DNA from: Truepera radiovictrix DSM 17093 | GTDB taxonomy: Bacteria; Deinococcota; Deinococci; Deinococcales; Trueperaceae | DNA length: 64,000 bases | NCBI RefSeq assembly: GCF_000092425.1 | Contig: NC_014221.1 | Location: 1,555,001-1,619,000 of the forward strand | Direction of reading: 5' to 3' | Part shown: positions 1 to 64,000 of the stretch, one piece after another | Layout: each line of letters starts with the position of its first letter | Numbering within the stretch: the first letter of the stretch is position 1 | The notes under the pieces: model-generated | What the model was told of the DNA's origin: nothing | The model's input: the letters and a program-made list of their open reading frames with translations, nothing else | The model's database searches: none | Translations under genes and position numbers: made by a program

Positions 1-119
1 CAATCGTTGCGCACGACCAAGACCACTACATCCGCGCCCAAGCTGAAGCGATGGCGTACCTCGAGTGGCTGCGCAAGTTTGCTGACGCCTTTTTAGAGGG
101 CGGCGAGGAGCGCGAGTAG
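1..119 (+). CDS. cmr5: Type III-B CRISPR effector small subunit Cmr5, C-terminal 38 residues
   Basis: Only the 3' end is in the window; the frame is open from base 3 and stops at 117-119. The visible tail reads Tyr-Ile-Arg-Ala, then Tyr-Leu-Glu-Trp-Leu-Arg-Lys-Phe-Ala and an acidic end, like the last helix of Cmr5. Cmr5 is the small alpha-helical subunit of the Cmr RNA-guided complex and forms part of its inner filament. The stop overlaps the GTG of the next gene, which is clearly cmr6, so the assignment rests on both the tail sequence and gene order. A different small helical Cas protein cannot be ruled out from 38 residues. Confidence 0.72.
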
Positions 120-1159
120 TGCGGCCCCTTTACCGCGAAGCGCGCGAGCGGCTCGAGCGGCGAGGGGGCCACGCCGGGCTCTGGTACGACAAGTTCTGCG
201 ATAAGTGGCAGAGCGACTGGTCGGGGCTGGGAGACGAGGGCAAGAAGGACTGGGTGACGAGCGTGACGGGCAAGCCCGTAGGTGACGCCGACCAGCTCAA
301 AGCGCACGCTGAGCGCATGCAAAGTTTTCTAAGCGCCCTTGGTCAAGCGCCCCTACTCTATAAGCTCGAGTCCGACTTCGTCACCGGCTTGGGCCGTGAG
401 CACCCGGTCGAAAACGGCTTCGCTTGGCACCACACGCTGGGCACGCCCTATCTGCCCGGCTCGTCGGTCAAAGGCATGGTGCGGGCGTGGGCAGCTCAGT
501 GGGCTAAAGAGAGCAACGAGACCCTCAAGCGGATTTTCGGCAGTGAGGACATCGACGACAAAAACTTCCAAGTTGGTTCGGTCGTCTTCCTAGACGCCAT
601 CCCCACCGCGCCCGTGCAGCTTAAAGCCGACGTGATGACGCCGCACTACGGGCCGTGGTACCGCGGTGAAGCGCCCCCCGCCGACTGGCACAGCCCCGTG
701 CCGGTGCCCTTTTTGGTCGTCGAGCAGGAGCAGACCTTCCTCTTTGGGGTGCTGCCGCGGCGCAATGGCGGGCAAGGCCGCGAGGACTGCGAGGCGGTAA
801 GGGGTTGGCTTAAGGAAGCGCTCTGTTGGCTTGGCGCCGGCGCTAAGACGGCGGTGGGCTACGGGCGGTTTAAGCCCGTTGGAGCGAAAGCTACAGCTGC
901 TAGCACTGTCCAAGAAGTGCAGGAGGCAGCCACGCTTACGCCAGCTGAGGAACTCGTCAAAGGCTTACGCCAAGTAAGCAATAAAAAACTCAGAGAAGCA
1001 GCCCAGGGGTTTGTTGATAAGCTTAAACGTCTCGAATGCAGCGACGATGAAAAGTTCGCAGCAGCCAAGGCAATGCAAGCGATCCTGGAAGAGGCCAAAT
1101 TACCCAAACTTACCAAGCTCAACGCCTATCGGGAGCTTAACAAACTCGTCGGGGAGTAG
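119..1159 (+). CDS. cmr6: Type III-B CRISPR RAMP protein Cmr6
   Basis: 346 residues from a GTG that overlaps the stop of cmr5 by one base. The N-terminus has the Cmr6 pattern (Arg-Pro-Leu-Tyr, then Ala-Gly-Leu-Trp-Tyr-Asp-Lys near residue 20). A RAMP core follows: the Gly-Leu-Gly-x-x-His-Pro stretch, then LPGSSVKGMVR, and the glycine-rich GAGAKTAVGYGRF loop near residue 250. Cmr6 caps the guide 3' side of the Cmr complex. Residues from about 260 form a Lys/Glu/Ala-rich helical extension whose DNA is visibly less GC-rich than the core. No CRISPR repeats follow it before trpS, so the array and the rest of the cmr genes must lie to the left. Confidence 0.93.
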   Translation: MRPLYREARERLERRGGHAGLWYDKFCDKWQSDWSGLGDEGKKDWVTSVTGKPVGDADQLKAHAERMQSFLSALGQAPLLYKLESDFVTGLGREHPVENGFAWHHTLGTPYLPGSSVKGMVRAWAAQWAKESNETLKRIFGSEDIDDKNFQVGSVVFLDAIPTAPVQLKADVMTPHYGPWYRGEAPPADWHSPVPVPFLVVEQEQTFLFGVLPRRNGGQGREDCEAVRGWLKEALCWLGAGAKTAVGYGRFKPVGAKATAASTVQEVQEAATLTPAEELVKGLRQVSNKKLREAAQGFVDKLKRLECSDDEKFAAAKAMQAILEEAKLPKLTKLNAYRELNKLVGE

Positions 1160-1286
1160 TAGCGCGTCCTTTTCGTAACCTTCAGTGGTAGCTGCGAAGC
1201 GGTGGTGACGGCGATTTGGGGGTTGACCTCACTGGCGTCACCTACCCGGCCCGTACTGCGGCGACTCGAGCACGCCGCCTGCGCCG

Positions 1287-1292
1287 TATACT
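1287..1292 (+). promoter_or_regulatory. -10 element TATACT of a leaderless trpS promoter
   Basis: TATACT ends 6 nt before the ATG at 1299, so transcription would begin at or next to the start codon. There is no Shine-Dalgarno sequence and no convincing -35 box. This supports the 5' start for trpS despite the long N-terminus it gives. Confidence 0.65.
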
Positions 1293-1298
1293 AGGCGG

Positions 1299-2366
1299 AT
1301 GACCGAGCCCGCTTTGGCCGACACCCCCCGCCAGGAGGGCGCCCCCAAGGCCCCCTCTATTCCGCAAACCGCCAAAAAGACGCGCGTGTTCTCCGGTATG
1401 CAGCCCTCCGGCGAGCTGCACCTCGGCAACTACGTCGGGGCGCTGCAGCACTGGGTAGCGCGGCAAGACGAGAGCGACAACATCTTCTGCATCGTCGACC
1501 TGCACGCGCTGACCATCCCCGAGCAGATCGACGCGCGCGCGCTGCACGACAACGCCCGCAAACTGGCCGCCTTGTACCTCGCGAGCGGGCTCGACCCGGA
1601 GAGAAACCTCATCTTTATCCAGTCGCACGTGCGCGAACACAGCGAGCTCGCCTGGATCTTAAACTGCGCGACGCCCTTGGGGTGGTTGCAGCGGATGACC
1701 CAGTTCAAGTCCAAAGCGCAGCAGTTTGAGTCGACGGGGACGGGGCTTTTGATCTATCCGGCGCTGCAGGCTGCGGACATCTTGTTGTACGACACCGACG
1801 CCGTGCCGGTCGGCGAGGACCAGCGCCAGCACATCGAGCTGACGCGCGACATCGCCATCCGTTTTCACCGCCTTTTCGGTGAGGTCTTCAAGCTGCCTGT
1901 AGCGGTGATCCCCGAGGTCGGCGCGCGGGTGATGGGGCTAGACGACCCCGAGACGAAGATGAGCAAGAGCTTGGCGGTGACCCGTCCGGGGCACGCGATC
2001 AACCTGCTCGACGACGAGAAGACGATCCGCAAAGCCATCATGTCGGCGGTGACCGACTCGGGCCGCGAGACGCGCTTCGCGCACGCCTCGCCGGGGGTGC
2101 GCAACCTGCTGTCGATCTACCAGGCGCTGACGCGTGAGCCGATGAGCGCGGTTGAGGCGACCTTCGCGGGGCAGGGGTACGGCGCGCTCAAAAAGGCGCT
2201 CGTCGAGGTGGTGTGGGAGACCCTCAGGCCCCTGCAGGCGCGCTACCACGAGATCATGGCCGACCGCGCGGGGCTCGAGGCGGTGCTGACGCGCGGCGCC
2301 GAACGCGCCCGCGAGATCGCGAGCGCCACCATGCAGCGCGTTCGCGACGCTACGGGCGTCGGCTGA
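1299..2366 (+). CDS. trpS: Tryptophanyl-tRNA synthetase
   Basis: 355 residues. A cytosolic class I aminoacyl-tRNA synthetase that charges tRNA-Trp with tryptophan using ATP. The HIGH-type signature is PSGELHLGNY at residues 36-45 and the KMSKS loop is at 220-224. The Rossmann core lies between them (for example Asp-Leu-His-Ala near 67-70) and the helical anticodon-binding part follows. It carries about 28 extra residues before the usual start of the family; that extension is kept because the -10 element sits directly before ATG 1299. A shorter start near Met34 is possible but would place the promoter wrongly. The next gene starts 25 nt downstream. Confidence 0.97.
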   Translation: MTEPALADTPRQEGAPKAPSIPQTAKKTRVFSGMQPSGELHLGNYVGALQHWVARQDESDNIFCIVDLHALTIPEQIDARALHDNARKLAALYLASGLDPERNLIFIQSHVREHSELAWILNCATPLGWLQRMTQFKSKAQQFESTGTGLLIYPALQAADILLYDTDAVPVGEDQRQHIELTRDIAIRFHRLFGEVFKLPVAVIPEVGARVMGLDDPETKMSKSLAVTRPGHAINLLDDEKTIRKAIMSAVTDSGRETRFAHASPGVRNLLSIYQALTREPMSAVEATFAGQGYGALKKALVEVVWETLRPLQARYHEIMADRAGLEAVLTRGAERAREIASATMQRVRDATGVG

Positions 2367-2391
2367 CGCGCCGCCAAGGCGCCCGAAGCCC

Positions 2392-3285
2392 GTGGGGGTC
2401 TTGCTGCTCTTTCTCGACGGCGTCGGCTTGGGGAGCCCCGACCCGAGCGTCAACCCCTTCGCTGCGGCGCGCACGCCCACGCTAGCGGCCCTGCTCGGCG
2501 GTCCGCTGACCGCCGAGCGCACCCCTTTTGCCCGCGACGGGACCCTGTTCGCTTCGCTGGACGCTGGCCTGGGCGTAGCGGGGCTGCCGCAGTCGGCGAC
2601 CGGGCAGACGGCGCTCCTGACGGGTCGCAACGCCGCCGCCCTGATGGGCCGCCACTACGGGCCGTGGCCCGGTCCGACCCTCAAACGGGTGCTGGACGAG
2701 GGCACCCTGTTTCTCGAGGTCGCCCGGGCGGGGGGGCGCGCGGGGCTCGTCAACGCCTTTTCGCCGGCGTACGTCCGGGCGCTCGAGGACCGCAGGGGGG
2801 CGCGCGTCAACGTGCCCGTCTACGCCGCTCTGGCCGCCGGGTTGGGGCTCCGCACCGCCGCCGACTACGCGGCGGGGCGGGCGGTGAGCGCCGACTTAGA
2901 CGGCAGCTATCTGGGCGCCCCCAGACCGCTCGGCGAGGCGGGGGCGGCGCTCGGGCGGCTCGCCAAAGGGTTTGACCTCGCGTTTTTTGACTTTTGGCTC
3001 CCCGACACGGCGGGGCACCGCTGGGAGCTGGGGGCGGCGGTCGCGCTCGTCGAAAAGCTCGACGCCTTTTTGGCGGGGCTCCTCGGGGCGCTCGGCGAGA
3101 CCACCCTCGTGGTGACGTCTGACCACGGCAACGTCGAGGACAAGGGGACGCGCTCGCACACCCGCAACCCCGTGCCGCTCCTGGCGCTGGGGCCGCGGGC
3201 GGCGGCGTTCGCCGGGGCTAGAGACCTCACCGACCTCGCCCCGCGCGTCCGCGCCGCTCTCAGCCTAAAAGCGTCGGCAAGATGA
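2392..3285 (+). CDS. Alkaline-phosphatase-superfamily metalloenzyme (iPGM/phosphopentomutase-like)
   Basis: 297 residues from GTG 2392. The metal-binding pattern of the superfamily is present. It includes an N-terminal FLDGVGLG with Asp9, the nucleophile region ATGQTALLTG, DFWLPDTAGH with a metal Asp/His, SDHGNVED, and a final SHTRNPVP histidine. Cofactor-independent phosphoglycerate mutases and phosphopentomutases share this core but are longer, so this looks like a compact relative with only a small cap. The substrate is unknown. It follows trpS by 25 nt, so co-transcription is likely. Its 3' end overlaps the convergent membrane-protein gene by 26 bp (3260-3285). Confidence 0.8.
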   Translation: MGVLLLFLDGVGLGSPDPSVNPFAAARTPTLAALLGGPLTAERTPFARDGTLFASLDAGLGVAGLPQSATGQTALLTGRNAAALMGRHYGPWPGPTLKRVLDEGTLFLEVARAGGRAGLVNAFSPAYVRALEDRRGARVNVPVYAALAAGLGLRTAADYAAGRAVSADLDGSYLGAPRPLGEAGAALGRLAKGFDLAFFDFWLPDTAGHRWELGAAVALVEKLDAFLAGLLGALGETTLVVTSDHGNVEDKGTRSHTRNPVPLLALGPRAAAFAGARDLTDLAPRVRAALSLKASAR

Positions 3286-4375
3286 TGATGGCCGCCTCGT
3301 ACCAAGCGCCGATGACGAGCAGCAAAAAGGCGATGGGCAGGGTCATCGTCAGCTTGCGAAAGGCGAGGCGAAAACCCCCGAAGCCCTCGCGGACGAGCGT
3401 CGCGAGCAGCATCCCGCCGCCGGCGGTTACCAGCACGTAGGCCATGAGTTCGACCACGATGAGGACAAGCACCGCGAGCAGGGTCACGGGGTCGGCTTGA
3501 GTCAAAAAGCCGAAGGGCAGCCCGAGGGCGAGAAAGCGCGCGCCGTTGAGCAGATAGGCGAGCGCTCCAAACGAGATCAGGGCGACGCCGTAGGTCGTTA
3601 CAAGGGTGCCCATGACGAAGTTTTGGTACATCGTCACCACCGCCGCGCGCGCGACGTTGCCGCTCTCGTACGCTTCGGTCGCCCCCAACCCCGCGACGCC
3701 CCGCGCGACGATCTCGCTAATTGCCGCCTGGCACACGGGCGGGAGAGCGGCGCCGCTAAAGACGCCCAGGGTGAAGAGCCCGTAAAGGAGCGCCACCGTG
3801 CCGATGACCAGGCGGCGGTGCGCCTTGACGTAGCCCCACCCCTCGGCCAGCCAGCGCCGGAAGAACGAGGGGCGCGCGAGCCCGTAGAGGAGCCCCAGCG
3901 TCAGGAGCACGAAGCCCCACGCGGCCACGGGGGTCTGGAAAAAGGCGGGGATCGTCGGCGTCGGCTCTCGCTGGAGGCCGACGCGTTCGGCGTTCCAGGC
4001 GTTTCCTTCCTCGCGCAACACGACCTCGAGCACCTCGAGGCGCCCGCCGGGGAGGGTGACGGGGTAGGTGTAGCGGCGCGTGGCAGGGTCCTCGGTGGGG
4101 CGCTCGACGCGGTTGCCGAAGTTCACCGTGGTGCCCTGGGGGGGCGGCGGGTTCTCGAGGAGCCCCGGCAGCTCGCGGCACAGCTCCTCGGCGGGGACGC
4201 CCGCGAGCGCGACCGGGCTGAGCGGTTCGCGCGCCAGCCACGCCCGCACCGCTTCGTCGGCGGCGGCGGTGGGGTCGGTCGTGGGGGCGGCCTGCAGGGC
4301 GCCCGGGCTCTGCGCAGCGGGCGCCGCCTGCGCGACCCCGACCCAGAGGGCGAGGAGCACCCAGACGAGGCTCAC
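3260..4375 (-). CDS. SpoIIM-family integral membrane protein with an extracytoplasmic N-terminal region
   Basis: 371 residues from a GTG at 4375, overlapping the pyrE stop (GTGA). The first 20 residues are a hydrophobic signal or anchor ending in Ala-Gln-Ala. About 150 soluble residues with a Pro/Ala-rich start follow. The C-terminal half holds several membrane segments, including a stretch resembling the stage II sporulation M/DUF95 family (Tyr-Gln-Asn-Phe-Val-Met-Gly-Thr, then Leu-Asn-Gly-Ala-Arg-Phe). In non-sporulating bacteria this family is of unknown function. Position behind pyrE suggests shared transcription, not shared function. Confidence 0.68.
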   Translation of the reverse strand: MSLVWVLLALWVGVAQAAPAAQSPGALQAAPTTDPTAAADEAVRAWLAREPLSPVALAGVPAEELCRELPGLLENPPPPQGTTVNFGNRVERPTEDPATRRYTYPVTLPGGRLEVLEVVLREEGNAWNAERVGLQREPTPTIPAFFQTPVAAWGFVLLTLGLLYGLARPSFFRRWLAEGWGYVKAHRRLVIGTVALLYGLFTLGVFSGAALPPVCQAAISEIVARGVAGLGATEAYESGNVARAAVVTMYQNFVMGTLVTTYGVALISFGALAYLLNGARFLALGLPFGFLTQADPVTLLAVLVLIVVELMAYVLVTAGGGMLLATLVREGFGGFRLAFRKLTMTLPIAFLLLVIGAWYEAAIIILPTLLG

Positions 4376-4908
4376 ACCTCCTCCAAGGGCACGCCTGCGC
4401 GGCAGAGGGGGCACGCGTCGGGGGCGTAGGAGGGGAACTCGAGCTGCACGAGCGAGCGGGGCGCCAAGGGCGACCCCAGACGGTCGATGATGCAGCCGAT
4501 GTCGACGCACCTAGCGCCCTCCGCTTCGGCGGCGCGGATCGCCTTGCGGAGGCTGCCGCCGGTGGTGATCACGTCTTCGACGGCCAAAAAGCGCTCGCCC
4601 GGGGTGACTTTAAAGGCGTCGCGGAGGATCATCCCCTTACCCGCCTTTTCGGCGAAGAGCGCGCGGCAGCCGAGCGCCTTGGCGACCGTGTGGGCGAGGA
4701 TCACGCCGCCCATCGCCGGCCCCAGCACGAAGTCGAGCTCAAGGTCGCGGAACTTCTCCGCGAGCGCCGCCCCGAGCGCTTCGGCGTGTTCGGGGTACTG
4801 CATGACGGTGGTTGACTGCAAGAACTTGGGGGAGTGGCGCCCCGAGGCGAGCAAAAAGTGCCCCTCGAGGTAGGCCCCGGTCTGCTTGTAGAGGTCAAGG
4901 ACGTCCAT
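4372..4908 (-). CDS. pyrE: Orotate phosphoribosyltransferase
   Basis: 178 residues from ATG 4908. Catalyses orotate plus PRPP to orotidine 5'-phosphate in pyrimidine synthesis, in the cytosol. The PRPP-binding motif appears as VEDVITTGGS near residue 120. The orotate site is suggested by FLLASGRHS near residue 20, and the flexible loop region by FAEKAGKGMILR. Length is typical. An ATG 12 nt further upstream (4920) is open, but it would put the -10 hexamer inside the gene, so the shorter start is chosen. No other pyr genes are nearby. Confidence 0.95.
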   Translation of the reverse strand: MDVLDLYKQTGAYLEGHFLLASGRHSPKFLQSTTVMQYPEHAEALGAALAEKFRDLELDFVLGPAMGGVILAHTVAKALGCRALFAEKAGKGMILRDAFKVTPGERFLAVEDVITTGGSLRKAIRAAEAEGARCVDIGCIIDRLGSPLAPRSLVQLEFPSYAPDACPLCRAGVPLEEV

Positions 4909-4915
4909 TAGGTGT

Positions 4916-4921
4916 AGCATA
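4916..4921 (-). promoter_or_regulatory. -10 element TATGCT of the leaderless pyrE promoter
   Basis: On the minus strand TATGCT ends 7 nt before ATG 4908 and overlaps an alternative ATG. No -35 match and no Shine-Dalgarno sequence are visible. Confidence 0.6.
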
Positions 4922-4923
4922 CC

Positions 4924-4950
4924 GCCCCCGCAGCGCCGGTGCGGGGGCGC
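4924..4950. repeat. 9-bp inverted repeat between divergent pyrE and 4968 promoters
   Basis: CGCCCCCGC and GCGGGGGCG face each other across about 9 nt, midway between two divergent -10 elements. It could be an operator or a chance GC-rich dyad. Confidence 0.5.
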
Positions 4951-4956
4951 ATCCAG

Positions 4957-4962
4957 TAAACT
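4957..4962 (+). promoter_or_regulatory. -10 element TAAACT, leaderless start of the gene at 4968
   Basis: TAAACT ends 5 nt before ATG 4968. It decides the start of the following gene, whose frame is open far upstream into pyrE. Confidence 0.6.
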
Positions 4963-4967
4963 GGCGT

Positions 4968-5693
4968 ATGGACCTCTCGCCCGAGCAGATCGACGACCTC
5001 ACCGACCTCGCCCAGGGGGCGCTGCTGGTGCACCAGCGCTCCGAGGCGCAGTGGTACCTCTACCTCGAGGGGAGCCCCGTGCACGAGGTTTCCGAAAAGG
5101 ACGTGGCGCTCTACCTGGAGCGGGGGTGGGTCGAGCGGCAGGGGTTCGAGAGCGCTCTTAACCTCGAGATGTACGCGCTCACCGAGGCGGGCCACGACGC
5201 CATCGAACCCTTTTTGGAGGCCGAGGCGCGGGTCGGCGCGCCTCACCTGCTGCTCAGCGCCGCCACTGCGGAGGCGGACGGGGAGACGCTCCTCGTCGCG
5301 GTGCCGATTGACCCTTTCGACGTTGAGCAGCTGCGCCGGCGCACGGTGCTCGCCGAGACGCTCGCCGCGGCCGACGAGGCGTTCGTCGCGCTCGAGTACG
5401 AAGCGGAGCTCCTCGCGCTCGACGCGAGCCGCCACGAGGAGCTGCAGGCGCTGCTGCCGAACCCGGAGGCGCACGCGCTCGTAACGGCGCTCCCTGAGAG
5501 CTGGCACGACGCAGCGGGGCTCGAGGTACGTTGGGCGAGCGTGCTGGTCGGTGAGGGGGGGTTTTCGTTCGCGCTCGAGCTCGCCGACGGGCGCCGCTTC
5601 GAAACGGCCGAGCTCGCCGAAGCGGCGCTCATGGAGGCGGCCATGACGCTTATGGGGGCGGAGTTGGGGGCGCCCTCGGAGGCGTCGGCCTAG
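4968..5693 (+). CDS. Hypothetical acidic protein
   Basis: 241 residues, starting Met-Asp-Leu-Ser-Pro-Glu-Gln. I do not recognise the family. It is soluble, rich in Glu, Ala and Leu, and has no signal peptide or membrane segment. The first 80 residues contain alternating short helices and strands that could be a small winged-helix-like fold (Tyr-Leu-Glu-Arg-Gly-Trp-Val, then Tyr-Ala-Leu-Thr-Glu-Ala-Gly). This resembles the wing of MarR/PadR-type proteins but is not strong enough for a call. The end (Pro-Ser-Glu-Ala-Ser-Ala) is followed by a heptamer array shared with the convergent EAL gene. Confidence 0.75.
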   Translation: MDLSPEQIDDLTDLAQGALLVHQRSEAQWYLYLEGSPVHEVSEKDVALYLERGWVERQGFESALNLEMYALTEAGHDAIEPFLEAEARVGAPHLLLSAATAEADGETLLVAVPIDPFDVEQLRRRTVLAETLAAADEAFVALEYEAELLALDASRHEELQALLPNPEAHALVTALPESWHDAAGLEVRWASVLVGEGGFSFALELADGRRFETAELAEAALMEAAMTLMGAELGAPSEASA

Positions 5694-5732
5694 GGAGCGG
5701 GCCGCTCGTCGGTCGCCGCCCGAGCGCTGCGT

Positions 5733-5798
5733 GTGGTGTGTGGCCAGTAGTCAGCAGTCAGTAGCCAGTAGCCAGTAGACCACGGGCCACGAGCCACC
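5733..5798. repeat. Inverted heptamer array, copy A
   Basis: Nine units of 7 bp in strict register. Left units are GTGGNNN or GTAGYCA; from about 5775 the strand sense flips to units ending GCC followed by AC (the reverse complement of GTGGC). The minus-strand EAL gene ends inside the array: its stop is at 5751-5753, so its last residues are encoded by repeat units. See the copies at 8732, 10458, 49726, 52918 and 63592. Confidence 0.85.
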
Positions 5799-6968
5799 TG
5801 CGCGCCTAGCGGCGCCGCTTCGGTAAAGGTGGCGGCAGCGCGGGGGGGCGAAGGCGTACCCCTGCAGGTACGCGACGCCGTGCGCGAGCAGCCACGCGGT
5901 CTCCTCGTCGCGCTCGACCCCTTCGGCGAGGGTGGCGACGCCGAGTTCGTGGGCGAGCTCGAGAAGCTTGGCGAGCAGCTTCTGCTTGAAGGGGTCGGTG
6001 TGGACGCCGCTGACGAGCCCCCGGTCGAACTTGACGAAGTCGGGGCGCAGCTCTGCAAGGAGCGTGAGCGAGCTGTAGCCCGAACCGAGGTCGTCGAGCG
6101 CGACCCGAAAGCCCTGGTCGCGGTAGAAGCGGATGATGGTCTGCAGGTGCTCCACGCTGCCGATGTGATCGCTCTCGACGACCTCGAAGACGACGTCGTG
6201 CGGGGCGATACCCGCTTCGCGGATGGCCTGGGTGGTGCTCCGGAGGCAGAACCTGGGGTCGTAGATGGCGGTCGGGTTGAAGTTGATAAAGAGCGGTACG
6301 CTGATGCCGCACGCCCGCGCGTTGCTGATGGCGCTCAGCCGCGCCGCGCGGTCGACTTGAAAAAGCAGGTCGGCGGCGCGGGCGGTGCTAAAGATCGCGT
6401 CCGGGTAGACCGTCTGACCGTCCTCCAGGCGCCCGCGTAGCAGGCACTCGTAGGCGTAAGGGGTCTCTAGGTCCGAAGCGGCGACGATGGGTTGGAAGGC
6501 GTTGTAAAACCGCTTTTCGTGGAGCATGGCCACGAGCCAGCTCGAGCCGAGACGGGCCCGCAGCCCGTCGAGCGTCAGGGTGCGCTCGAGCACCTTGCGC
6601 GCGCCCCGCGCCTCGCTCGGCGCGTCCCAGAAGACCCTGCAACTGCCGCGCTCGAACGCGCTGAGCGCCTCCCAAGCGGTTTCGGTGGCTTCATGCAGGC
6701 GCCCTTCGGGGACGTTAACGGCGAACGCGCCGAGCGCCGAGGGTTGCAGCTCGAAGCGCGCCGCGAGCGCCCGCCGCAGTTTGCTCCGCGTGTGCCCCAA
6801 GGGGTGCGTGAGGTGCAGCGTACCCGCTTCGTCGGCGGGCGCTGGCGCGCTCGCGCAGAAGGTGCAGCCACCCGCCTCGTGCGTCCCCGCAACGTCTGGC
6901 ACGGCCTCCTCCTGGGCCCTGGTTGTAGACGCGTCCGCCGTAGCGGTAGCGCTCGTCGTGATCGTCAT
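5751..6968 (-). CDS. EAL-domain protein, probable cyclic-di-GMP phosphodiesterase
   Basis: 405 residues from ATG 6968, preceded by GAGGGGGAC as ribosome site. The N-terminal 140 residues are unassigned and include a Cys-x-x-Cys near residue 35. An EAL domain follows. The signature is Glu-Cys-Leu-Leu-Arg (residues 174-178) in place of Glu-Ala-Leu-x-Arg. The catalytic framework is otherwise present: Phe-Asn-Pro, FEVVES, DDLGSGYSS, KFDR and AEGVE. This suggests hydrolysis of c-di-GMP, though the EAL to ECL change is unusual. The last 10 or so residues (Trp-Pro-Val-Val-Tyr-Trp-Leu-Leu) come from the heptamer array, so the natural end was probably extended by repeat growth. Confidence 0.85.
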   Translation of the reverse strand: MTITTSATATADASTTRAQEEAVPDVAGTHEAGGCTFCASAPAPADEAGTLHLTHPLGHTRSKLRRALAARFELQPSALGAFAVNVPEGRLHEATETAWEALSAFERGSCRVFWDAPSEARGARKVLERTLTLDGLRARLGSSWLVAMLHEKRFYNAFQPIVAASDLETPYAYECLLRGRLEDGQTVYPDAIFSTARAADLLFQVDRAARLSAISNARACGISVPLFINFNPTAIYDPRFCLRSTTQAIREAGIAPHDVVFEVVESDHIGSVEHLQTIIRFYRDQGFRVALDDLGSGYSSLTLLAELRPDFVKFDRGLVSGVHTDPFKQKLLAKLLELAHELGVATLAEGVERDEETAWLLAHGVAYLQGYAFAPPRCRHLYRSGAARRAGGSWPVVYWLLATDC

Positions 6969-7296
6969 CGTTGTCCCCCTCACCACTGCGCATCCTTCGG
7001 GACAGCGTAAGCTGGCCCTTCTGACAAAACGCTTACACCCAACCCACCTAGCTTAGAGGGTGGGGCGGCGGGGGGTTCACCCGCTATGGCCGCTGGAGAC
7101 CGCTCGCCGACGCTTCGTGCGCCTAGGCCAGGTCGTAACGCCCCAGAGGGCGTAGAGTCGGGCTAGCCCCTCGGCCGGAGCTCCCGTCACCGCCGAGGGG
7201 TCGCAGGAGCGCCCAGGGTGGCTTGCTCGAGTAGGCTGGCGGCGTTCGTGAACGTGCGGGGGTGGGGGCCCGGGGGCTCGCACGGAAAGGAGCAGC
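6969..7296. other. Intergenic region with two hairpins, 328 bp
   Basis: Divergent region between the EAL gene and the flavoprotein gene. Two dyads lie on the flavoprotein side: ACGCCC/GGGCGT at 7138-7153 (4-nt loop) and CCCCTCGGC/GCCGAGGGG at 7167-7200 (16-nt loop). AAAGGAG at 7286-7292 is the ribosome site for GTG 7297. I do not recognise a riboswitch class. A structured 5' leader for the flavoprotein gene is possible. Confidence 0.45.
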
Positions 7297-8679
7297 GTGG
7301 CTGACGTGGACTTTGACGTGATCATCATCGGTGCGGGTCAGGCGAGCGTCCCCCTGGCGCGGGCGCTCGCCGAAGCGGGGCGGGAGGTAGCGCTCGCCGA
7401 GCGCAAACACCTCGGCGGGTCGTGCGTCAACTTCGGTTGCACCCCGACAAAAGCGGTCATCAGCTCGGCCAAGGTGGCGCACCTCGCGCGCCGCGCGGCC
7501 GACTACGGGGTGCACGTGGGTGCTGTCGAGGTGGACCTCGAGGCGGTCTTGGCGCGCGCTGAAAGCATCCTGCAAAGCTCGAGGCAGAGCCTGCGCAGCA
7601 CCCTCGACGAGGCCGGCGTCCGCCTCATCGAGGGTAGCGCGCGCCTCGCGGGGCGCCACGGCGAGGCGTTTGGGGTGCAGGTCGGGGGCGAGACGCTGCG
7701 CGCGGGGGCGGTGGTGCTCAACACGGGGACGCGCACGGCCATCCCGCCCATTGAGGGGCTAGAGGCGCTTGTGGAGGGCGGCAGGGTGCTCACCGCCGAG
7801 ACCTGGCTCGCGCAGCGCACCGTGCCGAAGCACCTGGCGGTTCTCGGCGGGTCGTACATCGGGCTCGAGCTCGGCCAGTTCTACCGCCGCATGGGGAGCG
7901 AGGTGACGATCTTTGAGACCGCCGAGCGGATCGCCGCGCGCGAGGACGAGGACGTGTCGCGCGCGCTGCAAGCGCTTCTGGAGGGGGAGGGCGTCCGCTT
8001 CCACCTGGGCGCGCAGGTTGAACGCGTGTCGGCGCAGAGCGAGGGGTTAGAGCTGCACCTAGAGGGCGGTGAGAGGGTCGCCGCCAGTCACCTCTTGATC
8101 GCGGCGGGGCGCCAACCGAACACCGACGCGCTCGACCTATCGTCCGTGGGCCTGGAGCCGGACGACGGAGGCTTTTTAGAGGTCGACGAGCGCCTCGCCT
8201 CGAAGGTCGCGGGTATCTGGGTCGCCGGCGACATTCGCGGTGGGCCGATGTTCACCCACACCGCCTACGACGACTTCGAGGTGCTCGCCTCGCAGCTCCT
8301 CGGGGAGGGCGAGCGGACCGCCGAGCGCCTGGTGCCCTACGCCATGTTCACCGACCCGCAGCTCGGCCGCGTCGGGATGAGCGAGCGCGAGGCGAGGGAG
8401 GCGGGCTTCGAGGTCCGCGTGGCGACCTACGACATGAAGGCAAACGGGCGGGCGCGGGCGCTCGGCGAGGAGGACGGTTTTGTCAAGGTGGTCGTAGACG
8501 CGAGGACGCAGAAGCTTTTAGGTGCCGCCGTGCTCGCTGCCGAAGGGGCGGAGCTCGTTCACGTCTTCGTCGCGCTGATGAACGCGGGTGCTCCCTACAC
8601 GGTGCTCGACAGGGCGCTCCACATCCACCCGACGCTCTCGGAAGCGACCAAGAGCGTCGTCAAGGGGTTGGGTGCCTGA
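7297..8679 (+). CDS. Mercuric-reductase-like pyridine nucleotide-disulfide oxidoreductase
   Basis: 460 residues from GTG 7297 with a good Shine-Dalgarno (AAAGGAG). FAD site GAGQASVPLA at 12-21; redox disulfide Gly-Gly-Ser-Cys-Val-Asn-Phe-Gly-Cys (Cys43, Cys48); NAD(P) site LGGSYIGLELGQ; second FAD motif WVAGDI; C-terminal HIHPTLSEA with the catalytic His-x-His-Pro. The Val-Asn-Phe-Gly spacing is that of the MerA-like and YkgC-like group and not of classical lipoamide dehydrogenase. There is no N-terminal heavy-metal domain and no C-terminal Cys pair, so true Hg(II) reduction is unlikely. No mer genes or 2-oxoacid dehydrogenase genes are near. The substrate is unknown. Confidence 0.88.
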   Translation: MADVDFDVIIIGAGQASVPLARALAEAGREVALAERKHLGGSCVNFGCTPTKAVISSAKVAHLARRAADYGVHVGAVEVDLEAVLARAESILQSSRQSLRSTLDEAGVRLIEGSARLAGRHGEAFGVQVGGETLRAGAVVLNTGTRTAIPPIEGLEALVEGGRVLTAETWLAQRTVPKHLAVLGGSYIGLELGQFYRRMGSEVTIFETAERIAAREDEDVSRALQALLEGEGVRFHLGAQVERVSAQSEGLELHLEGGERVAASHLLIAAGRQPNTDALDLSSVGLEPDDGGFLEVDERLASKVAGIWVAGDIRGGPMFTHTAYDDFEVLASQLLGEGERTAERLVPYAMFTDPQLGRVGMSEREAREAGFEVRVATYDMKANGRARALGEEDGFVKVVVDARTQKLLGAAVLAAEGAELVHVFVALMNAGAPYTVLDRALHIHPTLSEATKSVVKGLGA

Positions 8680-8731
8680 AGCGCTCGAGGTCTGGCGGCG
8701 TGGCGGTTGCGGAGCGCTAGCTCGAGAGCTT

Positions 8732-8808
8732 GTGGCAAGTGGTCTGTGGCTAGTGGACTGCAAGTTAGCGGCCACTTGCTACGAGCCACGAGCCGCGCGC
8801 CACACACC
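8732..8808. repeat. Inverted heptamer array, copy B
   Basis: Eleven consecutive 7-bp units in one register (starts at 8732, 8739, 8746 and so on to 8802). The first four are GTGGNNN; the later ones read NNNNGCC with AC opening the next unit. It fills the gap between two convergent genes and ends 2 nt before the stop codon of the Rieske oxidoreductase. Confidence 0.88.
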
Positions 8809-8810
8809 CC

Positions 8811-10394
8811 TCACCCTTGTGCAGTCCTGAGGCGCGCCGCCCAGTCCACCGCCCGGCCCCGCAACTCATCGGCGGCGGGGAGGCTTCTAAGCCGCATGCA
8901 CTCGTGGACGCGGCAGAGATCGGCGTCGCGCCCGGCACCCAGGACGGCGGCGAGGCGGCCCTTTTGGAGGTAGTACGCCAAAAAGTCCCAGGCGTCTAGG
9001 TCGCCTTGGATGACGACCTCGTCCCACGCCTCGGCGTGCCCGACGTAGCGCAGCCCTTTGCCGTGCTGCAGCGTCCAGAAAAAGGGCACGCCGTCAAAGG
9101 TCTCCGCGCTCCCCAACATGGCCCGCGCGGCGGCGCGCCCGGTCTGCATCGCCACGCGCCAGTGCTCGACCCGGATGCGCCCGGGGCCGTAGGGGTTCGG
9201 GTAGCGCGCGACGTCCCCGGCGGCGTAGAGCGGTCCCGGTGCGCCCACGACCCGAAACGACCCGTCGACGGCGAGGCTGCCGTCGTCCTCTAGAGGTACC
9301 CCCGCCAGAAACCCCGTCGCGGGTTCGACCCCGACGCCGACGAGCACGAGGTCGGCCTCCAGCGCGCGGCCGTCCTCTAACACGACCCCGGCGACGCGCC
9401 CCTCCCCTTCAAAGCGCGCGACCTGCGCCTCGGTCAGGAGCGTGACGCCGTTTTGGCGGTGCAGCTCGGCGAACGCGCGCCCCACGGCGCTCCCCAAAAG
9501 GCGTTCGAAGGGGACGGTGTCGGGGGTAATGGCCGTGACCGCGAGGCCGCGCGCGCGCAGGCTCGAGGCGCACTCCATGCCGATAAAGCTCGCCCCGACG
9601 AGCACCACGCGCCGCGCCCCCTCGGCCTCCGAGAGGAGCGCCCGCGCGTCGTGGAGGGTGCGCAGCGTGTGGACGCCCTCGAGCTCGGCGCCGGGCAGCT
9701 CGAGGCGCCGCGGCGCACCGCCGGTCGCGAGCAGCAGCGCGTCGTAGGCCAGCGTCTCGCCGCCCTCCAGGGTGAGGGTCTGCGCGGCCGGGTCGACGCG
9801 CGTCACCTGAGCCTCGAGCCGTTCGATGTCGCATGCGCTGTAAAAGGCCCCGTCACGCAGCGGGATCCAGCCCTTCGTCGCCTCCTCTTTGAGGTAGTCC
9901 TTGCTTAAGAGCGTGCGGTCGTAGGGGCCGTCTTGGCCCACAAGCAGCACGCGCCCCCGAAACCCCGCCTCGCGCAGGGCTTCGGCCGCCGCCGCGCCCG
10001 CCGCGCCGGCGCCCAGGATGACGAAGCGGCGCGCGTCCGCCTCCGGCGCCCCCGCCCCCTCGGGGAGGACGCGCCCTAACACGGGGTCGGGGAGGGTGAC
10101 GAAGACCTCGTCGCCCTCGACGCGGGTCTCAAAGCGCGGCAGGGCGTCTAGGGCGGGGGGCTCGAGGAGCGCCCCCGTCGCGGCGGCGAAGCAGGCGTGG
10201 TGCCACGGGCAGACCAGGCGGCCGTCACTCAGGATACCCTCGGCGAGCAGCGCGCCGTAGTGGGTGCAGCGGCCGTAGAGGGCGTGCAGCTCGCCCCCTA
10301 CGCGGACGAGTACGAGGTCGGTCTCGCCGACCTTGACGGGGTAGAGTTCGCCTTCGCGCACGTCGCGCGCTCTAGCTACGCGGTGAGTTGTCAT
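8811..10394 (-). CDS. Rieske [2Fe-2S]/FAD-dependent NAD(P)H oxidoreductase (AIFM3-like)
   Basis: 527 residues from ATG 10394. Residues 1-105 form a Rieske domain with Cys43-x-His45 and Cys62-x-x-His65 as cluster ligands. A type II flavin reductase follows: FAD motif LGAGAAGAAAAEAL near 145, the ATGGAPRRL strand, NAD site VGASFIGMECA near 285, and YAAGDVA near 425. The C-terminal reductase domain ends the protein. This arrangement matches AIF-like 3 and similar bacterial oxidoreductases; the electron acceptor is unknown. The frame is open 500 nt further upstream, but that part is translated heptamer array and was rejected. A -10 element 8 nt before the ATG supports this start. Confidence 0.9.
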   Translation of the reverse strand: MTTHRVARARDVREGELYPVKVGETDLVLVRVGGELHALYGRCTHYGALLAEGILSDGRLVCPWHHACFAAATGALLEPPALDALPRFETRVEGDEVFVTLPDPVLGRVLPEGAGAPEADARRFVILGAGAAGAAAAEALREAGFRGRVLLVGQDGPYDRTLLSKDYLKEEATKGWIPLRDGAFYSACDIERLEAQVTRVDPAAQTLTLEGGETLAYDALLLATGGAPRRLELPGAELEGVHTLRTLHDARALLSEAEGARRVVLVGASFIGMECASSLRARGLAVTAITPDTVPFERLLGSAVGRAFAELHRQNGVTLLTEAQVARFEGEGRVAGVVLEDGRALEADLVLVGVGVEPATGFLAGVPLEDDGSLAVDGSFRVVGAPGPLYAAGDVARYPNPYGPGRIRVEHWRVAMQTGRAAARAMLGSAETFDGVPFFWTLQHGKGLRYVGHAEAWDEVVIQGDLDAWDFLAYYLQKGRLAAVLGAGRDADLCRVHECMRLRSLPAADELRGRAVDWAARLRTAQG

Positions 10395-10402
10395 GGTGCC
10401 CC

Positions 10403-10408
10403 ACTCTA
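10403..10408 (-). promoter_or_regulatory. -10 element TAGAGT for the Rieske oxidoreductase
   Basis: Minus-strand TAGAGT ends 8 nt before ATG 10394; no ribosome site follows, which indicates a leaderless transcript. Confidence 0.5.
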
Positions 10409-10457
10409 CCGGGTGGCCGCAGCCCGCTCCGGAGCCCGGCTTGCAGTTTGGGGGCCG

Positions 10458-10611
10458 GTGGCGCGTGGCAAGTGGCGTGTGGCGTGTGGCAAGTGGCAAG
10501 AGGTAGGTGGCGTGTGGCAAGTGGCCCGTGGCTGGTAGGCCGCGAACCACACGCCACGAACCACAAGCCGCGAACCACAAGCCACGAACTACAACCCACA
10601 GGCCACCAACC
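10458..10611. repeat. Inverted heptamer array, copy C (largest, 22 units)
   Basis: 154 bp made of 22 units of 7 bp without any slip in register. Units 1-12 are GTGGCNN with few exceptions (GAGGTAG, GTAGGCC). Units 13-22 are the complementary form (such as ACAAGCC, ACGAACC). Folding would give an imperfect hairpin of about 70 bp. Unlike the other copies it lies between two divergent genes. Confidence 0.92.
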
Positions 10612-10631
10612 CCGTGCCCTCCGCAACCCGG

Positions 10632-10637
10632 TACACT
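10632..10637 (+). promoter_or_regulatory. -10 element TACACT, leaderless start of the HD gene
   Basis: TACACT ends 6 nt before GTG 10644 and decides between that GTG and an upstream in-frame start at 10614. Confidence 0.6.
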
Positions 10638-10643
10638 AGCTCT

Positions 10644-11159
10644 GTGACGTGGTTTTTCCTCGATGGCGCCCCGCCGCGCCTGGTGAGCACCCTCTGGCGG
10701 ACCGCGCAGGCGTTCGTACCCCGCCTGGCGCGCGCCGACGACGCTTTTGCCGCGCGCGTCTTGCCGCGCGCCGAGTACGCGCTCTACCGGCGGATGGACG
10801 TGCGCGACCGCGCGCACGCGTGCGGGGTCGCTCGCGCGCTCCTGACGCTCGAGCCCGCCGCCCCCAGCACGCTCTTGCGCGCCGCTCTGCTGCACGACGT
10901 CGGCAAGTCGGGGCGCCGTTACCGCCCTCTAGAGCGCATCCTGGTCGCCCTCTACACCCCCCGCGCGCTGCCGCACGCGCCGCGCCTGCGGGGGCTGCGC
11001 GGGGCGTGGCAACGGCGGCGCCACCACCCCCGCTACGGCGCCGAGCTGATCCTCGCCGCCGGCGGCGACCCGCGCGTCGCCGAGCTCGTCGCGCGGCACC
11101 ACCACCCGGCGGGTGACCCGGAGGCCGAGCTCCTCCGGCGGGCCGATGCGCGCTTCTAA
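10644..11159 (+). CDS. HD-domain phosphohydrolase
   Basis: 171 residues from a leaderless GTG. The metal-binding pattern of HD hydrolases is visible: an early His in DRAHACGVA, the paired His-Asp in LLHDVGKSG near residue 90, then Arg-His-His-Pro and a run of His in ARHHHP near 150. Such proteins cleave phosphate esters of nucleotides or nucleotide second messengers; the substrate here is not predictable. It overlaps folC by 14 nt and so heads the folate gene cluster, but that position alone does not show a folate role. Confidence 0.82.
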   Translation: MTWFFLDGAPPRLVSTLWRTAQAFVPRLARADDAFAARVLPRAEYALYRRMDVRDRAHACGVARALLTLEPAAPSTLLRAALLHDVGKSGRRYRPLERILVALYTPRALPHAPRLRGLRGAWQRRRHHPRYGAELILAAGGDPRVAELVARHHHPAGDPEAELLRRADARF

Positions 11160-12447
11160 AGACCCCGAGCTGCAAGGGGCGCTCGACTGGCTCTTCGCCC
11201 GCCAGCGCTTCGGGGTTCAGCTGGGGCTCGAGCGGATGCGCGCGCTGCTAGCCGCCTTAGACCATCCGGAAGGGGCCTTCGAGAGCCTGTTGGTCGGCGG
11301 TACGAACGGCAAGGGGAGCGTCACGAGCACGCTCGCGTCGATTTTGCACGCGGCGGGGCGCCCCGTGGGCCGCTTTACCAGCCCGCACCTCACGCACTTT
11401 CGGGAGCGCTTTACGCTCGCGGGGGAGCCCGTCGGGGAAGCGCCGCTGCTGAGGGCCCTCAAGGACGTGCGGCCTCACGCCGAGCGCTTGGGCGCCACCT
11501 TTTTCGAGATCACCACGGCCGTCGCGCTTTTGCTCTTCGCCCGCGCGGGCGTTACAGTCGCCGTCATGGAGGTCGGGCTCGGCGGGCGCTTGGACGCCAC
11601 GAACGCCCTTTCGCCGCGCCTCAGCGTCATCACCGGGGTCGCGCTCGACCACACCGAGGTCTTGGGGGGGACGGTCGCCGAGATCGCCATTGAAAAGGCC
11701 GGGATCCTCCGGCCCGGCCGTTTGGCGCTGACCGGCGCGGCGGGGGAGGCGCTCGCGGTCATCGCGCGCGAGGCTGCGCGCTTGGGGGCCCCCCTGTGGC
11801 GGCTCGGGCACGAGATCTCGGTCACGGCGCGCGACGAAGGCTGGCGGGGCTCGAGCCTCACCGTCGGGACGCCGGCGGGGGCGCTGGCGGTGCGCACCCC
11901 CCTCATCGGCGCCCACCAGGTGCCCAACACGGCGCTCGCGGTCGCGGCGGCGCGCGCCCTGGAGGTCCCGGACGCGGCGATCGTGCGCGGCGTGGCGGGG
12001 GTGCGCTGGCCGGGGCGGCTCGAGCCCGTGCCCTACCGGGGGCGCACGGTGCTGCTCGACGGGGCGCACAACCCGGCGGCGGCGGCGGCGCTCGCGGCGA
12101 CCTTGGAGCGCCTCGGGGTGGCCCCCGCGCTCCTCGTCTTCGGCACCTCAGCCGACAAGGACGCCCGCGAGATGGTCCGCGCCCTCGCCGGGAGCGTGCG
12201 GGCGACCATCGCCACGCGCGCCCGCCTCAGCCCGCGCTCGAGCCCGCCCGAAACCCTGGCCGCGCTCTGGCGCGACGCGGCGCGGCCCGCGCAGGTCGCC
12301 CCCACGCCGGAGGCGGCGCTGGCGCTGGCGCTCGAGAGCAGCCAGCCCGGCGAGACGGTGGTGGTCGCCGGCAGCCTCTACCTCGTCGGCGAGGTGCGCC
12401 CGCTGCTCGTGGGGGAAGCGGGTGAGGGGTGGGAGCGGCTCCAGTGA
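11146..12447 (+). CDS. folC: Folylpolyglutamate synthase/dihydrofolate synthase
   Basis: 433 residues. Adds glutamate to dihydropteroate and to reduced folates with ATP. The P-loop is GGTNGKGSV (51-59). The folate-binding and Mur-ligase features follow: Thr-Ser-Pro-His-Leu near 80, Glu-Val-Gly-Leu-Gly-Gly-Arg-Leu-Asp-Ala-Thr-Asn near 145, Asp-His near 170, and the C-terminal Leu-Asp-Gly-Ala-His-Asn-Pro. Length is typical of a bifunctional FolC. An open start 33 nt upstream was rejected because family members begin close to this ATG. It overlaps the HD gene and is followed by folP after an AT-rich gap. Confidence 0.96.
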   Translation: MRASKDPELQGALDWLFARQRFGVQLGLERMRALLAALDHPEGAFESLLVGGTNGKGSVTSTLASILHAAGRPVGRFTSPHLTHFRERFTLAGEPVGEAPLLRALKDVRPHAERLGATFFEITTAVALLLFARAGVTVAVMEVGLGGRLDATNALSPRLSVITGVALDHTEVLGGTVAEIAIEKAGILRPGRLALTGAAGEALAVIAREAARLGAPLWRLGHEISVTARDEGWRGSSLTVGTPAGALAVRTPLIGAHQVPNTALAVAAARALEVPDAAIVRGVAGVRWPGRLEPVPYRGRTVLLDGAHNPAAAAALAATLERLGVAPALLVFGTSADKDAREMVRALAGSVRATIATRARLSPRSSPPETLAALWRDAARPAQVAPTPEAALALALESSQPGETVVVAGSLYLVGEVRPLLVGEAGEGWERLQ

Positions 12448-12448
12448 G

Positions 12449-12531
12449 GCAAACAAAATTTTCACGAACCAGAGTATTGTGAATTAAATAACATGAAGTC
12501 CTACCCCGCCGAGAGCCGGTACGATAAACCC
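12449..12531. other. AT-rich folC-folP spacer with leaderless folP promoter
   Basis: Bases 12450-12495 are strikingly AT-rich for this genome and carry a short dyad (TTCAC and GTGAA, 12465-12482). TACGAT at 12520-12525 ends 6 nt before GTG 12532 and is the likely -10 element of a promoter internal to the folate cluster. An ATG at 12493 is open in frame but would lie upstream of this element. Confidence 0.5.
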
Positions 12532-13446
12532 GTGACCACCCCACCCTCCAGACCCGCGTCCACCCCAACCGGCCACGGCCTGACGTTCGCCTACCCCGTC
12601 CCCGGGGGCGTCCGCACCGCTGCGGGGTGGCGCTGGCGCTGGTCGGGGGTCGCCGTCATGGGGATTCTCAACGTGACCCCCGATTCGTTCTCCGACGGCG
12701 GCCGCTACCTCGCGCCGGAGCGGGCCGCAGCGCACGCGCAGGCGCTCATCGCGGCGGGGGCGGCGGTGCTCGACGTCGGCGCCGAGTCGACCCGCCCCGG
12801 CGCCGAGCCCGTCCCCGCCGAGGTCGAGCTCGACCGGCTGTTGCCGGTGCTCGCGCGCCTTAAAGGGGCGCCCGTGCCGCTCAGCGTCGACACCTACAAA
12901 CCCGAGGTCGCCGCCGCGGCGCTCGCGGCGGGCGCGCACCTCGTCAACGACGTCAGCGGTCTGCGCGACCCCGAGATGGTGCGCGTCTGCGCGGCCGCGG
13001 GGGCGCCGGCCGTGGTGATGCACATGCAGGGGACGCCGAAGACGATGCAGGACGCACCCCACTACGAGGACGTGGTGGGGGAGGTGCGGGGCTTTTTGCA
13101 GGCGCGCGCCGCCGCGGCGCTCGAGGCGGGCGTCCCGAGCGTGCTGCTCGACCCCGGCATCGGCTTCGGCAAGACCCTGGCGCACAACCTGGCGCTGTTG
13201 CGGAACCTGCGGGCGTTCACCGCGCTCGGCCACCCCGTCTTGCTGGGCGCTTCGCGCAAGGGGATCGTGCGGCTGCTCACGGGCGCCGAAGCGCCCGAGG
13301 CGCGCGACGCGGGCTCCCTGGCGCTGCACCTCTGGGGGGTGCAGCAGGGGGTCAGCATGGTGCGGGTGCATGAGGTGGCCGCCCACGTCAGCGCGCTTAA
13401 AGCGTGGGCGGCGCTCGCGGACGAGGGCGCTGTGGGGGAGACCTGA
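12532..13446 (+). CDS. folP: Dihydropteroate synthase
   Basis: 304 residues from GTG 12532. Joins 4-aminobenzoate to the pterin pyrophosphate made by FolK; the target of sulfonamides. Signature VMGILNVTPDSFSDGG near residue 40 and DVGAESTRPGA near 85. Further TIM-barrel motifs are NDVSGLRDPEM, VVMHMQG, LDPGIGFGKT and LGASRKG. A Thr/Pro-rich stretch of about 20 residues precedes the barrel and is longer than usual. It is followed by folB after a 1-nt gap. Confidence 0.96.
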   Translation: MTTPPSRPASTPTGHGLTFAYPVPGGVRTAAGWRWRWSGVAVMGILNVTPDSFSDGGRYLAPERAAAHAQALIAAGAAVLDVGAESTRPGAEPVPAEVELDRLLPVLARLKGAPVPLSVDTYKPEVAAAALAAGAHLVNDVSGLRDPEMVRVCAAAGAPAVVMHMQGTPKTMQDAPHYEDVVGEVRGFLQARAAAALEAGVPSVLLDPGIGFGKTLAHNLALLRNLRAFTALGHPVLLGASRKGIVRLLTGAEAPEARDAGSLALHLWGVQQGVSMVRVHEVAAHVSALKAWAALADEGAVGET

Positions 13447-13447
13447 G

Positions 13448-13801
13448 GTGGACCGGATCGTGCTCGCGGGGCTCGAGTTTCACGCCCACCACGGCGTCTT
13501 CGCGGCAGAAGGGGAGCTGGGCGCGCGCTTCGTCGTCGACGTCGAGCTCTTTTTGCCCCTCTCACGCACCGACGACCTCGCGGCGACGGTCGACTACGGC
13601 GCCGTCTACGCGCTCGTGCGGGCGCGCGTGACAGGGGAGCGCTTCGCCCTCATCGAGGCCCTGGCGGTCGACATCGCGACCCGCCTTTTGGCCGCGCACC
13701 CCCCCCTGCGGCGCGTGCTGGTGCGGGTGCACAAACCGCACGCGCCGCTGCCGGGGGTGTTCCGCGACGTCTTTGCGGAGGTCGTGCGTGAGCGTTCGTG
13801 A
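13448..13801 (+). CDS. folB: Dihydroneopterin aldolase
   Basis: 117 residues from GTG 13448, one base after the folP stop. Converts dihydroneopterin to 6-hydroxymethyl-dihydropterin and glycolaldehyde. Family motifs: LAGLEFHAHHGVFAAE near the N-terminus (substrate-binding Glu at its end), VDYGAVYALV near 55, and Leu-Ile-Glu-Ala-Leu-Ala near 75 with the conserved Glu. Lys of VHKPHAPLPG near 95 is the catalytic lysine. The stop overlaps the start region of folK. Confidence 0.93.
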   Translation: MDRIVLAGLEFHAHHGVFAAEGELGARFVVDVELFLPLSRTDDLAATVDYGAVYALVRARVTGERFALIEALAVDIATRLLAAHPPLRRVLVRVHKPHAPLPGVFRDVFAEVVRERS

Positions 13802-14321
13802 GGGCGATAGCGCCAGCGGCGGCGTCGAAGGTGTCTTCGTCGCGCTAGGGGCGAACCTGGGCGACCCGCTCGCGAGCTTGCGCTGGGCCCGGACCGCGCT
13901 CTCTAGCGTGAGCCGCATCCGGGGCGCCTCGAGCCTCTACCGCACCGCGCCGGTCGGCGGCCCGCCGGGGCAACCCGACTACCTCAACGCGGTCTTAGAG
14001 CTCACGCCCTTCGAGGAGGAGCCGGAGCGCTTCATGGCGGTGCTCTTAGAGCTCGAGCGCCGCTGCGGGCGCGTCCGCAGCGAGCGCTGGGGGCCGCGCA
14101 CCTTGGACCTCGACCTCTTGGCGTGGGGCGCGCGCGTCCAAAAGAGCCCGAGGCTCACCCTGCCGCACCCCCGCATGATGGTGCGCGCTTTCGTGCTGGC
14201 GCCCCTTTGCGAGCTGGCGCCGAGCTGGCGGCATCCGGTGACGGGTACCCTGGCGTGTGACGCGCTGCGAGCGCTCGGGGGCGCGCCGCCGGTCGTCCGG
14301 ACCCCTCTGGCGTGGGGTTGA
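13788..14321 (+). CDS. folK: 6-hydroxymethyl-7,8-dihydropterin pyrophosphokinase
   Basis: 177 residues from GTG 13788, overlapping folB by 14 nt, with a GGAG about 7 nt upstream. Transfers pyrophosphate from ATP to the pterin before FolP acts. FVALGANLGDP near residue 17, SSLYRTAPVGGPPGQPDYLNAV near 50, and the HPPK signature RWGPRTLDLDLL near 105 with its magnesium-binding Asp-Leu-Asp. PHPRM with the catalytic Arg is near 128. Slightly longer than average because of a 15-residue Ser/Gly-rich N-terminus. Confidence 0.95.
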   Translation: MSVREGDSASGGVEGVFVALGANLGDPLASLRWARTALSSVSRIRGASSLYRTAPVGGPPGQPDYLNAVLELTPFEEEPERFMAVLLELERRCGRVRSERWGPRTLDLDLLAWGARVQKSPRLTLPHPRMMVRAFVLAPLCELAPSWRHPVTGTLACDALRALGGAPPVVRTPLAWG

Positions 14322-14369
14322 CGCGGTAGCGCCTCACGCCGAGGGGCGCAGGCGGCGGCGTGGGCGCGG

Positions 14370-14375
14370 TAAGCT
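14370..14375 (+). promoter_or_regulatory. -10 element TAAGCT of the metallophosphoesterase gene
   Basis: TAAGCT ends 8 nt before ATG 14384. No ribosome site is seen; a leaderless transcript is likely. Confidence 0.5.
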
Positions 14376-14383
14376 TGGGCGGT

Positions 14384-15088
14384 ATGCGTGTTTTCGCCAT
14401 CGCCGACCCCCACCTCTCGAGCGCGCATCCTAAACCCATGACCGTCTTTGGCGACACCTGGGCGGGCCACCCGGAGGCGTTTTTCAGGGGTTGGCGCCGC
14501 ACCGTCGCCGACGATGACCTCGTGCTCGTCCCCGGTGACATCTCCTGGGCGATGAGCTTGGAGGACGCGCTCGGCGACCTGCGGGCGATCGCCGCGCTGC
14601 CGGGGCGCAAGGTTCTCTTGCGCGGTAACCACGACTACTGGTGGCCGTCGGTCTCCAAGCTGCGCGCCGCCCTACCCGAGGGGATGTACGCGCTGCAAAA
14701 CGACGCGCTGCGCTTTGGGGGGGTCGTCGTCGCGGGGACGCGCGGTTGGGTGTGCCCCGGTGCCCCCGGTTTTAGCGAGGACGACGAGCGGATCTACCGG
14801 CGCGAGCTCGCGCGCCTCGACCTGTCGCTTCAAGCCGCACAACGGCTCCGCGAGGTGGGGACCAAGCTCGTGGTGATGCTCCACTACCCGCCGACGAACG
14901 CGCGCTTAGAACCCTCTGGGTTTACCGAACGTCTGGCGGCGGCCGCCCCCGACGCGGTGGTCTTCGGGCACCTTCACGGCGACTACCGGGGCCGCGTCGT
15001 GGAGCACGTCGGCGAGGCCCCCGCCTACTTGGTCGCGGCGGACGCGCTCGAGTTCGTGCCAAGGTTGATTTTGCCGGACAACGACTGA
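14384..15088 (+). CDS. Calcineurin-like metallophosphoesterase
   Basis: 234 residues. Two-metal phosphoesterase motifs in order: Asp-Pro-His (AIADPHLS, residues 5-12), Gly-Asp ([10 protein letters not shown] near 55), Gly-Asn-His-Asp ([10 protein letters not shown] near 85), a lone His (MLHYPPTN near 165) and Gly-His-Leu-His (FGHLHGDY near 195). The type belongs to the YkuE/ICC-like group whose substrates vary (phosphomonoesters, cyclic nucleotides). The 62-nt gap after folK and its own promoter make a folate role unlikely. Confidence 0.88.
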
Positions 15089-15113
15089 CGTTTTAAGGTG
15101 CCAGCACTATGAT
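15085..15113 (+). promoter_or_regulatory. Promoter CTGACG-17-TATGAT for the small ORF at 15138
   Basis: -35 CTGACG at 15085-15090 overlaps the stop codon of the metallophosphoesterase; -10 TATGAT at 15108-15113 with a 17-nt spacer. AAGGA at 15127-15131 serves as ribosome site. Confidence 0.65.
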
Positions 15114-15137
15114 AGCTTAGGTATCAAGGATGAGATC

Positions 15138-15383
15138 ATGGACGCAAACCTAAAACCGGAGGCCCCAAGGCCCCTTGAGTTGAGCATCGCTAAACTCGAG
15201 GGCGCCTATGAGCAGATGGATCGGCGTATGGGAACCCTTGAAACGGACCTGACCCAAGGGCTGGCGGACGTGCGCGCAGAAATCCGAAGTCTGCGGGGCG
15301 AGATCAACAACTTGAGAAACCTTATCTTCATTCTTTTCGGCGCTCTAGGCGTGCTAATCAGTATCTATCAATTCTTAGGGTAA
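15138..15383 (+). CDS. Small coiled-coil protein with C-terminal membrane anchor
   Basis: 81 residues. Residues 15-58 form an amphipathic helix with heptad spacing (Leu, Ile and Met at a/d positions), including two short Leu-Arg-x-Glu-Ile turns. Residues 60-80 are one hydrophobic segment ending Tyr-Gln-Phe-Leu-Gly. It looks like a membrane-tethered oligomer with the coiled coil in the cytoplasm. I do not recognise a family; such shape is shared by XhlA-like phage proteins and many unrelated small proteins. Base composition is markedly lower in GC than the neighbours. It has its own promoter and is followed by a long perfect dyad. Confidence 0.75.
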   Translation: MDANLKPEAPRPLELSIAKLEGAYEQMDRRMGTLETDLTQGLADVRAEIRSLRGEINNLRNLIFILFGALGVLISIYQFLG

Positions 15384-15434
15384 TCATTTACGTTAGTTGG
15401 TGCTTGCTGCTCTAGGGCTGCCAAGCTGCGAGAA

Positions 15435-15477
15435 ACGTCCGTTTGAGGGGTACAACGACGGTTCCTCAAACGGACGT
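15435..15477. terminator. Perfect 14-bp inverted repeat, probable bidirectional terminator
   Basis: ACGTCCGTTTGAGG (15435-15448) and its exact complement (15464-15477) flank a 15-nt loop, between the small coiled-coil gene and the convergent SLH gene. No T-run follows on either side. Confidence 0.6.
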
Positions 15478-15494
15478 CGCCTATAAAACAGTAC

Positions 15495-16430
15495 CTAAAA
15501 CCGCAGGTTGAACCCCGTCGACAGCTCCGCGTCGACGTTGTTCACCGGCGCAAAACCGTAAGACGTGACGAGTTGCACAAAGAGCCCCAAGCGCGGGGTG
15601 AGCAGGTACTCGGTGCCGAAAGGCGCCTCGAGAAGCCACGCGCCGCCGCTCGGGCGCACCGTGCCGCCGACGCCCAAACCGCCGTAGAGCTTGAGGTCTT
15701 CGCTGAGGAGGTCGGCGCGCGCGAGGGCGTCGAGGGCCAGGCGCAGCTCGCGGTTGCCGCCGTTAAAGGTCAGCCGCGCCGCCGGTCCGACGGGGCCGAT
15801 GAGGTTGTCGAAACCCGCCTGCACGCTCAAGTACACGTCGCCGGCGGTCGAGATGACGCCGGGGGAGATGCCGACATAAAAGGGGTGCGCTGGCGGCGCG
15901 CTAAACTGCACCTGCAGCTCCGGTAGGGGCGTCGCTACGGGGTCGCCGGCGCGCGCTTCGGCGGCTGGCGTCGGGATGGTCTGCTCGGCCTCCTGAGCGG
16001 TTTGGGGAGCGGCGCTCGCTGGCTGCGTAGACGCTTGGGCTTCGCGCAGAGCGGCCTCGAGCGCCGCGACGCGCGCCTCCAAGCGGCGGGTGGTCTCGAA
16101 TGTCTGCGCCTCCTGCGCGGCGCTCCCCGCCGCCGCTCCGGGGGGGACTGCCGCCTCGAGGCGCTCTAAAAGCCGCGCCGCGACGACCGCTAGCTCGTAG
16201 CGCGTCGCAGCGCGGGTGCCGTCAAAACGGCCGTCGGGGTAGCCGGTCAAGATGCCGAGCTCGGTGAGCGCGCGCACGGCGCGGTAGGCCCAGTGGGTGT
16301 CGGGCAGGTCGTAAAACGCTTCCGGCGCCGGTTGGGTGGCGCCCGTGGGGGTCTGCGCGGCCGCCAGCCCGGTGCAGAGCCCCACGGCGAGCGCCCAAGC
16401 GCTCAGGGTGCGGCGTAAGGGTCGTTTCAT
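15495..16430 (-). CDS. Secreted SLH-domain protein with predicted beta-barrel C-terminus
   Basis: 311 residues from ATG 16430, preceded by GGAGGTGGAG. Signal peptide of about 25 residues (Met-Lys-Arg-Pro-Leu-Arg-Arg, hydrophobic core, Ala-Ala-Gln). One S-layer homology domain at 38-90 (DTHWAYRAVRALTELGILTGYPDG). A coiled coil runs about 95-135 and an Ala/Pro/Glu linker to about 180. The last 120 residues alternate polar and hydrophobic residues and end Gly-Phe-Asn-Leu-Arg-Phe, as outer-membrane barrels do. In Deinococcota such proteins link the outer membrane to the cell wall through the SLH domain. It is shorter than the large SlpA-type proteins. Confidence 0.85.
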   Translation of the reverse strand: MKRPLRRTLSAWALAVGLCTGLAAAQTPTGATQPAPEAFYDLPDTHWAYRAVRALTELGILTGYPDGRFDGTRAATRYELAVVAARLLERLEAAVPPGAAAGSAAQEAQTFETTRRLEARVAALEAALREAQASTQPASAAPQTAQEAEQTIPTPAAEARAGDPVATPLPELQVQFSAPPAHPFYVGISPGVISTAGDVYLSVQAGFDNLIGPVGPAARLTFNGGNRELRLALDALARADLLSEDLKLYGGLGVGGTVRPSGGAWLLEAPFGTEYLLTPRLGLFVQLVTSYGFAPVNNVDAELSTGFNLRF

Positions 16431-16499
16431 CTCCACCTCCACCCCCAAGCCTACGCTAGGGGCGACGCGGCGGAGTGTGACGTGTTCTGTGGTCGCGGT

Positions 16500-16928
16500 T
16501 CAGGCGCTCGCGCGCGGTTCGGTGCCGTTTGTCGGGGCGTGCTGGTTGGGCGCGTGTAGCGGCAGCGGGCGCCGCGCGCCGACCCCTTGGTTCAGCCGGT
16601 GAAAGTGGGTAATAGCGTCCTCACCCTGCTCCCAGCAGAGGTAGACCACCTCGGCCCCCAAGCGGCTGGGGAAGTCGACCAAACCGCGCTCGAGGTCCTG
16701 GACAAAGACCCCCATGCGGTCGAGCTCCTGCTTCGTGGCGTAAGCCGCCGCCATCACGAACTTGAGCTCCTCGGCCGCCGCCTGGGCGCGCAAGCTCGTA
16801 GGGGGGAGCGACTGCAACTCGCTGCGGAGGGCCGCGATGTCGCGCACTGCCCCCTGCAGTTCGCGCAGCTTCTCGTCGACGACGGGCAGCAGGGCGGTCG
16901 CTTGCTCTTTGGTGAACAGTTTGTACAT
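16500..16928 (-). CDS. DUF2203 family protein
   Basis: 142 residues from ATG 16928, with AGGAAAGGACGGGAG upstream. It begins Lys-Leu-Phe-Thr-Lys-Glu-Gln-Ala and forms a helical hairpin. Then comes the family pattern: Gly-Val-Phe-Val-Gln-Asp-Leu (residues 73-79), GLVDFPSR, and EVVYLCWEQGE, then a His near the end of the core. Function of the family is unknown. The last 25 residues are Pro/Asn/Ala-rich and poorly conserved in kind. It is transcribed away from mgsA; a dyad (GCGTAC/GTACGC, 16951-16966) lies in its 5' leader. Confidence 0.85.
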   Translation of the reverse strand: MYKLFTKEQATALLPVVDEKLRELQGAVRDIAALRSELQSLPPTSLRAQAAAEELKFVMAAAYATKQELDRMGVFVQDLERGLVDFPSRLGAEVVYLCWEQGEDAITHFHRLNQGVGARRPLPLHAPNQHAPTNGTEPRASA

Positions 16929-17044
16929 GATGACTCCCGTCCTTTCCTTGCGTACCAGTGTACGCCATGATACCGGTTTGCGATGTCACCTTTCACACAA
17001 AATCTTAGCGCCCTATTGTCAAGGTTAAGGGAGCGTGAAGGTGA

Positions 17045-17050
17045 TAAGCT
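17045..17050 (+). promoter_or_regulatory. -10 element TAAGCT of the leaderless mgsA promoter
   Basis: TAAGCT ends 6 nt before GTG 17057. A TTGTCA lies 23 nt further upstream, too far for a standard -35. Confidence 0.55.
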
Positions 17051-17056
17051 GGGGCG

Positions 17057-18376
17057 GTGACCGACCCGAGCCGCTCTCTTATCCCCCTTGCCGAGCGCGT
17101 TCGCCCGCGGCAGCTGCACGAGATCGTTGGGCAGCGCCACCTGCTAGGGCCCGGAAAACCGCTCGCGGTGATGGCCACGGGGCGCCTCCGTTCGCTCCTG
17201 CTGTGGGGGCCGCCGGGGGTCGGCAAAACCACGCTGGCGCGGCTTCTAGCCGAGAGCAGCGGGGCGCACTTCGTGGGGCTCTCCGCGGTGACCGCTGGGG
17301 TCAAGGAGGTGCGCGCCGTCGCCGCCGAGGCGGCCGAGCGGCGCGCGCAGGGGGGGCAGACGCTCCTCTTTCTGGACGAGGTGCACCGCTTTAACAAGGC
17401 GCAGCAGGACCTGCTCTTGCCCTTCGTCGAGGACGGCACCCTGACCTTGATCGGGGCGACCACCGAAAACCCGTCTTTCGAGGTGACCGGCGCGCTCCGC
17501 TCGCGCCTGCAGCTTTTTGTCCTGGAGCCCCTGACGCAGGAGGAGGTGCGGACGCTGCTCACGCGCGCGCTTACGCACCCCGAGGGCTTCGGGGGGGCGC
17601 TCGAGGTCACCGCGGAGGCGCTCGGCGCGCTCGCGGCGTGGGCGCTCGGCGACGGCCGCCGAGCGCTCGCCGCCCTCGAGGCGGCCGCTGCGTACGCCCA
17701 CGAGGGGCGTCTGGCGCTCCCCGGTGTGCGCGCCGCCCTGCAGGCCAAGGGGCTCGAGCTCGACAAAGGGGGGGAGCACTTCTACAACCTCACGAGCGCC
17801 CTGCATAAAGCCGTGCGCGGCTGCGACCCCGACGCGGCCCTCTACTGGCTCGCGCGCCTGCTCGCGGGCGGCGCCGACCCCCTCTACGTCGCGCGGCGGC
17901 TCGTGCGCGTCGCCTCCGAGGACGTGGGGCTGGCTGACCCCAACGCCTTGCGCCTCGCGCTCGCGGCGCGCGACGCCGTGCAGTTTTTGGGCCAACCCGA
18001 GGGGGAGCTGGCGCTCGCCGAGGCGGCCGTCTACCTGGCGCTGGCGCCCAAATCGAACGCGGTGTACACCGCCTGGAAGCGGGCGCGCGCGGAAGCCGAG
18101 CGCCACGGCGAGGCGCCCGTGCCGCTGCACCTGCGCAACGCCCCGACCGCCACCATGAGAGCGCTCGGTTACGGCGCGGACTACCGCTACCTGTTCGACG
18201 ACCCGGAGGGGAGCTTTCGCCAGACCTACCTCCCCGAAGGGGTCGCCGGGGGCTACTACACCGCCGACGGTGAGGGTTGGGAGGCGCGGGTGCGCGAGCG
18301 CCTGGCGGCTTTTGCCGAGCGGCGCGCGGCGGCGCGGCAGAAAGCGCCAGAGGGCCAGAAAGGAGGGGCGCCGTGA
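17057..18376 (+). CDS. rarA: Replication-associated recombination ATPase MgsA/RarA
   Basis: 439 residues from GTG 17057. AAA+ ATPase of the clamp-loader clade that acts at stalled replication forks. Opening [17 protein letters not shown] is typical. Walker [10 protein letters not shown] at 51-59; Walker [16 protein letters not shown] near 105; sensor 1 [12 protein letters not shown] near 130; arginine finger region ALRSRLQLF near 145. The C-terminal half has the oligomerisation domain with [10 protein letters not shown] and the conserved NAPT and Gly-Tyr-Gly-Ala-Asp-Tyr-Arg-Tyr end. Length is normal. The stop overlaps the ackA start (GTGA). Confidence 0.95.
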
Positions 18377-19530
18377 CCGCCCCCTTGCCGCCCGTGTTGG
18401 TGGTCAACGCGGGCAGTTCGTCTCTCAAGGTCAAGCTGCTGCCGCAGGGCCACGCGTTTCTGGTCGAGCGGATCGGCGGCGACGTCGCGGGGTCCTCGAG
18501 CCTGGGCGCGTTGCCCGTCACCGGCGTGCGGGACCACGCGGACGCGCTCCGGGCCTGCTTGGAGCTTTTGGGGGCTTATGTGCCGCTCGCGGAGGTGCGG
18601 GCTGTCGGGCACCGCGTGGTCCACGGCGGCGAGCGCTACACCGCGCCCGTGGTGGTCGACGAGGGGGTGCTGGCGGACTTGGAGGGGTTGTCGCACCTCG
18701 CGCCGCTGCACAACCCGCCCAACTTAGAGGGCATCCGCGCCGCGCGCGCCCTTCTGGACGTGCCGCAGGTCGCCGTGTTCGACACCGCCTTTCACGCCAG
18801 CTTGCCGCCGCACGCCTACCTCTACGGGCTGCCGCGCTCGCTGTACGAGGCGCGTGGCGTGCGCCGCTACGGCTTCCACGGCCCCTCGCACGACTTTGTC
18901 ACGCGCCGCGCGGCCGAAGTGTTGGGCCGAGCGCGCGCGTCACTCAAGCTCGTCTCGCTCCACCTCGGCAACGGCGCCTCGGCGGCGGCGGTCTCGGGGG
19001 GGCGTTCGGTCGACACCACGATGGGGATGACGCCCTTAGCGGGGCTCGTCATGGGGACGCGCGCGGGCGACGTCGACCCGGGGGTGCTGCTCTACCTGCT
19101 AGAGGGTGGGATGAGCGTCGCCGAGCTGAGCGAGCTGCTCAACAAACGCTCGGGGCTGCTGGGCCTTTCCGGCGTCTCGAACGACATGCGCGACGTGGCG
19201 CGCGCCGCTGCCGAGGGCGACGCGGCGGCCGCCGAAGCGGTGGCGGTGTTTTGCTACCGCGTGCGCCTCGCGGTGGGGGCCCTCACCGCGGCGATGGGCG
19301 GCCTCGACGCCGTCATCTTTACGGGGGGCATCGGCCAGCACGACGCGGCGGTGCGGGCGCGGTCGTTAGCGGGGCTCGAGGTGTTGGGCATCGAGCTCGA
19401 CGCGGCGCGCAACGACGCCCACGAGACGCGCATCAGCGCCGACGGCTCGAGGGTGGCGGTGCTGGTGATCGCCACCGACGAGGAGCGGATGATCGCCGAG
19501 GCCGCTGTGGCGGTGTTGGGGCTCGCTTAG
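18373..19530 (+). CDS. ackA: Acetate kinase
   Basis: 385 residues from GTG 18373. Interconverts acetyl phosphate plus ADP with acetate plus ATP. ASKHA-fold motifs: [14 protein letters not shown] (8-21) for phosphate binding, [12 protein letters not shown] near 80, FDTAFHAS near 138, [12 protein letters not shown] near 168, [11 protein letters not shown] near 197 and FTGGIGQHD near 317. Length is at the lower end of the family. No pta gene is adjacent; translational coupling to the mgsA gene probably reflects compact packing. Confidence 0.95.
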
Positions 19531-19582
19531 CCGCGCCCGCCGGGCCTCTGGGCGACCAACCGTGACGCGCTCGTGGACCGTT

Positions 19583-20353
19583 CTAGCGCAGCCCGAGAGC
19601 CCGCAGGCTCCGCCGCGCGGAGCCGTACGCCTCGTCGCGGCGCCGCGTAAGCCACGTCAGCGCGCCCGGTTGTGGGCGCGACAGCGAGGCGACGAGCGCT
19701 TCGGGGGTGGTCCACGGGGTGACCTCGAGGCGCGGTAGCGCGGTGAGGTCGTCGCGCGCCGTGGCGAGGCGGCGCCCGACCGCGCAGGCGGCGCGGTAGC
19801 CCGCAGCGCGCACGAGCCGCTGCGTCTCGGCGCGGTGGTGCCCGAAAGGGTAGGCGAAGGTCTCGACGGCCGCGCCCAGCAGCGCCTCGAGGTCGCGCTT
19901 GGAGCCTTCGATTTCGTCCCTGGCCGCGCCCTGCGGCAGCTCGTCGAGGTGCGCATGGGTGCGGCTGTGCGCGGCGATCTCGAAGCCGCACGCGTGCAGT
20001 CCGGTGAGGTCTCGGGGTCCGAGGACGGCCAGGGCCGCGCCACCCCCCGGCAACCACGCCGCCTTCTTTCCCACGAAGGCGGTCGGGACGAAGATCGTCG
20101 CCGGAAAACCGTACTGCATCAACGCTGGCACGGCGTCCTCTAGAAGGTGCTCGAAGGCGTCGTCGAAGGTGATCACCACCGGGCGCTCGGGGGGGTGGGT
20201 GCGGTGTAGGAGGTCGCGGAGGGTCATAGGGTGGTAGCCCGCCGCGCAAAGTGCGCCGAGCTGCTCCCGAAAGAGACCGGGGGGGACGAAAAACCGCTCG
20301 AGCGCGCTGACGTCGGTGCGGCCCACGCCGTGGTACATGAGGATGGGATACAT
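19583..20353 (-). CDS. Polysaccharide deacetylase family protein
   Basis: 256 residues. NodB-type (CE4) domain: ILMYHGVG at 4-11, VVITFDDAFEH near 60 (metal Asp pair), FVPTAF, then EIAAHSRTHAHLDEL near 125 with the His-x-x-x-His motif, and YPFGHH near 168. These enzymes remove acetyl groups from sugar polymers such as peptidoglycan or exopolysaccharide. No signal peptide is visible, so the substrate could be a lipid-linked precursor. It lies 33 nt downstream of a glycosyltransferase in the same direction. Confidence 0.88.
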   Translation of the reverse strand: MYPILMYHGVGRTDVSALERFFVPPGLFREQLGALCAAGYHPMTLRDLLHRTHPPERPVVITFDDAFEHLLEDAVPALMQYGFPATIFVPTAFVGKKAAWLPGGGAALAVLGPRDLTGLHACGFEIAAHSRTHAHLDELPQGAARDEIEGSKRDLEALLGAAVETFAYPFGHHRAETQRLVRAAGYRAACAVGRRLATARDDLTALPRLEVTPWTTPEALVASLSRPQPGALTWLTRRRDEAYGSARRSLRALGLR

Positions 20354-20386
20354 CGGGGTTCCTTGGGAATGGGGGCGCTCGGGGCG

Positions 20387-21382
20387 CTACCGTCGGCGCC
20401 GCGCCTCGAGGGTGTCGAGCGCGTAGCCGAAAAGGGCGCCGCCGAGGCCGACCGTTCGGAGCAGCAGGCGCTGGGCCGCCCAGCGGTCGCGCTTAAGGAG
20501 CCGCGCGGCGTCGCCGGCGAAGGCCTGGGGCAGCACGCGAAGGAGGTAGCGCTGTTCGCTGCGCAGGGCGAGCGCGCTCCGGGTCGCGCGCCGCATCCGC
20601 GCCTTTGAACGGCCCTCTCCGAGGCAGCGGCGCCAGAGGTAGGTGGCGCTCAGGCGCGTCTGCGGTACGTGGTGGTGGATCACGGCCGCCGGGTCGTAGA
20701 TGAAGCGGCCGCCGGGGATCCGCTCCTGGGCCAGGATGCAGAGCTCGGTCTCCTCACAGCCGTAGAGCTCGGTCGCGGTGCGTCCCGTCCCCTCGCGAAA
20801 GCCGCCCACGGTGTCGAGCACGCTTTTGCGCACCACCATGCAACCGCCGAAAAGGTTGCGCACCGGACCGGGGCGCTCGGGCAGCCCCGTGTAGGAGCAC
20901 CCGAGCGCCCACAAAAATTCGGGTGGAAAACCCTGGGCGAGCGCCTCACGCCAGGAGGGTTTGACGTAGCCGCCGGCGCCGAGCACGCGCGGGTCGCTGA
21001 ACCAGCGGCTGAGCCGCGCGAGCCACTCGGGTTCGGCGACCGCGTCGTCGTCCAAAAAACCCACGAGTTCGCCGCGCGCGAGCGCGCTGCCGGTGTTGCG
21101 CGCCCCCGACAACCCCCTACCGTAGCGGTTGGCGACGACCGTGACGCCCGGCCAGGGCTTCTGCTCGAGCCTCGCGAGCAGCTCCGGCGCGTGATCGACC
21201 ACGACGATGATCTCGAAGGCGCGCTGGCGCTGCTGCAAAAGCGACGCGACGGCGCGCTCGAGCCACTCGAGCCGCTCGGCGGTGTAGGTGCAGATGACCA
21301 CGGAGGTTCTCAGCGTGCTGGTATCCAAGGGGCTGGTATCGGGGGGGCTGTGGGCGGGCGCGGTGCTGCTTAGCGGTTCCAT
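20387..21382 (-). CDS. Family 2 glycosyltransferase
   Basis: 331 residues; start preceded by GGAGGG. A Ser/Thr/Pro-rich leader of 25 residues leads into a GT-A fold: SVVICTYTAERLEWLERAVASL, a strand ending VVVDHAP, and the nucleotide/metal site GFLDDDAVAEPEWL near residue 113. Then Gly-Gly-x-x-x and the ELYGCEETELC acceptor region near 205. The C-terminus has a weakly hydrophobic helix. Likely transfers a sugar to a cell-surface polysaccharide, with the deacetylase downstream acting on the same product; that link is inferred from position. Confidence 0.87.
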   Translation of the reverse strand: MEPLSSTAPAHSPPDTSPLDTSTLRTSVVICTYTAERLEWLERAVASLLQQRQRAFEIIVVVDHAPELLARLEQKPWPGVTVVANRYGRGLSGARNTGSALARGELVGFLDDDAVAEPEWLARLSRWFSDPRVLGAGGYVKPSWREALAQGFPPEFLWALGCSYTGLPERPGPVRNLFGGCMVVRKSVLDTVGGFREGTGRTATELYGCEETELCILAQERIPGGRFIYDPAAVIHHHVPQTRLSATYLWRRCLGEGRSKARMRRATRSALALRSEQRYLLRVLPQAFAGDAARLLKRDRWAAQRLLLRTVGLGGALFGYALDTLEARRRR

Positions 21383-21823
21383 GGGGGGCGACCCTCCTTC
21401 AGGGTGTGGCGCTTACAGAGGCGGTGACGACACCCGCGTAACGGCCGAGGTGCGCGCTACCCGGGAGTGGTCGGAGCTGTCTGAGAGGCTCAGGGGACCC
21501 GCGCCCAAACTCGAGTCCCCATCCGGGTGAGCGGCGTGGGGCACGGGCGACTGCAGGGGTCCGTCGGTCCGGAGCGCGCGGCGAGAACGTCTCACGTCCC
21601 AACGAGGATAAGGGCTGAGCGTTACGGCGGCGTTCCTGCGCCCCGCCCACGGGGGCGCGGAGGTGCTGATGGGTAAGGAGCTGCCGGAGCGTGCGGTTCG
21701 TAGGCTGCTCGGCGCCGCTACGCTCGGGGGCGCCCCCTTTCCGCGACCGCGCGGTTGGGCGTGACGTGGGCGTGAGGGGTGTAGGCAGCGCGCCCGCCCT
21801 AGGGGGCGTGATAGCGTACCCCT
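21383..21823. other. Intergenic region, 441 bp, with GC-rich dyads
   Basis: No convincing gene, tRNA or repeat family was found. Two dyads stand out: GCGCCCC/GGGGCGC (21638-21658) and the perfect palindrome GGGGGCGCCCCC (21726-21737). TAGCGT at 21812-21817 lies 6 nt before ATG 21824 and may be the -10 element of the ROK gene. Short open frames here look like chance. Confidence 0.5.
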
Positions 21824-22744
21824 ATGACGAGTACGACCCTCGGCCTCGACCTGGGAGGCACCAAAATCGCCGCCGCGGTGGTTTCGCGAGGTGAGATCCT
21901 GAGCCGCACGCAGCTCCCGACCCCGCGCACCGGTTACGAGGCCGTTTTAGGCGCCCTCGAGACGGCCGCGCGGGAGCTCCTCGCGGAGCACCCCGAGGTC
22001 GAGCGCGTCGGTCTCGGGTCGCCCGGCCCCCTCGACATCGCCGCGGGGCGGGTGATCTTCGCCCCCAACATCCCGGGGATGGAGCAGGCGCCCGTCGCGC
22101 GCGACCTCAGCGCGCGGCTCGGGCTCCCCGTGGTGCTCGAAAACGACGCCAACGCCGCCGGGTACGCCGAACACCTCTACGGCGCGGCGCAGGCGCTCGA
22201 GAGCAGCATCTACGTCACCATCTCGACGGGTATCGGCGGCGGCGTGTTCGTCGGCGAGCGCGTGATCCGCGGGGTGCACGGGGTCGCGGGCGAGGTCGGC
22301 CACATGACCCTGCTCCCCGGCGGGCCCCTCTGCGGCTGCGGCCAGCACGGTTGCTGGGAGGCGCTCGCGGCGGGGCGGGCGGTCGCGCGCGACGCTTCGC
22401 ACGCCTACGGCTTTGCGCTCACGACCGCGCAGGTCTTCGACCGCGCCCGGGCGGGGGAGCGCCTGGCGCTGCGCGTCGTGGAGAACGCGGCCTACTACAC
22501 GGGCCTGGCGCTCGCGAACCTGCTCAAGGCCTTTGAACCGGACGGCTTTGTCATCGGCGGTGGGATGGCGCAGGCAGGGGCGTTTTACCTCGACAAGGTG
22601 CAAGCCGCTGCCGACCGCTTTACCGAGGGGTTCCCGAGCGTCAAGCTCTTCCCCGCAGCCCTCGGGACCGACGCCGGGGTGATCGGCGCGGCGAGCGTCG
22701 CGGCGCAGCAGCTGTCGCAGAGCACGCCCCTCGCCCCCCTCTAG
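21824..22744 (+). CDS. ROK-family sugar kinase (glucokinase-like)
   Basis: 306 residues. ATP site LGLDLGGTKIAAAV at 6-19; second phosphate motif GLGSPGPLD near 64; catalytic Asp in VLENDANAAGYAEHLYG near 107; ISTGIGGGVF near 136. ROK zinc motif GHMTLLPGGPLCGCGQHGCWE near 163 with its three Cys and His. No DNA-binding N-terminus, so it is a kinase and not a repressor. Glucose is the usual substrate; others in the family use N-acetylmannosamine or fructose. An insertion sequence lies exactly at its stop codon. Confidence 0.92.
   Translation: MTSTTLGLDLGGTKIAAAVVSRGEILSRTQLPTPRTGYEAVLGALETAARELLAEHPEVERVGLGSPGPLDIAAGRVIFAPNIPGMEQAPVARDLSARLGLPVVLENDANAAGYAEHLYGAAQALESSIYVTISTGIGGGVFVGERVIRGVHGVAGEVGHMTLLPGGPLCGCGQHGCWEALAAGRAVARDASHAYGFALTTAQVFDRARAGERLALRVVENAAYYTGLALANLLKAFEPDGFVIGGGMAQAGAFYLDKVQAAADRFTEGFPSVKLFPAALGTDAGVIGAASVAAQQLSQSTPLAPL
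22741..22744. repeat. Target-site duplication CTAG, left copy
   Basis: CTAG occurs directly on both sides of the element (22741-22744 and 23562-23565). TA alone is an alternative 2-bp duplication if the repeat is read as starting GG. The left copy contains the TAG stop of the ROK gene. Confidence 0.65.
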
Positions 22745-22786
22745 GTTCTGTTGACACTTTAACGAGCGTAGATGCTAGAAATAGGT

Positions 22787-23182
22787 ATGAGCACGGTAGA
22801 ACTCAGGCAAGACCAGTGGCGAAAAATCCTCAAGTTTCTACGCGAGCACCCTCGGGTACATGTGGGCAAAGCGCGTAAGTGCAAACGCTTTATCGAGGCT
22901 GTGATGTGGATGGACCGCAGCGGCGCACAGTGGCGCTTGTTGCCAGAGAAGTATGGCAGTTGGAACAGCGTCTACAAACGCTTTGACCGCTGGAGCGAGC
23001 GGGGAGTCTGGCATGAGATGTTCGAGCATTTTGCCGCCGACCCCGATATGGAAAGCGTAATGATTGACAGCTCAGTGATTCGCGCACATGCTTGTGCTGC
23101 GGGCGCACCCAAAGTAAAAGGGGGCAAGAAGCGCAAGCCCTCGGTTACAGCAGAGGTGGGTTCAGCAGCAAGATTCACGTAA
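22787..23182 (+). CDS. IS5-family transposase, N-terminal frame (orfA)
   Basis: 131 residues from ATG 22787; an ATG at 22772 would add five. The N-terminal DUF4096-like helix-turn-helix region contains Phe-Ile-Glu-Ala-Val-Met-Trp, Gly-Ala-Gln-Trp-Arg-Leu-Leu-Pro and Tyr-Gly-Ser-Trp-Asn-Ser-Val-Tyr-Lys-Arg-Phe. The first catalytic Asp is in MIDSSVIRAH near residue 98. The conserved sequence then leaves this frame at about 23116-23125 and continues in the -1 frame, so this product alone lacks the rest of the DDE site. Confidence 0.88.
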   Translation: MSTVELRQDQWRKILKFLREHPRVHVGKARKCKRFIEAVMWMDRSGAQWRLLPEKYGSWNSVYKRFDRWSERGVWHEMFEHFAADPDMESVMIDSSVIRAHACAAGAPKVKGGKKRKPSVTAEVGSAARFT

Positions 23183-23547
23183 CCGTCGATGCTTTGGGCA
23201 ATCCTTTGCGTCTCTTGCTCACGGCAGGTCAAGCGCACGAGGCACCTCACGCTGAGGCCTTGCTGACGGGGTACGAAGCCGACTTCGTTCTTGGCGACAG
23301 AGGCTACGACGCCGAACACATCCGCACCACTATCGCCGAGAACGGAGCACAAGCGGTTATTCCACCCAGGTCAAATCGCAAAGACCCCAGCGCGTATGAC
23401 CCGGAGCTTTACAAAGAACGCCACCTCATCGAATGTTTCATTGGCAAGCTGAAACACTACAGACGTTGCTTCTCGCGCTTCGACAAGCTCGCTCGCAATT
23501 ACCTCAGTTTCCTCCATTTTGCCTCTACCCTCATCTGGCTACGGTGA
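23092..23547 (+). CDS. IS5-family transposase, C-terminal frame (orfB)
   Basis: The -1 frame carries GYSRGGFSSKIHV, then the second Asp in LGDRGYDAEHI and the catalytic Glu region IECFIGKLKHYRR. The ATG at 23092 is open but probably not used. A fusion with orfA by -1 slippage near AAAAGGGGGC (23116-23125) would restore a normal transposase. The heptamer is not a strict X-XXY-YYZ site, so a plain 1-nt loss in a once-intact gene is equally possible. Confidence 0.82.
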   Translation: MCCGRTQSKRGQEAQALGYSRGGFSSKIHVTVDALGNPLRLLLTAGQAHEAPHAEALLTGYEADFVLGDRGYDAEHIRTTIAENGAQAVIPPRSNRKDPSAYDPELYKERHLIECFIGKLKHYRRCFSRFDKLARNYLSFLHFASTLIWLR

Positions 23548-23569
23548 AACGTCAACAGAACCTAGCGCC

Positions 23570-25627
23570 TTAGCGGGTGGTCGCTAAGGGCGCGCGCAAA
23601 AGCTGTTCGAGCCCCGCTAGAGGCAGCGGTTTGGAGAGCAGGTGCCCCTGAGCGTAGTCGCACCCGAGCTCCTGGAGGGCGCGGAGCTGTTCGGGGGTCT
23701 CGATCCCCTCGGCGACGACCTCGAGCTCGAGGGTTTTGGCCATCGCCACGACGGTGCGCACCAGCTCGGCGCTCTCCGCGCTCTCGGTCATCCGCTCGAC
23801 AAACGAGCGGTCGATCTTAAGGGTGCTGACCGGTAGGTGCTGCAAGTACGACAGCGACGAGTAGCCCGTACCGAAGTCGTCGAGGTGCAACCCGACGCCG
23901 AGGTCACGGAGCTGCGAGAGCACCTGCGCGACTGTCTCCGTCTGGTCCATGAGCGTGCGCTCGGTGATCTCGAGCTTGAGGTCGCTCGCGGCGAAGCCGG
24001 GTTGCGCGAACGAGTGGCTCGAGAGGTTGACGCTGAGGGTTATGGGCGGCGCCATCGGGTAGCGCGCCCGCAGCTGGCTGATCTGGGCACACGCGCGCCG
24101 CAGCACGAAGCGGTCGAGTTCGGGGATGAGCCCGGCCTCCTCGGCGAGCGGCACGAACACCGCCGGCGACACGGGGCCGCGGAGCGGGTGAGGCCACCGC
24201 ACGAGCGCCTCGACCCCCACGGTGACGCCCCGCTGCACGGCGATGATGGGTTGGTAGACGACCTCGAGCGCCCCGTAGGCGAGGGTTGCGCGCAGGTCGT
24301 GCTCGAGCGCGAGGCGTTCGAGCACCCTGTCGCGCATGGTGGGGGAGAAGAGCCGATACCCCGCGCGCCCCTGCGTCTTTGCCTGATACATGGCGATGTC
24401 GGCGTCGCGCAGCACCTCCTCGGGGTGGTCGTAGCCGGTCGCGCTGACGGTCACGCCGATGCTGGCGCTGATCTTGAGGGTGTGTCCGCGCACCGTGAGC
24501 GGCGTTTGAAACGCGCGCAGCACCCTTTCGGCGGCCCTGAGCGCTTCGCCCGCGTCGGCGAGGTCGGTGAGGAGGAGGGTGAACTCGTCGCCGCCTAGGC
24601 GCGCGACCGTGTCCGAGGGCCGGACGCAGCGGCGCAAGCGCTCGGCGATGGCGCCGAGCAGCGCGTCGCCGACGCCGTGGCCGAACGCGTCGTTGACCGC
24701 CTTGAAGCGGTCGAAGTCGAGAGAGAGCACCGCGAAGCCGTTGTCGGGGCGCCGTTTTTCGCGCTCGATCGCCCCGGCGAGCCGGTCGTGAAAGAGCACG
24801 CGGTTGGGCAGCCCGGTGAGCGCGTCGTAGAGGGTGCTGCGCTCGAGCGCCGCTTGCGCCGCGACGCGCTCGCTGATGTCGCGCGAGCTGCTGATCAGCT
24901 GCACGGTGCGACCCGTCTCGTCGCGCACCGCGCGCACCCGCGTCTCCAACCAGACGTCGCGACCATCCTTGTGCCGCGCGCGGTAGGTGAGCGTGTCGCG
25001 TGTGCCCGCGAGCACCTCCCGCAGCGCACCCTGCCGCAGCCTCACGGCGTCGTCCGGGTGCAGCCACGACAAGGGATCGGTGTGTAGCAGCGTCTCAGGG
25101 GCGTAGCCGAGGAGCGCCGCGCACGAGGGGCTGACGTAGGCCAAGGGGTCGTTCGGTTCGTGCAGGCACACGACGTCGCCCACGTTCTCGGTGAGCAGCC
25201 GAAAGCGCGCCTCGCTCTCCCGAGCGTCGCGTAGCGCCCTCTGCAACCGGTCGATGACCCCCTGGGCAAGGGTGTTAAACGCCCCTGCGATCTCCCCGAT
25301 GACGTCGTGGCTCGTTACCGGCAGCGGCGCGATCAGGTCGCCGTCGGTCAGCTCCGGCGACCGCAGCACCTCCTCGTGAAGCGCCCGCATCCGCCGCACC
25401 ACGCACCCGAGTTCGCGCGCGATGACCCGCCCGAAGAGCCGGCAGTTGGCCCAACCGACCAAGAGTCCAGCGGCGAGGCAGAGGGCGAAAAAGGACGGCT
25501 CCAGGGCGCGTTCTGTGTCGAGGAGCAGCGCCGCGAAGGGGGGGAAGGCGAGGCCGACGAGGGCGCCGAAACCGAGCGTAGAGGCGTAGAGAAGGCGGAG
25601 CACACTTCGCTGGCGCAGGCGGGTCAT
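23570..25627 (-). CDS. Membrane PAS-GGDEF-EAL cyclic-di-GMP enzyme
   Basis: 685 residues. Two membrane segments (13-36, 46-63), a HAMP-like linker, a PAS domain (about 140-260), GGDEF (265-430) and EAL (440-680). The cyclase site Arg-Leu-Gly-Gly-Asp-Glu-Phe is intact at 343-349, with the inhibitory RxxD five residues before it. The phosphodiesterase residues are also present: Glu473 in EALVRW, Asn534, Glu553, Asp583-Asp584, Lys604, Glu640. Between Asn534 and Glu553 about 13 residues usual in the family are missing, which removes a helix near the metal site. Both activities are possible; the EAL side is less sure because of that gap. Confidence 0.92.
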   Translation of the reverse strand: MTRLRQRSVLRLLYASTLGFGALVGLAFPPFAALLLDTERALEPSFFALCLAAGLLVGWANCRLFGRVIARELGCVVRRMRALHEEVLRSPELTDGDLIAPLPVTSHDVIGEIAGAFNTLAQGVIDRLQRALRDARESEARFRLLTENVGDVVCLHEPNDPLAYVSPSCAALLGYAPETLLHTDPLSWLHPDDAVRLRQGALREVLAGTRDTLTYRARHKDGRDVWLETRVRAVRDETGRTVQLISSSRDISERVAAQAALERSTLYDALTGLPNRVLFHDRLAGAIEREKRRPDNGFAVLSLDFDRFKAVNDAFGHGVGDALLGAIAERLRRCVRPSDTVARLGGDEFTLLLTDLADAGEALRAAERVLRAFQTPLTVRGHTLKISASIGVTVSATGYDHPEEVLRDADIAMYQAKTQGRAGYRLFSPTMRDRVLERLALEHDLRATLAYGALEVVYQPIIAVQRGVTVGVEALVRWPHPLRGPVSPAVFVPLAEEAGLIPELDRFVLRRACAQISQLRARYPMAPPITLSVNLSSHSFAQPGFAASDLKLEITERTLMDQTETVAQVLSQLRDLGVGLHLDDFGTGYSSLSYLQHLPVSTLKIDRSFVERMTESAESAELVRTVVAMAKTLELEVVAEGIETPEQLRALQELGCDYAQGHLLSKPLPLAGLEQLLRAPLATTR

Positions 25628-25693
25628 GACGGGAAGTGTACACGGGGGTGTCTGACGGCGCTCTTACACAGCCCTCCACGTTCGCAAAGGGGT

Positions 25694-26164
25694 CTAGGTC
25701 GCCGCGCTCGGCGCCTCTTTACCCCCGCTGCGGCCCTTTTCAACAAAGTTCTTGATGGACAAAAGCGCTTTTACGAGCCCCTCTTGGATCTGTTCACGGT
25801 TAGGGCCCGCTTGGTCAGTTTCACCTGGCGCGCCCCCCTCGCCCGCCGGTGGGCCGCCCGAAAACGACAGGTGCACGGTCATCTGCGCGCCCTCGCCCTG
25901 CGCCTCGACCGCCAACCAGCCCGAATAGTGCCCCTCGTCGGCGCCCCACTCGAGGCGGTGACGGGCCGCGTCGCGGCGAAAGTAGCCGTCGGCGTCGTAG
26001 GGGTGCCCCCGCGCCTCGCCCTGCACGCGCACTCGTTCGCTCCCCTGCGGCTGCGCGCTCTTGGTCGTCGGCAGGTATTTGGGGAGGTTTTCGACCTTAC
26101 CGATAAAGGCGAAGACCTCGTCCGGCGACGCCTGGATGGTGGTGCTGTGCTCGAACTCGCTCAC
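25694..26164 (-). CDS. SRPBCC (polyketide cyclase/START-like) family protein
   Basis: 156 residues from GTG 26164, with GGGAGG upstream. START-like fold: opening Phe-Glu-His-Ser-Thr-Thr-Ile then Ser-Pro-Asp-Glu-Val-Phe-Ala-Phe-Ile (residues 13-21), a central Arg-Leu-Glu-Trp strand, and a final long helix with LLSIKNFVEK. A Gly/Pro/Glu-rich insertion (about 103-123) precedes that helix. Ligand is unknown; such proteins bind hydrophobic molecules or protect against stress. No partner gene is apparent. Confidence 0.82.
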   Translation of the reverse strand: MSEFEHSTTIQASPDEVFAFIGKVENLPKYLPTTKSAQPQGSERVRVQGEARGHPYDADGYFRRDAARHRLEWGADEGHYSGWLAVEAQGEGAQMTVHLSFSGGPPAGEGGAPGETDQAGPNREQIQEGLVKALLSIKNFVEKGRSGGKEAPSAAT

Positions 26165-26222
26165 GCTGCCTCCCTAAGTGATGCTGAAGCGTACGGTACG
26201 CCGAACGCGCGGGGGCTGCTTG

Positions 26223-26246
26223 GCGTTTACCTACGCGTTTACCTAC
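26223..26246. repeat. Tandem 12-mer GCGTTTACCTAC, two exact copies
   Basis: Two head-to-tail copies upstream of the SRPBCC gene, followed by AAAGGGTAGG, part of which mirrors the CCTAC ends. It may be a regulator site; it otherwise stands alone in a 294-bp gap (26165-26458) where I see no gene. Confidence 0.65.
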
Positions 26247-26458
26247 AAAGGGTAGGGGGCAGGCTCCGGTGGGGTGCTGCCGGCTGCGGGCCAGGGCTAC
26301 CGGGTTGGGTGGGGTTGGTCGTCCGTGTGGCTCGCTCCAAGTGCCTGGGCGCGGCAAACGTCCGCGCTGTTCGTGCAGGCGCGCCCGACGCTCTCATCAC
26401 CGGAGGGCCGCGTTTGAAGCGCTAGGGTCGCCACGGCCCGCCGTGGGTGCTCCCCGCC

Positions 26459-27772
26459 TTATAGGGGCGGCGGGCGCCACCCCCCGAGGGCGCGTTGCAG
26501 CTCATACGCCACGGCCAAGGCCACGTCGTCGCGCCAAGGCCGCGCGACCACCTGCACGCCGATGGGCAGCCCCTCCGGTGACGTCCCGGCGCGCACCACG
26601 GCGCAGGGGTAGCCCGTCAGGCTGTAGGGCAGGGTGTAGGGGATGCCGCCCTCCGGCTCGCCGTGCGGGGCGGCGGGCCTTTCGGCGGCGGGGGTGAGGA
26701 TGACGTCGAAGCGCGCCATAAAGCCGATCAGCGCGCGGCGCAGGCGGTCCCACGCGAAGAGGTGGCGCTCGACCGCCTCGCTGGAGAGCGTCGCCTCGCC
26801 GTCGGGTTCCCACCGCTCCCACGATTCGGATTCGGGCCGCCGCCAGTAGTCGCGGGTGATGGCGTAGGCTTCTTCGACGCGGGGCGGGATACGCTCCTCG
26901 ACGTCGAGGCCCGCCCCTGCGAGCGCTTCCGCCGCCCGGCGGACGGCTGCAGCGGTCTCAGGGGTCGGCGACGCGCCCTCGTGTTCGGTGTAAACGGCGA
27001 CGCGCAGCTCCGGTAGGGTGACCTCGAGCGGGTCTCCAAGCGGCACCGGCAGGGCGCTCGCGTCGCGCCAATCGGGGCCGCTCAAGATGGGCAGCGCGAG
27101 CGCCAAATCTTCCACAAAGCGGGCCATCGGGCCGACCGCGGTGCGTGGGTCGTTCATCGCGCTGATTCTGGGCAGGTGCCCGGTCAGCGGCACGCGCCCG
27201 GTGGTCGGTTTAAGGCCGGCGATCCCGCAGTTGTGCGCGGGTTGGCGGATGCTCCCGCCCGAATCGCTGCCCAACCCGAGGGGCGACCCGCCCGCTGCAA
27301 TCAGGGCGGCTTCCCCGCTGCTGCTGCCCGCCGGGGAGTAGCCGAGCTTGTAGGGGTTATGGGTCCGCCCGTAGACCGGGTTTTGGGCCATCACGTTCGT
27401 CTTGCCGAGCAGCACCGCGCCCGCCGCGCGCAGGCGGGCGACGGCCGTGGCGTCCTCTTTAGGCACGTGTCGGCGGTAGCGCTCGTCGCCCGCCGTGCAG
27501 ACCACCCCGGCGGTCTCGAGCCAGTCCTTGACGGTAAACGGCACCCCGTGAAGCGGCCCCAGTACGGTTCCGCGCGCGAGCCTCTGGTCCGCTCGGCGCG
27601 CTTCCTCGAGCGCCGCATCGGCGAGGAGCTGCACGACGGCGTTAAGAGAGGGGTTGACGGCCGCAATACGTTCTAGGTGGGCGCGCACGACGGTCTCGGA
27701 GGTGACCTGCCCGGTGCGGATGATTTCGGCCAGCTTCGTCGCGGAGGCTGTCGTGAGGTCGGTTGGGTTCAT
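26459..27772 (-). CDS. Amidase-signature family hydrolase
   Basis: 437 residues, with AGGAGAAC before the ATG. Hydrolyses an amide bond by the Ser-cisSer-Lys triad. The Lys is in GVPFTVKDWLE near residue 82. The Ser-rich segment YSPAGSSSGEAALIA is near 150, and the nucleophile segment GLGSDSGGSIRQPAHNCG near 172 is followed by GLKPTTGRVP. The body length fits fatty-acid or aryl amidases and not GatA. GatA is unlikely because no gatB/gatC is nearby. Substrate unknown. Confidence 0.9.
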   Translation of the reverse strand: MNPTDLTTASATKLAEIIRTGQVTSETVVRAHLERIAAVNPSLNAVVQLLADAALEEARRADQRLARGTVLGPLHGVPFTVKDWLETAGVVCTAGDERYRRHVPKEDATAVARLRAAGAVLLGKTNVMAQNPVYGRTHNPYKLGYSPAGSSSGEAALIAAGGSPLGLGSDSGGSIRQPAHNCGIAGLKPTTGRVPLTGHLPRISAMNDPRTAVGPMARFVEDLALALPILSGPDWRDASALPVPLGDPLEVTLPELRVAVYTEHEGASPTPETAAAVRRAAEALAGAGLDVEERIPPRVEEAYAITRDYWRRPESESWERWEPDGEATLSSEAVERHLFAWDRLRRALIGFMARFDVILTPAAERPAAPHGEPEGGIPYTLPYSLTGYPCAVVRAGTSPEGLPIGVQVVARPWRDDVALAVAYELQRALGGWRPPPL

Positions 27773-27869
27773 CAGTTCTCCTAGAAGTGCGGGCGGCGCC
27801 CTACCCCTGGAGGAGGTCCGGTTGCCCCCGTTGTCCGTTTCGGCGCGCGCTCAGCTCAGTCTGCCGCGT

Positions 27870-27875
27870 TATGAT
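27870..27875 (+). promoter_or_regulatory. -10 element TATGAT of the DUF4342 gene
   Basis: TATGAT followed by AAGGAG at 27890-27895 and ATG 27901. No clear -35. Here the transcript has a short leader with a ribosome site. Confidence 0.5.
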
Positions 27876-27900
27876 AAGCGAGGACGCGAAAGGAGATCGC

Positions 27901-28308
27901 ATGACCACACCGCCCGAGCCAGAAGGGCCAAACGCACAGGGACCAAGCGTGCCGGGGCCGAACCACGACGCGAGCGCGCCGGAAACCGAAGGGGCGACCG
28001 GCGCCCAACGGCAGAAGCGCACCTGGGTCGAGGAGGTCGAGGTCGCCGGCAACCAACTCGTCGACCGCATCAAGGAGCTCGTCCAAGACAGCACCACGAA
28101 GCGCGTCATCCTCCGCACCCAAGACGGGTTCGAGCTCATCAGCGTGCCGCTCACCGTCGGGGTCGTCGCGGGGGGGATCTTGACGCTCGCGGCGCCGCTC
28201 TTGGCCGCGCTGGGGGCGATCGCCGCGCTCGTCTCCAAAGTCAAGCTCGAGGTCATCCGCGAGGAGGAGGGCCCCGGCGACCCGCCCCCCCCGACCCCGC
28301 AACCCTAA
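27901..28308 (+). CDS. DUF4342 domain protein with membrane segment
   Basis: 135 residues; AAAGGAG precedes the ATG. A Pro/Glu/Asn-rich disordered start of about 40 residues leads into the DUF4342 pattern: Trp-Val-Glu-Glu-Val-Glu-Val-Ala-Gly-Asn-Gln-Leu-Val near 43, then Arg-Val-Ile-Leu-Arg, and a hydrophobic segment of about 30 residues rich in Ala, Gly and Leu. The end is acidic and Pro-rich. The domain is related to UBA-like plus membrane modules of unknown role. Confidence 0.8.
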   Translation: MTTPPEPEGPNAQGPSVPGPNHDASAPETEGATGAQRQKRTWVEEVEVAGNQLVDRIKELVQDSTTKRVILRTQDGFELISVPLTVGVVAGGILTLAAPLLAALGAIAALVSKVKLEVIREEEGPGDPPPPTPQP

Positions 28309-28342
28309 GCACCAGCCCCAAACCCCACCTCCAAGCACACGG

Positions 28343-28408
28343 GCCGCCCTACCGCTACACCTTAAGTGGTAGGGCGGCGCCGCGCTTTGGGGGGCGAAGC
28401 GTGGCGCC
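28343..28408. terminator. Two consecutive hairpins after the DUF4342 gene
   Basis: First stem GCCGCCCTACC/GGTAGGGCGGC (28343-28378, extendable to 14 bp with one wobble). Second stem GGCGCCGCGCTT with AAGCGTGGCGCC (28376-28408, one wobble). They share three bases, so the two folds compete. No T-run follows. Possibly a terminator, or a switch before the HemG-like gene. Confidence 0.5.
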
Positions 28409-28416
28409 GCGCGCCC

Positions 28417-28422
28417 TACACT
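28417..28422 (+). promoter_or_regulatory. -10 element TACACT for the HemG-like gene
   Basis: TACACT lies 57 nt before ATG 28480, just behind the second hairpin. GGGAGGAG at 28467-28474 is the ribosome site. Confidence 0.45.
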
Positions 28423-28479
28423 AAGGGGATCAACGCGTCACGCGCTAGCCTAACGCTGACCTGCCGGGAGGAGCGAGCT

Positions 28480-29061
28480 ATGAGAAGCCACCAGGGCACC
28501 CGCGTGTTGGTCGTGTACGGGACGACCGAAGGCCACACCCGCGACGTCGCTGCGCGCGTCGCCGACACCCTCCGGGGGGAGGGGGCGTTCGTCAAACTCG
28601 CCGCAGCCGCCGAGGCGGGGGAGCTGCTCGCGCGCGGCGGTTGGGACGCGCTCATCCTCGGCGCTTCGGTCCACCAGGGGCAGCACCAGACGAGCGTGGT
28701 GGACTTTGCCAAGGCGCACGCCGAGGCGCTCGCAGAGCTGCCGACCGCCTTTTTCTCGGTGTGCCTCTCCGCCGCCGTGCACCACCCCGACAAGCAGCGC
28801 GAGGCGCAGGGCTACATCACGGCCTTTGTGGAGGACACCGGCCTCAAGCCGCTCGTCACCGCGAGCTTCGCCGGCGCGCTGCGGCACGCCCGCTACGACT
28901 ACTTTAAGCGCCTGGTGCTCGAGCTCTTGGACTATCAGCTGGGCGGCGGTACGGTGACCAGCGAGGACGTGGTCTACACCGACTGGGACCGGGTCGAGGC
29001 GTTCGCCAAGGGCTTTTTGGCGCAGGCGCTCGCCGCGCCCAGGGCGCCGCTCTCGGCCTAA
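28480..29061 (+). CDS. Flavodoxin-domain protein, HemG-like protoporphyrinogen oxidase
   Basis: 193 residues from ATG 28480. FMN-binding loop YGTTEGHTRDVA at 11-22, second loop LILGASVHQGQH near 58, and third loop FFSVCLSAAVHHPD near 88, which matches the HemG signature (Phe-Phe-Ser-Val-x-Leu). HemG oxidises protoporphyrinogen IX to protoporphyrin IX with quinone as acceptor. Most flavodoxins have shorter last loops. No other haem genes are near, so physiological role remains a family-based call. Confidence 0.82.
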   Translation: MRSHQGTRVLVVYGTTEGHTRDVAARVADTLRGEGAFVKLAAAAEAGELLARGGWDALILGASVHQGQHQTSVVDFAKAHAEALAELPTAFFSVCLSAAVHHPDKQREAQGYITAFVEDTGLKPLVTASFAGALRHARYDYFKRLVLELLDYQLGGGTVTSEDVVYTDWDRVEAFAKGFLAQALAAPRAPLSA

Positions 29062-29978
29062 ACGCCGGCCGCTCGGCCGCGCGCCTTTGGAGCGTCGGGC
29101 AGCGCGGCTTCGGCTAAAAACTCGAGCACCAGCCGGTTAAAGGCCGCCGCGCGCTCGAGCTGCGGCGCGTGTCCCGTGTTTCTGAACAAGTGGGTCCGCG
29201 CGTGCGGGTAGAGCCGCCGCACCCGCTGAAGGTGCCGCACCGGCAGGATGCGGTCGCGCTCGCCCCACACCACCAGCATCGGTACCGGGTGGGCGGCGAG
29301 GCGCTGCGCGAGCTCGCGGCGCCACGCGGCGCGCACCCCGAGGGGCGAGCCGAACGCGCGCAGGGCGCGCAGCAGCGCCCGTTTGGCGCCGGGTCGCCGA
29401 ACGAGCTCGAGGGTCTCGCGCACGCGCGCGCGCGTCGCAAACCGCGGGTCGTAGAAGATGCAGCGCAGGGCGATCTCGGCGGCGAGCCGGTCGAGGGCGA
29501 GGCACAGCTCGCCGACGCCGGGCAGCGCCAGCAGGCGCAGCAGCCAGAGGAGCCCGCGGCCAAAGCCCGCAGAGCCCGCGAGCACGAGTTTGGCGACGCG
29601 CTCCGGGTAGTCGGCCGCGAAGCGCAGCGCGACGGCGCCGCCGAGCGAGTTGCCGATCACAGCGAGCGGCCGGTGCTCCCCGACCGCGTCCAAAAATGCC
29701 TTGGCAAAGTGCGCAAAGTCGCCCAGAGCGGCGTACGCGTCGCGCGACGCGGCGTTAAACTGCGCGAGGTCGAGGGCGTAGACGCGGTGGTGCGCCCCCA
29801 GCGGCGCTAGCGTCGCGGACCAGTCCTCGAGGCTGCGGCTGAGGCCGTGCAGCAGCAGCACGGGCGACCCCTCGCCGAGGGCGAGGTAGCGGGTGCGGTG
29901 GCCGAGCACGTCCGCAAAGCGCGCGGGCACCGCGAGGCTCGGGCGTGGCCGGTCAAGGGTGCGGGAAGGCCCCTTCAT
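29058..29978 (-). CDS. Alpha/beta-hydrolase
   Basis: 306 residues from ATG 29978. Oxyanion motif LLLHGLSRS near 42, nucleophile elbow GNSLGGAVAL near 108, acid residue in VVWGERDRILP near 240, and catalytic His in FRNTGHAPQLE near 268. A cap of about 80 helical residues lies between strands 6 and 7. Substrate unknown. The start is set by a -10 element (TATGAT, 29987-29992) 8 nt upstream, which lies inside the end of the SDR gene; the two genes overlap by 26 nt. Confidence 0.85.
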   Translation of the reverse strand: MKGPSRTLDRPRPSLAVPARFADVLGHRTRYLALGEGSPVLLLHGLSRSLEDWSATLAPLGAHHRVYALDLAQFNAASRDAYAALGDFAHFAKAFLDAVGEHRPLAVIGNSLGGAVALRFAADYPERVAKLVLAGSAGFGRGLLWLLRLLALPGVGELCLALDRLAAEIALRCIFYDPRFATRARVRETLELVRRPGAKRALLRALRAFGSPLGVRAAWRRELAQRLAAHPVPMLVVWGERDRILPVRHLQRVRRLYPHARTHLFRNTGHAPQLERAAAFNRLVLEFLAEAALPDAPKARGRAAGV

Positions 29979-30954
29979 AAGCCCCAATCATACGGTCCAT
30001 AAGGGCGTCCATGCGCGCATCGACGCGCCCCCGCGCGGGGTCGGCGTCAAACCAGGCGATGATCTCCTCGGCGCCCCTGGCAAACGGCACCGTCGCCCGG
30101 TACTCGGGCACGGCGCGCTTGATCTTGGTGTTGTCGAAGACCATGCTGTGCGCTTTGTCCCCCAGGAGCCCGGCACCCCACTCGGCGTCAAAAGCGGCGA
30201 TCAGCTCCGAGGGCAGGTGCACGACCCGCGCCTCGGTCCCCGCCGCGCGCGCCACGAGGTCAACGATCTGGTTCCAGGTGAGGACCTCGTCCGAGGTGAT
30301 GTGAAACGCCTCGCCGAGCGCCTGTGGGTTGCCGAGGAGCCCGACGAAGCCGAGCGCGAAGTCGCGGTGGTGGGTCAGCGTCCAGAGGGAGGTGCCGTCG
30401 CCGTGGACGATCACCTTCGCGCCGCGGCGCATCCGGTCGAGAACGGTGTAGCCGCCGTCGAAGGGTAGGAGCGTCCGGTCGTAGGTGTGCGACGGCCGGA
30501 CGATGGTCATGGGGAAGCCCTCGTCGCGGTAGGCCTGTGTGAGACGTTCCTCGCAGGCGATCTTGCCCTGCGCGTAGCGCCAGTAGGGGTTGCGGAGCGG
30601 GGTCGACTCGGTGATTGGCAGGCGCTGCGGCGGCGTCTGGTACGCCGAGGCCGAGCTGATAAAGACGTACTGCCGGGTGCGGTCCCGAAAGAGCGCCAGG
30701 TCGGCCTCGAGGTGTTCGGGGGTAAAGGCGATCCAGTTGACCACCGCGTCGAAGACCCGAAACCCCAAGCCGCCGAGCGCCGCCTCGACGGAGGCCGGGT
30801 CGCGAACGTCGCCTTGCAGCAGCGTCGCGCCCTCTGGGACGGGCCGCGCCGTCCGGCCGCGGTTCAGCACGTAGAGCTCGACGCCGCGCTCGGCGGCGAG
30901 CTGCGAACAAGCCGAGCTGATGACGCCGGTACCGCCGAGGAACAGAACCCTCAC
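29953..30954 (-). CDS. NAD-dependent epimerase/dehydratase family protein
   Basis: 333 residues from GTG 30954, preceded by GGAGGGGG. Extended SDR fold: GGTGVISSA at 8-16 for NAD(P), Gly-Asp-Val-Arg-Asp-Pro near 50, VNWIAFTPE near 73, Ser in FISSASAYQT near 100, and the catalytic Tyr-x-x-x-Lys in YWRYAQGK near 127. The C-terminal part binds the sugar-like ligand and ends with a helix. Nucleotide-sugar or sugar substrate is probable but undefined. It is 19 nt downstream of the HAD phosphatase gene. Confidence 0.86.
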   Translation of the reverse strand: MRVLFLGGTGVISSACSQLAAERGVELYVLNRGRTARPVPEGATLLQGDVRDPASVEAALGGLGFRVFDAVVNWIAFTPEHLEADLALFRDRTRQYVFISSASAYQTPPQRLPITESTPLRNPYWRYAQGKIACEERLTQAYRDEGFPMTIVRPSHTYDRTLLPFDGGYTVLDRMRRGAKVIVHGDGTSLWTLTHHRDFALGFVGLLGNPQALGEAFHITSDEVLTWNQIVDLVARAAGTEARVVHLPSELIAAFDAEWGAGLLGDKAHSMVFDNTKIKRAVPEYRATVPFARGAEEIIAWFDADPARGRVDARMDALMDRMIGAYEGAFPHP

Positions 30955-30973
30955 GAACCCCCCTCCGCGCGCT

Positions 30974-31807
30974 TCACGCTAGCTCCCCTGCCGCACGGGG
31001 CGTAAGCTGCGCCGTCAGCCACGCGGTGAGCGCGTCTAGGTCCGCTAGCACGAAGTCCGGTTGCACCTCGGAGCGCGCTAAGTCCTCGTGGCGGGTGATC
31101 CCGGTGAGCACGAGCGCGGTCTTGAGCCCCGCCGCCTGCGCCCCGACGACGTCGGTGTCCAGGCGGTCGCCGACCATCAGCGCCCGCTCGGGGGGGACGC
31201 GGAGGCGGCGCAGCGCCTCGTCGAACAGCGCCCGGTGGGGTTTGCCGACCACCGTGGGCGGCGTGCCCGTCGCCTGCGTGATAACGCTCAAGACGGCCCC
31301 CGCCCCCGGCAGCGGCCCCCGTTCGGACGGGTAGGTGCGGTCGCCGTTGGTGGCGACGAAGGCCGCCCCCCCCCGGACGAGCAAGCTGGCGGTCGCGAGC
31401 AGCTCGTAGGAGAGGTTGTGCGTGGTGAGCCCCCCGACGACTACCGGCGGCGAGGCGCCGGCGCGCACCTCGTCGGGCCCGACGACGTCAAAACCCGCCT
31501 CTAGGAGCGCTTCGTGAAGCCCCCGCTCGCCGACGGCGTAGACGGGGGTGCCCGCGGGGAAGCGCTCCCGCAAGTACCCGACGGCGGCGCCCGGCGAGGT
31601 GAGGATCTGCTCGGGCGCCACCGTCACGCCGAAGCGCTGCAGCTTCGCTTCGTACTGCGCGGGCGTTTTGGTGGCGTTGTTGGTCGCCAGCACGAAGGGC
31701 AGCTGCAGCGCCCAGAGCGTGCGAAACAGCTCCTGAAGTCCGGGCAGGGGCGTCTCGCCGTGCCAGAGCACCCCGTCCATGTCCAGGATGATCCCTGAGA
31801 TGGTCAT
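30974..31807 (-). CDS. HAD-IIA family phosphatase (NagD/PGP-like)
   Basis: 277 residues from ATG 31807. Core motifs: ILDMDGVLWHG at 6-16 (nucleophile and acid Asp), ATNNATKTP near 43 (Ser/Thr motif II), VVGKPHRALFDEA near 180 with the motif III Lys, and MVGDRLDTDVVGA near 205. The C2B cap lies between motifs II and III. Likely a phosphatase of small phosphosugars or nucleotides. An in-frame extension of 43 residues was rejected because TAAACT (31813-31818) ends 5 nt before this ATG. Confidence 0.9.
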   Translation of the reverse strand: MTISGIILDMDGVLWHGETPLPGLQELFRTLWALQLPFVLATNNATKTPAQYEAKLQRFGVTVAPEQILTSPGAAVGYLRERFPAGTPVYAVGERGLHEALLEAGFDVVGPDEVRAGASPPVVVGGLTTHNLSYELLATASLLVRGGAAFVATNGDRTYPSERGPLPGAGAVLSVITQATGTPPTVVGKPHRALFDEALRRLRVPPERALMVGDRLDTDVVGAQAAGLKTALVLTGITRHEDLARSEVQPDFVLADLDALTAWLTAQLTPRAAGELA

Positions 31808-31812
31808 GGGGG

Positions 31813-31818
31813 AGTTTA
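31813..31818 (-). promoter_or_regulatory. -10 element TAAACT, leaderless start of the HAD gene
   Basis: Minus-strand TAAACT ends 5 nt before ATG 31807. It probably drives the HAD-SDR-hydrolase group. Confidence 0.55.
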
Positions 31819-31902
31819 CCCCGTTTACCTTGGGCGCTGCGGGGCGTGAGGGGTTTGAGGCGGGGCGCGCCGGGTGAGGACGCCCCGACCATTCGGAAAC
31901 CA

Positions 31903-31937
31903 TTGACAAAATGCGCCAGGATATGTTAACGTTCACA
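31903..31937 (+). promoter_or_regulatory. Arabinose operon promoter with overlapping LacI-type operator
   Basis: -35 TTGACA at 31903-31908. A -10 candidate TAACGT at 31927-31932 gives an 18-nt spacer. The dyad TGTTAACGTTCACA (31924-31937) has half-sites TGTTAAC and TGTGAAC (6 of 7 identical) around a central CG, the form bound by LacI/GalR regulators. It covers the -10, so binding would block transcription. GGAGGAGG at 31964-31971 is the ribosome site of the next gene. Confidence 0.7.
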
Positions 31938-31975
31938 CTGAGGTCAACGACAACAGGAACCTTGGAGGAGGCGGT

Positions 31976-33031
31976 ATGAGGGCACGTCGGTCGGTTTTGG
32001 TCGCGTTCGTAGGGCTCTGGCTAGGTGCGGCGGCGGCACAAGAGACGGGTTACGTGGGGATTGCGATGCCGACGCAGTCCTCCTCGAGGTGGATCTCCGA
32101 CGGGCAGAGCATGGTGGCGTTCTTTGAGGAGAAAGGTTACCGCACCGATCTGCAGTACGCCGAGGACAACATCCCCAACCAACTCGCGCAGATCGAGAAC
32201 ATGATCGTCAAGGGCGTGGACGTGCTCGTGATCGCCGCGATCGACGGCACGACGCTCTCGGACGCGCTCGCGCAGGCGGCCGACCAGGGCATCCGCGTGA
32301 TCGCCTACGACCGCCTCATCCGCGACTCGCCCAACGTCGACTACTACGCCACTTTCGACAACTTCCAGGTCGGCGTGCTGCAGGGGACCTATATCGTGGA
32401 GGCGCTCGGGCTCGAGAGCGGCGAAGGACCCTTTAACATCGAGCTCTTCGGCGGCTCACCGGACGACAACAACGCCTACTTCTTCTACGACGGCGCCATG
32501 TCGGTGCTGCAACCCTACATCGACAACGGGCAGCTCGTGGTGCGGAGCGGCCAGATGGGCATGAACCAGGTCTCGACGCTGCGCTGGAGCGGCTCGGCCG
32601 CGCAAGCCCGGATGGACAACCTGCTGAGCGCCTTCTACACCGACGCGCGCGTCGACGCGGTGCTCTCCCCCTACGACGGCCTCAGCATCGGGATCATCTC
32701 CTCGCTTAAGGGCGTCGGCTACGGTTCGGACGACCTGCCCATGCCCATCATCACCGGGCAAGACGCTGAGATCCCGTCCGTCAAGGCGATTTTAGCGGGC
32801 GAGCAGTCCTCGACGGTGTTTAAAGACACCCGCGAGCTCGCTCGGGTCACGACCGAGATGGTCGACGCGCTGCTGGCCGGCGAAGAGGTGCCGGTCAACG
32901 ACACCGAGACCTACGACAACGGCGTCAAGGTGGTGCCCTCGTACCTGCTCGAGCCCGTCATCGTCGACGCCTCGAACTGGGAAGCGGTGCTCGTCGAGAG
33001 CGGCTACTACACGCGCGACCAGCTCGAGTAA
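31976..33031 (+). CDS. Sugar ABC transporter substrate-binding protein (ChvE-like)
   Basis: 351 residues. Signal peptide of about 21 residues (Arg-Ala-Arg-Arg, hydrophobic core, Ala-Ala-Ala-Gln). Periplasmic-binding-protein fold of the xylose/ChvE type: [11 protein letters not shown] at 26-36, [10 protein letters not shown] near 83, IAYDRLI near 104, FDNFQVG near 122, [12 protein letters not shown] near 150, and ITGQDAE near 260. It delivers a monosaccharide to the membrane complex. Given araA and araD downstream, L-arabinose is the likely ligand. First gene of the operon. Confidence 0.92.
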
Positions 33032-33037
33032 GGCTCG

Positions 33038-33073
33038 AGGCGGCCCCGTCACGTCAGGGGCTGCCTGCTTTTT
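33038..33073 (+). terminator. Stem-loop with T-run between binding-protein and ATPase genes
   Basis: Ten-bp stem (33038-33047 with 33057-33066, one G-T pair), 9-nt loop, then TTTTT at 33069-33073. As an operon-internal leaky terminator it would lower expression of the ATPase and permease relative to the binding protein. Confidence 0.65.
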
Positions 33074-33095
33074 CGACCGGGAAACGCTGACGCTT

Positions 33096-34691
33096 ATGAC
33101 TGTAGAGCTACCTAACCCTCTAGCAAACACCGCGGCTCAGCCCCTTTTGGAGATGCGCGCGATCACCAAGACGTTCCCGGGGGTGCGGGCGCTCCACAAC
33201 GTCTCGCTGAGGGTGCGCGAGGGGGAGATCCACGCGCTCGTCGGTGAGAACGGGGCGGGTAAGAGCACCCTCATGAAGGTCCTGAGTGGCGTCTACCCGC
33301 ACGGGTCTTACGAGGGGGAGATCCGCTTTCGCGGCCAAGTGCGCGCCTTTCGCAACGTGCGCGACAGCGAGGCGTTGGGCATCATCATCATCCACCAGGA
33401 GCTCGCGCTCGTGCCGCTCTTGTCGATCGCCGAAAACCTCTTCTTGGGTCACGAGCGCGCGCGCTTTGGCGTCATCGACTGGTCGCAAGCGACCCTGCAG
33501 GCGCGCGCGCTACTCGCCAAGGTGGGGCTCGACGAAGCGCCCGACACCCCGGTGGCTGAGCTCGGGGTAGGTAAGCAGCAACTCGTGGAGATCGCCAAGG
33601 CGCTCGCTAAAGAGGTCAAGCTCCTCATCCTCGACGAGCCCACGGCGAGCTTGAGCGAGAGCGACTCCGAGGCGCTGTTAAAGCTGCTGCTCGAGTTTAA
33701 GGCGCAGGGGATCACCTCGGTGTTGATCTCGCACAAACTCAACGAGGTCGTCAAGGTAGCGGACACCATCACCGTGCTGCGCGACGGCGAGGTGGTCGAG
33801 ACGCTCGACGCGCGCGCGGGGCCGGTGAGCGAGGCGCGCATCGTCCGCGGCATGGTGGGGCGCGAGCTGACCCAGCGTTACCCGCCCCGCACCCACCGGG
33901 TCGGCGAGACGCTCTTCGAGGTGCGCGGTTGGAACGTCTTTCACCCCGTGCAGCGCGACCGACGGGTGATCCACGACGCGTCGTTTTACCTGCGGCGCGG
34001 CGAGGTGGTCGGGCTCGCGGGGCTCATGGGCGCGGGGCGCACGGAGCTCGCCATGAGCCTCTTCGGTCGCTCGTACGGTCGGCGCGTGAGCGGCGAGGTG
34101 CGTCTGCGCGGCCAGGTCGTCGACCTCAGCACGGTCCCCAAAGCGATCGCCCAGGGCGTCGCCTACGTCACCGAAGACCGCAAGGCGCTCGGGCTCATCT
34201 TGGAGCAGGACATCCGGCACAACCTCACGCTCGCCAACTTGGGCGCCGTCGCCAAAGGGGTGGTGATCGACGCGCCCCGGGAGGTGGGGGTGGCTCACCG
34301 CTACCGCGAGGAGCTCCGCATCCGTTGCCGCAGCATCGAGCAGGAAGCGGTCAACCTCTCGGGGGGCAACCAGCAGAAGGTCGTGCTCGGCAAGTGGCTC
34401 TTCGCCGAGCCGGAGGTGCTGCTTTTAGACGAACCGACGCGCGGCGTCGACGTCGGGGCGAAGTTCGAGATCTACACCCTGATCAACCGCCTCGCGGCCC
34501 AGGGCAAGGCGATCCTCCTCATCTCCTCGGAGTTGCCGGAGGTTTTGGGGATGAGCGACCGCATCTACGTGATGAACGAGGGGCGCATCGTGGGCGAGAT
34601 GGACGCTCGGAGCGCCTCGCAAGAGCGCATCATGCGCGAGATCGTCCGGTTAGAGGACGCCCCGCCGGACGCGCGGGAGGTACCCGTATGA
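33096..34691 (+). CDS. Sugar ABC transporter ATP-binding protein (two ABC domains)
   Basis: 531 residues. Tandem ATPase of the XylG/MmsA type. Domain 1: Walker [11 protein letters not shown] near 49, Walker [12 protein letters not shown] near 175, with Glu-Leu-Gly-Val-Gly-Lys-Gln-Gln in place of a strict LSGGQ. Domain 2: a degenerate Walker [11 protein letters not shown] near 308, signature LSGGNQQKV near 420 and Walker [14 protein letters not shown] near 440. Asymmetric ATP sites are normal in this group. It lies between the substrate-binding and permease genes. Confidence 0.94.
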
Positions 34692-34704
34692 GAGGAGGGC
34701 CGAG

Positions 34705-35901
34705 GTGAGCACCACCCCTTCGGCGCTGCCGCGCGCGCAAGTCGCTAGCGCCCGCGAGCTCGTGCGCCGCAACCTCCGCCGCTACGGCATGCTCGTGGCG
34801 CTGCTCGCCATCATGGTGTTTTTCCAGCTCCGCACGGGCGGCGTGCTGCTGCGCCCGCTGAACCTCACCAACTTGCTGCTGCAAAACTCGTACATCGTCA
34901 TCATGGCGATCGGCATGCTGTTGGTGATCGTCGCGGGCCACATCGACCTCTCGGTCGGGTCGGTGGTCGGCTTCGTCGGCGCCCTCGCCGCCGTCTTGAT
35001 GGTGCAGCAAGGTGTTCACTGGTTGCCGACGGTGCTGCTCTGCCTCCTCACGGGGGTGCTGATCGGGGCGGCGCAGGGGTTTTGGGTCGCCTACGCCCAC
35101 ATCCCGTCGTTTATCGTCACGCTCGCGGGGATGCTCGTGTTTCGGGGGCTCAGCCTGGCCTTGCTGCAAGGCCAGTCGGTCGGCCCCTTTCCGGGGGCGT
35201 TTCAGCGCCTCTCGTCGGGCTTTCTCCCGGACGTCTTCGGCGGGGGCGAGCTGCACCTCACCTCCCTCGTCTTGGGTGGGCTCGTCTCCCTCGCGCTCGT
35301 GCTGCTCAGCCTCCGGGGTCGGCGCAGCGCGCGCCGCTACGGTTTAGAGACCGAGCCGCTGGGGTTTTTCGTCCTTAAAAACGCGGCCGTTGTCGCCGCC
35401 ATCATGTACCTCTGCTACCTGCTCGCCTCCTACCGCGGGTTGCCCAACGTGCTGCTGATCATGTTCGCGCTGATCGTCCTCTACACCTTCGTCACTACCC
35501 AGACGGTCATCGGCAGGCGCCTCTACGCCTTGGGGGGTAACGTCAAGGCGGCCAAGCTCTCGGGGGTCAAGACCGAACGCCTGACCTTTTTGACCTTTGT
35601 CAACATGGGCTTTCTCGCGGCCCTAGCGGGGCTCGTGTTCGCCGCGCGGCTCAACACGGCGACGCCCGGGGGGGGGAGCACCTTCGAATTAGACGTCATC
35701 GCGGCCGCGTTTATCGGCGGCGCCTCGGCCTCGGGCGGCGTCGGTACGGTCGTCGGGGCGGTGATCGGCGCGTTTGTCATGGGCGTCATGAATAACGGCA
35801 TGTCGATTCTCGGGGTGGGGATCGACTACCAGCAGGTGATCAAGGGGCTCGTCTTGCTGCTCGCCGTCTTCTTCGACGTCTACAACAAGACCCGTGGCTA
35901 A
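34705..35901 (+). CDS. Sugar ABC transporter permease (XylH/GguB-like)
   Basis: 398 residues from GTG 34705, after GGAGG. About ten hydrophobic segments of the BPD_transp_2 family. The family motif GHIDLSVGSVVGFVGALAA is near residue 75; AYHIPSF-like AYAHIPSFIVTLAGMLVFRG is near 130. GGNVKAAKLSGVKTE near 275 is the conserved EAA-like cytoplasmic loop. A long loop at about 195-220 is as in XylH proteins. It forms the membrane channel with the double ATPase upstream; 13 nt separate them. Confidence 0.94.
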   Translation: MSTTPSALPRAQVASARELVRRNLRRYGMLVALLAIMVFFQLRTGGVLLRPLNLTNLLLQNSYIVIMAIGMLLVIVAGHIDLSVGSVVGFVGALAAVLMVQQGVHWLPTVLLCLLTGVLIGAAQGFWVAYAHIPSFIVTLAGMLVFRGLSLALLQGQSVGPFPGAFQRLSSGFLPDVFGGGELHLTSLVLGGLVSLALVLLSLRGRRSARRYGLETEPLGFFVLKNAAVVAAIMYLCYLLASYRGLPNVLLIMFALIVLYTFVTTQTVIGRRLYALGGNVKAAKLSGVKTERLTFLTFVNMGFLAALAGLVFAARLNTATPGGGSTFELDVIAAAFIGGASASGGVGTVVGAVIGAFVMGVMNNGMSILGVGIDYQQVIKGLVLLLAVFFDVYNKTRG

Positions 35902-35952
35902 GGGGGGGCTCAAATGGGCTCCCCAGGGGCGTCCTTATGGTAGGGAAGGGTT

Positions 35953-36999
35953 ATGAGTGCTAGTGCCTCGCACCCCCCCAAAGCCGTCACGCTCAACGAC
36001 GTCGCGCGCGCCGCCGGCGTCTCGCACCAGACCGTCTCGCGGGTCATCAACGAGCACCCTAGCGTCGCCCCGGCGACGCGCGCGCGGGTGCTCGCCGCCA
36101 TTCGCGAGCTCGGCTACCGGCCGAACGCGCTCGCGCGCAAGCTCGTCACGGGGCGCTCCAAAACGGTCGGCATCGTGGGTTTCGGCACCACCTTCTACGG
36201 CCCCGCGCAGATGGTCTTAAGCGTCGAGCGGGCGCTCAAGGGGCGCGGCTACGGGTTTGCGCTGGCCTCGGTCGACGACCTCGAGCGCCCCAGCTTGGAG
36301 GGTGCGGTGCGCGAGCTAGGGCGCCACGACGTCGAGGGGCTGATTTTAATCACGCCGCTGCGCGAGGTGAGCCTCGCGGAGATCGACGCCCTTTGCGGCG
36401 GGCGGCCCTTCGTGATGATCGACGTCGCCAAGGGGAGCCCGCTCCCGTCGGTGGTCATCGACCAAGGGCACGGCAGCGCGCTCGCGACCCGGCACCTCGT
36501 GGACCTCGGGCACCACCATGTGGCCGAGATCAGCGGGCCGCTCGCGTGGCACGACGCCTGGGCGCGCCACGAAGCGTGGCGCGAGACGCTTCTCAAGGCC
36601 GGGCTGACGCCGGGGCGGAGCGTCGAGGGCGACTGGACCGCTGAGGGGGGCTACCGCGCCGCGGAGGCGCTGCTGAGCTCGGGGGAGCGCTTTACGGCGC
36701 TCGTCGTGGGCAACGACCAGATGGCGCTGGGCGCCCTGGCAGCGCTCTCCGAGCGCGGGGTGCGGGTGCCCGAGGAGGTCTCGGTGGTCGGTTTCGACGA
36801 CGTGCCGGAGGCGCGCTTTTACCGCCCCCCCTTGACGACCGTCCGGCAGGACTTCGCGGAGCTGGGTACGCGGAGCGCCGCGTTGATCCTCAAGGCCATC
36901 GAGGCGCGCCGGGCGCCGCAGCTGCCGCCCCGACCCGAGCAGGTGTGTTTGACGCCCGAGCTGGTGGTGCGCCTGAGCACCGCGCCCCCACCGCGCTGA
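35953..36999 (+). CDS. LacI-family transcriptional regulator
   Basis: 348 residues. HTH plus hinge at about 14-65 (TLNDVARAAGVSHQTVSRVINEH, then GYRPNALARKLVTGRS). The periplasmic-binding-like sensor domain follows, with VGNDQMALGALAALSERG near 260 and VVGFDDVPEA near 290. Lying between the transporter and araD, it most likely represses this locus in the absence of arabinose through the dyad at 31924-31937. It differs from Bacillus AraR, which has a GntR-type HTH. Confidence 0.92.
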   Translation: MSASASHPPKAVTLNDVARAAGVSHQTVSRVINEHPSVAPATRARVLAAIRELGYRPNALARKLVTGRSKTVGIVGFGTTFYGPAQMVLSVERALKGRGYGFALASVDDLERPSLEGAVRELGRHDVEGLILITPLREVSLAEIDALCGGRPFVMIDVAKGSPLPSVVIDQGHGSALATRHLVDLGHHHVAEISGPLAWHDAWARHEAWRETLLKAGLTPGRSVEGDWTAEGGYRAAEALLSSGERFTALVVGNDQMALGALAALSERGVRVPEEVSVVGFDDVPEARFYRPPLTTVRQDFAELGTRSAALILKAIEARRAPQLPPRPEQVCLTPELVVRLSTAPPPR

Positions 37000-37024
37000 C
37001 GCGCCGTGGGTTTAAGGGGAGGAG

Positions 37025-37681
37025 ATGATGAGTGACGCTAGCGAGTTGCGCCGCGAGGTCTGCGCGCTCCACGCCTACTTGCCCGCCCACCGCCTGGTGG
37101 CCTGGACGAGCGGCAACCTCAGCGGCCGCGCGCCGGGGGCGAAGACGATGCTGATCAAACCCTCCGGGGTGATGTTTGAAGACCTCACCCCCGAGAGCCT
37201 CTGCGAGGTGGATATCGAGACGCTCGAGGCTAGAGGCCCCTACAAGGTCTCCTCGGACACCGCCACGCACGCCTACATCTACCGCCACATGCCCGAGGTC
37301 GGCGGCGTCGTGCACACCCACAGCCCCTACGCCACGGCCTTTGCCGCTGTCGGCCGCGAGATCCCCTGCTTTTTGACCGCCATGGCCGACGAGTTCGGCG
37401 GGCCGATCCCCTGCGGGGGATTTGCGCTCATCGGCGGCGAGGAGATCGGCCGCGAGGTCGTGCGGGTGCTGCGGGGCCACCGCTCGCCCGCGGTGGTCAT
37501 GCAAAACCACGGCGTCTTCGCGCTCGGGCCGACCCCTAGAGCGGCGCTCAAGGCGGCCGTGATGTGCGAAGACGTCGCGCGCACCTCGTTTTTGGCGCTG
37601 CAGCTCGGTACGCCCGTGCCGTTGGCGCAGGAGGCGATCGACAAGCTGCACGAGCGCTACACCACCGTCTACGGCCAGTAA
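37025..37681 (+). CDS. araD: L-ribulose-5-phosphate 4-epimerase
   Basis: 218 residues; GGGGAGG upstream, and a second ATG directly after the first. Class II aldolase fold with zinc: substrate motifs WTSGNLSGR (27-35) and LIKPSGV (41-47), Ser-Ser-Asp-Thr-Ala-Thr-His near 75, zinc ligands in [11 protein letters not shown] near 95 and QNHGVFALG near 160. Converts L-ribulose 5-phosphate to D-xylulose 5-phosphate. The context with araA and a sugar transporter supports epimerase over fuculose-phosphate aldolase. Confidence 0.9.
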
Positions 37682-37691
37682 GGAGGCGCCG

Positions 37692-39203
37692 TTGTCCACC
37701 CTCGCCCACCTTCAGACCCCCGAGCTGTGGTTTGTCTGCGGCTCGCAGCACCTCTACGGCCCCGGCCCCCTGGCCGAGGTCGCCCGCAACGCCGAGGAGG
37801 TCGCGCGCGGCCTCTGCGCCGCCGCGGCGCTCCCGCTGCCCGTGCGCTACAAGGGCGTCCTGACCACCCCCGAGGAGGTCACGGGGCTCTGCGCGGCGGC
37901 CTCGAGCGACCCGTCGTGCGCGGGCCTTATTGTGTGGATGCACACTTTCTCCCCCGCCAAGATGTGGATCCGCGGGCTCGCCACCTTGAGTAAACCCCTC
38001 TGCCACCTGCACACCCAGCACCACCGCGACCTCCCCTGGAGCGCACTCGACATGGACCTCATGAACCTCCACCAGGCGGCCCACGGCGACCGCGAGGCGG
38101 GGGCGCTGCACGCGCGGATGCGGCTGCGCCGCAAGGTCGTGGTCGGCCACTGGCAGGACCCGGAGGTCGCGGCGCGGCTCGGGGCCTGGGCGCGCGCGGC
38201 GCACGCCTGGAGCGACCTGCAGGGGGCGGCGGTGGCCCGCTTCGGCGACAACATGCGCTTCGTGGCGGTCACCGAGGGCGACAAGGTGGCCGCCGAGCTG
38301 CGCTTCGGCGTCTCGGTCAGCGGCTACGGCGTGGGCGACCTCGCCGAACGGGTGGAGGCCGTTTCAGAACGCGAGGTCGACGCGCTCATCGACGTCTACG
38401 CCGCCGCCTACGACGTCGCCCCCGAGCTGCTCCCGGGCGGCGCGCGCCACGCTTCGCTGCGCGACGGGGCACGCCTCGAGCTCGGGTTGCGGGCTTTTTT
38501 AGAGGAGGGCCGCTTCAAAGGCTTTACCACCACCTTCGAGGACCTGCACGGCCTCAAGCAGCTCCCCGGTTTGGCGGTGCAGCGGCTCATGGCCGACGGC
38601 TACGGCTTCGGTGGGGAGGGCGACTGGAAGACGGCGCTGCTGCTGCGCGCGGCCAAGGTGATGGCGGGGGGGGAGCGGACGTCCTTTATGGAGGACTACA
38701 CCTATCACCTGCACCCGGACGGGCACCTCGTGCTGGGCGCGCACATGCTCGAGGTCTGTCCGAGCATCGCCGCGGGGCGGCCGCGCTTAGAGGTCCACCC
38801 CCTAAGCATCGGCGGCAAGGCGGACCCCGTGCGGCTCGTGTTCGACGCGCCGCCCGGGCGGGCGGTCAACGCCTCGCTGGTGGACCTGGGGGGGCGGTTT
38901 CGGCTGATCGTAAGCGAGGTCGAGGCGGTCGCTCACCCCGAGCTGCCCAAGCTGCCCGTGGCGCGGGCCGTGTGGCGCCCCCTGCCCGACTTTAAAACGG
39001 CCGCTGCCGCCTGGATCTACGCGGGCGGCGCGCACCACACCGCTTTTTCATACGCCGTAACCACCGAGGAGCTCGAGGACTTCGCCGAGATCGCGGGCGT
39101 CGAGCTGGTGGTCATCGACCGCGACACGACCCTGCGCGCCCTGCGGCGCGAGCTGCGTCAGAACGACCTCGCGTACGCGCTCGCGGAGGGCTTGAGGGGT
39201 TAG
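37692..39203 (+). CDS. araA: L-arabinose isomerase
   Basis: 503 residues, from a TTG start set by AGGAGG at 37681-37686, six bases upstream. Converts L-arabinose to L-ribulose using Mn. N-terminal [12 protein letters not shown] near 12 is the family opening. [12 protein letters not shown] near 82, [11 protein letters not shown] near 103, FAEGRFKGF-like [16 protein letters not shown] near 275, [12 protein letters not shown] near 306 and FMEDYTYHL near 333 surround the active site. The metal Glu and His pairs of the family are in these segments. The end overlaps the convergent gene by 4 bp. Confidence 0.96.
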
Positions 39204-40174
39204 GCGGCGCTCTTGCCCCGCTTGCCGCTGGGGGCGCCGAAGCGCTCGGCCATGCGCGCGGCGAGGTCCTGGCGCTGCGCGGGCGTGAGCTGCTCGAGGG
39301 CGGCGACCTTGTGGTAGCTGCGCGCGGCCAGGAGCAGCTTCGCGCGGTCGACGCCGTAGCCCTCGGCGCGCGCGACGAGCTCCGAGAGGCTCAGCTCGGG
39401 CTCGGCGGGGGCGTCTGGCAGCGTCAAAAAGGCGGGCACCGTGTCGTGGGCGGGGGGGACGTCCTCGAGCCGCTCCAAGAGCATCCCGAAGGTCGGGTCC
39501 TCGAGCTCTAGGCCGATGGGGAAGTGCGCGCTGTTACTCTTGATGACCGTCCCGACGCGCCGCGTCTCGAAGCCGTCGGCGCGCAGCGAGAGCTCGAGCA
39601 TCACGTCGATAAAGTACTCGAGCCCGCCCCGGGTGATGGGGACGACTTGGCCGAGCTCGTTCTCCTCGGCCTGCTCGCGGCCCTTGGCGGCGATGTGGTC
39701 GGTGATGACCACGCAGGCGCCGCTGTCGATGCAGAGCCGCCGCAGCACCTCCTGGTAGAGCACCTGGTCGTCGTGCAAGAGGTCGGCGCTCGGTTGCGCG
39801 GTGGGGTCGCCCGTGCGCTCGCGAACCGCCCGCAACGTCTCGCGGTGTTTGCGCGCGAAGTAGAGGCTCCACGAGTCGAGGGCGAAGGCGCCGTAGCCCT
39901 GCGCGCGCCCCTCGCCCTCGAGCGCCCAGTCGATAAACTCGGGCAGCTCGTCGGGGTGGTGGATCTCGACCGCGTCGAACGCGGGTGCCGGCCCCGTGGC
40001 GCCGGGCAGGAGCCGCGACTTGCGTTCGACGTCAAGCAGCAGCAGCCGACCGACGCCGGCGCGCGCCAGCGAGGCGGCGAAGTGGCTTTTGCCGGTGCCC
40101 GCCGCGCCGCGCACCGCTACCACCAGCCGCTTCTGGCCGGGGCGGCGGCTTAAGGGGTTGACTCGGAGCGTCAT
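39200..40174 (-). CDS. RecA-like P-loop ATPase (phage Sak4-type/AAA_24)
   Basis: 324 residues from ATG 40174. P-loop AAGTGKSH at about residues 24-31, Asp-Val-Glu-Arg-Lys-Ser near 49, Walker B-like ALDSWSLYF near 102, and Val-Val-Ile-Thr-Asp-His-Ile-Ala near 160. The pattern (P-loop, short RecA core, Lys/Arg sensor) resembles nucleotide-binding proteins of phages that support single-strand annealing. There are no phage genes around it. The final residues are Lys/Arg-rich. A further 17-residue N-terminal extension was rejected on promoter position. Confidence 0.72.
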
Positions 40175-40180
40175 GCGCGC

Positions 40181-40209
40181 ATGATACCTCAAATAATGAG
40201 GCATTACAA
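40181..40209 (-). promoter_or_regulatory. Promoter TTGTAA-17-TATCAT with palindromic spacer
   Basis: On the minus strand -35 TTGTAA (40204-40209) and -10 TATCAT (40181-40186) are separated by 17 nt, and the ATG follows after 6 nt. The spacer contains CCTCA-N5-TGAGG (40187-40201), a good position for a repressor. Confidence 0.72.
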
Positions 40210-40253
40210 GCTGTAAGTTACCCACCGCCCGCGGCGGGCGCTCTCCCGCGCGC

Positions 40254-41780
40254 CTACTCCGGCAGCGGCAGGGTGGCTAAGAGCCGCGTCCCCCGGCCCG
40301 GCGCCGAGGCGATCTCGAGGGTTCCCTGGAGCGCCTCGACGCGTTCGCGCATCGACGACAGCCCCAAGCGCCCGCTAAAGCGCGCCGTCGGGTCGAAGCC
40401 GACGCCGTCGTCGCAGACCTCAAGCCTCACCACCCCGTTCTCGGTGCTGAGGCTGAGCGACACGCGGCGCGAGCGCGCGTGTTTAACGACGTTGTGGAGC
40501 GCCTCCTGGGCGACGCGGTAGAGGGCGCTCTTGTGCTTCATGGGCAGCGGCGGTTCGCCGCTGACATGGCACGTGGCCTCGAGGTGGTGGCGCGCCTGCG
40601 CGGCGGCGGCGAGCTTGGTGAGCGCCCCCCCCAAGCCTTCGGCCTCGAGCATCTCGGGGCGCAGCTCGAAGATCAGCGCGCGCATCTCGCTCATCGCCGC
40701 CTCGGCCATGGCGAGCACGTACTGCAGCCGCTCCTCGACCCGTTCGGGGTGCGTTTTAAGGAGGCTCAGGGCGCTTTTGGAGCCCAGCGCGATGCCGTAG
40801 AGCGCCTGCGAGACCGAGTCGTGCAGCTCGCGGGCGAGGCGCTGGCGCTCCTCGAGCGCGGCGCTGTCTTGGGCGTCGGCTAAAAGCCGCGCGTTCTCGA
40901 TCGCCAGCACGCACTGCCCCGCTAGGCGCCCCAAAAAGTCGCGCTCGCTTTCGACCTCGTAGCCCTCGGGGAAGTAGGCCAGGAGCACCCCGAGCGTCTG
41001 GGCGCGCAGCCGCAAGGGCACGCTCACCAGGGTGTCCCACGGGGCTCCTTGCAGGGCGGGGCGCAGCTCGGCGAAGGCGGGGTCGGCGAGGTGCGCCGCG
41101 CGCGCGCCGCGCACGACGCTCGCCCCCTCGCCGGCGAGGATCGCGCGGCCCGTCAGGGGCGGCCGCCCGGCTGCCAGCCCCGCGCGGCAGGCCGCGCCGA
41201 AGCCGCGCGGCAAGCCGTAGGAGCCGGTGACGTAACCGCGGCTTAGGTCCCCCTGAAAGAGCACCACGGCGGCCGCCGCGGCGCCGCTCGTCTTGACCAC
41301 CCAGCGGGCGATGGCGCTCGAGGCCTCGTAGACCGAAGCGCCCGCGCCGAGGCTCGAGGCGACCCGCGAGAGGGTGTGCGCTTCGCGTTCGGCGCGGCGG
41401 CTTTCGGTGACGTCGTGGAGCGCCAGGAGCCCGGCGGTCTCGTCTTCCAAGGTGACCGGGACGCAGAAGCAGGAGACGACGCGCGTGCGGCTCCCGCAAG
41501 GGTGCGCGACCTCGAGGTCGCGCGTCTCCGCGCCCCCGCGCAGGGAGCTCGCGAACCAGCGCTGCGCCTCGATGCGGGTCGCGGCGCTTACGCACCCAAG
41601 CAGGGTGCTGGCGCGCAGCGCCTCGTAGGGGCGGCCCAAAATCGCGCAGCCGCGCGCGTTGATGTGCAAAAAGCGCCCGTCGGCGTCTAGGAGCGCGAGC
41701 CCGTGCGCGGCCACCTCGAACATCCGCGCGAGCATCTCGGCCCCGAGCTTTTCGAAGGGCGTTTTGAGCGTCTCACTCAA
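40254..41780 (-). CDS. NarL-type sensor histidine kinase (PAS-GAF-HisKA_3)
   Basis: 508 residues, no membrane segment. PAS domain (about 15-130), GAF domain (about 140-300), then the HisKA_3 dimerisation helix with the phospho-acceptor His320 in LARELHDSVSQALYG. The HATPase domain has the N box YRVAQEALHNVVKHA near 405, Asp-Asp-Gly-Val-Gly-Phe near 460, and GLSSMRERV near 478. A soluble sensor, perhaps of redox or ligand state via GAF. It overlaps the response regulator gene by 8 nt and so is translated with it. Confidence 0.93.
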   Translation of the reverse strand: MSETLKTPFEKLGAEMLARMFEVAAHGLALLDADGRFLHINARGCAILGRPYEALRASTLLGCVSAATRIEAQRWFASSLRGGAETRDLEVAHPCGSRTRVVSCFCVPVTLEDETAGLLALHDVTESRRAEREAHTLSRVASSLGAGASVYEASSAIARWVVKTSGAAAAAVVLFQGDLSRGYVTGSYGLPRGFGAACRAGLAAGRPPLTGRAILAGEGASVVRGARAAHLADPAFAELRPALQGAPWDTLVSVPLRLRAQTLGVLLAYFPEGYEVESERDFLGRLAGQCVLAIENARLLADAQDSAALEERQRLARELHDSVSQALYGIALGSKSALSLLKTHPERVEERLQYVLAMAEAAMSEMRALIFELRPEMLEAEGLGGALTKLAAAAQARHHLEATCHVSGEPPLPMKHKSALYRVAQEALHNVVKHARSRRVSLSLSTENGVVRLEVCDDGVGFDPTARFSGRLGLSSMRERVEALQGTLEIASAPGRGTRLLATLPLPE

Positions 41781-42453
41781 GGCTGACGAGCCCCTCTTTA
41801 AGCGCGAAGAGCGCGGCTTGGGTGCGCGAAGCGAGGCCGAGCTTGGAGAGCAGCCGCGAGACGTGCGTTTTGACCGTCAGCTCGGAGAGCCCGAGCGCCG
41901 CGGCGATCTCCTTGTTCGACTCGCCGCGCCCGATGTGGCGCAGGATATCGGTTTCGCGCGCCGTCAGGGCCTCGCGCATGTCGCTCGTGCGCACGCTCCT
42001 TAGGAGGCGCTTGGCGGCCTCCGGGTGGAGCCGCACCTCGCCGCGCGCGGCGGCGTAGATCGCCTCGACGAGCCCCTCGGCGTCGGTATCTTTGAGCAAG
42101 TAGCCCGTCGCCCCCGCCTGCACCGCGCCCGCCACGAGGCGGTCCTCCAAAACGCTGGTGATCGCCAGCACTTCGACCTCGGGGTAGCGCGCTTTGATCT
42201 CGCGCGTCGCCGCGACCCCGTCTTTGACGGGCATCAGGAGGTCCATCAACACGACGAGTGGGCCGCCCCCCGCCGCCGTGAGCGCGGCGACCTGCTGCAG
42301 CGCCTCCTCGCCGTCGCGCGCCTCGCCGACGACGACGAGCCCGTCGTCGGGCTCCAGAAAAAACCGCAGCCCCTGGCGCACGACCGCGTGGTCGTCGACG
42401 AGCAGGATGCGGATCGCCGCTGACGGCACCTCCTGTGCTGCCTGCTGTTCCAT
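41773..42453 (-). CDS. NarL/LuxR-type response regulator
   Basis: 226 residues. Receiver domain with acidic pocket LVDDH (18-22), phospho-acceptor Asp71 in VLMDLLMP and Lys of LLKDTD near 122. C-terminal LuxR-type HTH: ALTARETDILRHIGRGESNKEIA, with SELTVKTHVSRLLSKL as recognition part (about 187-207). Partner of the downstream histidine kinase. The regulon cannot be told from the window; the adjacent stress protein and respiratory genes are candidates only by position. Confidence 0.94.
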   Translation of the reverse strand: MEQQAAQEVPSAAIRILLVDDHAVVRQGLRFFLEPDDGLVVVGEARDGEEALQQVAALTAAGGGPLVVLMDLLMPVKDGVAATREIKARYPEVEVLAITSVLEDRLVAGAVQAGATGYLLKDTDAEGLVEAIYAAARGEVRLHPEAAKRLLRSVRTSDMREALTARETDILRHIGRGESNKEIAAALGLSELTVKTHVSRLLSKLGLASRTQAALFALKEGLVSLE

Positions 42454-42459
42454 GGCTCT

Positions 42460-42465
42460 AGTCTA
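42460..42465 (-). promoter_or_regulatory. -10 element TAGACT of the leaderless two-component operon
   Basis: Minus-strand TAGACT ends 6 nt before ATG 42453; no ribosome site is present. Confidence 0.6.
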
Positions 42466-42518
42466 GGCTATGGGCGGCCGGGGTGCCGGTAAGGGGCCGA
42501 CGCGGCGAGCATACCGCT

Positions 42519-43433
42519 TTACGGGGCGCGGCGTCCCCGCTCCGCGCGCCCCTCCCGAACGGTTTGGAGGCTGCGGTTGACCACCAGGTGGGGTGTCGCC
42601 GAGGCGCGCAGCACCCGTTCGGTCACCGAGCCGAGCCCCAAGGGGCCGCGCGCGGTGAGGCCGCACGCCCCCATCACCGTCAGGTCGGCGCGGCGCTCGG
42701 CGGTGAGGATCGCCGCCCCCGCCTCCTCCTCGACGAGCGCTACCGCCGCGGTGACGCCCGCCGCTTCGGCGCGCCCGGCGGCGTGCGCCAACAGGGCCGC
42801 CGCGGCGGCCCGGTCGCGGGCCGCGGCAGCGGGCTCGAGCGCGTGGAGCAGCGTGACCCGAGCGCGCAGCGCCCGCGCCAGGGCGAGTCCTTGGGTCACG
42901 GCCGCCTCGCCGCAGGGACCGCCGTCGAGGGCGATGAGGAGGTGTCTCAACGCGGGCGCATCAAACTCGGCGTCGCAAGCGCCCGCTCGCATGTCGTCGG
43001 GCAAGCGCACCACCAAACAGGGGCCCTCGGCGCGGCGGAGCACCTCTTGGGTCGCCGAGCCCAGAAAAAAGCGGTCCAAGCCTAGGCGGCTGTGGCTCCC
43101 CAAGACCGTGAGGTCGTGCGCCGCCGCGGCCGCCAAGATGGCCCGCGCCGGCCGGTCGTCGTTTGGGAGCTGGGTGCGCACCCCGATCCCGGCGGCTTGT
43201 GCCCGCGCCGCGGCGGCGGCGAGCAGCGCCGCCCCCGCCCACTTCAGGTCGCTCGCCAGCTCGGGGGCGTAGGGCATCCCCGGTGGCAGGGCGTAAAGGC
43301 CCGCCATGGGGTCGACCACGACGTGTAGCAGCGTGAGCTCGGCGTGGCAGGCGCTAGCTAGCGCCAAGCCGTAGGGGAGGGTGTGCGCCGAGGCGGCGGA
43401 GCCGTCAAGCGGCATCAAGATGCGCTCGATCAT
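42519..43433 (-). CDS. Tandem universal stress protein
   Basis: 304 residues from ATG 43433, after AGGAGA. Two UspA domains. The first starts ILMPLDGSAAS at 5-15 and ends with the ATP loop LGSHSRLGLDRFFLGSATQEVLRRA near 120-143. The second starts LLIALDGGPCGEAA near 173 and ends VMGACGLTARGPLGLGSVTERVLR near 260-283. Both carry a Gly-x2-Gly-x9-Gly-Ser/Thr nucleotide motif. The tail is Arg-rich. Function is general stress tolerance. The open frame 200 nt upstream of this ATG was judged spurious. Confidence 0.9.
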   Translation of the reverse strand: MIERILMPLDGSAASAHTLPYGLALASACHAELTLLHVVVDPMAGLYALPPGMPYAPELASDLKWAGAALLAAAAARAQAAGIGVRTQLPNDDRPARAILAAAAAHDLTVLGSHSRLGLDRFFLGSATQEVLRRAEGPCLVVRLPDDMRAGACDAEFDAPALRHLLIALDGGPCGEAAVTQGLALARALRARVTLLHALEPAAAARDRAAAAALLAHAAGRAEAAGVTAAVALVEEEAGAAILTAERRADLTVMGACGLTARGPLGLGSVTERVLRASATPHLVVNRSLQTVREGRAERGRRAP

Positions 43434-43757
43434 GGGGTCTCCTGGAGAAGAGTCTGACGGCCGCGCGCGGCGGCGTCGGCCCCCAAGAGTGGGGTTGGGC
43501 CACCCACTTTCGGTGTAGGACCGCGCCCTGTGGGCTTTGCGCGCGTACGGCCTCCGGGCGTTGGCGAGGGGCTCTGCCGCGCGGCCGCCGCGCGCCCCGG
43601 CGACCGCCAAAAGAGGGTGCACCATCCCCCCCAAAAGAAAGTCGAGTCGGGGCGGTGGGCGCGGGATACTAAAAGCAGCTGCTTCGCTTACGGCCGAGGG
43701 CCGCGAAACGCACGCCGAGACGCCGGGTCAAGCCGATTCACGTATTGGAGGAGCGCT
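43434..43757. other. Divergent intergenic region, 324 bp, ba3 operon promoter region
   Basis: GATACT at 43665-43670 is a possible -10 for the oxidase operon, followed at once by the perfect palindrome AAGCAGCTGCTT (43673-43684) that could be an operator. GGAGGAG at 43747-43753 is the ribosome site for GTG 43758. No gene is seen. Confidence 0.45.
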
Positions 43758-43964
43758 GTGAACGAGTCACCCACCCCACCCGAGCCGGAGCGCCCGGTGA
43801 GCGAAGGGGCGCCGCAGGGCGCCCCCCCGCCGGAACCGCCTACCGCGCCCCCCCCCGAAGCGCCCGGTTCCCCCAGCGGGGCGGTCTTTATCACCACCTT
43901 TTTGCTCGTCGTGATCCTGCTGCTCTGGTTCGCGACCTTTTTCCTCAACGCGGCGCGGGGTTGA
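43758..43964 (+). CDS. cbaD: ba3-type cytochrome c oxidase subunit IIa
   Basis: 68 residues from GTG 43758. The first 38 are a Pro/Glu/Ala-rich tail. The last 30 form one membrane helix ending Phe-Phe-Leu-Asn-Ala-Ala-Arg-Gly, with the Gly-Ala-Val start and the Arg-Gly end of the 34-residue Thermus subunit IIa. Its place directly before subunits II and I fits. The cytosolic or periplasmic Pro-rich tail is an addition relative to the Thermus protein. The next gene begins 1 nt after the stop. Confidence 0.8.
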   Translation: MNESPTPPEPERPVSEGAPQGAPPPEPPTAPPPEAPGSPSGAVFITTFLLVVILLLWFATFFLNAARG

Positions 43965-43965
43965 C

Positions 43966-44997
43966 GTGGCCGAGTACCCCAACCCCGAACCCTACCGCGA
44001 CGCGCACCCCGGCGCGGCCCCCGATCCGCAGCGCGAAGCCCACGAGGAGCCGCACCACGACGCGACGCACGAGGCGATCGCCCGTTGGGAGCGCCGTTGG
44101 CTCAACGCCGCGGGGCTGCTGCTGGTGCTGTTTCTCGTGCTGATCGCCTACTCGCTCGCGACCGAGGGGGGACACATCGCGCAGCGCAGCGGGCGCGCGG
44201 CGCCCGATCAACTGACCGCGCTCGAGCTCTTCGCCAACCCCGGCGTCACGGTGACGAACCTGGGCGCGGGGCGGCCGCCCGAGGTGCAAGTCAGCGTGGT
44301 CGCGCAGTCGTACGCCTTTAACCCCTCCGAGATCCTCTTGCCGGTGGGCGCCGTGGCCACCTTTTACCTGACCTCCCGCGACACCCAGCACGGTTTTCAG
44401 GTCGAGGGGACCAACATCAACGTGCAGCTCATCCCCGGGGAGATCTCGCGCTTTACCTACACCTTCCGCGACGCCGGCGTCTACCGCGTGACCTGCAACG
44501 AGTACTGCGGCATCGGCCACCACAACATGCTCGGCACCATCCGCGTGCTCTACCCCGAACAGCTCGCCGCCGCGCAGGACCCCGCGGGGGCGCAGGAGGC
44601 CGCTCTGGCGATCGGCGAGGGGGTCTACGCGGCCAACTGCGCGGGCTGCCACGGCGCCTCTGGTGAGGGCGTCGCCGGCGCCTTTCCGCCCCTTGCCGAC
44701 GGGCACGCCGCCGCGCTCGCCGCGGCCGATCGCAACTACCTCCCCAACGTGCTGCTCTACGGCCTCGCGGGCCCGATCACCGTCCGCGGAACCGTCTACA
44801 ACGGCCAGATGCCCGCCTGGTCGGCCTTGTCGGACGAGGAGATCGCCGAGACCATCAACTACCTCCTCGCCTCGTGGGGGAACGCCGAGGCGCAGCCGGG
44901 GGACCCGTACACCGCCGACGAGATCGCCGCGGCCCGCGCGACCCCGCGCTCGCCGCAGGAAGTGCACGCCGAGCGCCACGCGCTGGCGCTCGAGTAG
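43966..44997 (+). CDS. cbaB: ba3-type cytochrome c oxidase subunit II fused to cytochrome c
   Basis: 343 residues from GTG 43966. A His/Glu-rich cytosolic start, one membrane anchor (47-64), then the cupredoxin CuA domain. CuA ligands: His142, Cys177, Cys181, His185, Met188 (Cys-Asn-Glu-Tyr-Cys-Gly-Ile-Gly-His-His-Asn-Met). Residues 215-303 form a class I cytochrome c with Cys225-Ala-Gly-Cys228-His229 and the axial Met282 in NGQMPAW. The Thermus ba3 subunit II lacks this cytochrome, so electrons may pass inside one chain as in caa3 enzymes. Confidence 0.94.
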   Translation: MAEYPNPEPYRDAHPGAAPDPQREAHEEPHHDATHEAIARWERRWLNAAGLLLVLFLVLIAYSLATEGGHIAQRSGRAAPDQLTALELFANPGVTVTNLGAGRPPEVQVSVVAQSYAFNPSEILLPVGAVATFYLTSRDTQHGFQVEGTNINVQLIPGEISRFTYTFRDAGVYRVTCNEYCGIGHHNMLGTIRVLYPEQLAAAQDPAGAQEAALAIGEGVYAANCAGCHGASGEGVAGAFPPLADGHAAALAAADRNYLPNVLLYGLAGPITVRGTVYNGQMPAWSALSDEEIAETINYLLASWGNAEAQPGDPYTADEIAAARATPRSPQEVHAERHALALE

Positions 44998-45015
44998 CCT
45001 CGGAAAGGACCGTCT

Positions 45016-46695
45016 ATGGCCGTTAGCACCGCCGCTCTGCCGCACGCCGCCACCGCGCACCCCGAAAAACGGGTGACGCTCGCCTTTCTGTTGACGGGGC
45101 TTCTGGCGCTCCTCGTGGGGGCGCTGTTGGGCCCCTTCCAGGCGCTCAACTACGCCGGCATCAACCTTTACGACGCGCTCCCCTTTCTGCGCTCGTACTA
45201 CCAGGGTCTGACGCTGCACGGGGTTTTAAACGCCTTCGTCTTCACCACCTTTTTTATCAGCGGCATCCTGCTCTACCTGCCCGCGCGCGAGCTCGACCTG
45301 CGCCCGGACATGACGCTCGCCTGGGGGTCGTACGTGACGATGCTCCTCGGCCTCGTCTTGGCCGCTTGGGCGGTTTTAAGCAACACCTCGACGGTGCTCT
45401 ACACCTTCTACCCCCCCCTGCAGGGGCACTGGGCGTTCTATTTGGGGCTCACGCTGGTGGTCTTGGCGAGCACCGCGGTGGGCTTTGAGACCATCCGCCT
45501 GCGGGCGCGCTGGAAGCGCCAAAACCCCGACAAGGTGACGCCGCTGGTGACCTACATGAGCGTGGTGACCTGGCTCATGTGGTGGCTGGCGACGACCGGC
45601 ATCGTGCTCGAGATGGTGTTTTTGCTGCTGCCATGGTCGTTTGGGTTGATCGGCGGCGTCGACCCCGAACTCGCCCGCACGCTCTTCTGGTGGACGGGTC
45701 ACCCCATCGTCTACTTCTGGGTGCTGCCGGCTTACGTCTCGTGGTACGCCCTGCTGCCCCGCCAAGCGGGGGGGGAGCTGGTGTCGGACTCGTTGGCACG
45801 GCTTGCGTTCATCATGTTTCTGCTCTTTTCGGTGCCTGTGGGCTTTCACCACCAGTTCACCGACCCCGGCGTGCCGGCGCCCTGGAAGATCACCCACTCC
45901 CTGCTGACCATGATGGTCGGTATCCCGAGCCTGCTCACCGCCTTTACCGTCGGCGCCTCTTTGGAGCTCGGCGGTCGGCGCCGCGGGGGGCGCGGGGTGC
46001 TCGGTTGGATCCCCAAGCTGCCCTGGCGCGACCCGTCGTTTACGGCGCAGGTTCTGGCCATGGTCTCGTTTATCTTCGGCGGCGCCGGCGGCATCGTGCT
46101 GGCTTCGTTCAACCTCAACATCTTGCTGCACAACACCGCCTGGGTGCCGGGGCACTTTCACATCACCGTCGGCACCGCGACCACGCTGACGTTTTTGGGG
46201 CTCACCTTCTGGCTCGTCCCGCACCTCACCAAAAAGCCGCTCTTCGCCCCACGCATGGCGCTCGCCTCGGCGTGGGCGTGGTTCGGTGGGATGATGATCT
46301 TCGCCTTTGGGATGCACTGGCAGGGCTACCTGGCGGTCCCGCGCCGCGCGCAGATCAGCGCCCTCACCGGCAACTGGGAGGGGGCGTACGCGAACGCCGC
46401 GGTGCCGATGTTCTTTACCGGTCTTAGCGGCGTGGTGCTGCTCACGGCCGTGCTGCTCTACTTCACGGTGCTGTTCGGCACCCTCTTCTCGCGCCGCAAG
46501 CTTCCCGACGGCGAGGTGCCGGCGATCCCATTTTCGCGCACCGTCGCCCTGCGCAGCGAGGGGGTGCTGCGGGTGATGGACACCCTGCGCGCCTGGTTCG
46601 CGTTGGCGGTGCTGCTGGTGATCGTCGCCTACGGCCCGACGGTCATCTCGATGTGGCTCGACCAGCTCCCGGTGCCGGGCGTGCGGTACTGGTAG
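45016..46695 (+). CDS. cbaA: ba3-type cytochrome c oxidase subunit I
   Basis: 559 residues; GGAAAGGA upstream. Haem-copper oxidase of the B type that reduces O2 to water and pumps protons. About 13 membrane segments. Low-spin haem His68 in [10 protein letters not shown]. CuB His and cross-linked Tyr in [13 protein letters not shown] near 233. The other CuB ligands are in [10 protein letters not shown] near 282. Haem a3 and b histidines are in [10 protein letters not shown] near 384. The spacing GHPIVYFW is that of ba3 (His-Pro-x-x-Tyr). Followed by a small membrane protein gene after 9 nt. Confidence 0.96.
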
Positions 46696-46704
46696 GAGGG
46701 GGCT

Positions 46705-47199
46705 ATGGGGTTCTTTTTCGCCGCGCTCGTCGCGGGGCTTCTGGCCACCGGGGTGATGGTCGTCGCGCTCTACCTGCCAGTTCTCTGGGGTGGGCTCCAC
46801 TACGACACCCTGGGGGGGCTCGGGGCGATGGTGCTGCGGCGCGTCGACGCCCGCGCCCGCGTCGTCGGCGCCGTGCTGCTCGCCCTCGGGGGGGTGGCGT
46901 TCGCCCTCTTTTACGGTTGGTTCGTGCAGATGTTTCTCTTCGGCCCCTTCCCGGCGCCCCAGTACCTGCTCTTCGCAGTGCCGCAGCTCAACCTGTTTTT
47001 CCCCATCTTCGGGTTTGTCGCGGGGTTTTGTCACGGCATCTTTATCGGCATCATCACCACCTTCGTCGTGGTCGACTACCATCCGGTCCCCTCGTACCGC
47101 GAGGTGTTCCCGCTGTTGGTGTCGTTTATCGTCGGCCACACGGTCTACGGGGTGGTGGTGACCTCCTTTCTCAGCCTCTTTCTGCGCCTCGTCGGCTAA
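46705..47199 (+). CDS. Hypothetical 4-TM membrane protein of the ba3 operon
   Basis: 164 residues, preceded by AGGAGG. Four predicted membrane segments (about 2-27, 50-75, 88-118, 135-160). The third contains a single His, Cys-His-Gly, and a Gly-rich turn. I do not recognise a family. It follows subunit I by 9 nt, so an assembly role or an additional subunit is a fair guess. Its stop codon is embedded in the -10 element of the next gene, which ends the operon here. Confidence 0.72.
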   Translation: MGFFFAALVAGLLATGVMVVALYLPVLWGGLHYDTLGGLGAMVLRRVDARARVVGAVLLALGGVAFALFYGWFVQMFLFGPFPAPQYLLFAVPQLNLFFPIFGFVAGFCHGIFIGIITTFVVVDYHPVPSYREVFPLLVSFIVGHTVYGVVVTSFLSLFLRLVG

Positions 47200-47202
47200 G
47201 GT
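47197..47202 (+). promoter_or_regulatory. -10 element TAAGGT of the leaderless D-LDH gene
   Basis: TAAGGT overlaps the stop of the previous gene and ends 6 nt before ATG 47209. Confidence 0.5.
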
Positions 47203-47208
47203 AGCCCT

Positions 47209-48207
47209 ATGGACCTCGCCATCTTTAGCACCAAGCCTTACGACCGCCGCTTTTTCGAGGCCGCCAACGCCGAGCACGGCCACGGGCTGCACTTTTTTGA
47301 GCCCCGCTTAACGCCGGAGACCGCTTCGCTCGCCGCCGGGTTTACGGGCGTGTGCGCTTTTGTCAACGACGTCTTAAGCGCGCCCGTCTTGCGCGAACTG
47401 GCCGCGGGCGGCACGAAGCTCATCGCGCTGCGCTCGGCGGGCTTTAACCACGTCGACTTGGGCGCGGCGCAGGAGCTGGGCCTCACCGTCGCCCGCGTGC
47501 CCGCCTACTCGCCTTACGCCGTCGCCGAGCACGCGCTCGCTCTTATCCTCACCCTCAACCGCAAAACCCACCGCGCCTTTAACCGGGTGCGTGAGGGCAA
47601 CTTCGCCCTCGACGGGCTTTTGGGTTTTGACCTGCACGGCAAAACGGTCGGGGTGGTCGGCACCGGCAAGATCGGCCTCATCTTCGCGCGGATCGCCGCG
47701 GGGTTTGGCTGCGAGGTGCTCGCCTACGACCCCTACCCGAACCCCGAGGCGCGCGCCCGCTACGTCCCCCTCCCCGAGCTTTTGGGGGCCGCGGACATCG
47801 TCTCGCTCCACTGCCCGCTCACCCCCGAGACGTACCACCTCATCGGCAAAGAGGCGGTCGCGCAGATGAAACCGGGGGCGATGCTGATCAACACGAGCCG
47901 CGGCGCGTTGGTCGACACGCGGGCGGTGATCCATGGGCTCAAGTCGGGGCAGATCGGCGCGCTCGGTCTAGACGTCTACGAGGAGGAGGCCGACCTCTTT
48001 TTCGAGGACCTCTCCGACCGGGTCATCCAAGACGACGTCTTTACCCGCCTGCTGACGTTTCCCAACGTGCTGATCACCGGCCACCAGGGGTTTTTCACCG
48101 TCGAGGCGCTTGACAACATCGCCCACACGACGCTGCGCAACGTCACTGCCTTTGAGACGGGGGCGGGCGAGCTGCACCGCGTCGCCGTCGACACCGCGCA
48201 CGCGTAA
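47209..48207 (+). CDS. ldhA: D-lactate dehydrogenase (D-2-hydroxyacid dehydrogenase family)
   Basis: 332 residues. NAD-linked reduction of pyruvate to D-lactate or its reverse. Catalytic Arg in [14 protein letters not shown] near 73, NAD motif [14 protein letters not shown] near 147 with the dinucleotide Gly pattern, Asp of LAYDPYPN near 172, [11 protein letters not shown] near 226, catalytic Glu near 255 in [10 protein letters not shown] and His in ITGHQGFFT near 292. The Tyr-Asp-Pro-Tyr and Gly-His-Gln-x-Phe-Phe features match LdhA-type D-LDH. It pairs with the lactate permease 3 nt downstream. Confidence 0.93.
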
Positions 48208-48210
48208 CCG

Positions 48211-49716
48211 GTGGCGCTTGTTGCAGCGCTCCCCATCGCGCTCATCCTCGTCCTCATGCTCGGGTTGCGGGCCTCGGCGGCGCGCGCCGGGGTGCTGGGG
48301 TGCGCGGTGGCCTTCGCGGTGGCCTACCTGGCTTTCGGTTACGGCACCGAGCGCGTCCCTTTGGGCGTGGTGACGGCCACCCTCGGGGTGTTCGCCGAGG
48401 CGCTCTTTGCCACCGCGACGATTTTGTGGATCATCCTGCCGGCCCTTTGCATCCACAACCTCCAGCTCCGCACGGCCCAGGTCGAGGTGCTGCAGCGCGC
48501 GCTCGCGGGGCTCTCCGGCGACCCGCGCGTAACGGCGCTCTTAGTAGCCTGGTTTTTCGTCCTCTTCGTCGAGGGGGCGGCGGGGTTCGGCACCTCGGTG
48601 GCGCTCGCCGCCCCCTTTTTGGTGGCCGCCGGCTTCGGCCGCGTGCAGGCGGTCGTCATCGCGCTCGTCGGGCACGCCGTCGGGGTGTCGTTCGGGGCGG
48701 TCGGTACGCCGATCGTCCCGCAGGCGGCGGCGACCCCCTACAGCGCCCAGGAGCTCGCCGCCGCCACCGGGGTCTACCACGCGCTCGTCGGGTGGGTGAT
48801 CCCGCTCCTCATGATGGTGCTCACCACCCGCGCGCTCCCCGAGGGCGGCGCCAACGGCACCAAGGGCGGCATCTGGGGGTGGACGCTGCTGGCGGCCGCG
48901 CTCTTTTTGCTCCCCTACACCCTCCTGTCGCGCTTCGTCGGCCCGGAGCTGCCGACGTTGGGCGGGGCGCTCTTCGGCGGCGCCGCGTTCGTCGGCGTCC
49001 TGCGGGTGCGGCGCCCCTCGCCGCCGGGCGCCCTGCCGGCGGGGCTCGCGCGCGCCGGGGCGCCCTACCTGGTGCTGGTCGCGGCGGTGCTCGTCACGCG
49101 GCTCGTGCCGCCCCTCCGGGCGGCCCTCACCAGCCTCGAGCTGAGCTGGAGCTTCGGCCCCTTCGCGGGGAGCGTGCAGCCGCTGTATCACCCCGGCACG
49201 ATGCTCTTTATCGGTTTCGCCTTGGGGGCGGCGCTGCAGCGCGCACCCCGCGAGGCGCTCCGGGGGGCGGTCTCAGACGCCCTGGGGCGGCTCGCCCCGG
49301 TCGCGGTGGCGCTCGTCGCGATGCTCGCGCTTTCGCGCGTGATGGTCCACGCGGAGATGATTGGCGCCCTCGCGCTCGCCGCGGCGGGGATCGCTGGCCC
49401 CCTCTGGCCGCTTCTAGCCCCCTTCGTGGGGGTGCTGGGCACCTTCGTCACGGGGTCGGCGACGGCGTCGAACATCCTGTTTACCGACTTTCAGCGGGCG
49501 ACGGCGCTCGCGTTAGAGCTGCCGGCGCTGCCGCTACTCGGCGCGCAGGGCTTTGGCGCGGCGGTCGGCAACATCGTCTGTCCGCACAACATCATCGCCG
49601 CGGGGGCGACCGTGGCGCTCGTCGGGCGCGAGGGGGAGGTGCTCGCCCGGACGCTCTGGGTGGGTCTACTCTACGCCCTGCTGGGGGGGCTGCTGGCGCT
49701 GTTCGTCTTTACGTGA
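48211..49716 (+). CDS. Lactate permease (LctP family)
   Basis: 501 residues from GTG 48211, 3 nt after the D-LDH stop. About 12-13 membrane helices. LctP hallmarks: FVEGAAGFGTSVALAAPFLVAAGF near 115, GHAVGVSFGAVGTPI near 150, and GTFVTGSATASNILFTDFQ near 410 with GAAVGNIVCPHNIIAAGATV near 455. It imports D- or L-lactate or glycolate with protons. With D-LDH and the oxidase it suggests lactate use or exchange. It is somewhat shorter than the 550-residue enterobacterial protein. Confidence 0.93.
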   Translation: MALVAALPIALILVLMLGLRASAARAGVLGCAVAFAVAYLAFGYGTERVPLGVVTATLGVFAEALFATATILWIILPALCIHNLQLRTAQVEVLQRALAGLSGDPRVTALLVAWFFVLFVEGAAGFGTSVALAAPFLVAAGFGRVQAVVIALVGHAVGVSFGAVGTPIVPQAAATPYSAQELAAATGVYHALVGWVIPLLMMVLTTRALPEGGANGTKGGIWGWTLLAAALFLLPYTLLSRFVGPELPTLGGALFGGAAFVGVLRVRRPSPPGALPAGLARAGAPYLVLVAAVLVTRLVPPLRAALTSLELSWSFGPFAGSVQPLYHPGTMLFIGFALGAALQRAPREALRGAVSDALGRLAPVAVALVAMLALSRVMVHAEMIGALALAAAGIAGPLWPLLAPFVGVLGTFVTGSATASNILFTDFQRATALALELPALPLLGAQGFGAAVGNIVCPHNIIAAGATVALVGREGEVLARTLWVGLLYALLGGLLALFVFT

Positions 49717-49725
49717 GCGCGGCCC

Positions 49726-49767
49726 GTGGCGCGTGGCCCGTAGCGTGTGGGGCGGGTAGCGTGGGCC
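49726..49767. repeat. Heptamer array, copy D (left-arm form only)
   Basis: Six 7-bp units in register (GTGGCGC, GTGGCCC, GTAGCGT, GTGGGGC, GGGTAGC, GTGGGCC), starting 9 nt after the permease stop codon. The complementary arm seen in other copies is missing. Confidence 0.7.
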
Positions 49768-49799
49768 GCCCTGAGTGTGTGGCGCGCGCGCCTTGCAGC

Positions 49800-49811
49800 G
49801 CCCTTAAGGGC
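49800..49811. promoter_or_regulatory. Perfect palindrome GCCCTTAAGGGC upstream of the SOD gene
   Basis: A 12-bp perfect palindrome 54 nt before ATG 49866; a possible operator for the superoxide dismutase gene. A weak -10 (CTATCG) lies just downstream. Confidence 0.4.
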
Positions 49812-49865
49812 CGACTATCGTGGTAAGGAGCGCCGCCCCCGCGGAGCCGGACGGGAGGGAGACCT

Positions 49866-50690
49866 ATGAAGCTACCTACGACGCGCGCCGAAACCTTGAC
49901 CGGCGCCCTGCACCGCCGGGTGAGCCGCCGAGGGGTGCTGAAACTCGGCGCGCTCGCCCTCGTGGCCCAGAGCTTCGGTTGGGGGGCGGCCGCGCCGGGG
50001 CGCCCCGCGGCGCCCAGCCTGAGCGACCTCGACGCCGAGCTCGGCGTCTACCCCTTTGCGCTCCCCGAGCTGCCCTACCCCTACGACGCGCTGGCGCCCG
50101 CTATCGACGCCGAGACCATGCGGCTGCACCACGAGGCGCACCACCGGAGCTACGTCGAGCGCCTTAACGCGGCGCTCGCCGACGTGCCGGAGTTTCACGG
50201 GCTGCCCTTTTCACGGCTCCTCATCGACCTCACCGCCCTGCCGACGGCGCTCGGGACGGCCGTGCGCAACCACGGCGGCGGGCACCTCAACCACACGCTC
50301 TGGTGGGGTTGGCTCGAGCCCGGCGGCCCTGCAGCGCCGCCGAGCGCCCTGCGGCGCGCGCTCGAGGGGGCGTTCGGCTCCACCGAGAGCTTCCGGGAGC
50401 GCCTCTTGGGGGCGGCGGCGGCGCACTTCGGCTCCGGTTGGGCGTGGCTCGTCCTCGACGCTGCGGGGCGTCTGCGGGTGCGCACCACGCGCAACCAGGA
50501 CAGCCCCGTGATGGACGGCGAGCTGCCCGTGCTCGGCGTCGACGTCTGGGAGCACGCCTACTACCTCACCTACCGCAACCGGCGCGGCGAATACCTCGAG
50601 AACTTGTGGCGCCTCGTCAACTGGGACGCGGTCGCGCGCGCCTACGAGCGGGCGGAGGCGGCCTCCAAAGCGCGCGGCTGGGTTGGCTAG
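49866..50690 (+). CDS. Exported Fe/Mn superoxide dismutase
   Basis: 274 residues; GGAGGGAGA upstream. A twin-arginine signal peptide of about 45 residues (Val-Ser-Arg-Arg-Gly-Val-Leu-Lys, then a hydrophobic stretch ending near Ala-Ala-Ala-Pro). The SOD fold follows: Pro-Tyr-Pro-Tyr-Asp-Ala-Leu-Ala-Pro-Ala-Ile near 69, first His in MRLHHEAHHRSYVERL, second His in NHGGGHLNHTLWWGWL, and Asp/His in GVDVWEHAYYLTYRN near 233. Tat export would put the folded, metal-loaded enzyme outside the cytosol. The rhodanese gene follows 6 nt later. Confidence 0.92.
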   Translation: MKLPTTRAETLTGALHRRVSRRGVLKLGALALVAQSFGWGAAAPGRPAAPSLSDLDAELGVYPFALPELPYPYDALAPAIDAETMRLHHEAHHRSYVERLNAALADVPEFHGLPFSRLLIDLTALPTALGTAVRNHGGGHLNHTLWWGWLEPGGPAAPPSALRRALEGAFGSTESFRERLLGAAAAHFGSGWAWLVLDAAGRLRVRTTRNQDSPVMDGELPVLGVDVWEHAYYLTYRNRRGEYLENLWRLVNWDAVARAYERAEAASKARGWVG

Positions 50691-50696
50691 CGCCGC

Positions 50697-50978
50697 GTGC
50701 GCGCGGTGACGCTGGAGGCGCTGCTGGCGGCGGCGGAGGCGGGGGCGGCGGTCTTCGACCTGCGCCCCGCGCCGTCCCACCTAGCGGGCGCCGTCCCCTT
50801 GAGCCTCGAGGCGCTGCAGAGAGGCGCGCTGCCCGACCTGCCCCCGGAGACCCCCGTGTACCTCGTCTGCGCGCGGGGTCAGGTCTCGGAGCTCGCGGGG
50901 CTCTACCTCGAGGCGGCCGGGTTTACAAACGTGCACCACCTCGTGGGCGGCCTGCGGGCGTGGGTGGGGCGCGATTGA
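50697..50978 (+). CDS. Single-domain rhodanese-like sulfurtransferase
   Basis: 93 residues from GTG 50697. Single rhodanese domain: opening AVFDLRPAPSHLAGAVPL (residues 18-35), active-site loop VCARGQVSELA near 57 with Cys58, and HLVGGLRAWVGRD at the end. The loop length CARGQVS is that of small PspE/GlpE-like enzymes that transfer sulfane sulfur. Probably cotranscribed with the SOD gene. Its stop codon overlaps the -35 element of the purine operon. Confidence 0.88.
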   Translation: MRAVTLEALLAAAEAGAAVFDLRPAPSHLAGAVPLSLEALQRGALPDLPPETPVYLVCARGQVSELAGLYLEAAGFTNVHHLVGGLRAWVGRD

Positions 50979-51003
50979 CGCGCCCCGGGGGCCTCCCTAT
51001 AAT
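50975..51003 (+). promoter_or_regulatory. Strong promoter TTGACG-17-TATAAT of the purine catabolism operon
   Basis: -35 TTGACG at 50975-50980 and a consensus -10 TATAAT at 50998-51003 with 17-nt spacing; the best sigma-70-type match in the window. The leader to uraD is about 55 nt. Confidence 0.85.
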
Positions 51004-51064
51004 CGGAGACAGCGTTCTTTACCCCGTTGCGCCCTCGCGATCCCCTGACGCCCCCCGGAGCCCG

Positions 51065-51586
51065 ATGCCCCCTCTAGAGACGCTCAACGCCGTTTCCGAC
51101 GCCGAGTTCGTCGCCCTTCTGGGCGGGGTGTTCGAGGGCTCGCCGTGGGTGGCCGCGGGCGCCGCCGCGGGGCGCCCCTACGCTTCTTTCGAGGCGCTCC
51201 ACGCGGCCATGGTGCGCGTCGTCGAGGGGGCGGGGGAGGGGGCGCAGCTAGAGCTGCTGCGCGCGCACCCCGACCTCGCCGGCAAGGCGGCGCTCGCGGG
51301 GGAGGTGAGCGCGGCCTCGAGCGCCGAGCAGGAGGGCGCGGGTCTAGACCGGCTCTCCGAGGCGTCGTTGGAGCGCTTTCACGCGCTCAACGCCCGCTAC
51401 CGCGAGCGCTTCGGCTTCCCCTTTATCCTGGCCGTCAGAGGGCACACGGCCCCGAGCATCCTGGCGTCTTTCGAGGCGCGCCTCGCTAACACCCCCGAGC
51501 AGGAGCGCGCGCGCGCCCTGCGTGAGGTCTTTCGCATCGCCCACTTCCGGCTCCGCGACCTCATCACCGAGTCACCTAGCTCATAG
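51065..51586 (+). CDS. uraD: OHCU decarboxylase
   Basis: 173 residues from ATG 51065. Decarboxylates 2-oxo-4-hydroxy-4-carboxy-5-ureidoimidazoline to S-allantoin. Family motifs: FVALLGGVFEGSPWVA at 14-29, LELLRAHPDLAGKAA near 60 with the catalytic His-Pro-Asp-Leu, and the GFPFILAVRGH segment near 118, followed by ALREVFRIAHFRL. First gene of the operon, so placed after the strong promoter. Earlier open frame reaching 50303 was rejected because it runs through two other genes. Confidence 0.94.
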   Translation: MPPLETLNAVSDAEFVALLGGVFEGSPWVAAGAAAGRPYASFEALHAAMVRVVEGAGEGAQLELLRAHPDLAGKAALAGEVSAASSAEQEGAGLDRLSEASLERFHALNARYRERFGFPFILAVRGHTAPSILASFEARLANTPEQERARALREVFRIAHFRLRDLITESPSS

Positions 51587-51628
51587 TCACCGAGCTCACC
51601 CCCTAGCCGCGACCGATAGGAGCGCCCC

Positions 51629-52552
51629 GTGACCCACCGCCCCACCCTCAGCGCCATCGACTACGGCAAGGGGGACATCGGCGTCTACCGCTTCGCCGCC
51701 CCCACCTACCGCGTCCCCGCGATCCCCGAGTCGCCCTTTACGGGCCGCGCGCACGACCTTTTCGCCGCCGAGGTGGGCGTGCAGGTCCTGGGCGGCCCCT
51801 TCGCGGCGGCCTACACCGAGGGCGACAACCGCAACGTCGTCGCCACCGACACGATGAAGAACTTTGTCCTCAAGCACGCGCTCGCGTTCGAGGGGGCGAC
51901 CCTGGAGGCGTTTTTGGACTCGCTCGGGCGCGCCTTTTTCGAGGCCTATCCGGACATGGAGACCTTACGGCTCACCGGCCGCGAGGTGCCCTTCGCCGCG
52001 GCGCCCGTCCGGCAAGGGGAGACCTTCGTCCCGAGCCCGGTGCTCCTGTCGCGCTCGCGGGGCGACTGCGGTGCGGCGGCGCTCCTCGTGACGCGCGAAG
52101 GGGTGCGCGAGCTCGAGAGTGGCCGGCTCGGGTTGCAGCTCCTGAAGACCACCGGCTCCTCGTTTGCGAGCTTTGCCCGCGACGCCCACACCACCCTCCC
52201 CGAGATGCACGACCGCCCCCTACTGATCTACCTCGACGCCTTTTGGCGCTACCGCGACCCCGCGGCGGCGCTCCAAACGGGGACGGGGGAGCTAACGGGC
52301 TACGTGGCTTCCGAGCAGGTGCGCGACCTTTTGGCGGCGACCTTTCACGACGTTAACAGCCGCTCGATCCAGCACCTCGTCTACGAGATGGGGGTGCGGC
52401 TGCTGGCACGCTTTCCGCAGCTCCGTGAGGTCCGCTTCGAGGCGCAAAACCGGCTTTGGGACCACGCTTTTAGCGACGACGAAACGGGCCGCAAGGTTCA
52501 CACCGACCCGCGCCCGCCGTACGGCCGCATCGGTCTCACGCTCACCGCCTAG
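51629..52552 (+). CDS. uox: Urate oxidase (uricase)
   Basis: 307 residues from GTG 51629. Cofactor-free T-fold enzyme that oxidises urate to 5-hydroxyisourate. The charge-relay Lys near residue 14 (Tyr-Gly-Lys-Gly) and Thr of [15 protein letters not shown] near 71 are present. [22 protein letters not shown] near 170 holds the substrate-binding Phe and Arg. [12 protein letters not shown] near 244 contains the Gln/Ser pair. The ending differs from the peroxisomal signal of eukaryotes, as expected. It lies between uraD and uraH, matching the three-step path to allantoin. Confidence 0.95.
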
Positions 52553-52554
52553 TC

Positions 52555-52908
52555 ATGGGCCGCCTCAGCACCCACGTCCTAGACACCGCCCACGGCCAGC
52601 CGGCGGCGGGCGTCGAGGTGAGGCTCTACCGCGTCGCTGCGGGCGCGCGCGAGCCCCTGGCGTGCACCCACACGAACGCCGACGGCCGCACCGACGCGCC
52701 GCTGCTCGCCGGCGGCGCGTTCACCGCCGGCGTCTACGAGCTCGTCTTCGGCGTCGGCGCCTACTTCCGGGGGCGCGGCCTGGCGCTCCCCGACCCGCCC
52801 TTTTTAGACGAGGTGACGGTGCGCCTCGGCGTCGCGGACGCCGAGGCGGCCTACCACGTACCGCTCCTCGTCTCCCCGTGGAGCTACAGCACCTACCGGG
52901 GGTCGTGA
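52555..52908 (+). CDS. uraH: 5-hydroxyisourate hydrolase
   Basis: 117 residues. Transthyretin-related hydrolase that opens 5-hydroxyisourate. [14 protein letters not shown] at 4-17 carries the first catalytic His; the Arg of VEVRLYRV near 25 is the second; the protein ends Tyr-Arg-Gly-Ser, the family's C-terminal signature. Full length. It begins 2 nt after uricase. A heptamer array starts 9 nt after its stop, inside the operon. Confidence 0.95.
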
Positions 52909-52917
52909 TGGCGGCGT

Positions 52918-52983
52918 GTGGCGCGCGGCCGGTAGCGCGTGGGGGACCCGCCACAGATCACACGTCACGAGCCACGGGCCACC
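52918..52983. repeat. Inverted heptamer array, copy E, inside the purine operon
   Basis: Nine 7-bp units in register (GTGGCGC, GCGGCCG, GTAGCGC, GTGGGGG, then ACCCGCC, ACAGATC, ACACGTC, ACGAGCC, ACGGGCC), between the uraH stop and the allB start. It may form a hairpin that affects mRNA stability or read-through into allB. Confidence 0.82.
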
Positions 52984-52995
52984 CCGAGGGCGCCC

Positions 52996-54339
52996 GTGCT
53001 TGACCTCGCCCTCCGCGGCGGCCTGGTGGTCACCCCCGAGGGGGTCCGGGAGGGTGACGTGGGGTTCGAGGGGGGCATGGTCGCCGAGGTCGGCGCGGTC
53101 GGGCGGGCGCGCGCCGAAAGGGACGTGCGCGGGCTCTACGTGCTCCCCGGGCTCATCGACGTGCACGTCCACTTTAACGAACCGGGGCGCACCCACTGGG
53201 AGGGCTTCGCCACGGGGAGCGCGGCGCTCGCGGCGGGGGGCGGCACCCTGTTCGCCGAGATGCCGCTCAACGCCCACCCGCCCCTTTTAAGGGCCGCCGA
53301 CTTTCACGCCAAGGTCGCCGCGGCCGCCGCCCTCTCCCGCACCGACTTCGCCCTCTGGGGCGGCCTGACGCCGGACAACCTCGAGCACCTCGCTGAGCTC
53401 GCCGAACTCGGCGTAGTCGGTTTCAAGGCGTTTATGTGCCCCTCGGGGATCCCCGAGTTTCGCGCCGCCGACGACGAGACCCTCTTCGAGGGGCTGACGC
53501 GCGCCGCTATGCTCGGGCTCCCCGTCGCCGTGCACGCCGAGAGCGCGGCGATCACGGGCGCGCTCGCCGCGCGCGCCCGCGCGGCGGGGGGGCGGGGCGT
53601 GCGCGACTACCTCGCCTCGAGGCCCCCCGTGGCGGAGCTCGAGGCCGTCTCCCGCGCCCTCTACCTCGCCGAGGCCGCGGGGGCCGAGGTGCACCTCGTC
53701 CACCTCAGCACCGCGCGCGCCACGCAGCTCGTCGCGGCGGCCAGGGCGCGGGGTGTGCGCGCGAGCTGCGAGACCTGCCCGCACTACCTGCTCTTTACCG
53801 ACGAGGACGCCGCGCGTCTGGGCGCCCCCCTCAAGTGCGCTCCGCCGGTGCGCTCCGCCGCCGAGCGCCAGGCGTTGCTGGGGGCTCTCTGCGCCGGCGA
53901 GGTCGACCTCGTCGCCTCCGACCACTCGCCTGCGCCCCCCGAGCTCAAGGCCTCCGAGGACGCGTTCGCGGTGTGGGGCGGCGTCTCCGGCGTTCAGACG
54001 ACGCGCGCGGCGCTGCTATCGCTCGGGCTCACGCTCCCCGAGGTCGCTCGCCTCACCGCCGCCGCCCCCGCCGCGCGCTTCCGGCTGCCGCGCAAGGGGC
54101 GGCTCGCGCCCGGGATGGACGCCGACGTGACGCTCCTCGACCTGAGCGCCACGACCACCTTCACGCCCGAGAACCTCCTCACCCGCCACAAGGTGAGCCC
54201 GTACGTGGGGCGGACGCTGCCGGGGCGCGTCGTCGCCACCTACGGGCGGGGCCGCCTCCTCTTCGAGGCGGGCGCGCCGCCCACGCTCCCCCCCGTGACG
54301 GGCCGCTTCGTCCGCCCCACCGCTGAAAGGACCCCATGA
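52996..54339 (+). CDS. allB: Allantoinase
   Basis: 447 residues from GTG 52996. Amidohydrolase that opens allantoin to allantoate with two metal ions. Metal motif DVHVHFNEPGRTHWEGF near 56; bridging Lys in VVGFKAFMCPSG near 143; His in VAVHAESA near 178; HLVHLSTARA near 236; Asp in LVASDHSPAP near 307. GAPLKCAPPVR and the C-terminal DADVTLLDL are typical of allantoinase over dihydropyrimidinase. An in-frame ATG-like extension into the heptamer array was rejected. The stop overlaps the next start (ATGA). Confidence 0.94.
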   Translation: MLDLALRGGLVVTPEGVREGDVGFEGGMVAEVGAVGRARAERDVRGLYVLPGLIDVHVHFNEPGRTHWEGFATGSAALAAGGGTLFAEMPLNAHPPLLRAADFHAKVAAAAALSRTDFALWGGLTPDNLEHLAELAELGVVGFKAFMCPSGIPEFRAADDETLFEGLTRAAMLGLPVAVHAESAAITGALAARARAAGGRGVRDYLASRPPVAELEAVSRALYLAEAAGAEVHLVHLSTARATQLVAAARARGVRASCETCPHYLLFTDEDAARLGAPLKCAPPVRSAAERQALLGALCAGEVDLVASDHSPAPPELKASEDAFAVWGGVSGVQTTRAALLSLGLTLPEVARLTAAAPAARFRLPRKGRLAPGMDADVTLLDLSATTTFTPENLLTRHKVSPYVGRTLPGRVVATYGRGRLLFEAGAPPTLPPVTGRFVRPTAERTP

Positions 54340-55142
54340 CGCTCACCCCCTTCGGCCACACCCGCACCCGCGTCACCCCCACGCACGCCCTACTCAGTCC
54401 CGACGGCCACGTCGCCACCCGGCTCCCGGGGTGGGAGGCGACGGACACCGTGGTGCTCATCTCGCCGCAGCTCGGCGCGCGCTTTACGCAGCTTTTGGCG
54501 CACCTCGGCGCGGGCGGGGCCTGGTCGGGGGCGGTGCCCGGGGGGCTCGAGCGCTTCGTCTTCGTCGTCGCTGGCGAGGTTGTGCTGGCGCTCGCCGGCG
54601 AGACCCACGCGCTCCCCCCCCACGGCTACGCCTACGTCCCCCCTGAGACGCCCCACACCCTGCGCGCGGCCGCCCCGGCGACGCTCTGCGTCTTCGAGCG
54701 CCGCTACGTCCCCCTCGACGGTGCAAGTAGGTCATCGGCGCTAGCCGAAGGGCCCGTGGCCCTAACCTCGGCGCCGGAGGTCGTGGTCGGCAACGCGGCC
54801 GAGGTACCCGGCGAACCCTTTTTGGGCGACGAGGGGGTGCGGGTCCGCAAGCTGCTGCCCGAGGCGCGGGCCTTTGACCTCATGGTGAGCACCATGACCT
54901 TCGCGCCGGGCTCGAGCCTGCCCTACGCCGAGACGCACGTCATGGAGCACGGGCTGCTGATGCTCGCGGGCGGCGGCGTCTACCGGCTCGCCGAGAGCTG
55001 GTACCCGGTCGCGGCGGGCGACGCCATCTACATGGCGCCCTACTGCCCGCAGTGGTTCGGCGCCCTCGGCAAGGTGCCGAGCACCTATCTGCTCTACAAG
55101 GACGCGCCGCGCGAACCGTTCGCGCTCGAGGCCGGAAGCTGA
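54336..55142 (+). CDS. allE: (S)-ureidoglycine aminohydrolase
   Basis: 268 residues; starts inside the allB stop (ATGA). Bicupin that releases ammonia from S-ureidoglycine to give S-ureidoglycolate. Cupin 1 about 40-120 (GLERFVFVVAGEVVLAL, with AYVPPETPHTL). Cupin 2 about 185-265: FAPGSSLPYAETHVMEHGLLMLAGGGVYRL carries the Mn ligands Glu, His, His and Gln, with MAPYCPQWFGA at the end. Length is that of YlbA. Sequence and order match the allantoin pathway. Confidence 0.92.
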   Translation: MTLTPFGHTRTRVTPTHALLSPDGHVATRLPGWEATDTVVLISPQLGARFTQLLAHLGAGGAWSGAVPGGLERFVFVVAGEVVLALAGETHALPPHGYAYVPPETPHTLRAAAPATLCVFERRYVPLDGASRSSALAEGPVALTSAPEVVVGNAAEVPGEPFLGDEGVRVRKLLPEARAFDLMVSTMTFAPGSSLPYAETHVMEHGLLMLAGGGVYRLAESWYPVAAGDAIYMAPYCPQWFGALGKVPSTYLLYKDAPREPFALEAGS

Positions 55143-56389
55143 TGGAGCTGCCCGTCGACGCCGCCCGCATAAGCCGCGAGCTCGACACCCTCGCGGGGTT
55201 TACGGACGACCCCGCCCCGGCCGTGACCCGCGTCGTCTACACCCCGACCGACCTCAAAGCGCGCGCCTACGTGCGCGCGCTTTTGCGCGAGGCCGGCCTG
55301 ACGCTGCGCGAGGACGGCCTGGGCAACCTCTTCGCCCGCTGGGAGGGGGCGCGCCCCGAGCTCTCGGCCGTGGCCACGGGGTCGCACCTAGACGCCATCC
55401 CGCACGCGGGCCGCTTCGACGGCACGGTAGGCGTCCTGGGCGCGCTGGAGGCCTTTCGCGCCCTCCGCGCGGCGGGGTTTGTACCCCTGCGGCCGCTCGA
55501 GCTCGTCGTCTTTACCTCCGAGGAGCCCACGCGCTTCGGGGTCGGCTGCTTGGGGTCGCGCGCGCTCGCCGGGGTGCTCACCCCCGAACAGCTGGCCGCG
55601 CTGCGCGACGCGGACGGTGTGAGCGTCCCCGAGGCCGCGCGCGCGGCCGGTTTCACCGCCCCCTTGGAGGCGGTCGCGCTGCGCGCGGGGCACTTTCACG
55701 CCTTCGTCGAGCTGCACATCGAGCAGGGGCCGCAGCTCGAGGCTGCTGGCGTCCCCATCGGCGTCGTGACGGCCATTGCCGCGCCCGCGACGCTGCACCT
55801 CACGCTGACGGGCAGCGGCGGCCACGCCGGGGCGGTTCTCATGCGCGGCCGCCGCGACGCGCTCCTTGCGGCCGCCGAGGTCGCGCTCGCGGTCGAGGCC
55901 GCCGCGCTCGCCACCGAAGACCCCGACACGGTCGCCACGGTCGGTATCCTAGACGTCCACCCGCGCGCGGTGAACGCCATCCCAAACCGCGCCTTTTTGA
56001 CGGTCGACGCCCGCGACACCCACGAGGGCCGCCGCGACGCCCTCGTCGCCCGCATCCGCGCCGACGTTCAAGAGGTCGCCGAGCGGCGGGGGGTTGCGGC
56101 CGAGGTCGTGCTCGTCAACGCCGACCCGCCCGCCGCCTGCGACCCCGCCCTCGTCGCCGCTGCCGAGCGCGCCGCCGCAGCTGCCGGTCTCCCGTCGCAG
56201 CGGTTGGTGAGCCGCGCCTACCACGACACCCTCTTCATGGCGCGCGTGTGCCGCGTGGGGATGGTCTTCATCCCCTCCCAGGGCGGCGTCAGCCACCGCC
56301 CCGACGAGTACAGCAGCCCGCAGGAGGTCGCCCAGGGGGTCGAGGTCCTGGCGCGGACGTTGGCGGCGCTCGCCTCGGAACCCGATTAG
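55142..56389 (+). CDS. allC: Allantoate amidohydrolase
   Basis: 415 residues from ATG 55142 (TGATG overlap with allE). M20-family dimetal enzyme that converts allantoate to ureidoglycine, ammonia and CO2. First metal pair in ATGSHLDAIPHAGRFDGTVGVL near 80-100, Glu pair in VFTSEEPTRFG near 128, FVELHIEQGPQL near 190, lid/dimer Gly-His-Ala-Gly near 223, and His in PSQGGVSHRPDEYS near 382. N-carbamoyl amino-acid hydrolases look similar, but the context makes AllC far more likely. The 3' end overlaps the convergent HNH gene by 4 bp. Confidence 0.92.
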   Translation: MELPVDAARISRELDTLAGFTDDPAPAVTRVVYTPTDLKARAYVRALLREAGLTLREDGLGNLFARWEGARPELSAVATGSHLDAIPHAGRFDGTVGVLGALEAFRALRAAGFVPLRPLELVVFTSEEPTRFGVGCLGSRALAGVLTPEQLAALRDADGVSVPEAARAAGFTAPLEAVALRAGHFHAFVELHIEQGPQLEAAGVPIGVVTAIAAPATLHLTLTGSGGHAGAVLMRGRRDALLAAAEVALAVEAAALATEDPDTVATVGILDVHPRAVNAIPNRAFLTVDARDTHEGRRDALVARIRADVQEVAERRGVAAEVVLVNADPPAACDPALVAAAERAAAAAGLPSQRLVSRAYHDTLFMARVCRVGMVFIPSQGGVSHRPDEYSSPQEVAQGVEVLARTLAALASEPD

Positions 56390-57105
56390 GCTTTTCGGCG
56401 GCGCGCGAGGAGCGCCTTGACCTCCTCGAGGGAGTAAGCAGGTTTTCTCTGGTGAATGATGGCGTGACAGTTGGGGCACACGGGGCGCAAGTCCGTCAGA
56501 GGATCGACAACATATTCCTCACCGATTTGAGAGAGTTCGGTGAGGTGATGAACGTGGATAACACCCCTGAACGCTTCGCCGTAAACCTCACCAAACGAAA
56601 AGCCGCAGATGTAGCACGCCGTGCCGTAGTGCTCGAGGCAGCGTCGCCGCGCCTCTGGGTTGCGCTCGTACGCGTTCGTGAGCGTGCGGACGAGCTTTCC
56701 TTCCCGTAACCACTGTTCTTCCTCGGGGTCTTGTTGCGGCTCGGCAGCAGCGACCAGGCCGAGCTGCTCGAGCGCCTCTTGAACTTGGGGTCTTAAGGTC
56801 CACGCGCATTCGCCCGTCGGCCAGGCCATCGTAACCAGAGACTGGACCGGGTACTCAAGGGCTAGGCCTAGCGCGTCGGCGAGGCGCCTGCCGAGCTTGC
56901 CGTAGTGGAGGTTGGCCGCGCCAAAGTGCTTGTAGCCTGTGCGGCGCGCCATCTCCTTCGCCGTCACCGTCATGCGCGGTGCCGCGTAGTGCGCCCTCAA
57001 CAGCTTGAGGTCGTTTTCTGTCAGGCGTAGCTGACTCAGCGCACGAAAGACGTCAGCAGCTGGCCGCGCCTCCAGATGCGCCTCGGCGTCGTCGAAGTTG
57101 AGCAT
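56386..57105 (-). CDS. HNH endonuclease, McrA-like
   Basis: 239 residues. The N-terminal part (1-85) is helical with GYKHFGAANLHYGKLGRRL, seen as a separate module in related nucleases. A linker of about 60 residues follows. The HNH domain at 165-238 carries the zinc pairs Cys-Tyr-Ile-Cys and Cys-Pro-Asn-Cys, the active IHVHHLTELS and Asp-Leu-Arg-Pro-Val. The arrangement is that of McrA-like enzymes that cut modified DNA. DNA is lower in GC than the operon around it. The gene interrupts the purine cluster on the opposite strand. TAGCAT at 57115-57120 is a possible -10. Confidence 0.82.
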   Translation of the reverse strand: MLNFDDAEAHLEARPAADVFRALSQLRLTENDLKLLRAHYAAPRMTVTAKEMARRTGYKHFGAANLHYGKLGRRLADALGLALEYPVQSLVTMAWPTGECAWTLRPQVQEALEQLGLVAAAEPQQDPEEEQWLREGKLVRTLTNAYERNPEARRRCLEHYGTACYICGFSFGEVYGEAFRGVIHVHHLTELSQIGEEYVVDPLTDLRPVCPNCHAIIHQRKPAYSLEEVKALLARRRKA

Positions 57106-57215
57106 GGTGCGCCAATGCTACCAGCTCGTGACGTAACGCTGGCCTCGTAAGGCGCTTCGGCGCGTGCAGTGGGGTATGGGGAACGCTGGGCCGCTCTGCA
57201 TTTTAGGGGATGGCT

Positions 57216-58181
57216 CTAGGACGCCCCCGCAGCGCCCCGGGAGCGGCGCACGAGCGGCAGCAGCCGCGATACGAGCGCCAGCACGGGGAGTTCGACGAGC
57301 GGCCCGACGATCAGGGCGAGCGCCACGAGGGGGCGGCCCGGAAACGCCGTGACGGCTACCGCGAGCGCCACGGGTGAGTTGCGCGCGAGCGTCGCGAAGA
57401 CGAGCCCCGTGCGGGCGGCCTTGCTCAGCCCGGCGGCGCGCCCGAGCCGCAGGGCGAGGGCGAAGTTGACGGCGAAAAAGAGGAGCAGCGGCGGCAGCAG
57501 CTGGAGCGCCACCTCGGGTTGCGCCAGCAGCGCCCCCCCTTGCGAGGCGAAGGTGGCCGCGATCGCCCCGCAAAGAGCGGCGAGCTGCAGCGGCTCGAGG
57601 GTGGGTAAAAGCGCCTCCAAGCGCGCCCCTCGGCCCGTGCGGCGTGCCAGGGTGCGCACCAACGTCGCGGCGGCGAGCGGCAGGGCGAGCGCCCACACGA
57701 CGCTCTCGGCGAGCGCGCCCGGCGGCAGCGGTACGAGCGTGCCGGCGAGGAGCAGCAGGTAGAGCGGCAGCAGCAGCAGCTGCAGCACCAGGTGCCAGGG
57801 GAGCAGCGCAGCCCCGAGGCGGACGTCGCCGCGGGCGAGGCCGGTAAAGACCAGGTACCAGTCGGTGCAGGGCGTCACGAGCAGCATGAGGAGCCCGATG
57901 CGCAGGTCGGGCTGACCCCGCAGAAAGAGCGCCCCGAGGAGCCACCCGAAAAGGGGCGTCCAAAGGAAGTTGAGCCCCAAGCTGAGGCCCGTAAACCGGA
58001 GGTTGCGAAAGGCCCCCCCGAGGCCGCGCAGCGGGACGCGCAGAAACACCCCGGTGAGCATTACCATGAGCAAGGGCAGGACGAGCCCTTCGGCCCCGGC
58101 GGCGAGCTGCGGCGCCTGCCCGAGCGCGAGCCCGAAAAGCGCGGCAGCGAGGATCAGCAGGGGTTGCGTCAGTTCGGCCAC
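57216..58181 (-). CDS. ACR3/bile-acid:sodium symporter family transporter
   Basis: 321 residues from GTG 58181. About 10 membrane helices. LNFLWTPLFGWLLG near 70, the substrate-site segment LVTPCTDWYLVFTGLARGD near 101-119, including the conserved Cys of ACR3 arsenite carriers, and FATLARNSPVALAVAV near 270. The Cys makes an arsenite efflux role possible. No arsR or arsC gene is in the region, so a different organic anion is equally open. Transcribed away from xdhA. Confidence 0.83.
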   Translation of the reverse strand: MAELTQPLLILAAALFGLALGQAPQLAAGAEGLVLPLLMVMLTGVFLRVPLRGLGGAFRNLRFTGLSLGLNFLWTPLFGWLLGALFLRGQPDLRIGLLMLLVTPCTDWYLVFTGLARGDVRLGAALLPWHLVLQLLLLPLYLLLLAGTLVPLPPGALAESVVWALALPLAAATLVRTLARRTGRGARLEALLPTLEPLQLAALCGAIAATFASQGGALLAQPEVALQLLPPLLLFFAVNFALALRLGRAAGLSKAARTGLVFATLARNSPVALAVAVTAFPGRPLVALALIVGPLVELPVLALVSRLLPLVRRSRGAAGAS

Positions 58182-58187
58182 CCCGTG

Positions 58188-58193
58188 AGTCTA
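58188..58193 (-). promoter_or_regulatory. -10 element TAGACT of the ACR3-like gene
   Basis: Minus-strand TAGACT ends 6 nt before GTG 58181; leaderless. The divergent xdh promoter starts 15 nt away. Confidence 0.55.
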
Positions 58194-58207
58194 CCGCCGC
58201 GCTACCC

Positions 58208-58236
58208 TTGCAACGGACGCCTGGAGCGCGCACAAT
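58208..58236 (+). promoter_or_regulatory. xdh promoter TTGCAA-17-CACAAT
   Basis: -35 TTGCAA at 58208-58213 and -10 CACAAT at 58231-58236 with a 17-nt spacer; ATG 58242 follows after 5 nt, so the xdhA mRNA is leaderless. Confidence 0.68.
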
Positions 58237-58241
58237 GGGGA

Positions 58242-59587
58242 ATGTCGGCTCTTTTTCGCCTTAACGGCGCCCCCGTGCGCGCCGAGACCCCCTCGCAGAT
58301 GCTGCTCTACTTCCTGCGCGCGCGCGGCCTCACGGGCACCAAGGAGGGCTGCGCCGAGGGCGACTGCGGCGCCTGCACCGTGGCGCTGCGCACGCCGGCG
58401 GGCTTCGAGGCGGTCAACAGCTGCCTCCTGCCGGTGGGCGCGGTCGCCGGCCGCGACGTCGTCACGGTCGAGGGGCTCGCTCAAGGGGGGACGCTGCACC
58501 CCGTGCAGGAGGCACTCGCGGCCGCAGGTGGGTCGCAGTGCGGCTTCTGCACGCCGGGGTTCGTGATGAGCCTCTTTGCCGCGTTCTACAGCGGCGAGCG
58601 GGGGGACGACGTCCTCGGGGGCAACCTCTGCCGCTGCACGGGCTACGTCCCCATCCGCGCGGCGCTGCGCTCGCTCCCGGCGCCGAACCCGGACGACCCC
58701 TTCCTGAGGCCGCCCGCGCCCCTTCCCGCCCCGAGCGCCATGGCGGGCTTTTTCGCGCCCACGTCCCTCCCCGAGCTCTTCGCGCTGCTCGCGGAGCACC
58801 CCGAAGCCAAGCTCCTCGCCGGCGGCACCGACGTCGGGGTCGAGATGAACACCGTCGGGCGGGTCTACCCGGTGCTGGTGTCGCTCGCGTCGGTTGCGGA
58901 GCTGCAGGCGCTCGAGGACGCGGGAGACGCCGTCCGGGTGGGTGCGGGGGTGACGCTCTCGCGGCTAGAGCGCGAACTAAGGGGCGTTTTTCCCGCCCTA
59001 GACGACATGCTCGCCCACTTCGCCGCGCGCCCCATCCGTAACCGCGCGACGGTTGGCGGCAACTTGGGGACCGCTTCGCCCGTCGGCGACCTCGCACCGG
59101 TCTTTTTGGCCCTGGACGCGCAGCTCGAGCTGGTCTCGGCGGCGGGCGCGCGGACGCTCCCGCTCGGGGACTTTTTCACCGGTTACCGCGCCACCGCGCT
59201 CCGGCCGGGCGAGCTCATCGCCGCCGTGCGGCTCCCCAAACGCCAACCCGCGCTCACGCGCGCCTACAAGGTCAGCAAGCGCGCCGCTGATGACATCAGC
59301 ACGGTTTCGGCGGCCTTCGCCGTCGCGCTGAGTGCGGCGGGCCGCGTCGAGACGGCCCGCCTCGCCTACGGCGGGGTCGCGGCCACCCCGGTGCGCGCGC
59401 TTGCTGTCGAGCGCGCGCTCGTGGGGCGGCCCTGGAGCGCGGCGACCGTCCGCGAGGCGGCGGCGGCGCTGCGCGCGGCCTTCACCCCGCTCTCCGACCT
59501 GCGCGGGAGCGCGGCGTACCGCTCGCGTTTGGTCGGCAACCTCTTCGAGCGGTTTTTCTATGAAAGCACCCCCGAGGCGGCGCGCCC

Positions 59588-59591
<4 letters not shown>
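58242..59591 (+). CDS. xdhA: Xanthine dehydrogenase, iron-sulfur and FAD subunit
   Basis: 449 residues from ATG 58242. [2Fe-2S] cluster 1: Cys residues in GCAEGDCGACTV near 40-51 plus a later Cys near 68. Cluster 2: CGFCTPGF near 105 and CRCTGY near 132. FAD domain (from about 170): LLAGGTDVGVEMN near 193, NRATVGGNLGTASPVGDLAPV near 267, and a final helical part. It passes electrons from the Mo site to NAD. The long upstream open frame overlaps the ACR3 gene and was rejected. The stop overlaps xdhB (ATGA). Confidence 0.94.
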
Positions 59592-61927
<2,336 letters not shown>

Positions 61928-61930
61928 GGC

Positions 61931-62725
61931 GTGAGCTGGCTCGCGGCCGCCGCTGAGCTCGCCCGCGCGGGCACCCCCTTCGTGCTCGTGACGCTCGCGC
62001 GCGTGCGCGGCCACGCTCCGCGCCGCGCGGGGAGCAAGATGGTGGTGACCGCGCGCGAAGCGCACGGCAGCGTCGGCGGCGGCAACCTCGAGGCCACCGC
62101 CACCGCGCGCGCCCGGGAGCTCCTCGCATCTGGCGCGCGCGACCCCGAGCTGCTGAGCTTGCCCCTGGGCCCGCAGGGGGGCGCGCACGGGGTGCAGTGC
62201 TGCGGCGGCGAGGTGACGCTCCTCTTGGAGCCCTTCGCCCTCGCGCGCCCCAGCGTCGCCCTCTTCGGCGCGGGCCACGTCGGGTGGGCGCTCGTACAGG
62301 TGCTCGGCACCCTGCCCTTAAACCTCCACCTCATCGACTCGCGCGCGAGCGCCCTCGCGCGCCCCCTGCCGAGCCCGCTCGCCGCGACCCTCACGCGCCA
62401 CCACGCCCCGGTGCCCGAGAGCGCGCTCGCGGCGCTCCCCGCGGGCACCCACCTGCTCATCCTGACCCACGACCACGCCGAGGACCTGGCGGTGCTCGAG
62501 CGCGCCCTGCGGGGCCCCTTCGGTATGGTCGGGCTCATCGGTTCGGCGAGCAAGTGGGCCCACTTCCGGCGCGAGCTCGCGCGGCAGGGCCTCTCCGAAA
62601 CCGACTTAGCGCGCGTGGTGACGCCCATCGGCGACCCGGAGCTGGGCAAGAGCCCGCCGGCGATCGCCATCGGCGTGGCGGCGCAGCTCCTCAGCGTTCT
62701 AGAGCTCCCCGAAGGGCTCTTTTAG
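61931..62725 (+). CDS. xdhC: Xanthine dehydrogenase accessory protein XdhC
   Basis: 264 residues from GTG 61931, 3 nt after xdhB. Chaperone that binds molybdenum cofactor, aids its sulfuration and loads XdhB. VTLARVRGHAPRRAGSKMVV near 20-39, GSVGGGNLEA near 45 and the Cys-Cys-Gly-Gly motif in HGVQCCGGEVTLLLE near 90. A Rossmann-like C-terminal domain follows with VALFGAGHVGWAL near 115, LTHDHAEDLAVL near 178 and GLIGSASKWAHF near 200. Length is near that of Rhodobacter XdhC. Confidence 0.94.
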   Translation: MSWLAAAAELARAGTPFVLVTLARVRGHAPRRAGSKMVVTAREAHGSVGGGNLEATATARARELLASGARDPELLSLPLGPQGGAHGVQCCGGEVTLLLEPFALARPSVALFGAGHVGWALVQVLGTLPLNLHLIDSRASALARPLPSPLAATLTRHHAPVPESALAALPAGTHLLILTHDHAEDLAVLERALRGPFGMVGLIGSASKWAHFRRELARQGLSETDLARVVTPIGDPELGKSPPAIAIGVAAQLLSVLELPEGLF

Positions 62726-62727
62726 CG

Positions 62728-63576
62728 GTGATCACCCCCCGCACCCCCCCTTCCCGCGAGCGCGTCGCACACCACTACGATGAGCTCGACCCCCTCTACC
62801 GCCGCCTCTGGGGGGAGCACCTGCACCACGGCCTCTGGCGCTCGGGTCGCGAGTCACCCGCGAGCGCGACGCTGAGGCTTTTAGACGAGGTCGCCGCGCG
62901 CGCCGCGCTGCGCCCCGGGATGGCCGTGTGCGACGTCGGCGCGGGGTACGGCGCCACCGCGCGCTACCTGGCGCAGCGGCTGGGCGCCCACGTCACCGCG
63001 CTCACCCTCTCGAGCGCCCAAGCCGCGTACGCGCGCGCCCAACCCCTCGCCTCCGGCGCCCCGCCCCCGCGCTACTTGCTCCGCGACTGGCTCGACAACG
63101 GCCTGCCGGACGCCGCCTTCGACGCGGTGCTGGCGCTCGAGAGCACCGAGCACATGCCGCTCGCGCCCTGCTTGCGCGAGGTCTACCGGGTGCTCAAACC
63201 GGGCGGCCGCTTCGTCGCCTGCGTCTGGCTCGCCCGCGAGGGGGCGGGGGCGCTCGAGGTGCGCGCCCTACTGGAGCCCATCTGCCGCGAGGGCCGCCTC
63301 GTGGGGCTATGCAGCTTGCGCGAGTACGGTGCGGCGCTCGAGCGCGCCGGCTTCGCCGTTAAGCGCGCCGACGACGTCAGCCCGCTCGTGCGCCGCACCT
63401 GGGGGGTGGTGCTCGGCCGCCTCGCGTGGGGCCTGCTCACGCGAGGCGAGCTCTGGGCGTATCTGCTGGGCGCGGGGCACCTCGAGCGCCCGTTTGGCGT
63501 GACCGTGCTGCGGTTGTGGCTCGCCTACCGCACCGGCGCGCTGCGCTACGGGATCTTTAGCGCCGTGCGGCCCTAG
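62728..63576 (+). CDS. Class I SAM-dependent methyltransferase
   Basis: 282 residues from GTG 62728, 2 nt after xdhC. Opening HYDELDPLYRRLWGEHLHHGLW near 12-33 and motif I CDVGAGYGATARYLA near 67 are those of the sterol/tocopherol/cyclopropane-type methyltransferases. Post-motif pattern LALESTEHM near 130 and VLKPGGRFVA near 154 follow. A hydrophobic C-terminal region may bind a lipid-like substrate. Link to purines is by position only; its substrate is unknown. Confidence 0.87.
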   Translation: MITPRTPPSRERVAHHYDELDPLYRRLWGEHLHHGLWRSGRESPASATLRLLDEVAARAALRPGMAVCDVGAGYGATARYLAQRLGAHVTALTLSSAQAAYARAQPLASGAPPPRYLLRDWLDNGLPDAAFDAVLALESTEHMPLAPCLREVYRVLKPGGRFVACVWLAREGAGALEVRALLEPICREGRLVGLCSLREYGAALERAGFAVKRADDVSPLVRRTWGVVLGRLAWGLLTRGELWAYLLGAGHLERPFGVTVLRLWLAYRTGALRYGIFSAVRP

Positions 63577-63591
63577 CGGTCGCCCCGCGCC

Positions 63592-63661
63592 GTGGCCCGT
63601 GGCTTGTAGCCCGTGGTCCACCAGCCACAAACCACGAGCTACAAACCACGATCCACGAGCC
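63592..63661. repeat. Inverted heptamer array, copy F
   Basis: Ten 7-bp units in register: GTGGCCC, GTGGCTT, GTAGCCC, GTGGTCC, then ACCAGCC, ACAAACC, ACGAGCT, ACAAACC, ACGATCC, ACGAGCC. It fills the gap between two convergent genes and ends 3 nt before the amidohydrolase stop codon. Confidence 0.88.
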
Positions 63662-63664
63662 AAG

Positions 63665-64000
63665 CTACATCGGCTCGCTCAGCGCGGGGCGGTCGTAGAG
63701 CCTTCGCGCGGTGCCCACGCGGAGGTTGAACCGCGCCTCGTCGCTAAGAGCGTCCAGAAAGGGGGTAAAGCGTGCCATGGTGCTTGCCAGACGGTCAAAA
63801 CGCCCGAAGAGGTCCGAACCCAGGCAGAGGCGGTCGCTGTAGCGCTCGGTGAGCGCCAGCCAGGCGTCGTCGGGCACCCCGCCGGGGCAGACGAGCGTGT
63901 CGAACACGAGCCACGACAGATCGCCGTAGAGGTTGGGAAAGCGCTCCAAAAGCCCCGCGACGTAGGCGGCGTGGTCGGGCAGCCGCACGCGCCGCGAGAA
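63665..64000 (-). CDS. Amidohydrolase-like protein, C-terminal part
   Basis: Runs off the right edge; at least 111 residues. The visible part reads as the last strands of a TIM-barrel metal-dependent hydrolase: Asn-Leu-Tyr-Gly-Asp-Leu-Ser-Trp, then Leu-Cys-Leu-Gly-Ser-Asp-Leu-Phe-Gly with the strand-8 Asp of the amidohydrolase-2 family. It ends with the Asn-Leu-x-x-Gly-Thr-Ala-x-x-Leu-Tyr helix of the same family. The N-terminal metal motif lies outside the window, so the substrate cannot be judged. Confidence 0.65.
   Translation of the reverse strand, partial: FSRRVRLPDHAAYVAGLLERFPNLYGDLSWLVFDTLVCPGGVPDDAWLALTERYSDRLCLGSDLFGRFDRLASTMARFTPFLDALSDEARFNLRVGTARRLYDRPALSEPM

What the first reader, a model, noticed from the sequence alone, without database searches (positions are those of the whole stretch)
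5733..63661. Dispersed family of inverted 7-bp repeat arrays in strict register
Six intergenic arrays (5733-5798, 8732-8808, 10458-10611, 49726-49767, 52918-52983, 63592-63661) are built of degenerate heptamers near GTRGYNN. In five, the units change to the reverse-complement form midway, always in the order GTGGC arm then GCCAC arm, and the 7-bp register is kept across the switch. The largest has 22 units without a slip. Copies A, B, D, E and F start or end within 10 nt of a stop codon or overlap it. The topology suggests a hairpin element that grows by heptamer slippage or templated copying, perhaps acting in 3' ends of mRNAs. Heptamer STRRs of cyanobacteria are tandem but I know of none with this palindromic layout; that comparison is from memory.
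Basis: partly seen in the sequence, partly recalled or inferred. Interest (0 to 1): 0.82.

Follow-up and report, generated by a model that had tools for sequence, protein, structure and literature searches.

The report
Inverted heptamer arrays bordering genes
Between genes of the radiation-tolerant bacterium Truepera radiovictrix lie dozens of short arrays of a loose 7-letter DNA word, usually as a forward block followed by its mirror image right after a gene's stop codon; it is a new sequence version of a layout already published for Xanthomonas, and its purpose is still unproven.

Summary
The six arrays are real. A motif detector that does not assume register finds exactly these six in the window and none in shuffles. 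The genome (3,260,398 bp, the published size of Truepera radiovictrix) has 130 three-unit matches against 0 for the reversed control pattern. In 51 arrays examined, the GTRGYNN arm precedes the complementary arm in 27 of 30 adjacent pairs. Arrays hug stop codons, are common between convergent genes and rare between divergent ones. The register is not strict genome-wide: two phases dominate (10 and 7 of 23). Arms are not copies of each other, flanks are unrelated, and there is no terminator T-run.

The layout is not new. Rehm et al. 2015 (PMC4692102) describe degenerate Xanthomonas heptamers with the same gene-border placement and 70-75 inverted pairs per genome. New here is a version with another consensus that cannot form three-layer G-quadruplexes, patchy in Deinococcota, and seen with the same forward-then-reverse order in a Bacteroidetes and a Woesearchaeota genome. 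The G-rich strand is stop-codon-rich, which may explain part of its orientation. Best reading: slippage-born heptamer arrays kept at gene borders and transcribed as 3'-end or intercistronic hairpins. The function is inferred, not shown.

The parts
5729..5801 (.). Array A: about 7 GTRGYNN units then about 3 complementary units; overlaps the 3' end and TGA stop (5751-5753) of the EAL-domain gene on the minus strand, whose last 17 codons lie in the array
8727..8815 (.). Array B: about 4 GTRGYNN units then about 8 complementary units; between convergent genes, overlapping the stop of the Rieske/reductase gene (8811)
10453..10618 (.). Array C: the largest, 22 heptamers, 11-12 per arm; between divergent gene starts, not at a stop codon
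49721..49767 (+). Array D: GTRGYNN units only, 4 nt after the stop of the lactate permease gene, upstream of a superoxide dismutase gene
52913..52982 (.). Array E: about 5 units per arm, filling the spacer between a HIUase/transthyretin gene and an amidohydrolase gene; the same-genus genome G001 has about a 10-nt spacer here
63592..63662 (.). Array F: 4 GTRGYNN units then 6 complementary units, between convergent genes, 15 nt and 2 nt from their stops

Best explanation
These are Truepera's version of a known but little-studied class: degenerate heptamer arrays at gene borders, often in inverted pairs. Shown: unit GTRGYNN with conserved core and free positions 6-7, forward arm before reverse arm, attachment to stop codons, avoidance of divergent spacers, fast turnover between species. 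Inferred: arms arise and change by replication slippage, mostly in two-unit (14-bp) steps. They survive at gene borders because the G-rich strand carries stop codons and so can end or follow a reading frame, while the C-rich strand would be read through. When a forward and a reverse arm face each other across a spacer, the transcript folds into a long, imperfect, register-tolerant hairpin. That hairpin most likely acts as a 3'-end or intercistronic RNA structure (exonuclease barrier or insulator, as REP elements do), not as a T-tract terminator.
For: Genome-wide family with zero reversed-pattern controls. LR 27 against RL 3, non-random spacer phase. Arrays at 20 of 47 convergent but 3 of 46 divergent junctions, p = 7e-5 (stretches were chosen for arrays, so only the contrast counts). 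Near-stop arm is GTRGYNN in 23 of 28 tandem cases, with most arm-to-stop distances between -5 and +18 nt. TAG is the stop of 36 of 56 array-adjacent genes against 121 of 286 others. The G-rich strand has 4.1 stops per 100 nt against 1.1 on the C-rich strand (17.6 against 1.3 in a Bacteroidetes genome). Core positions stay conserved in arms that did not seed the search (0.83-0.87 at positions 1, 2, 4 against 0.43-0.45 at 6 and 7). Two-unit similarity z = +3.2, adjacent z = -2.4. Arrays fold far better than composition-shuffled sequence (mean z -5). Published Xanthomonas arrays have the same placement and are transcribed.
Against: No RNA data here: transcription, hairpin formation and any effect are unproven. 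Same-locus arms are not better partners than swapped arms, so selection for pairing within a locus is not seen. Array C lies between divergent starts, where a 3'-end role makes no sense. In G013, units within an arm are no more alike than units of different arms, which plain slippage does not predict.
Confidence: 0.45

Rival explanations
1. No function: slippage-born junk. Arrays are tolerated only in spacers, orientation next to genes follows from stop codons in the G-rich strand, and heterogeneous units are the survivors because identical neighbours are lost by slippage.
For: Unrelated flanks and almost no unit strings shared between loci; empty site at E in the same genus; stop-rich G-strand; adjacent units less alike than chance; patchy distribution.
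Against: Positions 1, 2 and 4 conserved while 6 and 7 are free, also in unseeded arms; LR order 27:3 including tandem gene pairs; a degenerate palindrome kept at the orthologous site of L046 array 2 in G001.
Confidence: 0.3
2. Bidirectional transcription terminators.
For: Enriched between convergent genes, hairpin-capable, bidirectional.
Against: No T-run: 0.157 T in the 10 nt after arrays against 0.154 background, 1 of 102 ends with at least 5 T; some tandem spacers leave only 9-16 nt to the next start.
Confidence: 0.1
3. Binding sites read at 7-nt pitch by a dedicated protein, of which the inverted layout is a by-product.
For: GT-G core conserved with free positions in three genomes of two families; several units per arm are the norm.
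Against: No candidate factor; occurrence does not follow kinship; ascertainment by the GTRGY seed inflates core conservation.
Confidence: 0.08
4. Mobile palindromic elements of REP, MITE or similar type, moved by a transposase.
For: In G013 arrays flank a conserved 100-130 bp core and in Oceanithermus they sit in long mosaic intergenic elements; GTRG resembles the GTAG foot of REPs (from memory).
Against: Y1 transposase (PF01797) is absent from array-rich G013, G042, G046, G050 and G059; Truepera array flanks unrelated; arms not copies.
Confidence: 0.07

Closest known systems
Heptameric GGGAATC / (GGGANTN)n repeats of Xanthomonas and GGGGA(C/T)T of Nostoc (Rehm et al. 2015, PMC4692102)
   Different: Other consensus (GTRGYNN); no G-triplets, and A at position 3 in 27-46% of units, so the three-layer G-quadruplex proposed there does not apply; phyla Deinococcota, Bacteroidota and Woesearchaeota; arms often directly abutting.
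TAACTGA heptamer repeats of Beggiatoaceae, cyanobacteria and Bacteroidetes (MacGregor 2015, PMC4679880)
   Same: Intergenic heptamers, patchy across phyla, forward orientation gives stops in all three frames.
   Different: Mostly upstream of start codons, direct repeats with a single inverted case, little degeneracy.
Cyanobacterial STRR heptamers (Calothrix, cited in PMC4692102)
   Same: Heptanucleotide tandem arrays.
   Different: Described as tandem; few inverted pairs reported for Nostoc in PMC4692102.
REP/BIME palindromes with RAYT transposases
   Same: Intergenic palindromes near gene ends.
   Different: No heptamer register there; no Y1 transposase in most array-rich relatives.

Membership tests
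Xanthomonas-type heptameric gene-border arrays (Rehm et al. 2015) | 7-nt tandem unit with conserved and degenerate positions | tested here: met
Xanthomonas-type heptameric gene-border arrays (Rehm et al. [quoted passage not shown] rare between divergent genes | tested here: met
Xanthomonas-type heptameric gene-border arrays (Rehm et al. 2015) | Paired arrays in convergent (inverted) orientation | tested here: met
   27 LR against 3 RL
Xanthomonas-type heptameric gene-border arrays (Rehm et al. 2015) | GGGAATC consensus with G-triplets able to form G-quadruplexes | tested here: not met
   Consensus GTRGYNN; A at position 3 in 27% (Truepera) and 46% (G013) of units. So it is a variant of the kind, not a member of the GGGAATC family itself
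Xanthomonas-type heptameric gene-border arrays (Rehm et al. 2015) | Preference for four units | tested here: inconclusive
   3-4 good units per arm is the mode, but the seed pattern needs 3 units
REP / RAYT system | Y1-type transposase in the genome | tested here: not met
   Absent from G013, G042, G046, G050 and G059; Truepera itself has 11 matches
Intrinsic terminator | GC hairpin followed by a T-run | tested here: not met
MITE or mobile palindrome | Conserved element ends or near-identical dispersed copies | tested here: not met
   Truepera flanks unrelated, arms not shared; target-site duplications not tested
Slippage-born simple sequence repeat | Neighbouring units more alike than distant ones | tested here: not met
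   lag 1 z = -2.4, lag 2 z = +3.2
Known Rfam RNA | Match above gathering score | tested here: not met
   none in the window

The most novel reading that the evidence does not exclude
Inverted heptamer arrays with the same grammar (GTRG core, 7-nt pitch, G-rich strand pointing out of the reading frame) are a general gene-border device of bacteria and archaea that does not depend on G-quadruplexes, read as RNA hairpins or by a common cellular machine.
Probability: 0.15. Interest if true: 0.7.

Novelty: new variant of a known kind. Interest (0 to 1): 0.42.

Why it matters
The known Xanthomonas heptamer arrays were linked to G-quadruplex formation by a four-unit preference matching four G-tracts. 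Here is a family with the same anatomy (heptamer pitch, gene-border placement, inverted pairs) whose units often lack even GG, found in Deinococcota, a Bacteroidetes and an archaeal genome. That argues the anatomy needs another cause, such as stop-codon content, slippage geometry or hairpin formation in mRNA, and gives clean cases to test it. The empty site at array E in a same-genus genome suggests a simple deletion experiment in a culturable species.

Tried and rejected
REP/RAYT origin: Y1 transposase missing from array-rich relatives. Canonical terminator: no T-run. Templated copying of one arm from the other: same-locus arms hardly more alike than cross-locus. Mobile element in Truepera: flanks unrelated. 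Known RNA family: none in the window, and only a tRNA in ten G013 loci. G-quadruplex: too many GTAG units. An accession guessed for a Nostoc plasmid is not held, so the inverted layout in cyanobacteria was not tested directly. Literature searches for heptamer repeats in Truepera or Oceanithermus found nothing on point.

Full report
Identity of the genome. The window lies at 1,555,001-1,619,000 of a single 3,260,398-bp contig, the exact published size of Truepera radiovictrix RQ-24 (PMC3072082). Relative G046 has the chromosome size of Oceanithermus profundus, 2,303,940 bp.

Observation. The six arrays are as described. The detector, in which forward (L, GTRGYNN) and reverse (R) states may meet in any phase, finds exactly these six and none in shuffled windows. 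In the whole genome the exact 3-unit pattern occurs 130 times and the 4-unit pattern 60 times, each with zero matches of the reversed control. I fetched 37 stretches around matches, 400 kb with the window, and found 51 arrays. A motif-free lag-7 scan of the same DNA gives 12 periodic segments, 11 of them in this family.

Layout. Adjacent arms are L then R in 27 cases and R then L in 3. All five paired arrays of the window share one register, but genome-wide the spacer is 6 mod 7 in 10, 3 mod 7 in 7 and other values in 6 of 23 pairs. So the register is biased, not strict.

Place. A simple codon-usage gene caller puts arrays at 20 of 47 convergent, 27 of 236 tandem and 3 of 46 divergent junctions. 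Because the stretches were selected for arrays, only the contrast between junction types is informative (convergent against divergent, p = 7e-5). In tandem spacers the arm nearest the stop codon is L on the sense strand in 23 of 28. Several stop codons are the TAG of a GTAG unit, and TAG is over-represented among array-adjacent genes (36 of 56 against 121 of 286). The EAL gene of the window ends inside array A.

How arms change. Positions 6 and 7 vary freely while 1, 2 and 4 are conserved, also in arms that did not seed the search. Neighbouring units are less alike than shuffled ones and units two apart are more alike in Truepera; Oceanithermus shows the two-unit signal (z = 2.3); in G013 there is no within-arm homogeneity at all. 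The two arms of a locus are not copies of each other, and although arrays fold strongly (mean z -5), arms swapped between loci fold as well. Flanks of different arrays are unrelated, apart from one pair of loci.

Comparison between species. In the same-genus genome G001 the exact 4-unit pattern is absent. At array E it has about a 10-nt spacer in place of the array; at one further site (L046 array 2) it has a shorter, diverged inverted repeat, and at others the spacers differ or are rearranged. Within the phylum the 5-unit pattern is found in 16 of 111 genomes, mainly Truepera, G013 and the Oceanithermus genus; other genomes have a few matches or none. In G013 the arrays adjoin a conserved 100-130 bp core with heptamer-like sequence at its other end. 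In Oceanithermus they sit in long mosaic intergenic elements with a further heptamer type.

Beyond the phylum. A strict palindromic pattern over about 85,000 species hits five records: a Gemmatimonadetes, an Uhrbacteria, two Bacteroidetes and a Woesearchaeota genome. In the Bacteroidetes genome G113 paired arms are 10 LR to 0 RL, with L arms starting at stop codons and several R arms ending within a few bases of the next gene's start; in the archaeal genome it is 8 to 1, with weaker placement. The pattern search selects for this motif, so sharing of the consensus is not evidence of common descent. Control counts are high in G111 and G113, meaning those genomes hold other heptamer families too.

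What is known. Rehm et al. (PMC4692102) describe (GGGANTN)n heptamers in Xanthomonas with conserved and degenerate positions, a four-unit preference, G-rich strand within 50 bp of the stop on the sense strand, scarcity between divergent genes, transcription, and 70-75 inverted pairs. This is the same anatomy. They also cite the idea that 7 nt is the stretch contacted by DNA polymerase, favouring slippage. MacGregor (PMC4679880) notes that TAACTGA arrays carry stops in all frames, which limits where they can lie. The same holds here in part: the G-rich strand carries 4.1 stops per 100 nt against 1.1 on the other strand, and 17.6 against 1.3 in G113; but only 9 of 77 Truepera arms have stops in all three frames, against 26 of 27 in G113.

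Judgement. The feature is real and belongs to a known kind, with a new motif that rules out the three-layer G-quadruplex as the general cause of the anatomy. Steps shown: family, layout, placement, turnover, non-identity of arms. Steps inferred: slippage origin, coding constraint on orientation, RNA hairpin role.

Noticed in passing
window 4925-10709: Compared with the same-genus genome G001, whose flanking matches lie only about 174 nt apart, this stretch with the EAL gene, a disulphide oxidoreductase gene and a Rieske/reductase gene is extra in Truepera; arrays A, B and C all lie in it.
   Followed up: partly
L068-L097 (G013): A family of composite intergenic elements: heptamer array, conserved GAAnnnCnTTTCTAGAAAG and about 100 bp core, then a second heptamer-like array; no Rfam match. 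One array (L076) adjoins what reads like an IS1-type transposase end.
   Followed up: partly
L106-L125 (Oceanithermus profundus size): Long mosaic intergenic elements joining GTRGTRC arrays, GTRGCYT arrays, a GGCAACGAAACCTCGGCTT segment, CCCCGGATCAAGTCCGGGG palindromes and RGGNNGT heptamers, some containing two or three arrays.
   Followed up: no
L041 8730-8793 and L041 3930-3990: A sister heptamer of type GAGCAAT/GAGTAAT near GTAGTCA arrays, the only other lag-7 periodic DNA in 400 kb.
   Followed up: no
G000 genome: Eleven Y1 (IS200/IS605-type) transposase matches; seven have the same score and three others share another, suggesting identical copies, while array-rich relatives have none.
   Followed up: no
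L182, L227 (Woesearchaeota): GTRGYNN arrays directly joined to AGGNNGN heptamer arrays, as in Oceanithermus.
   Followed up: no
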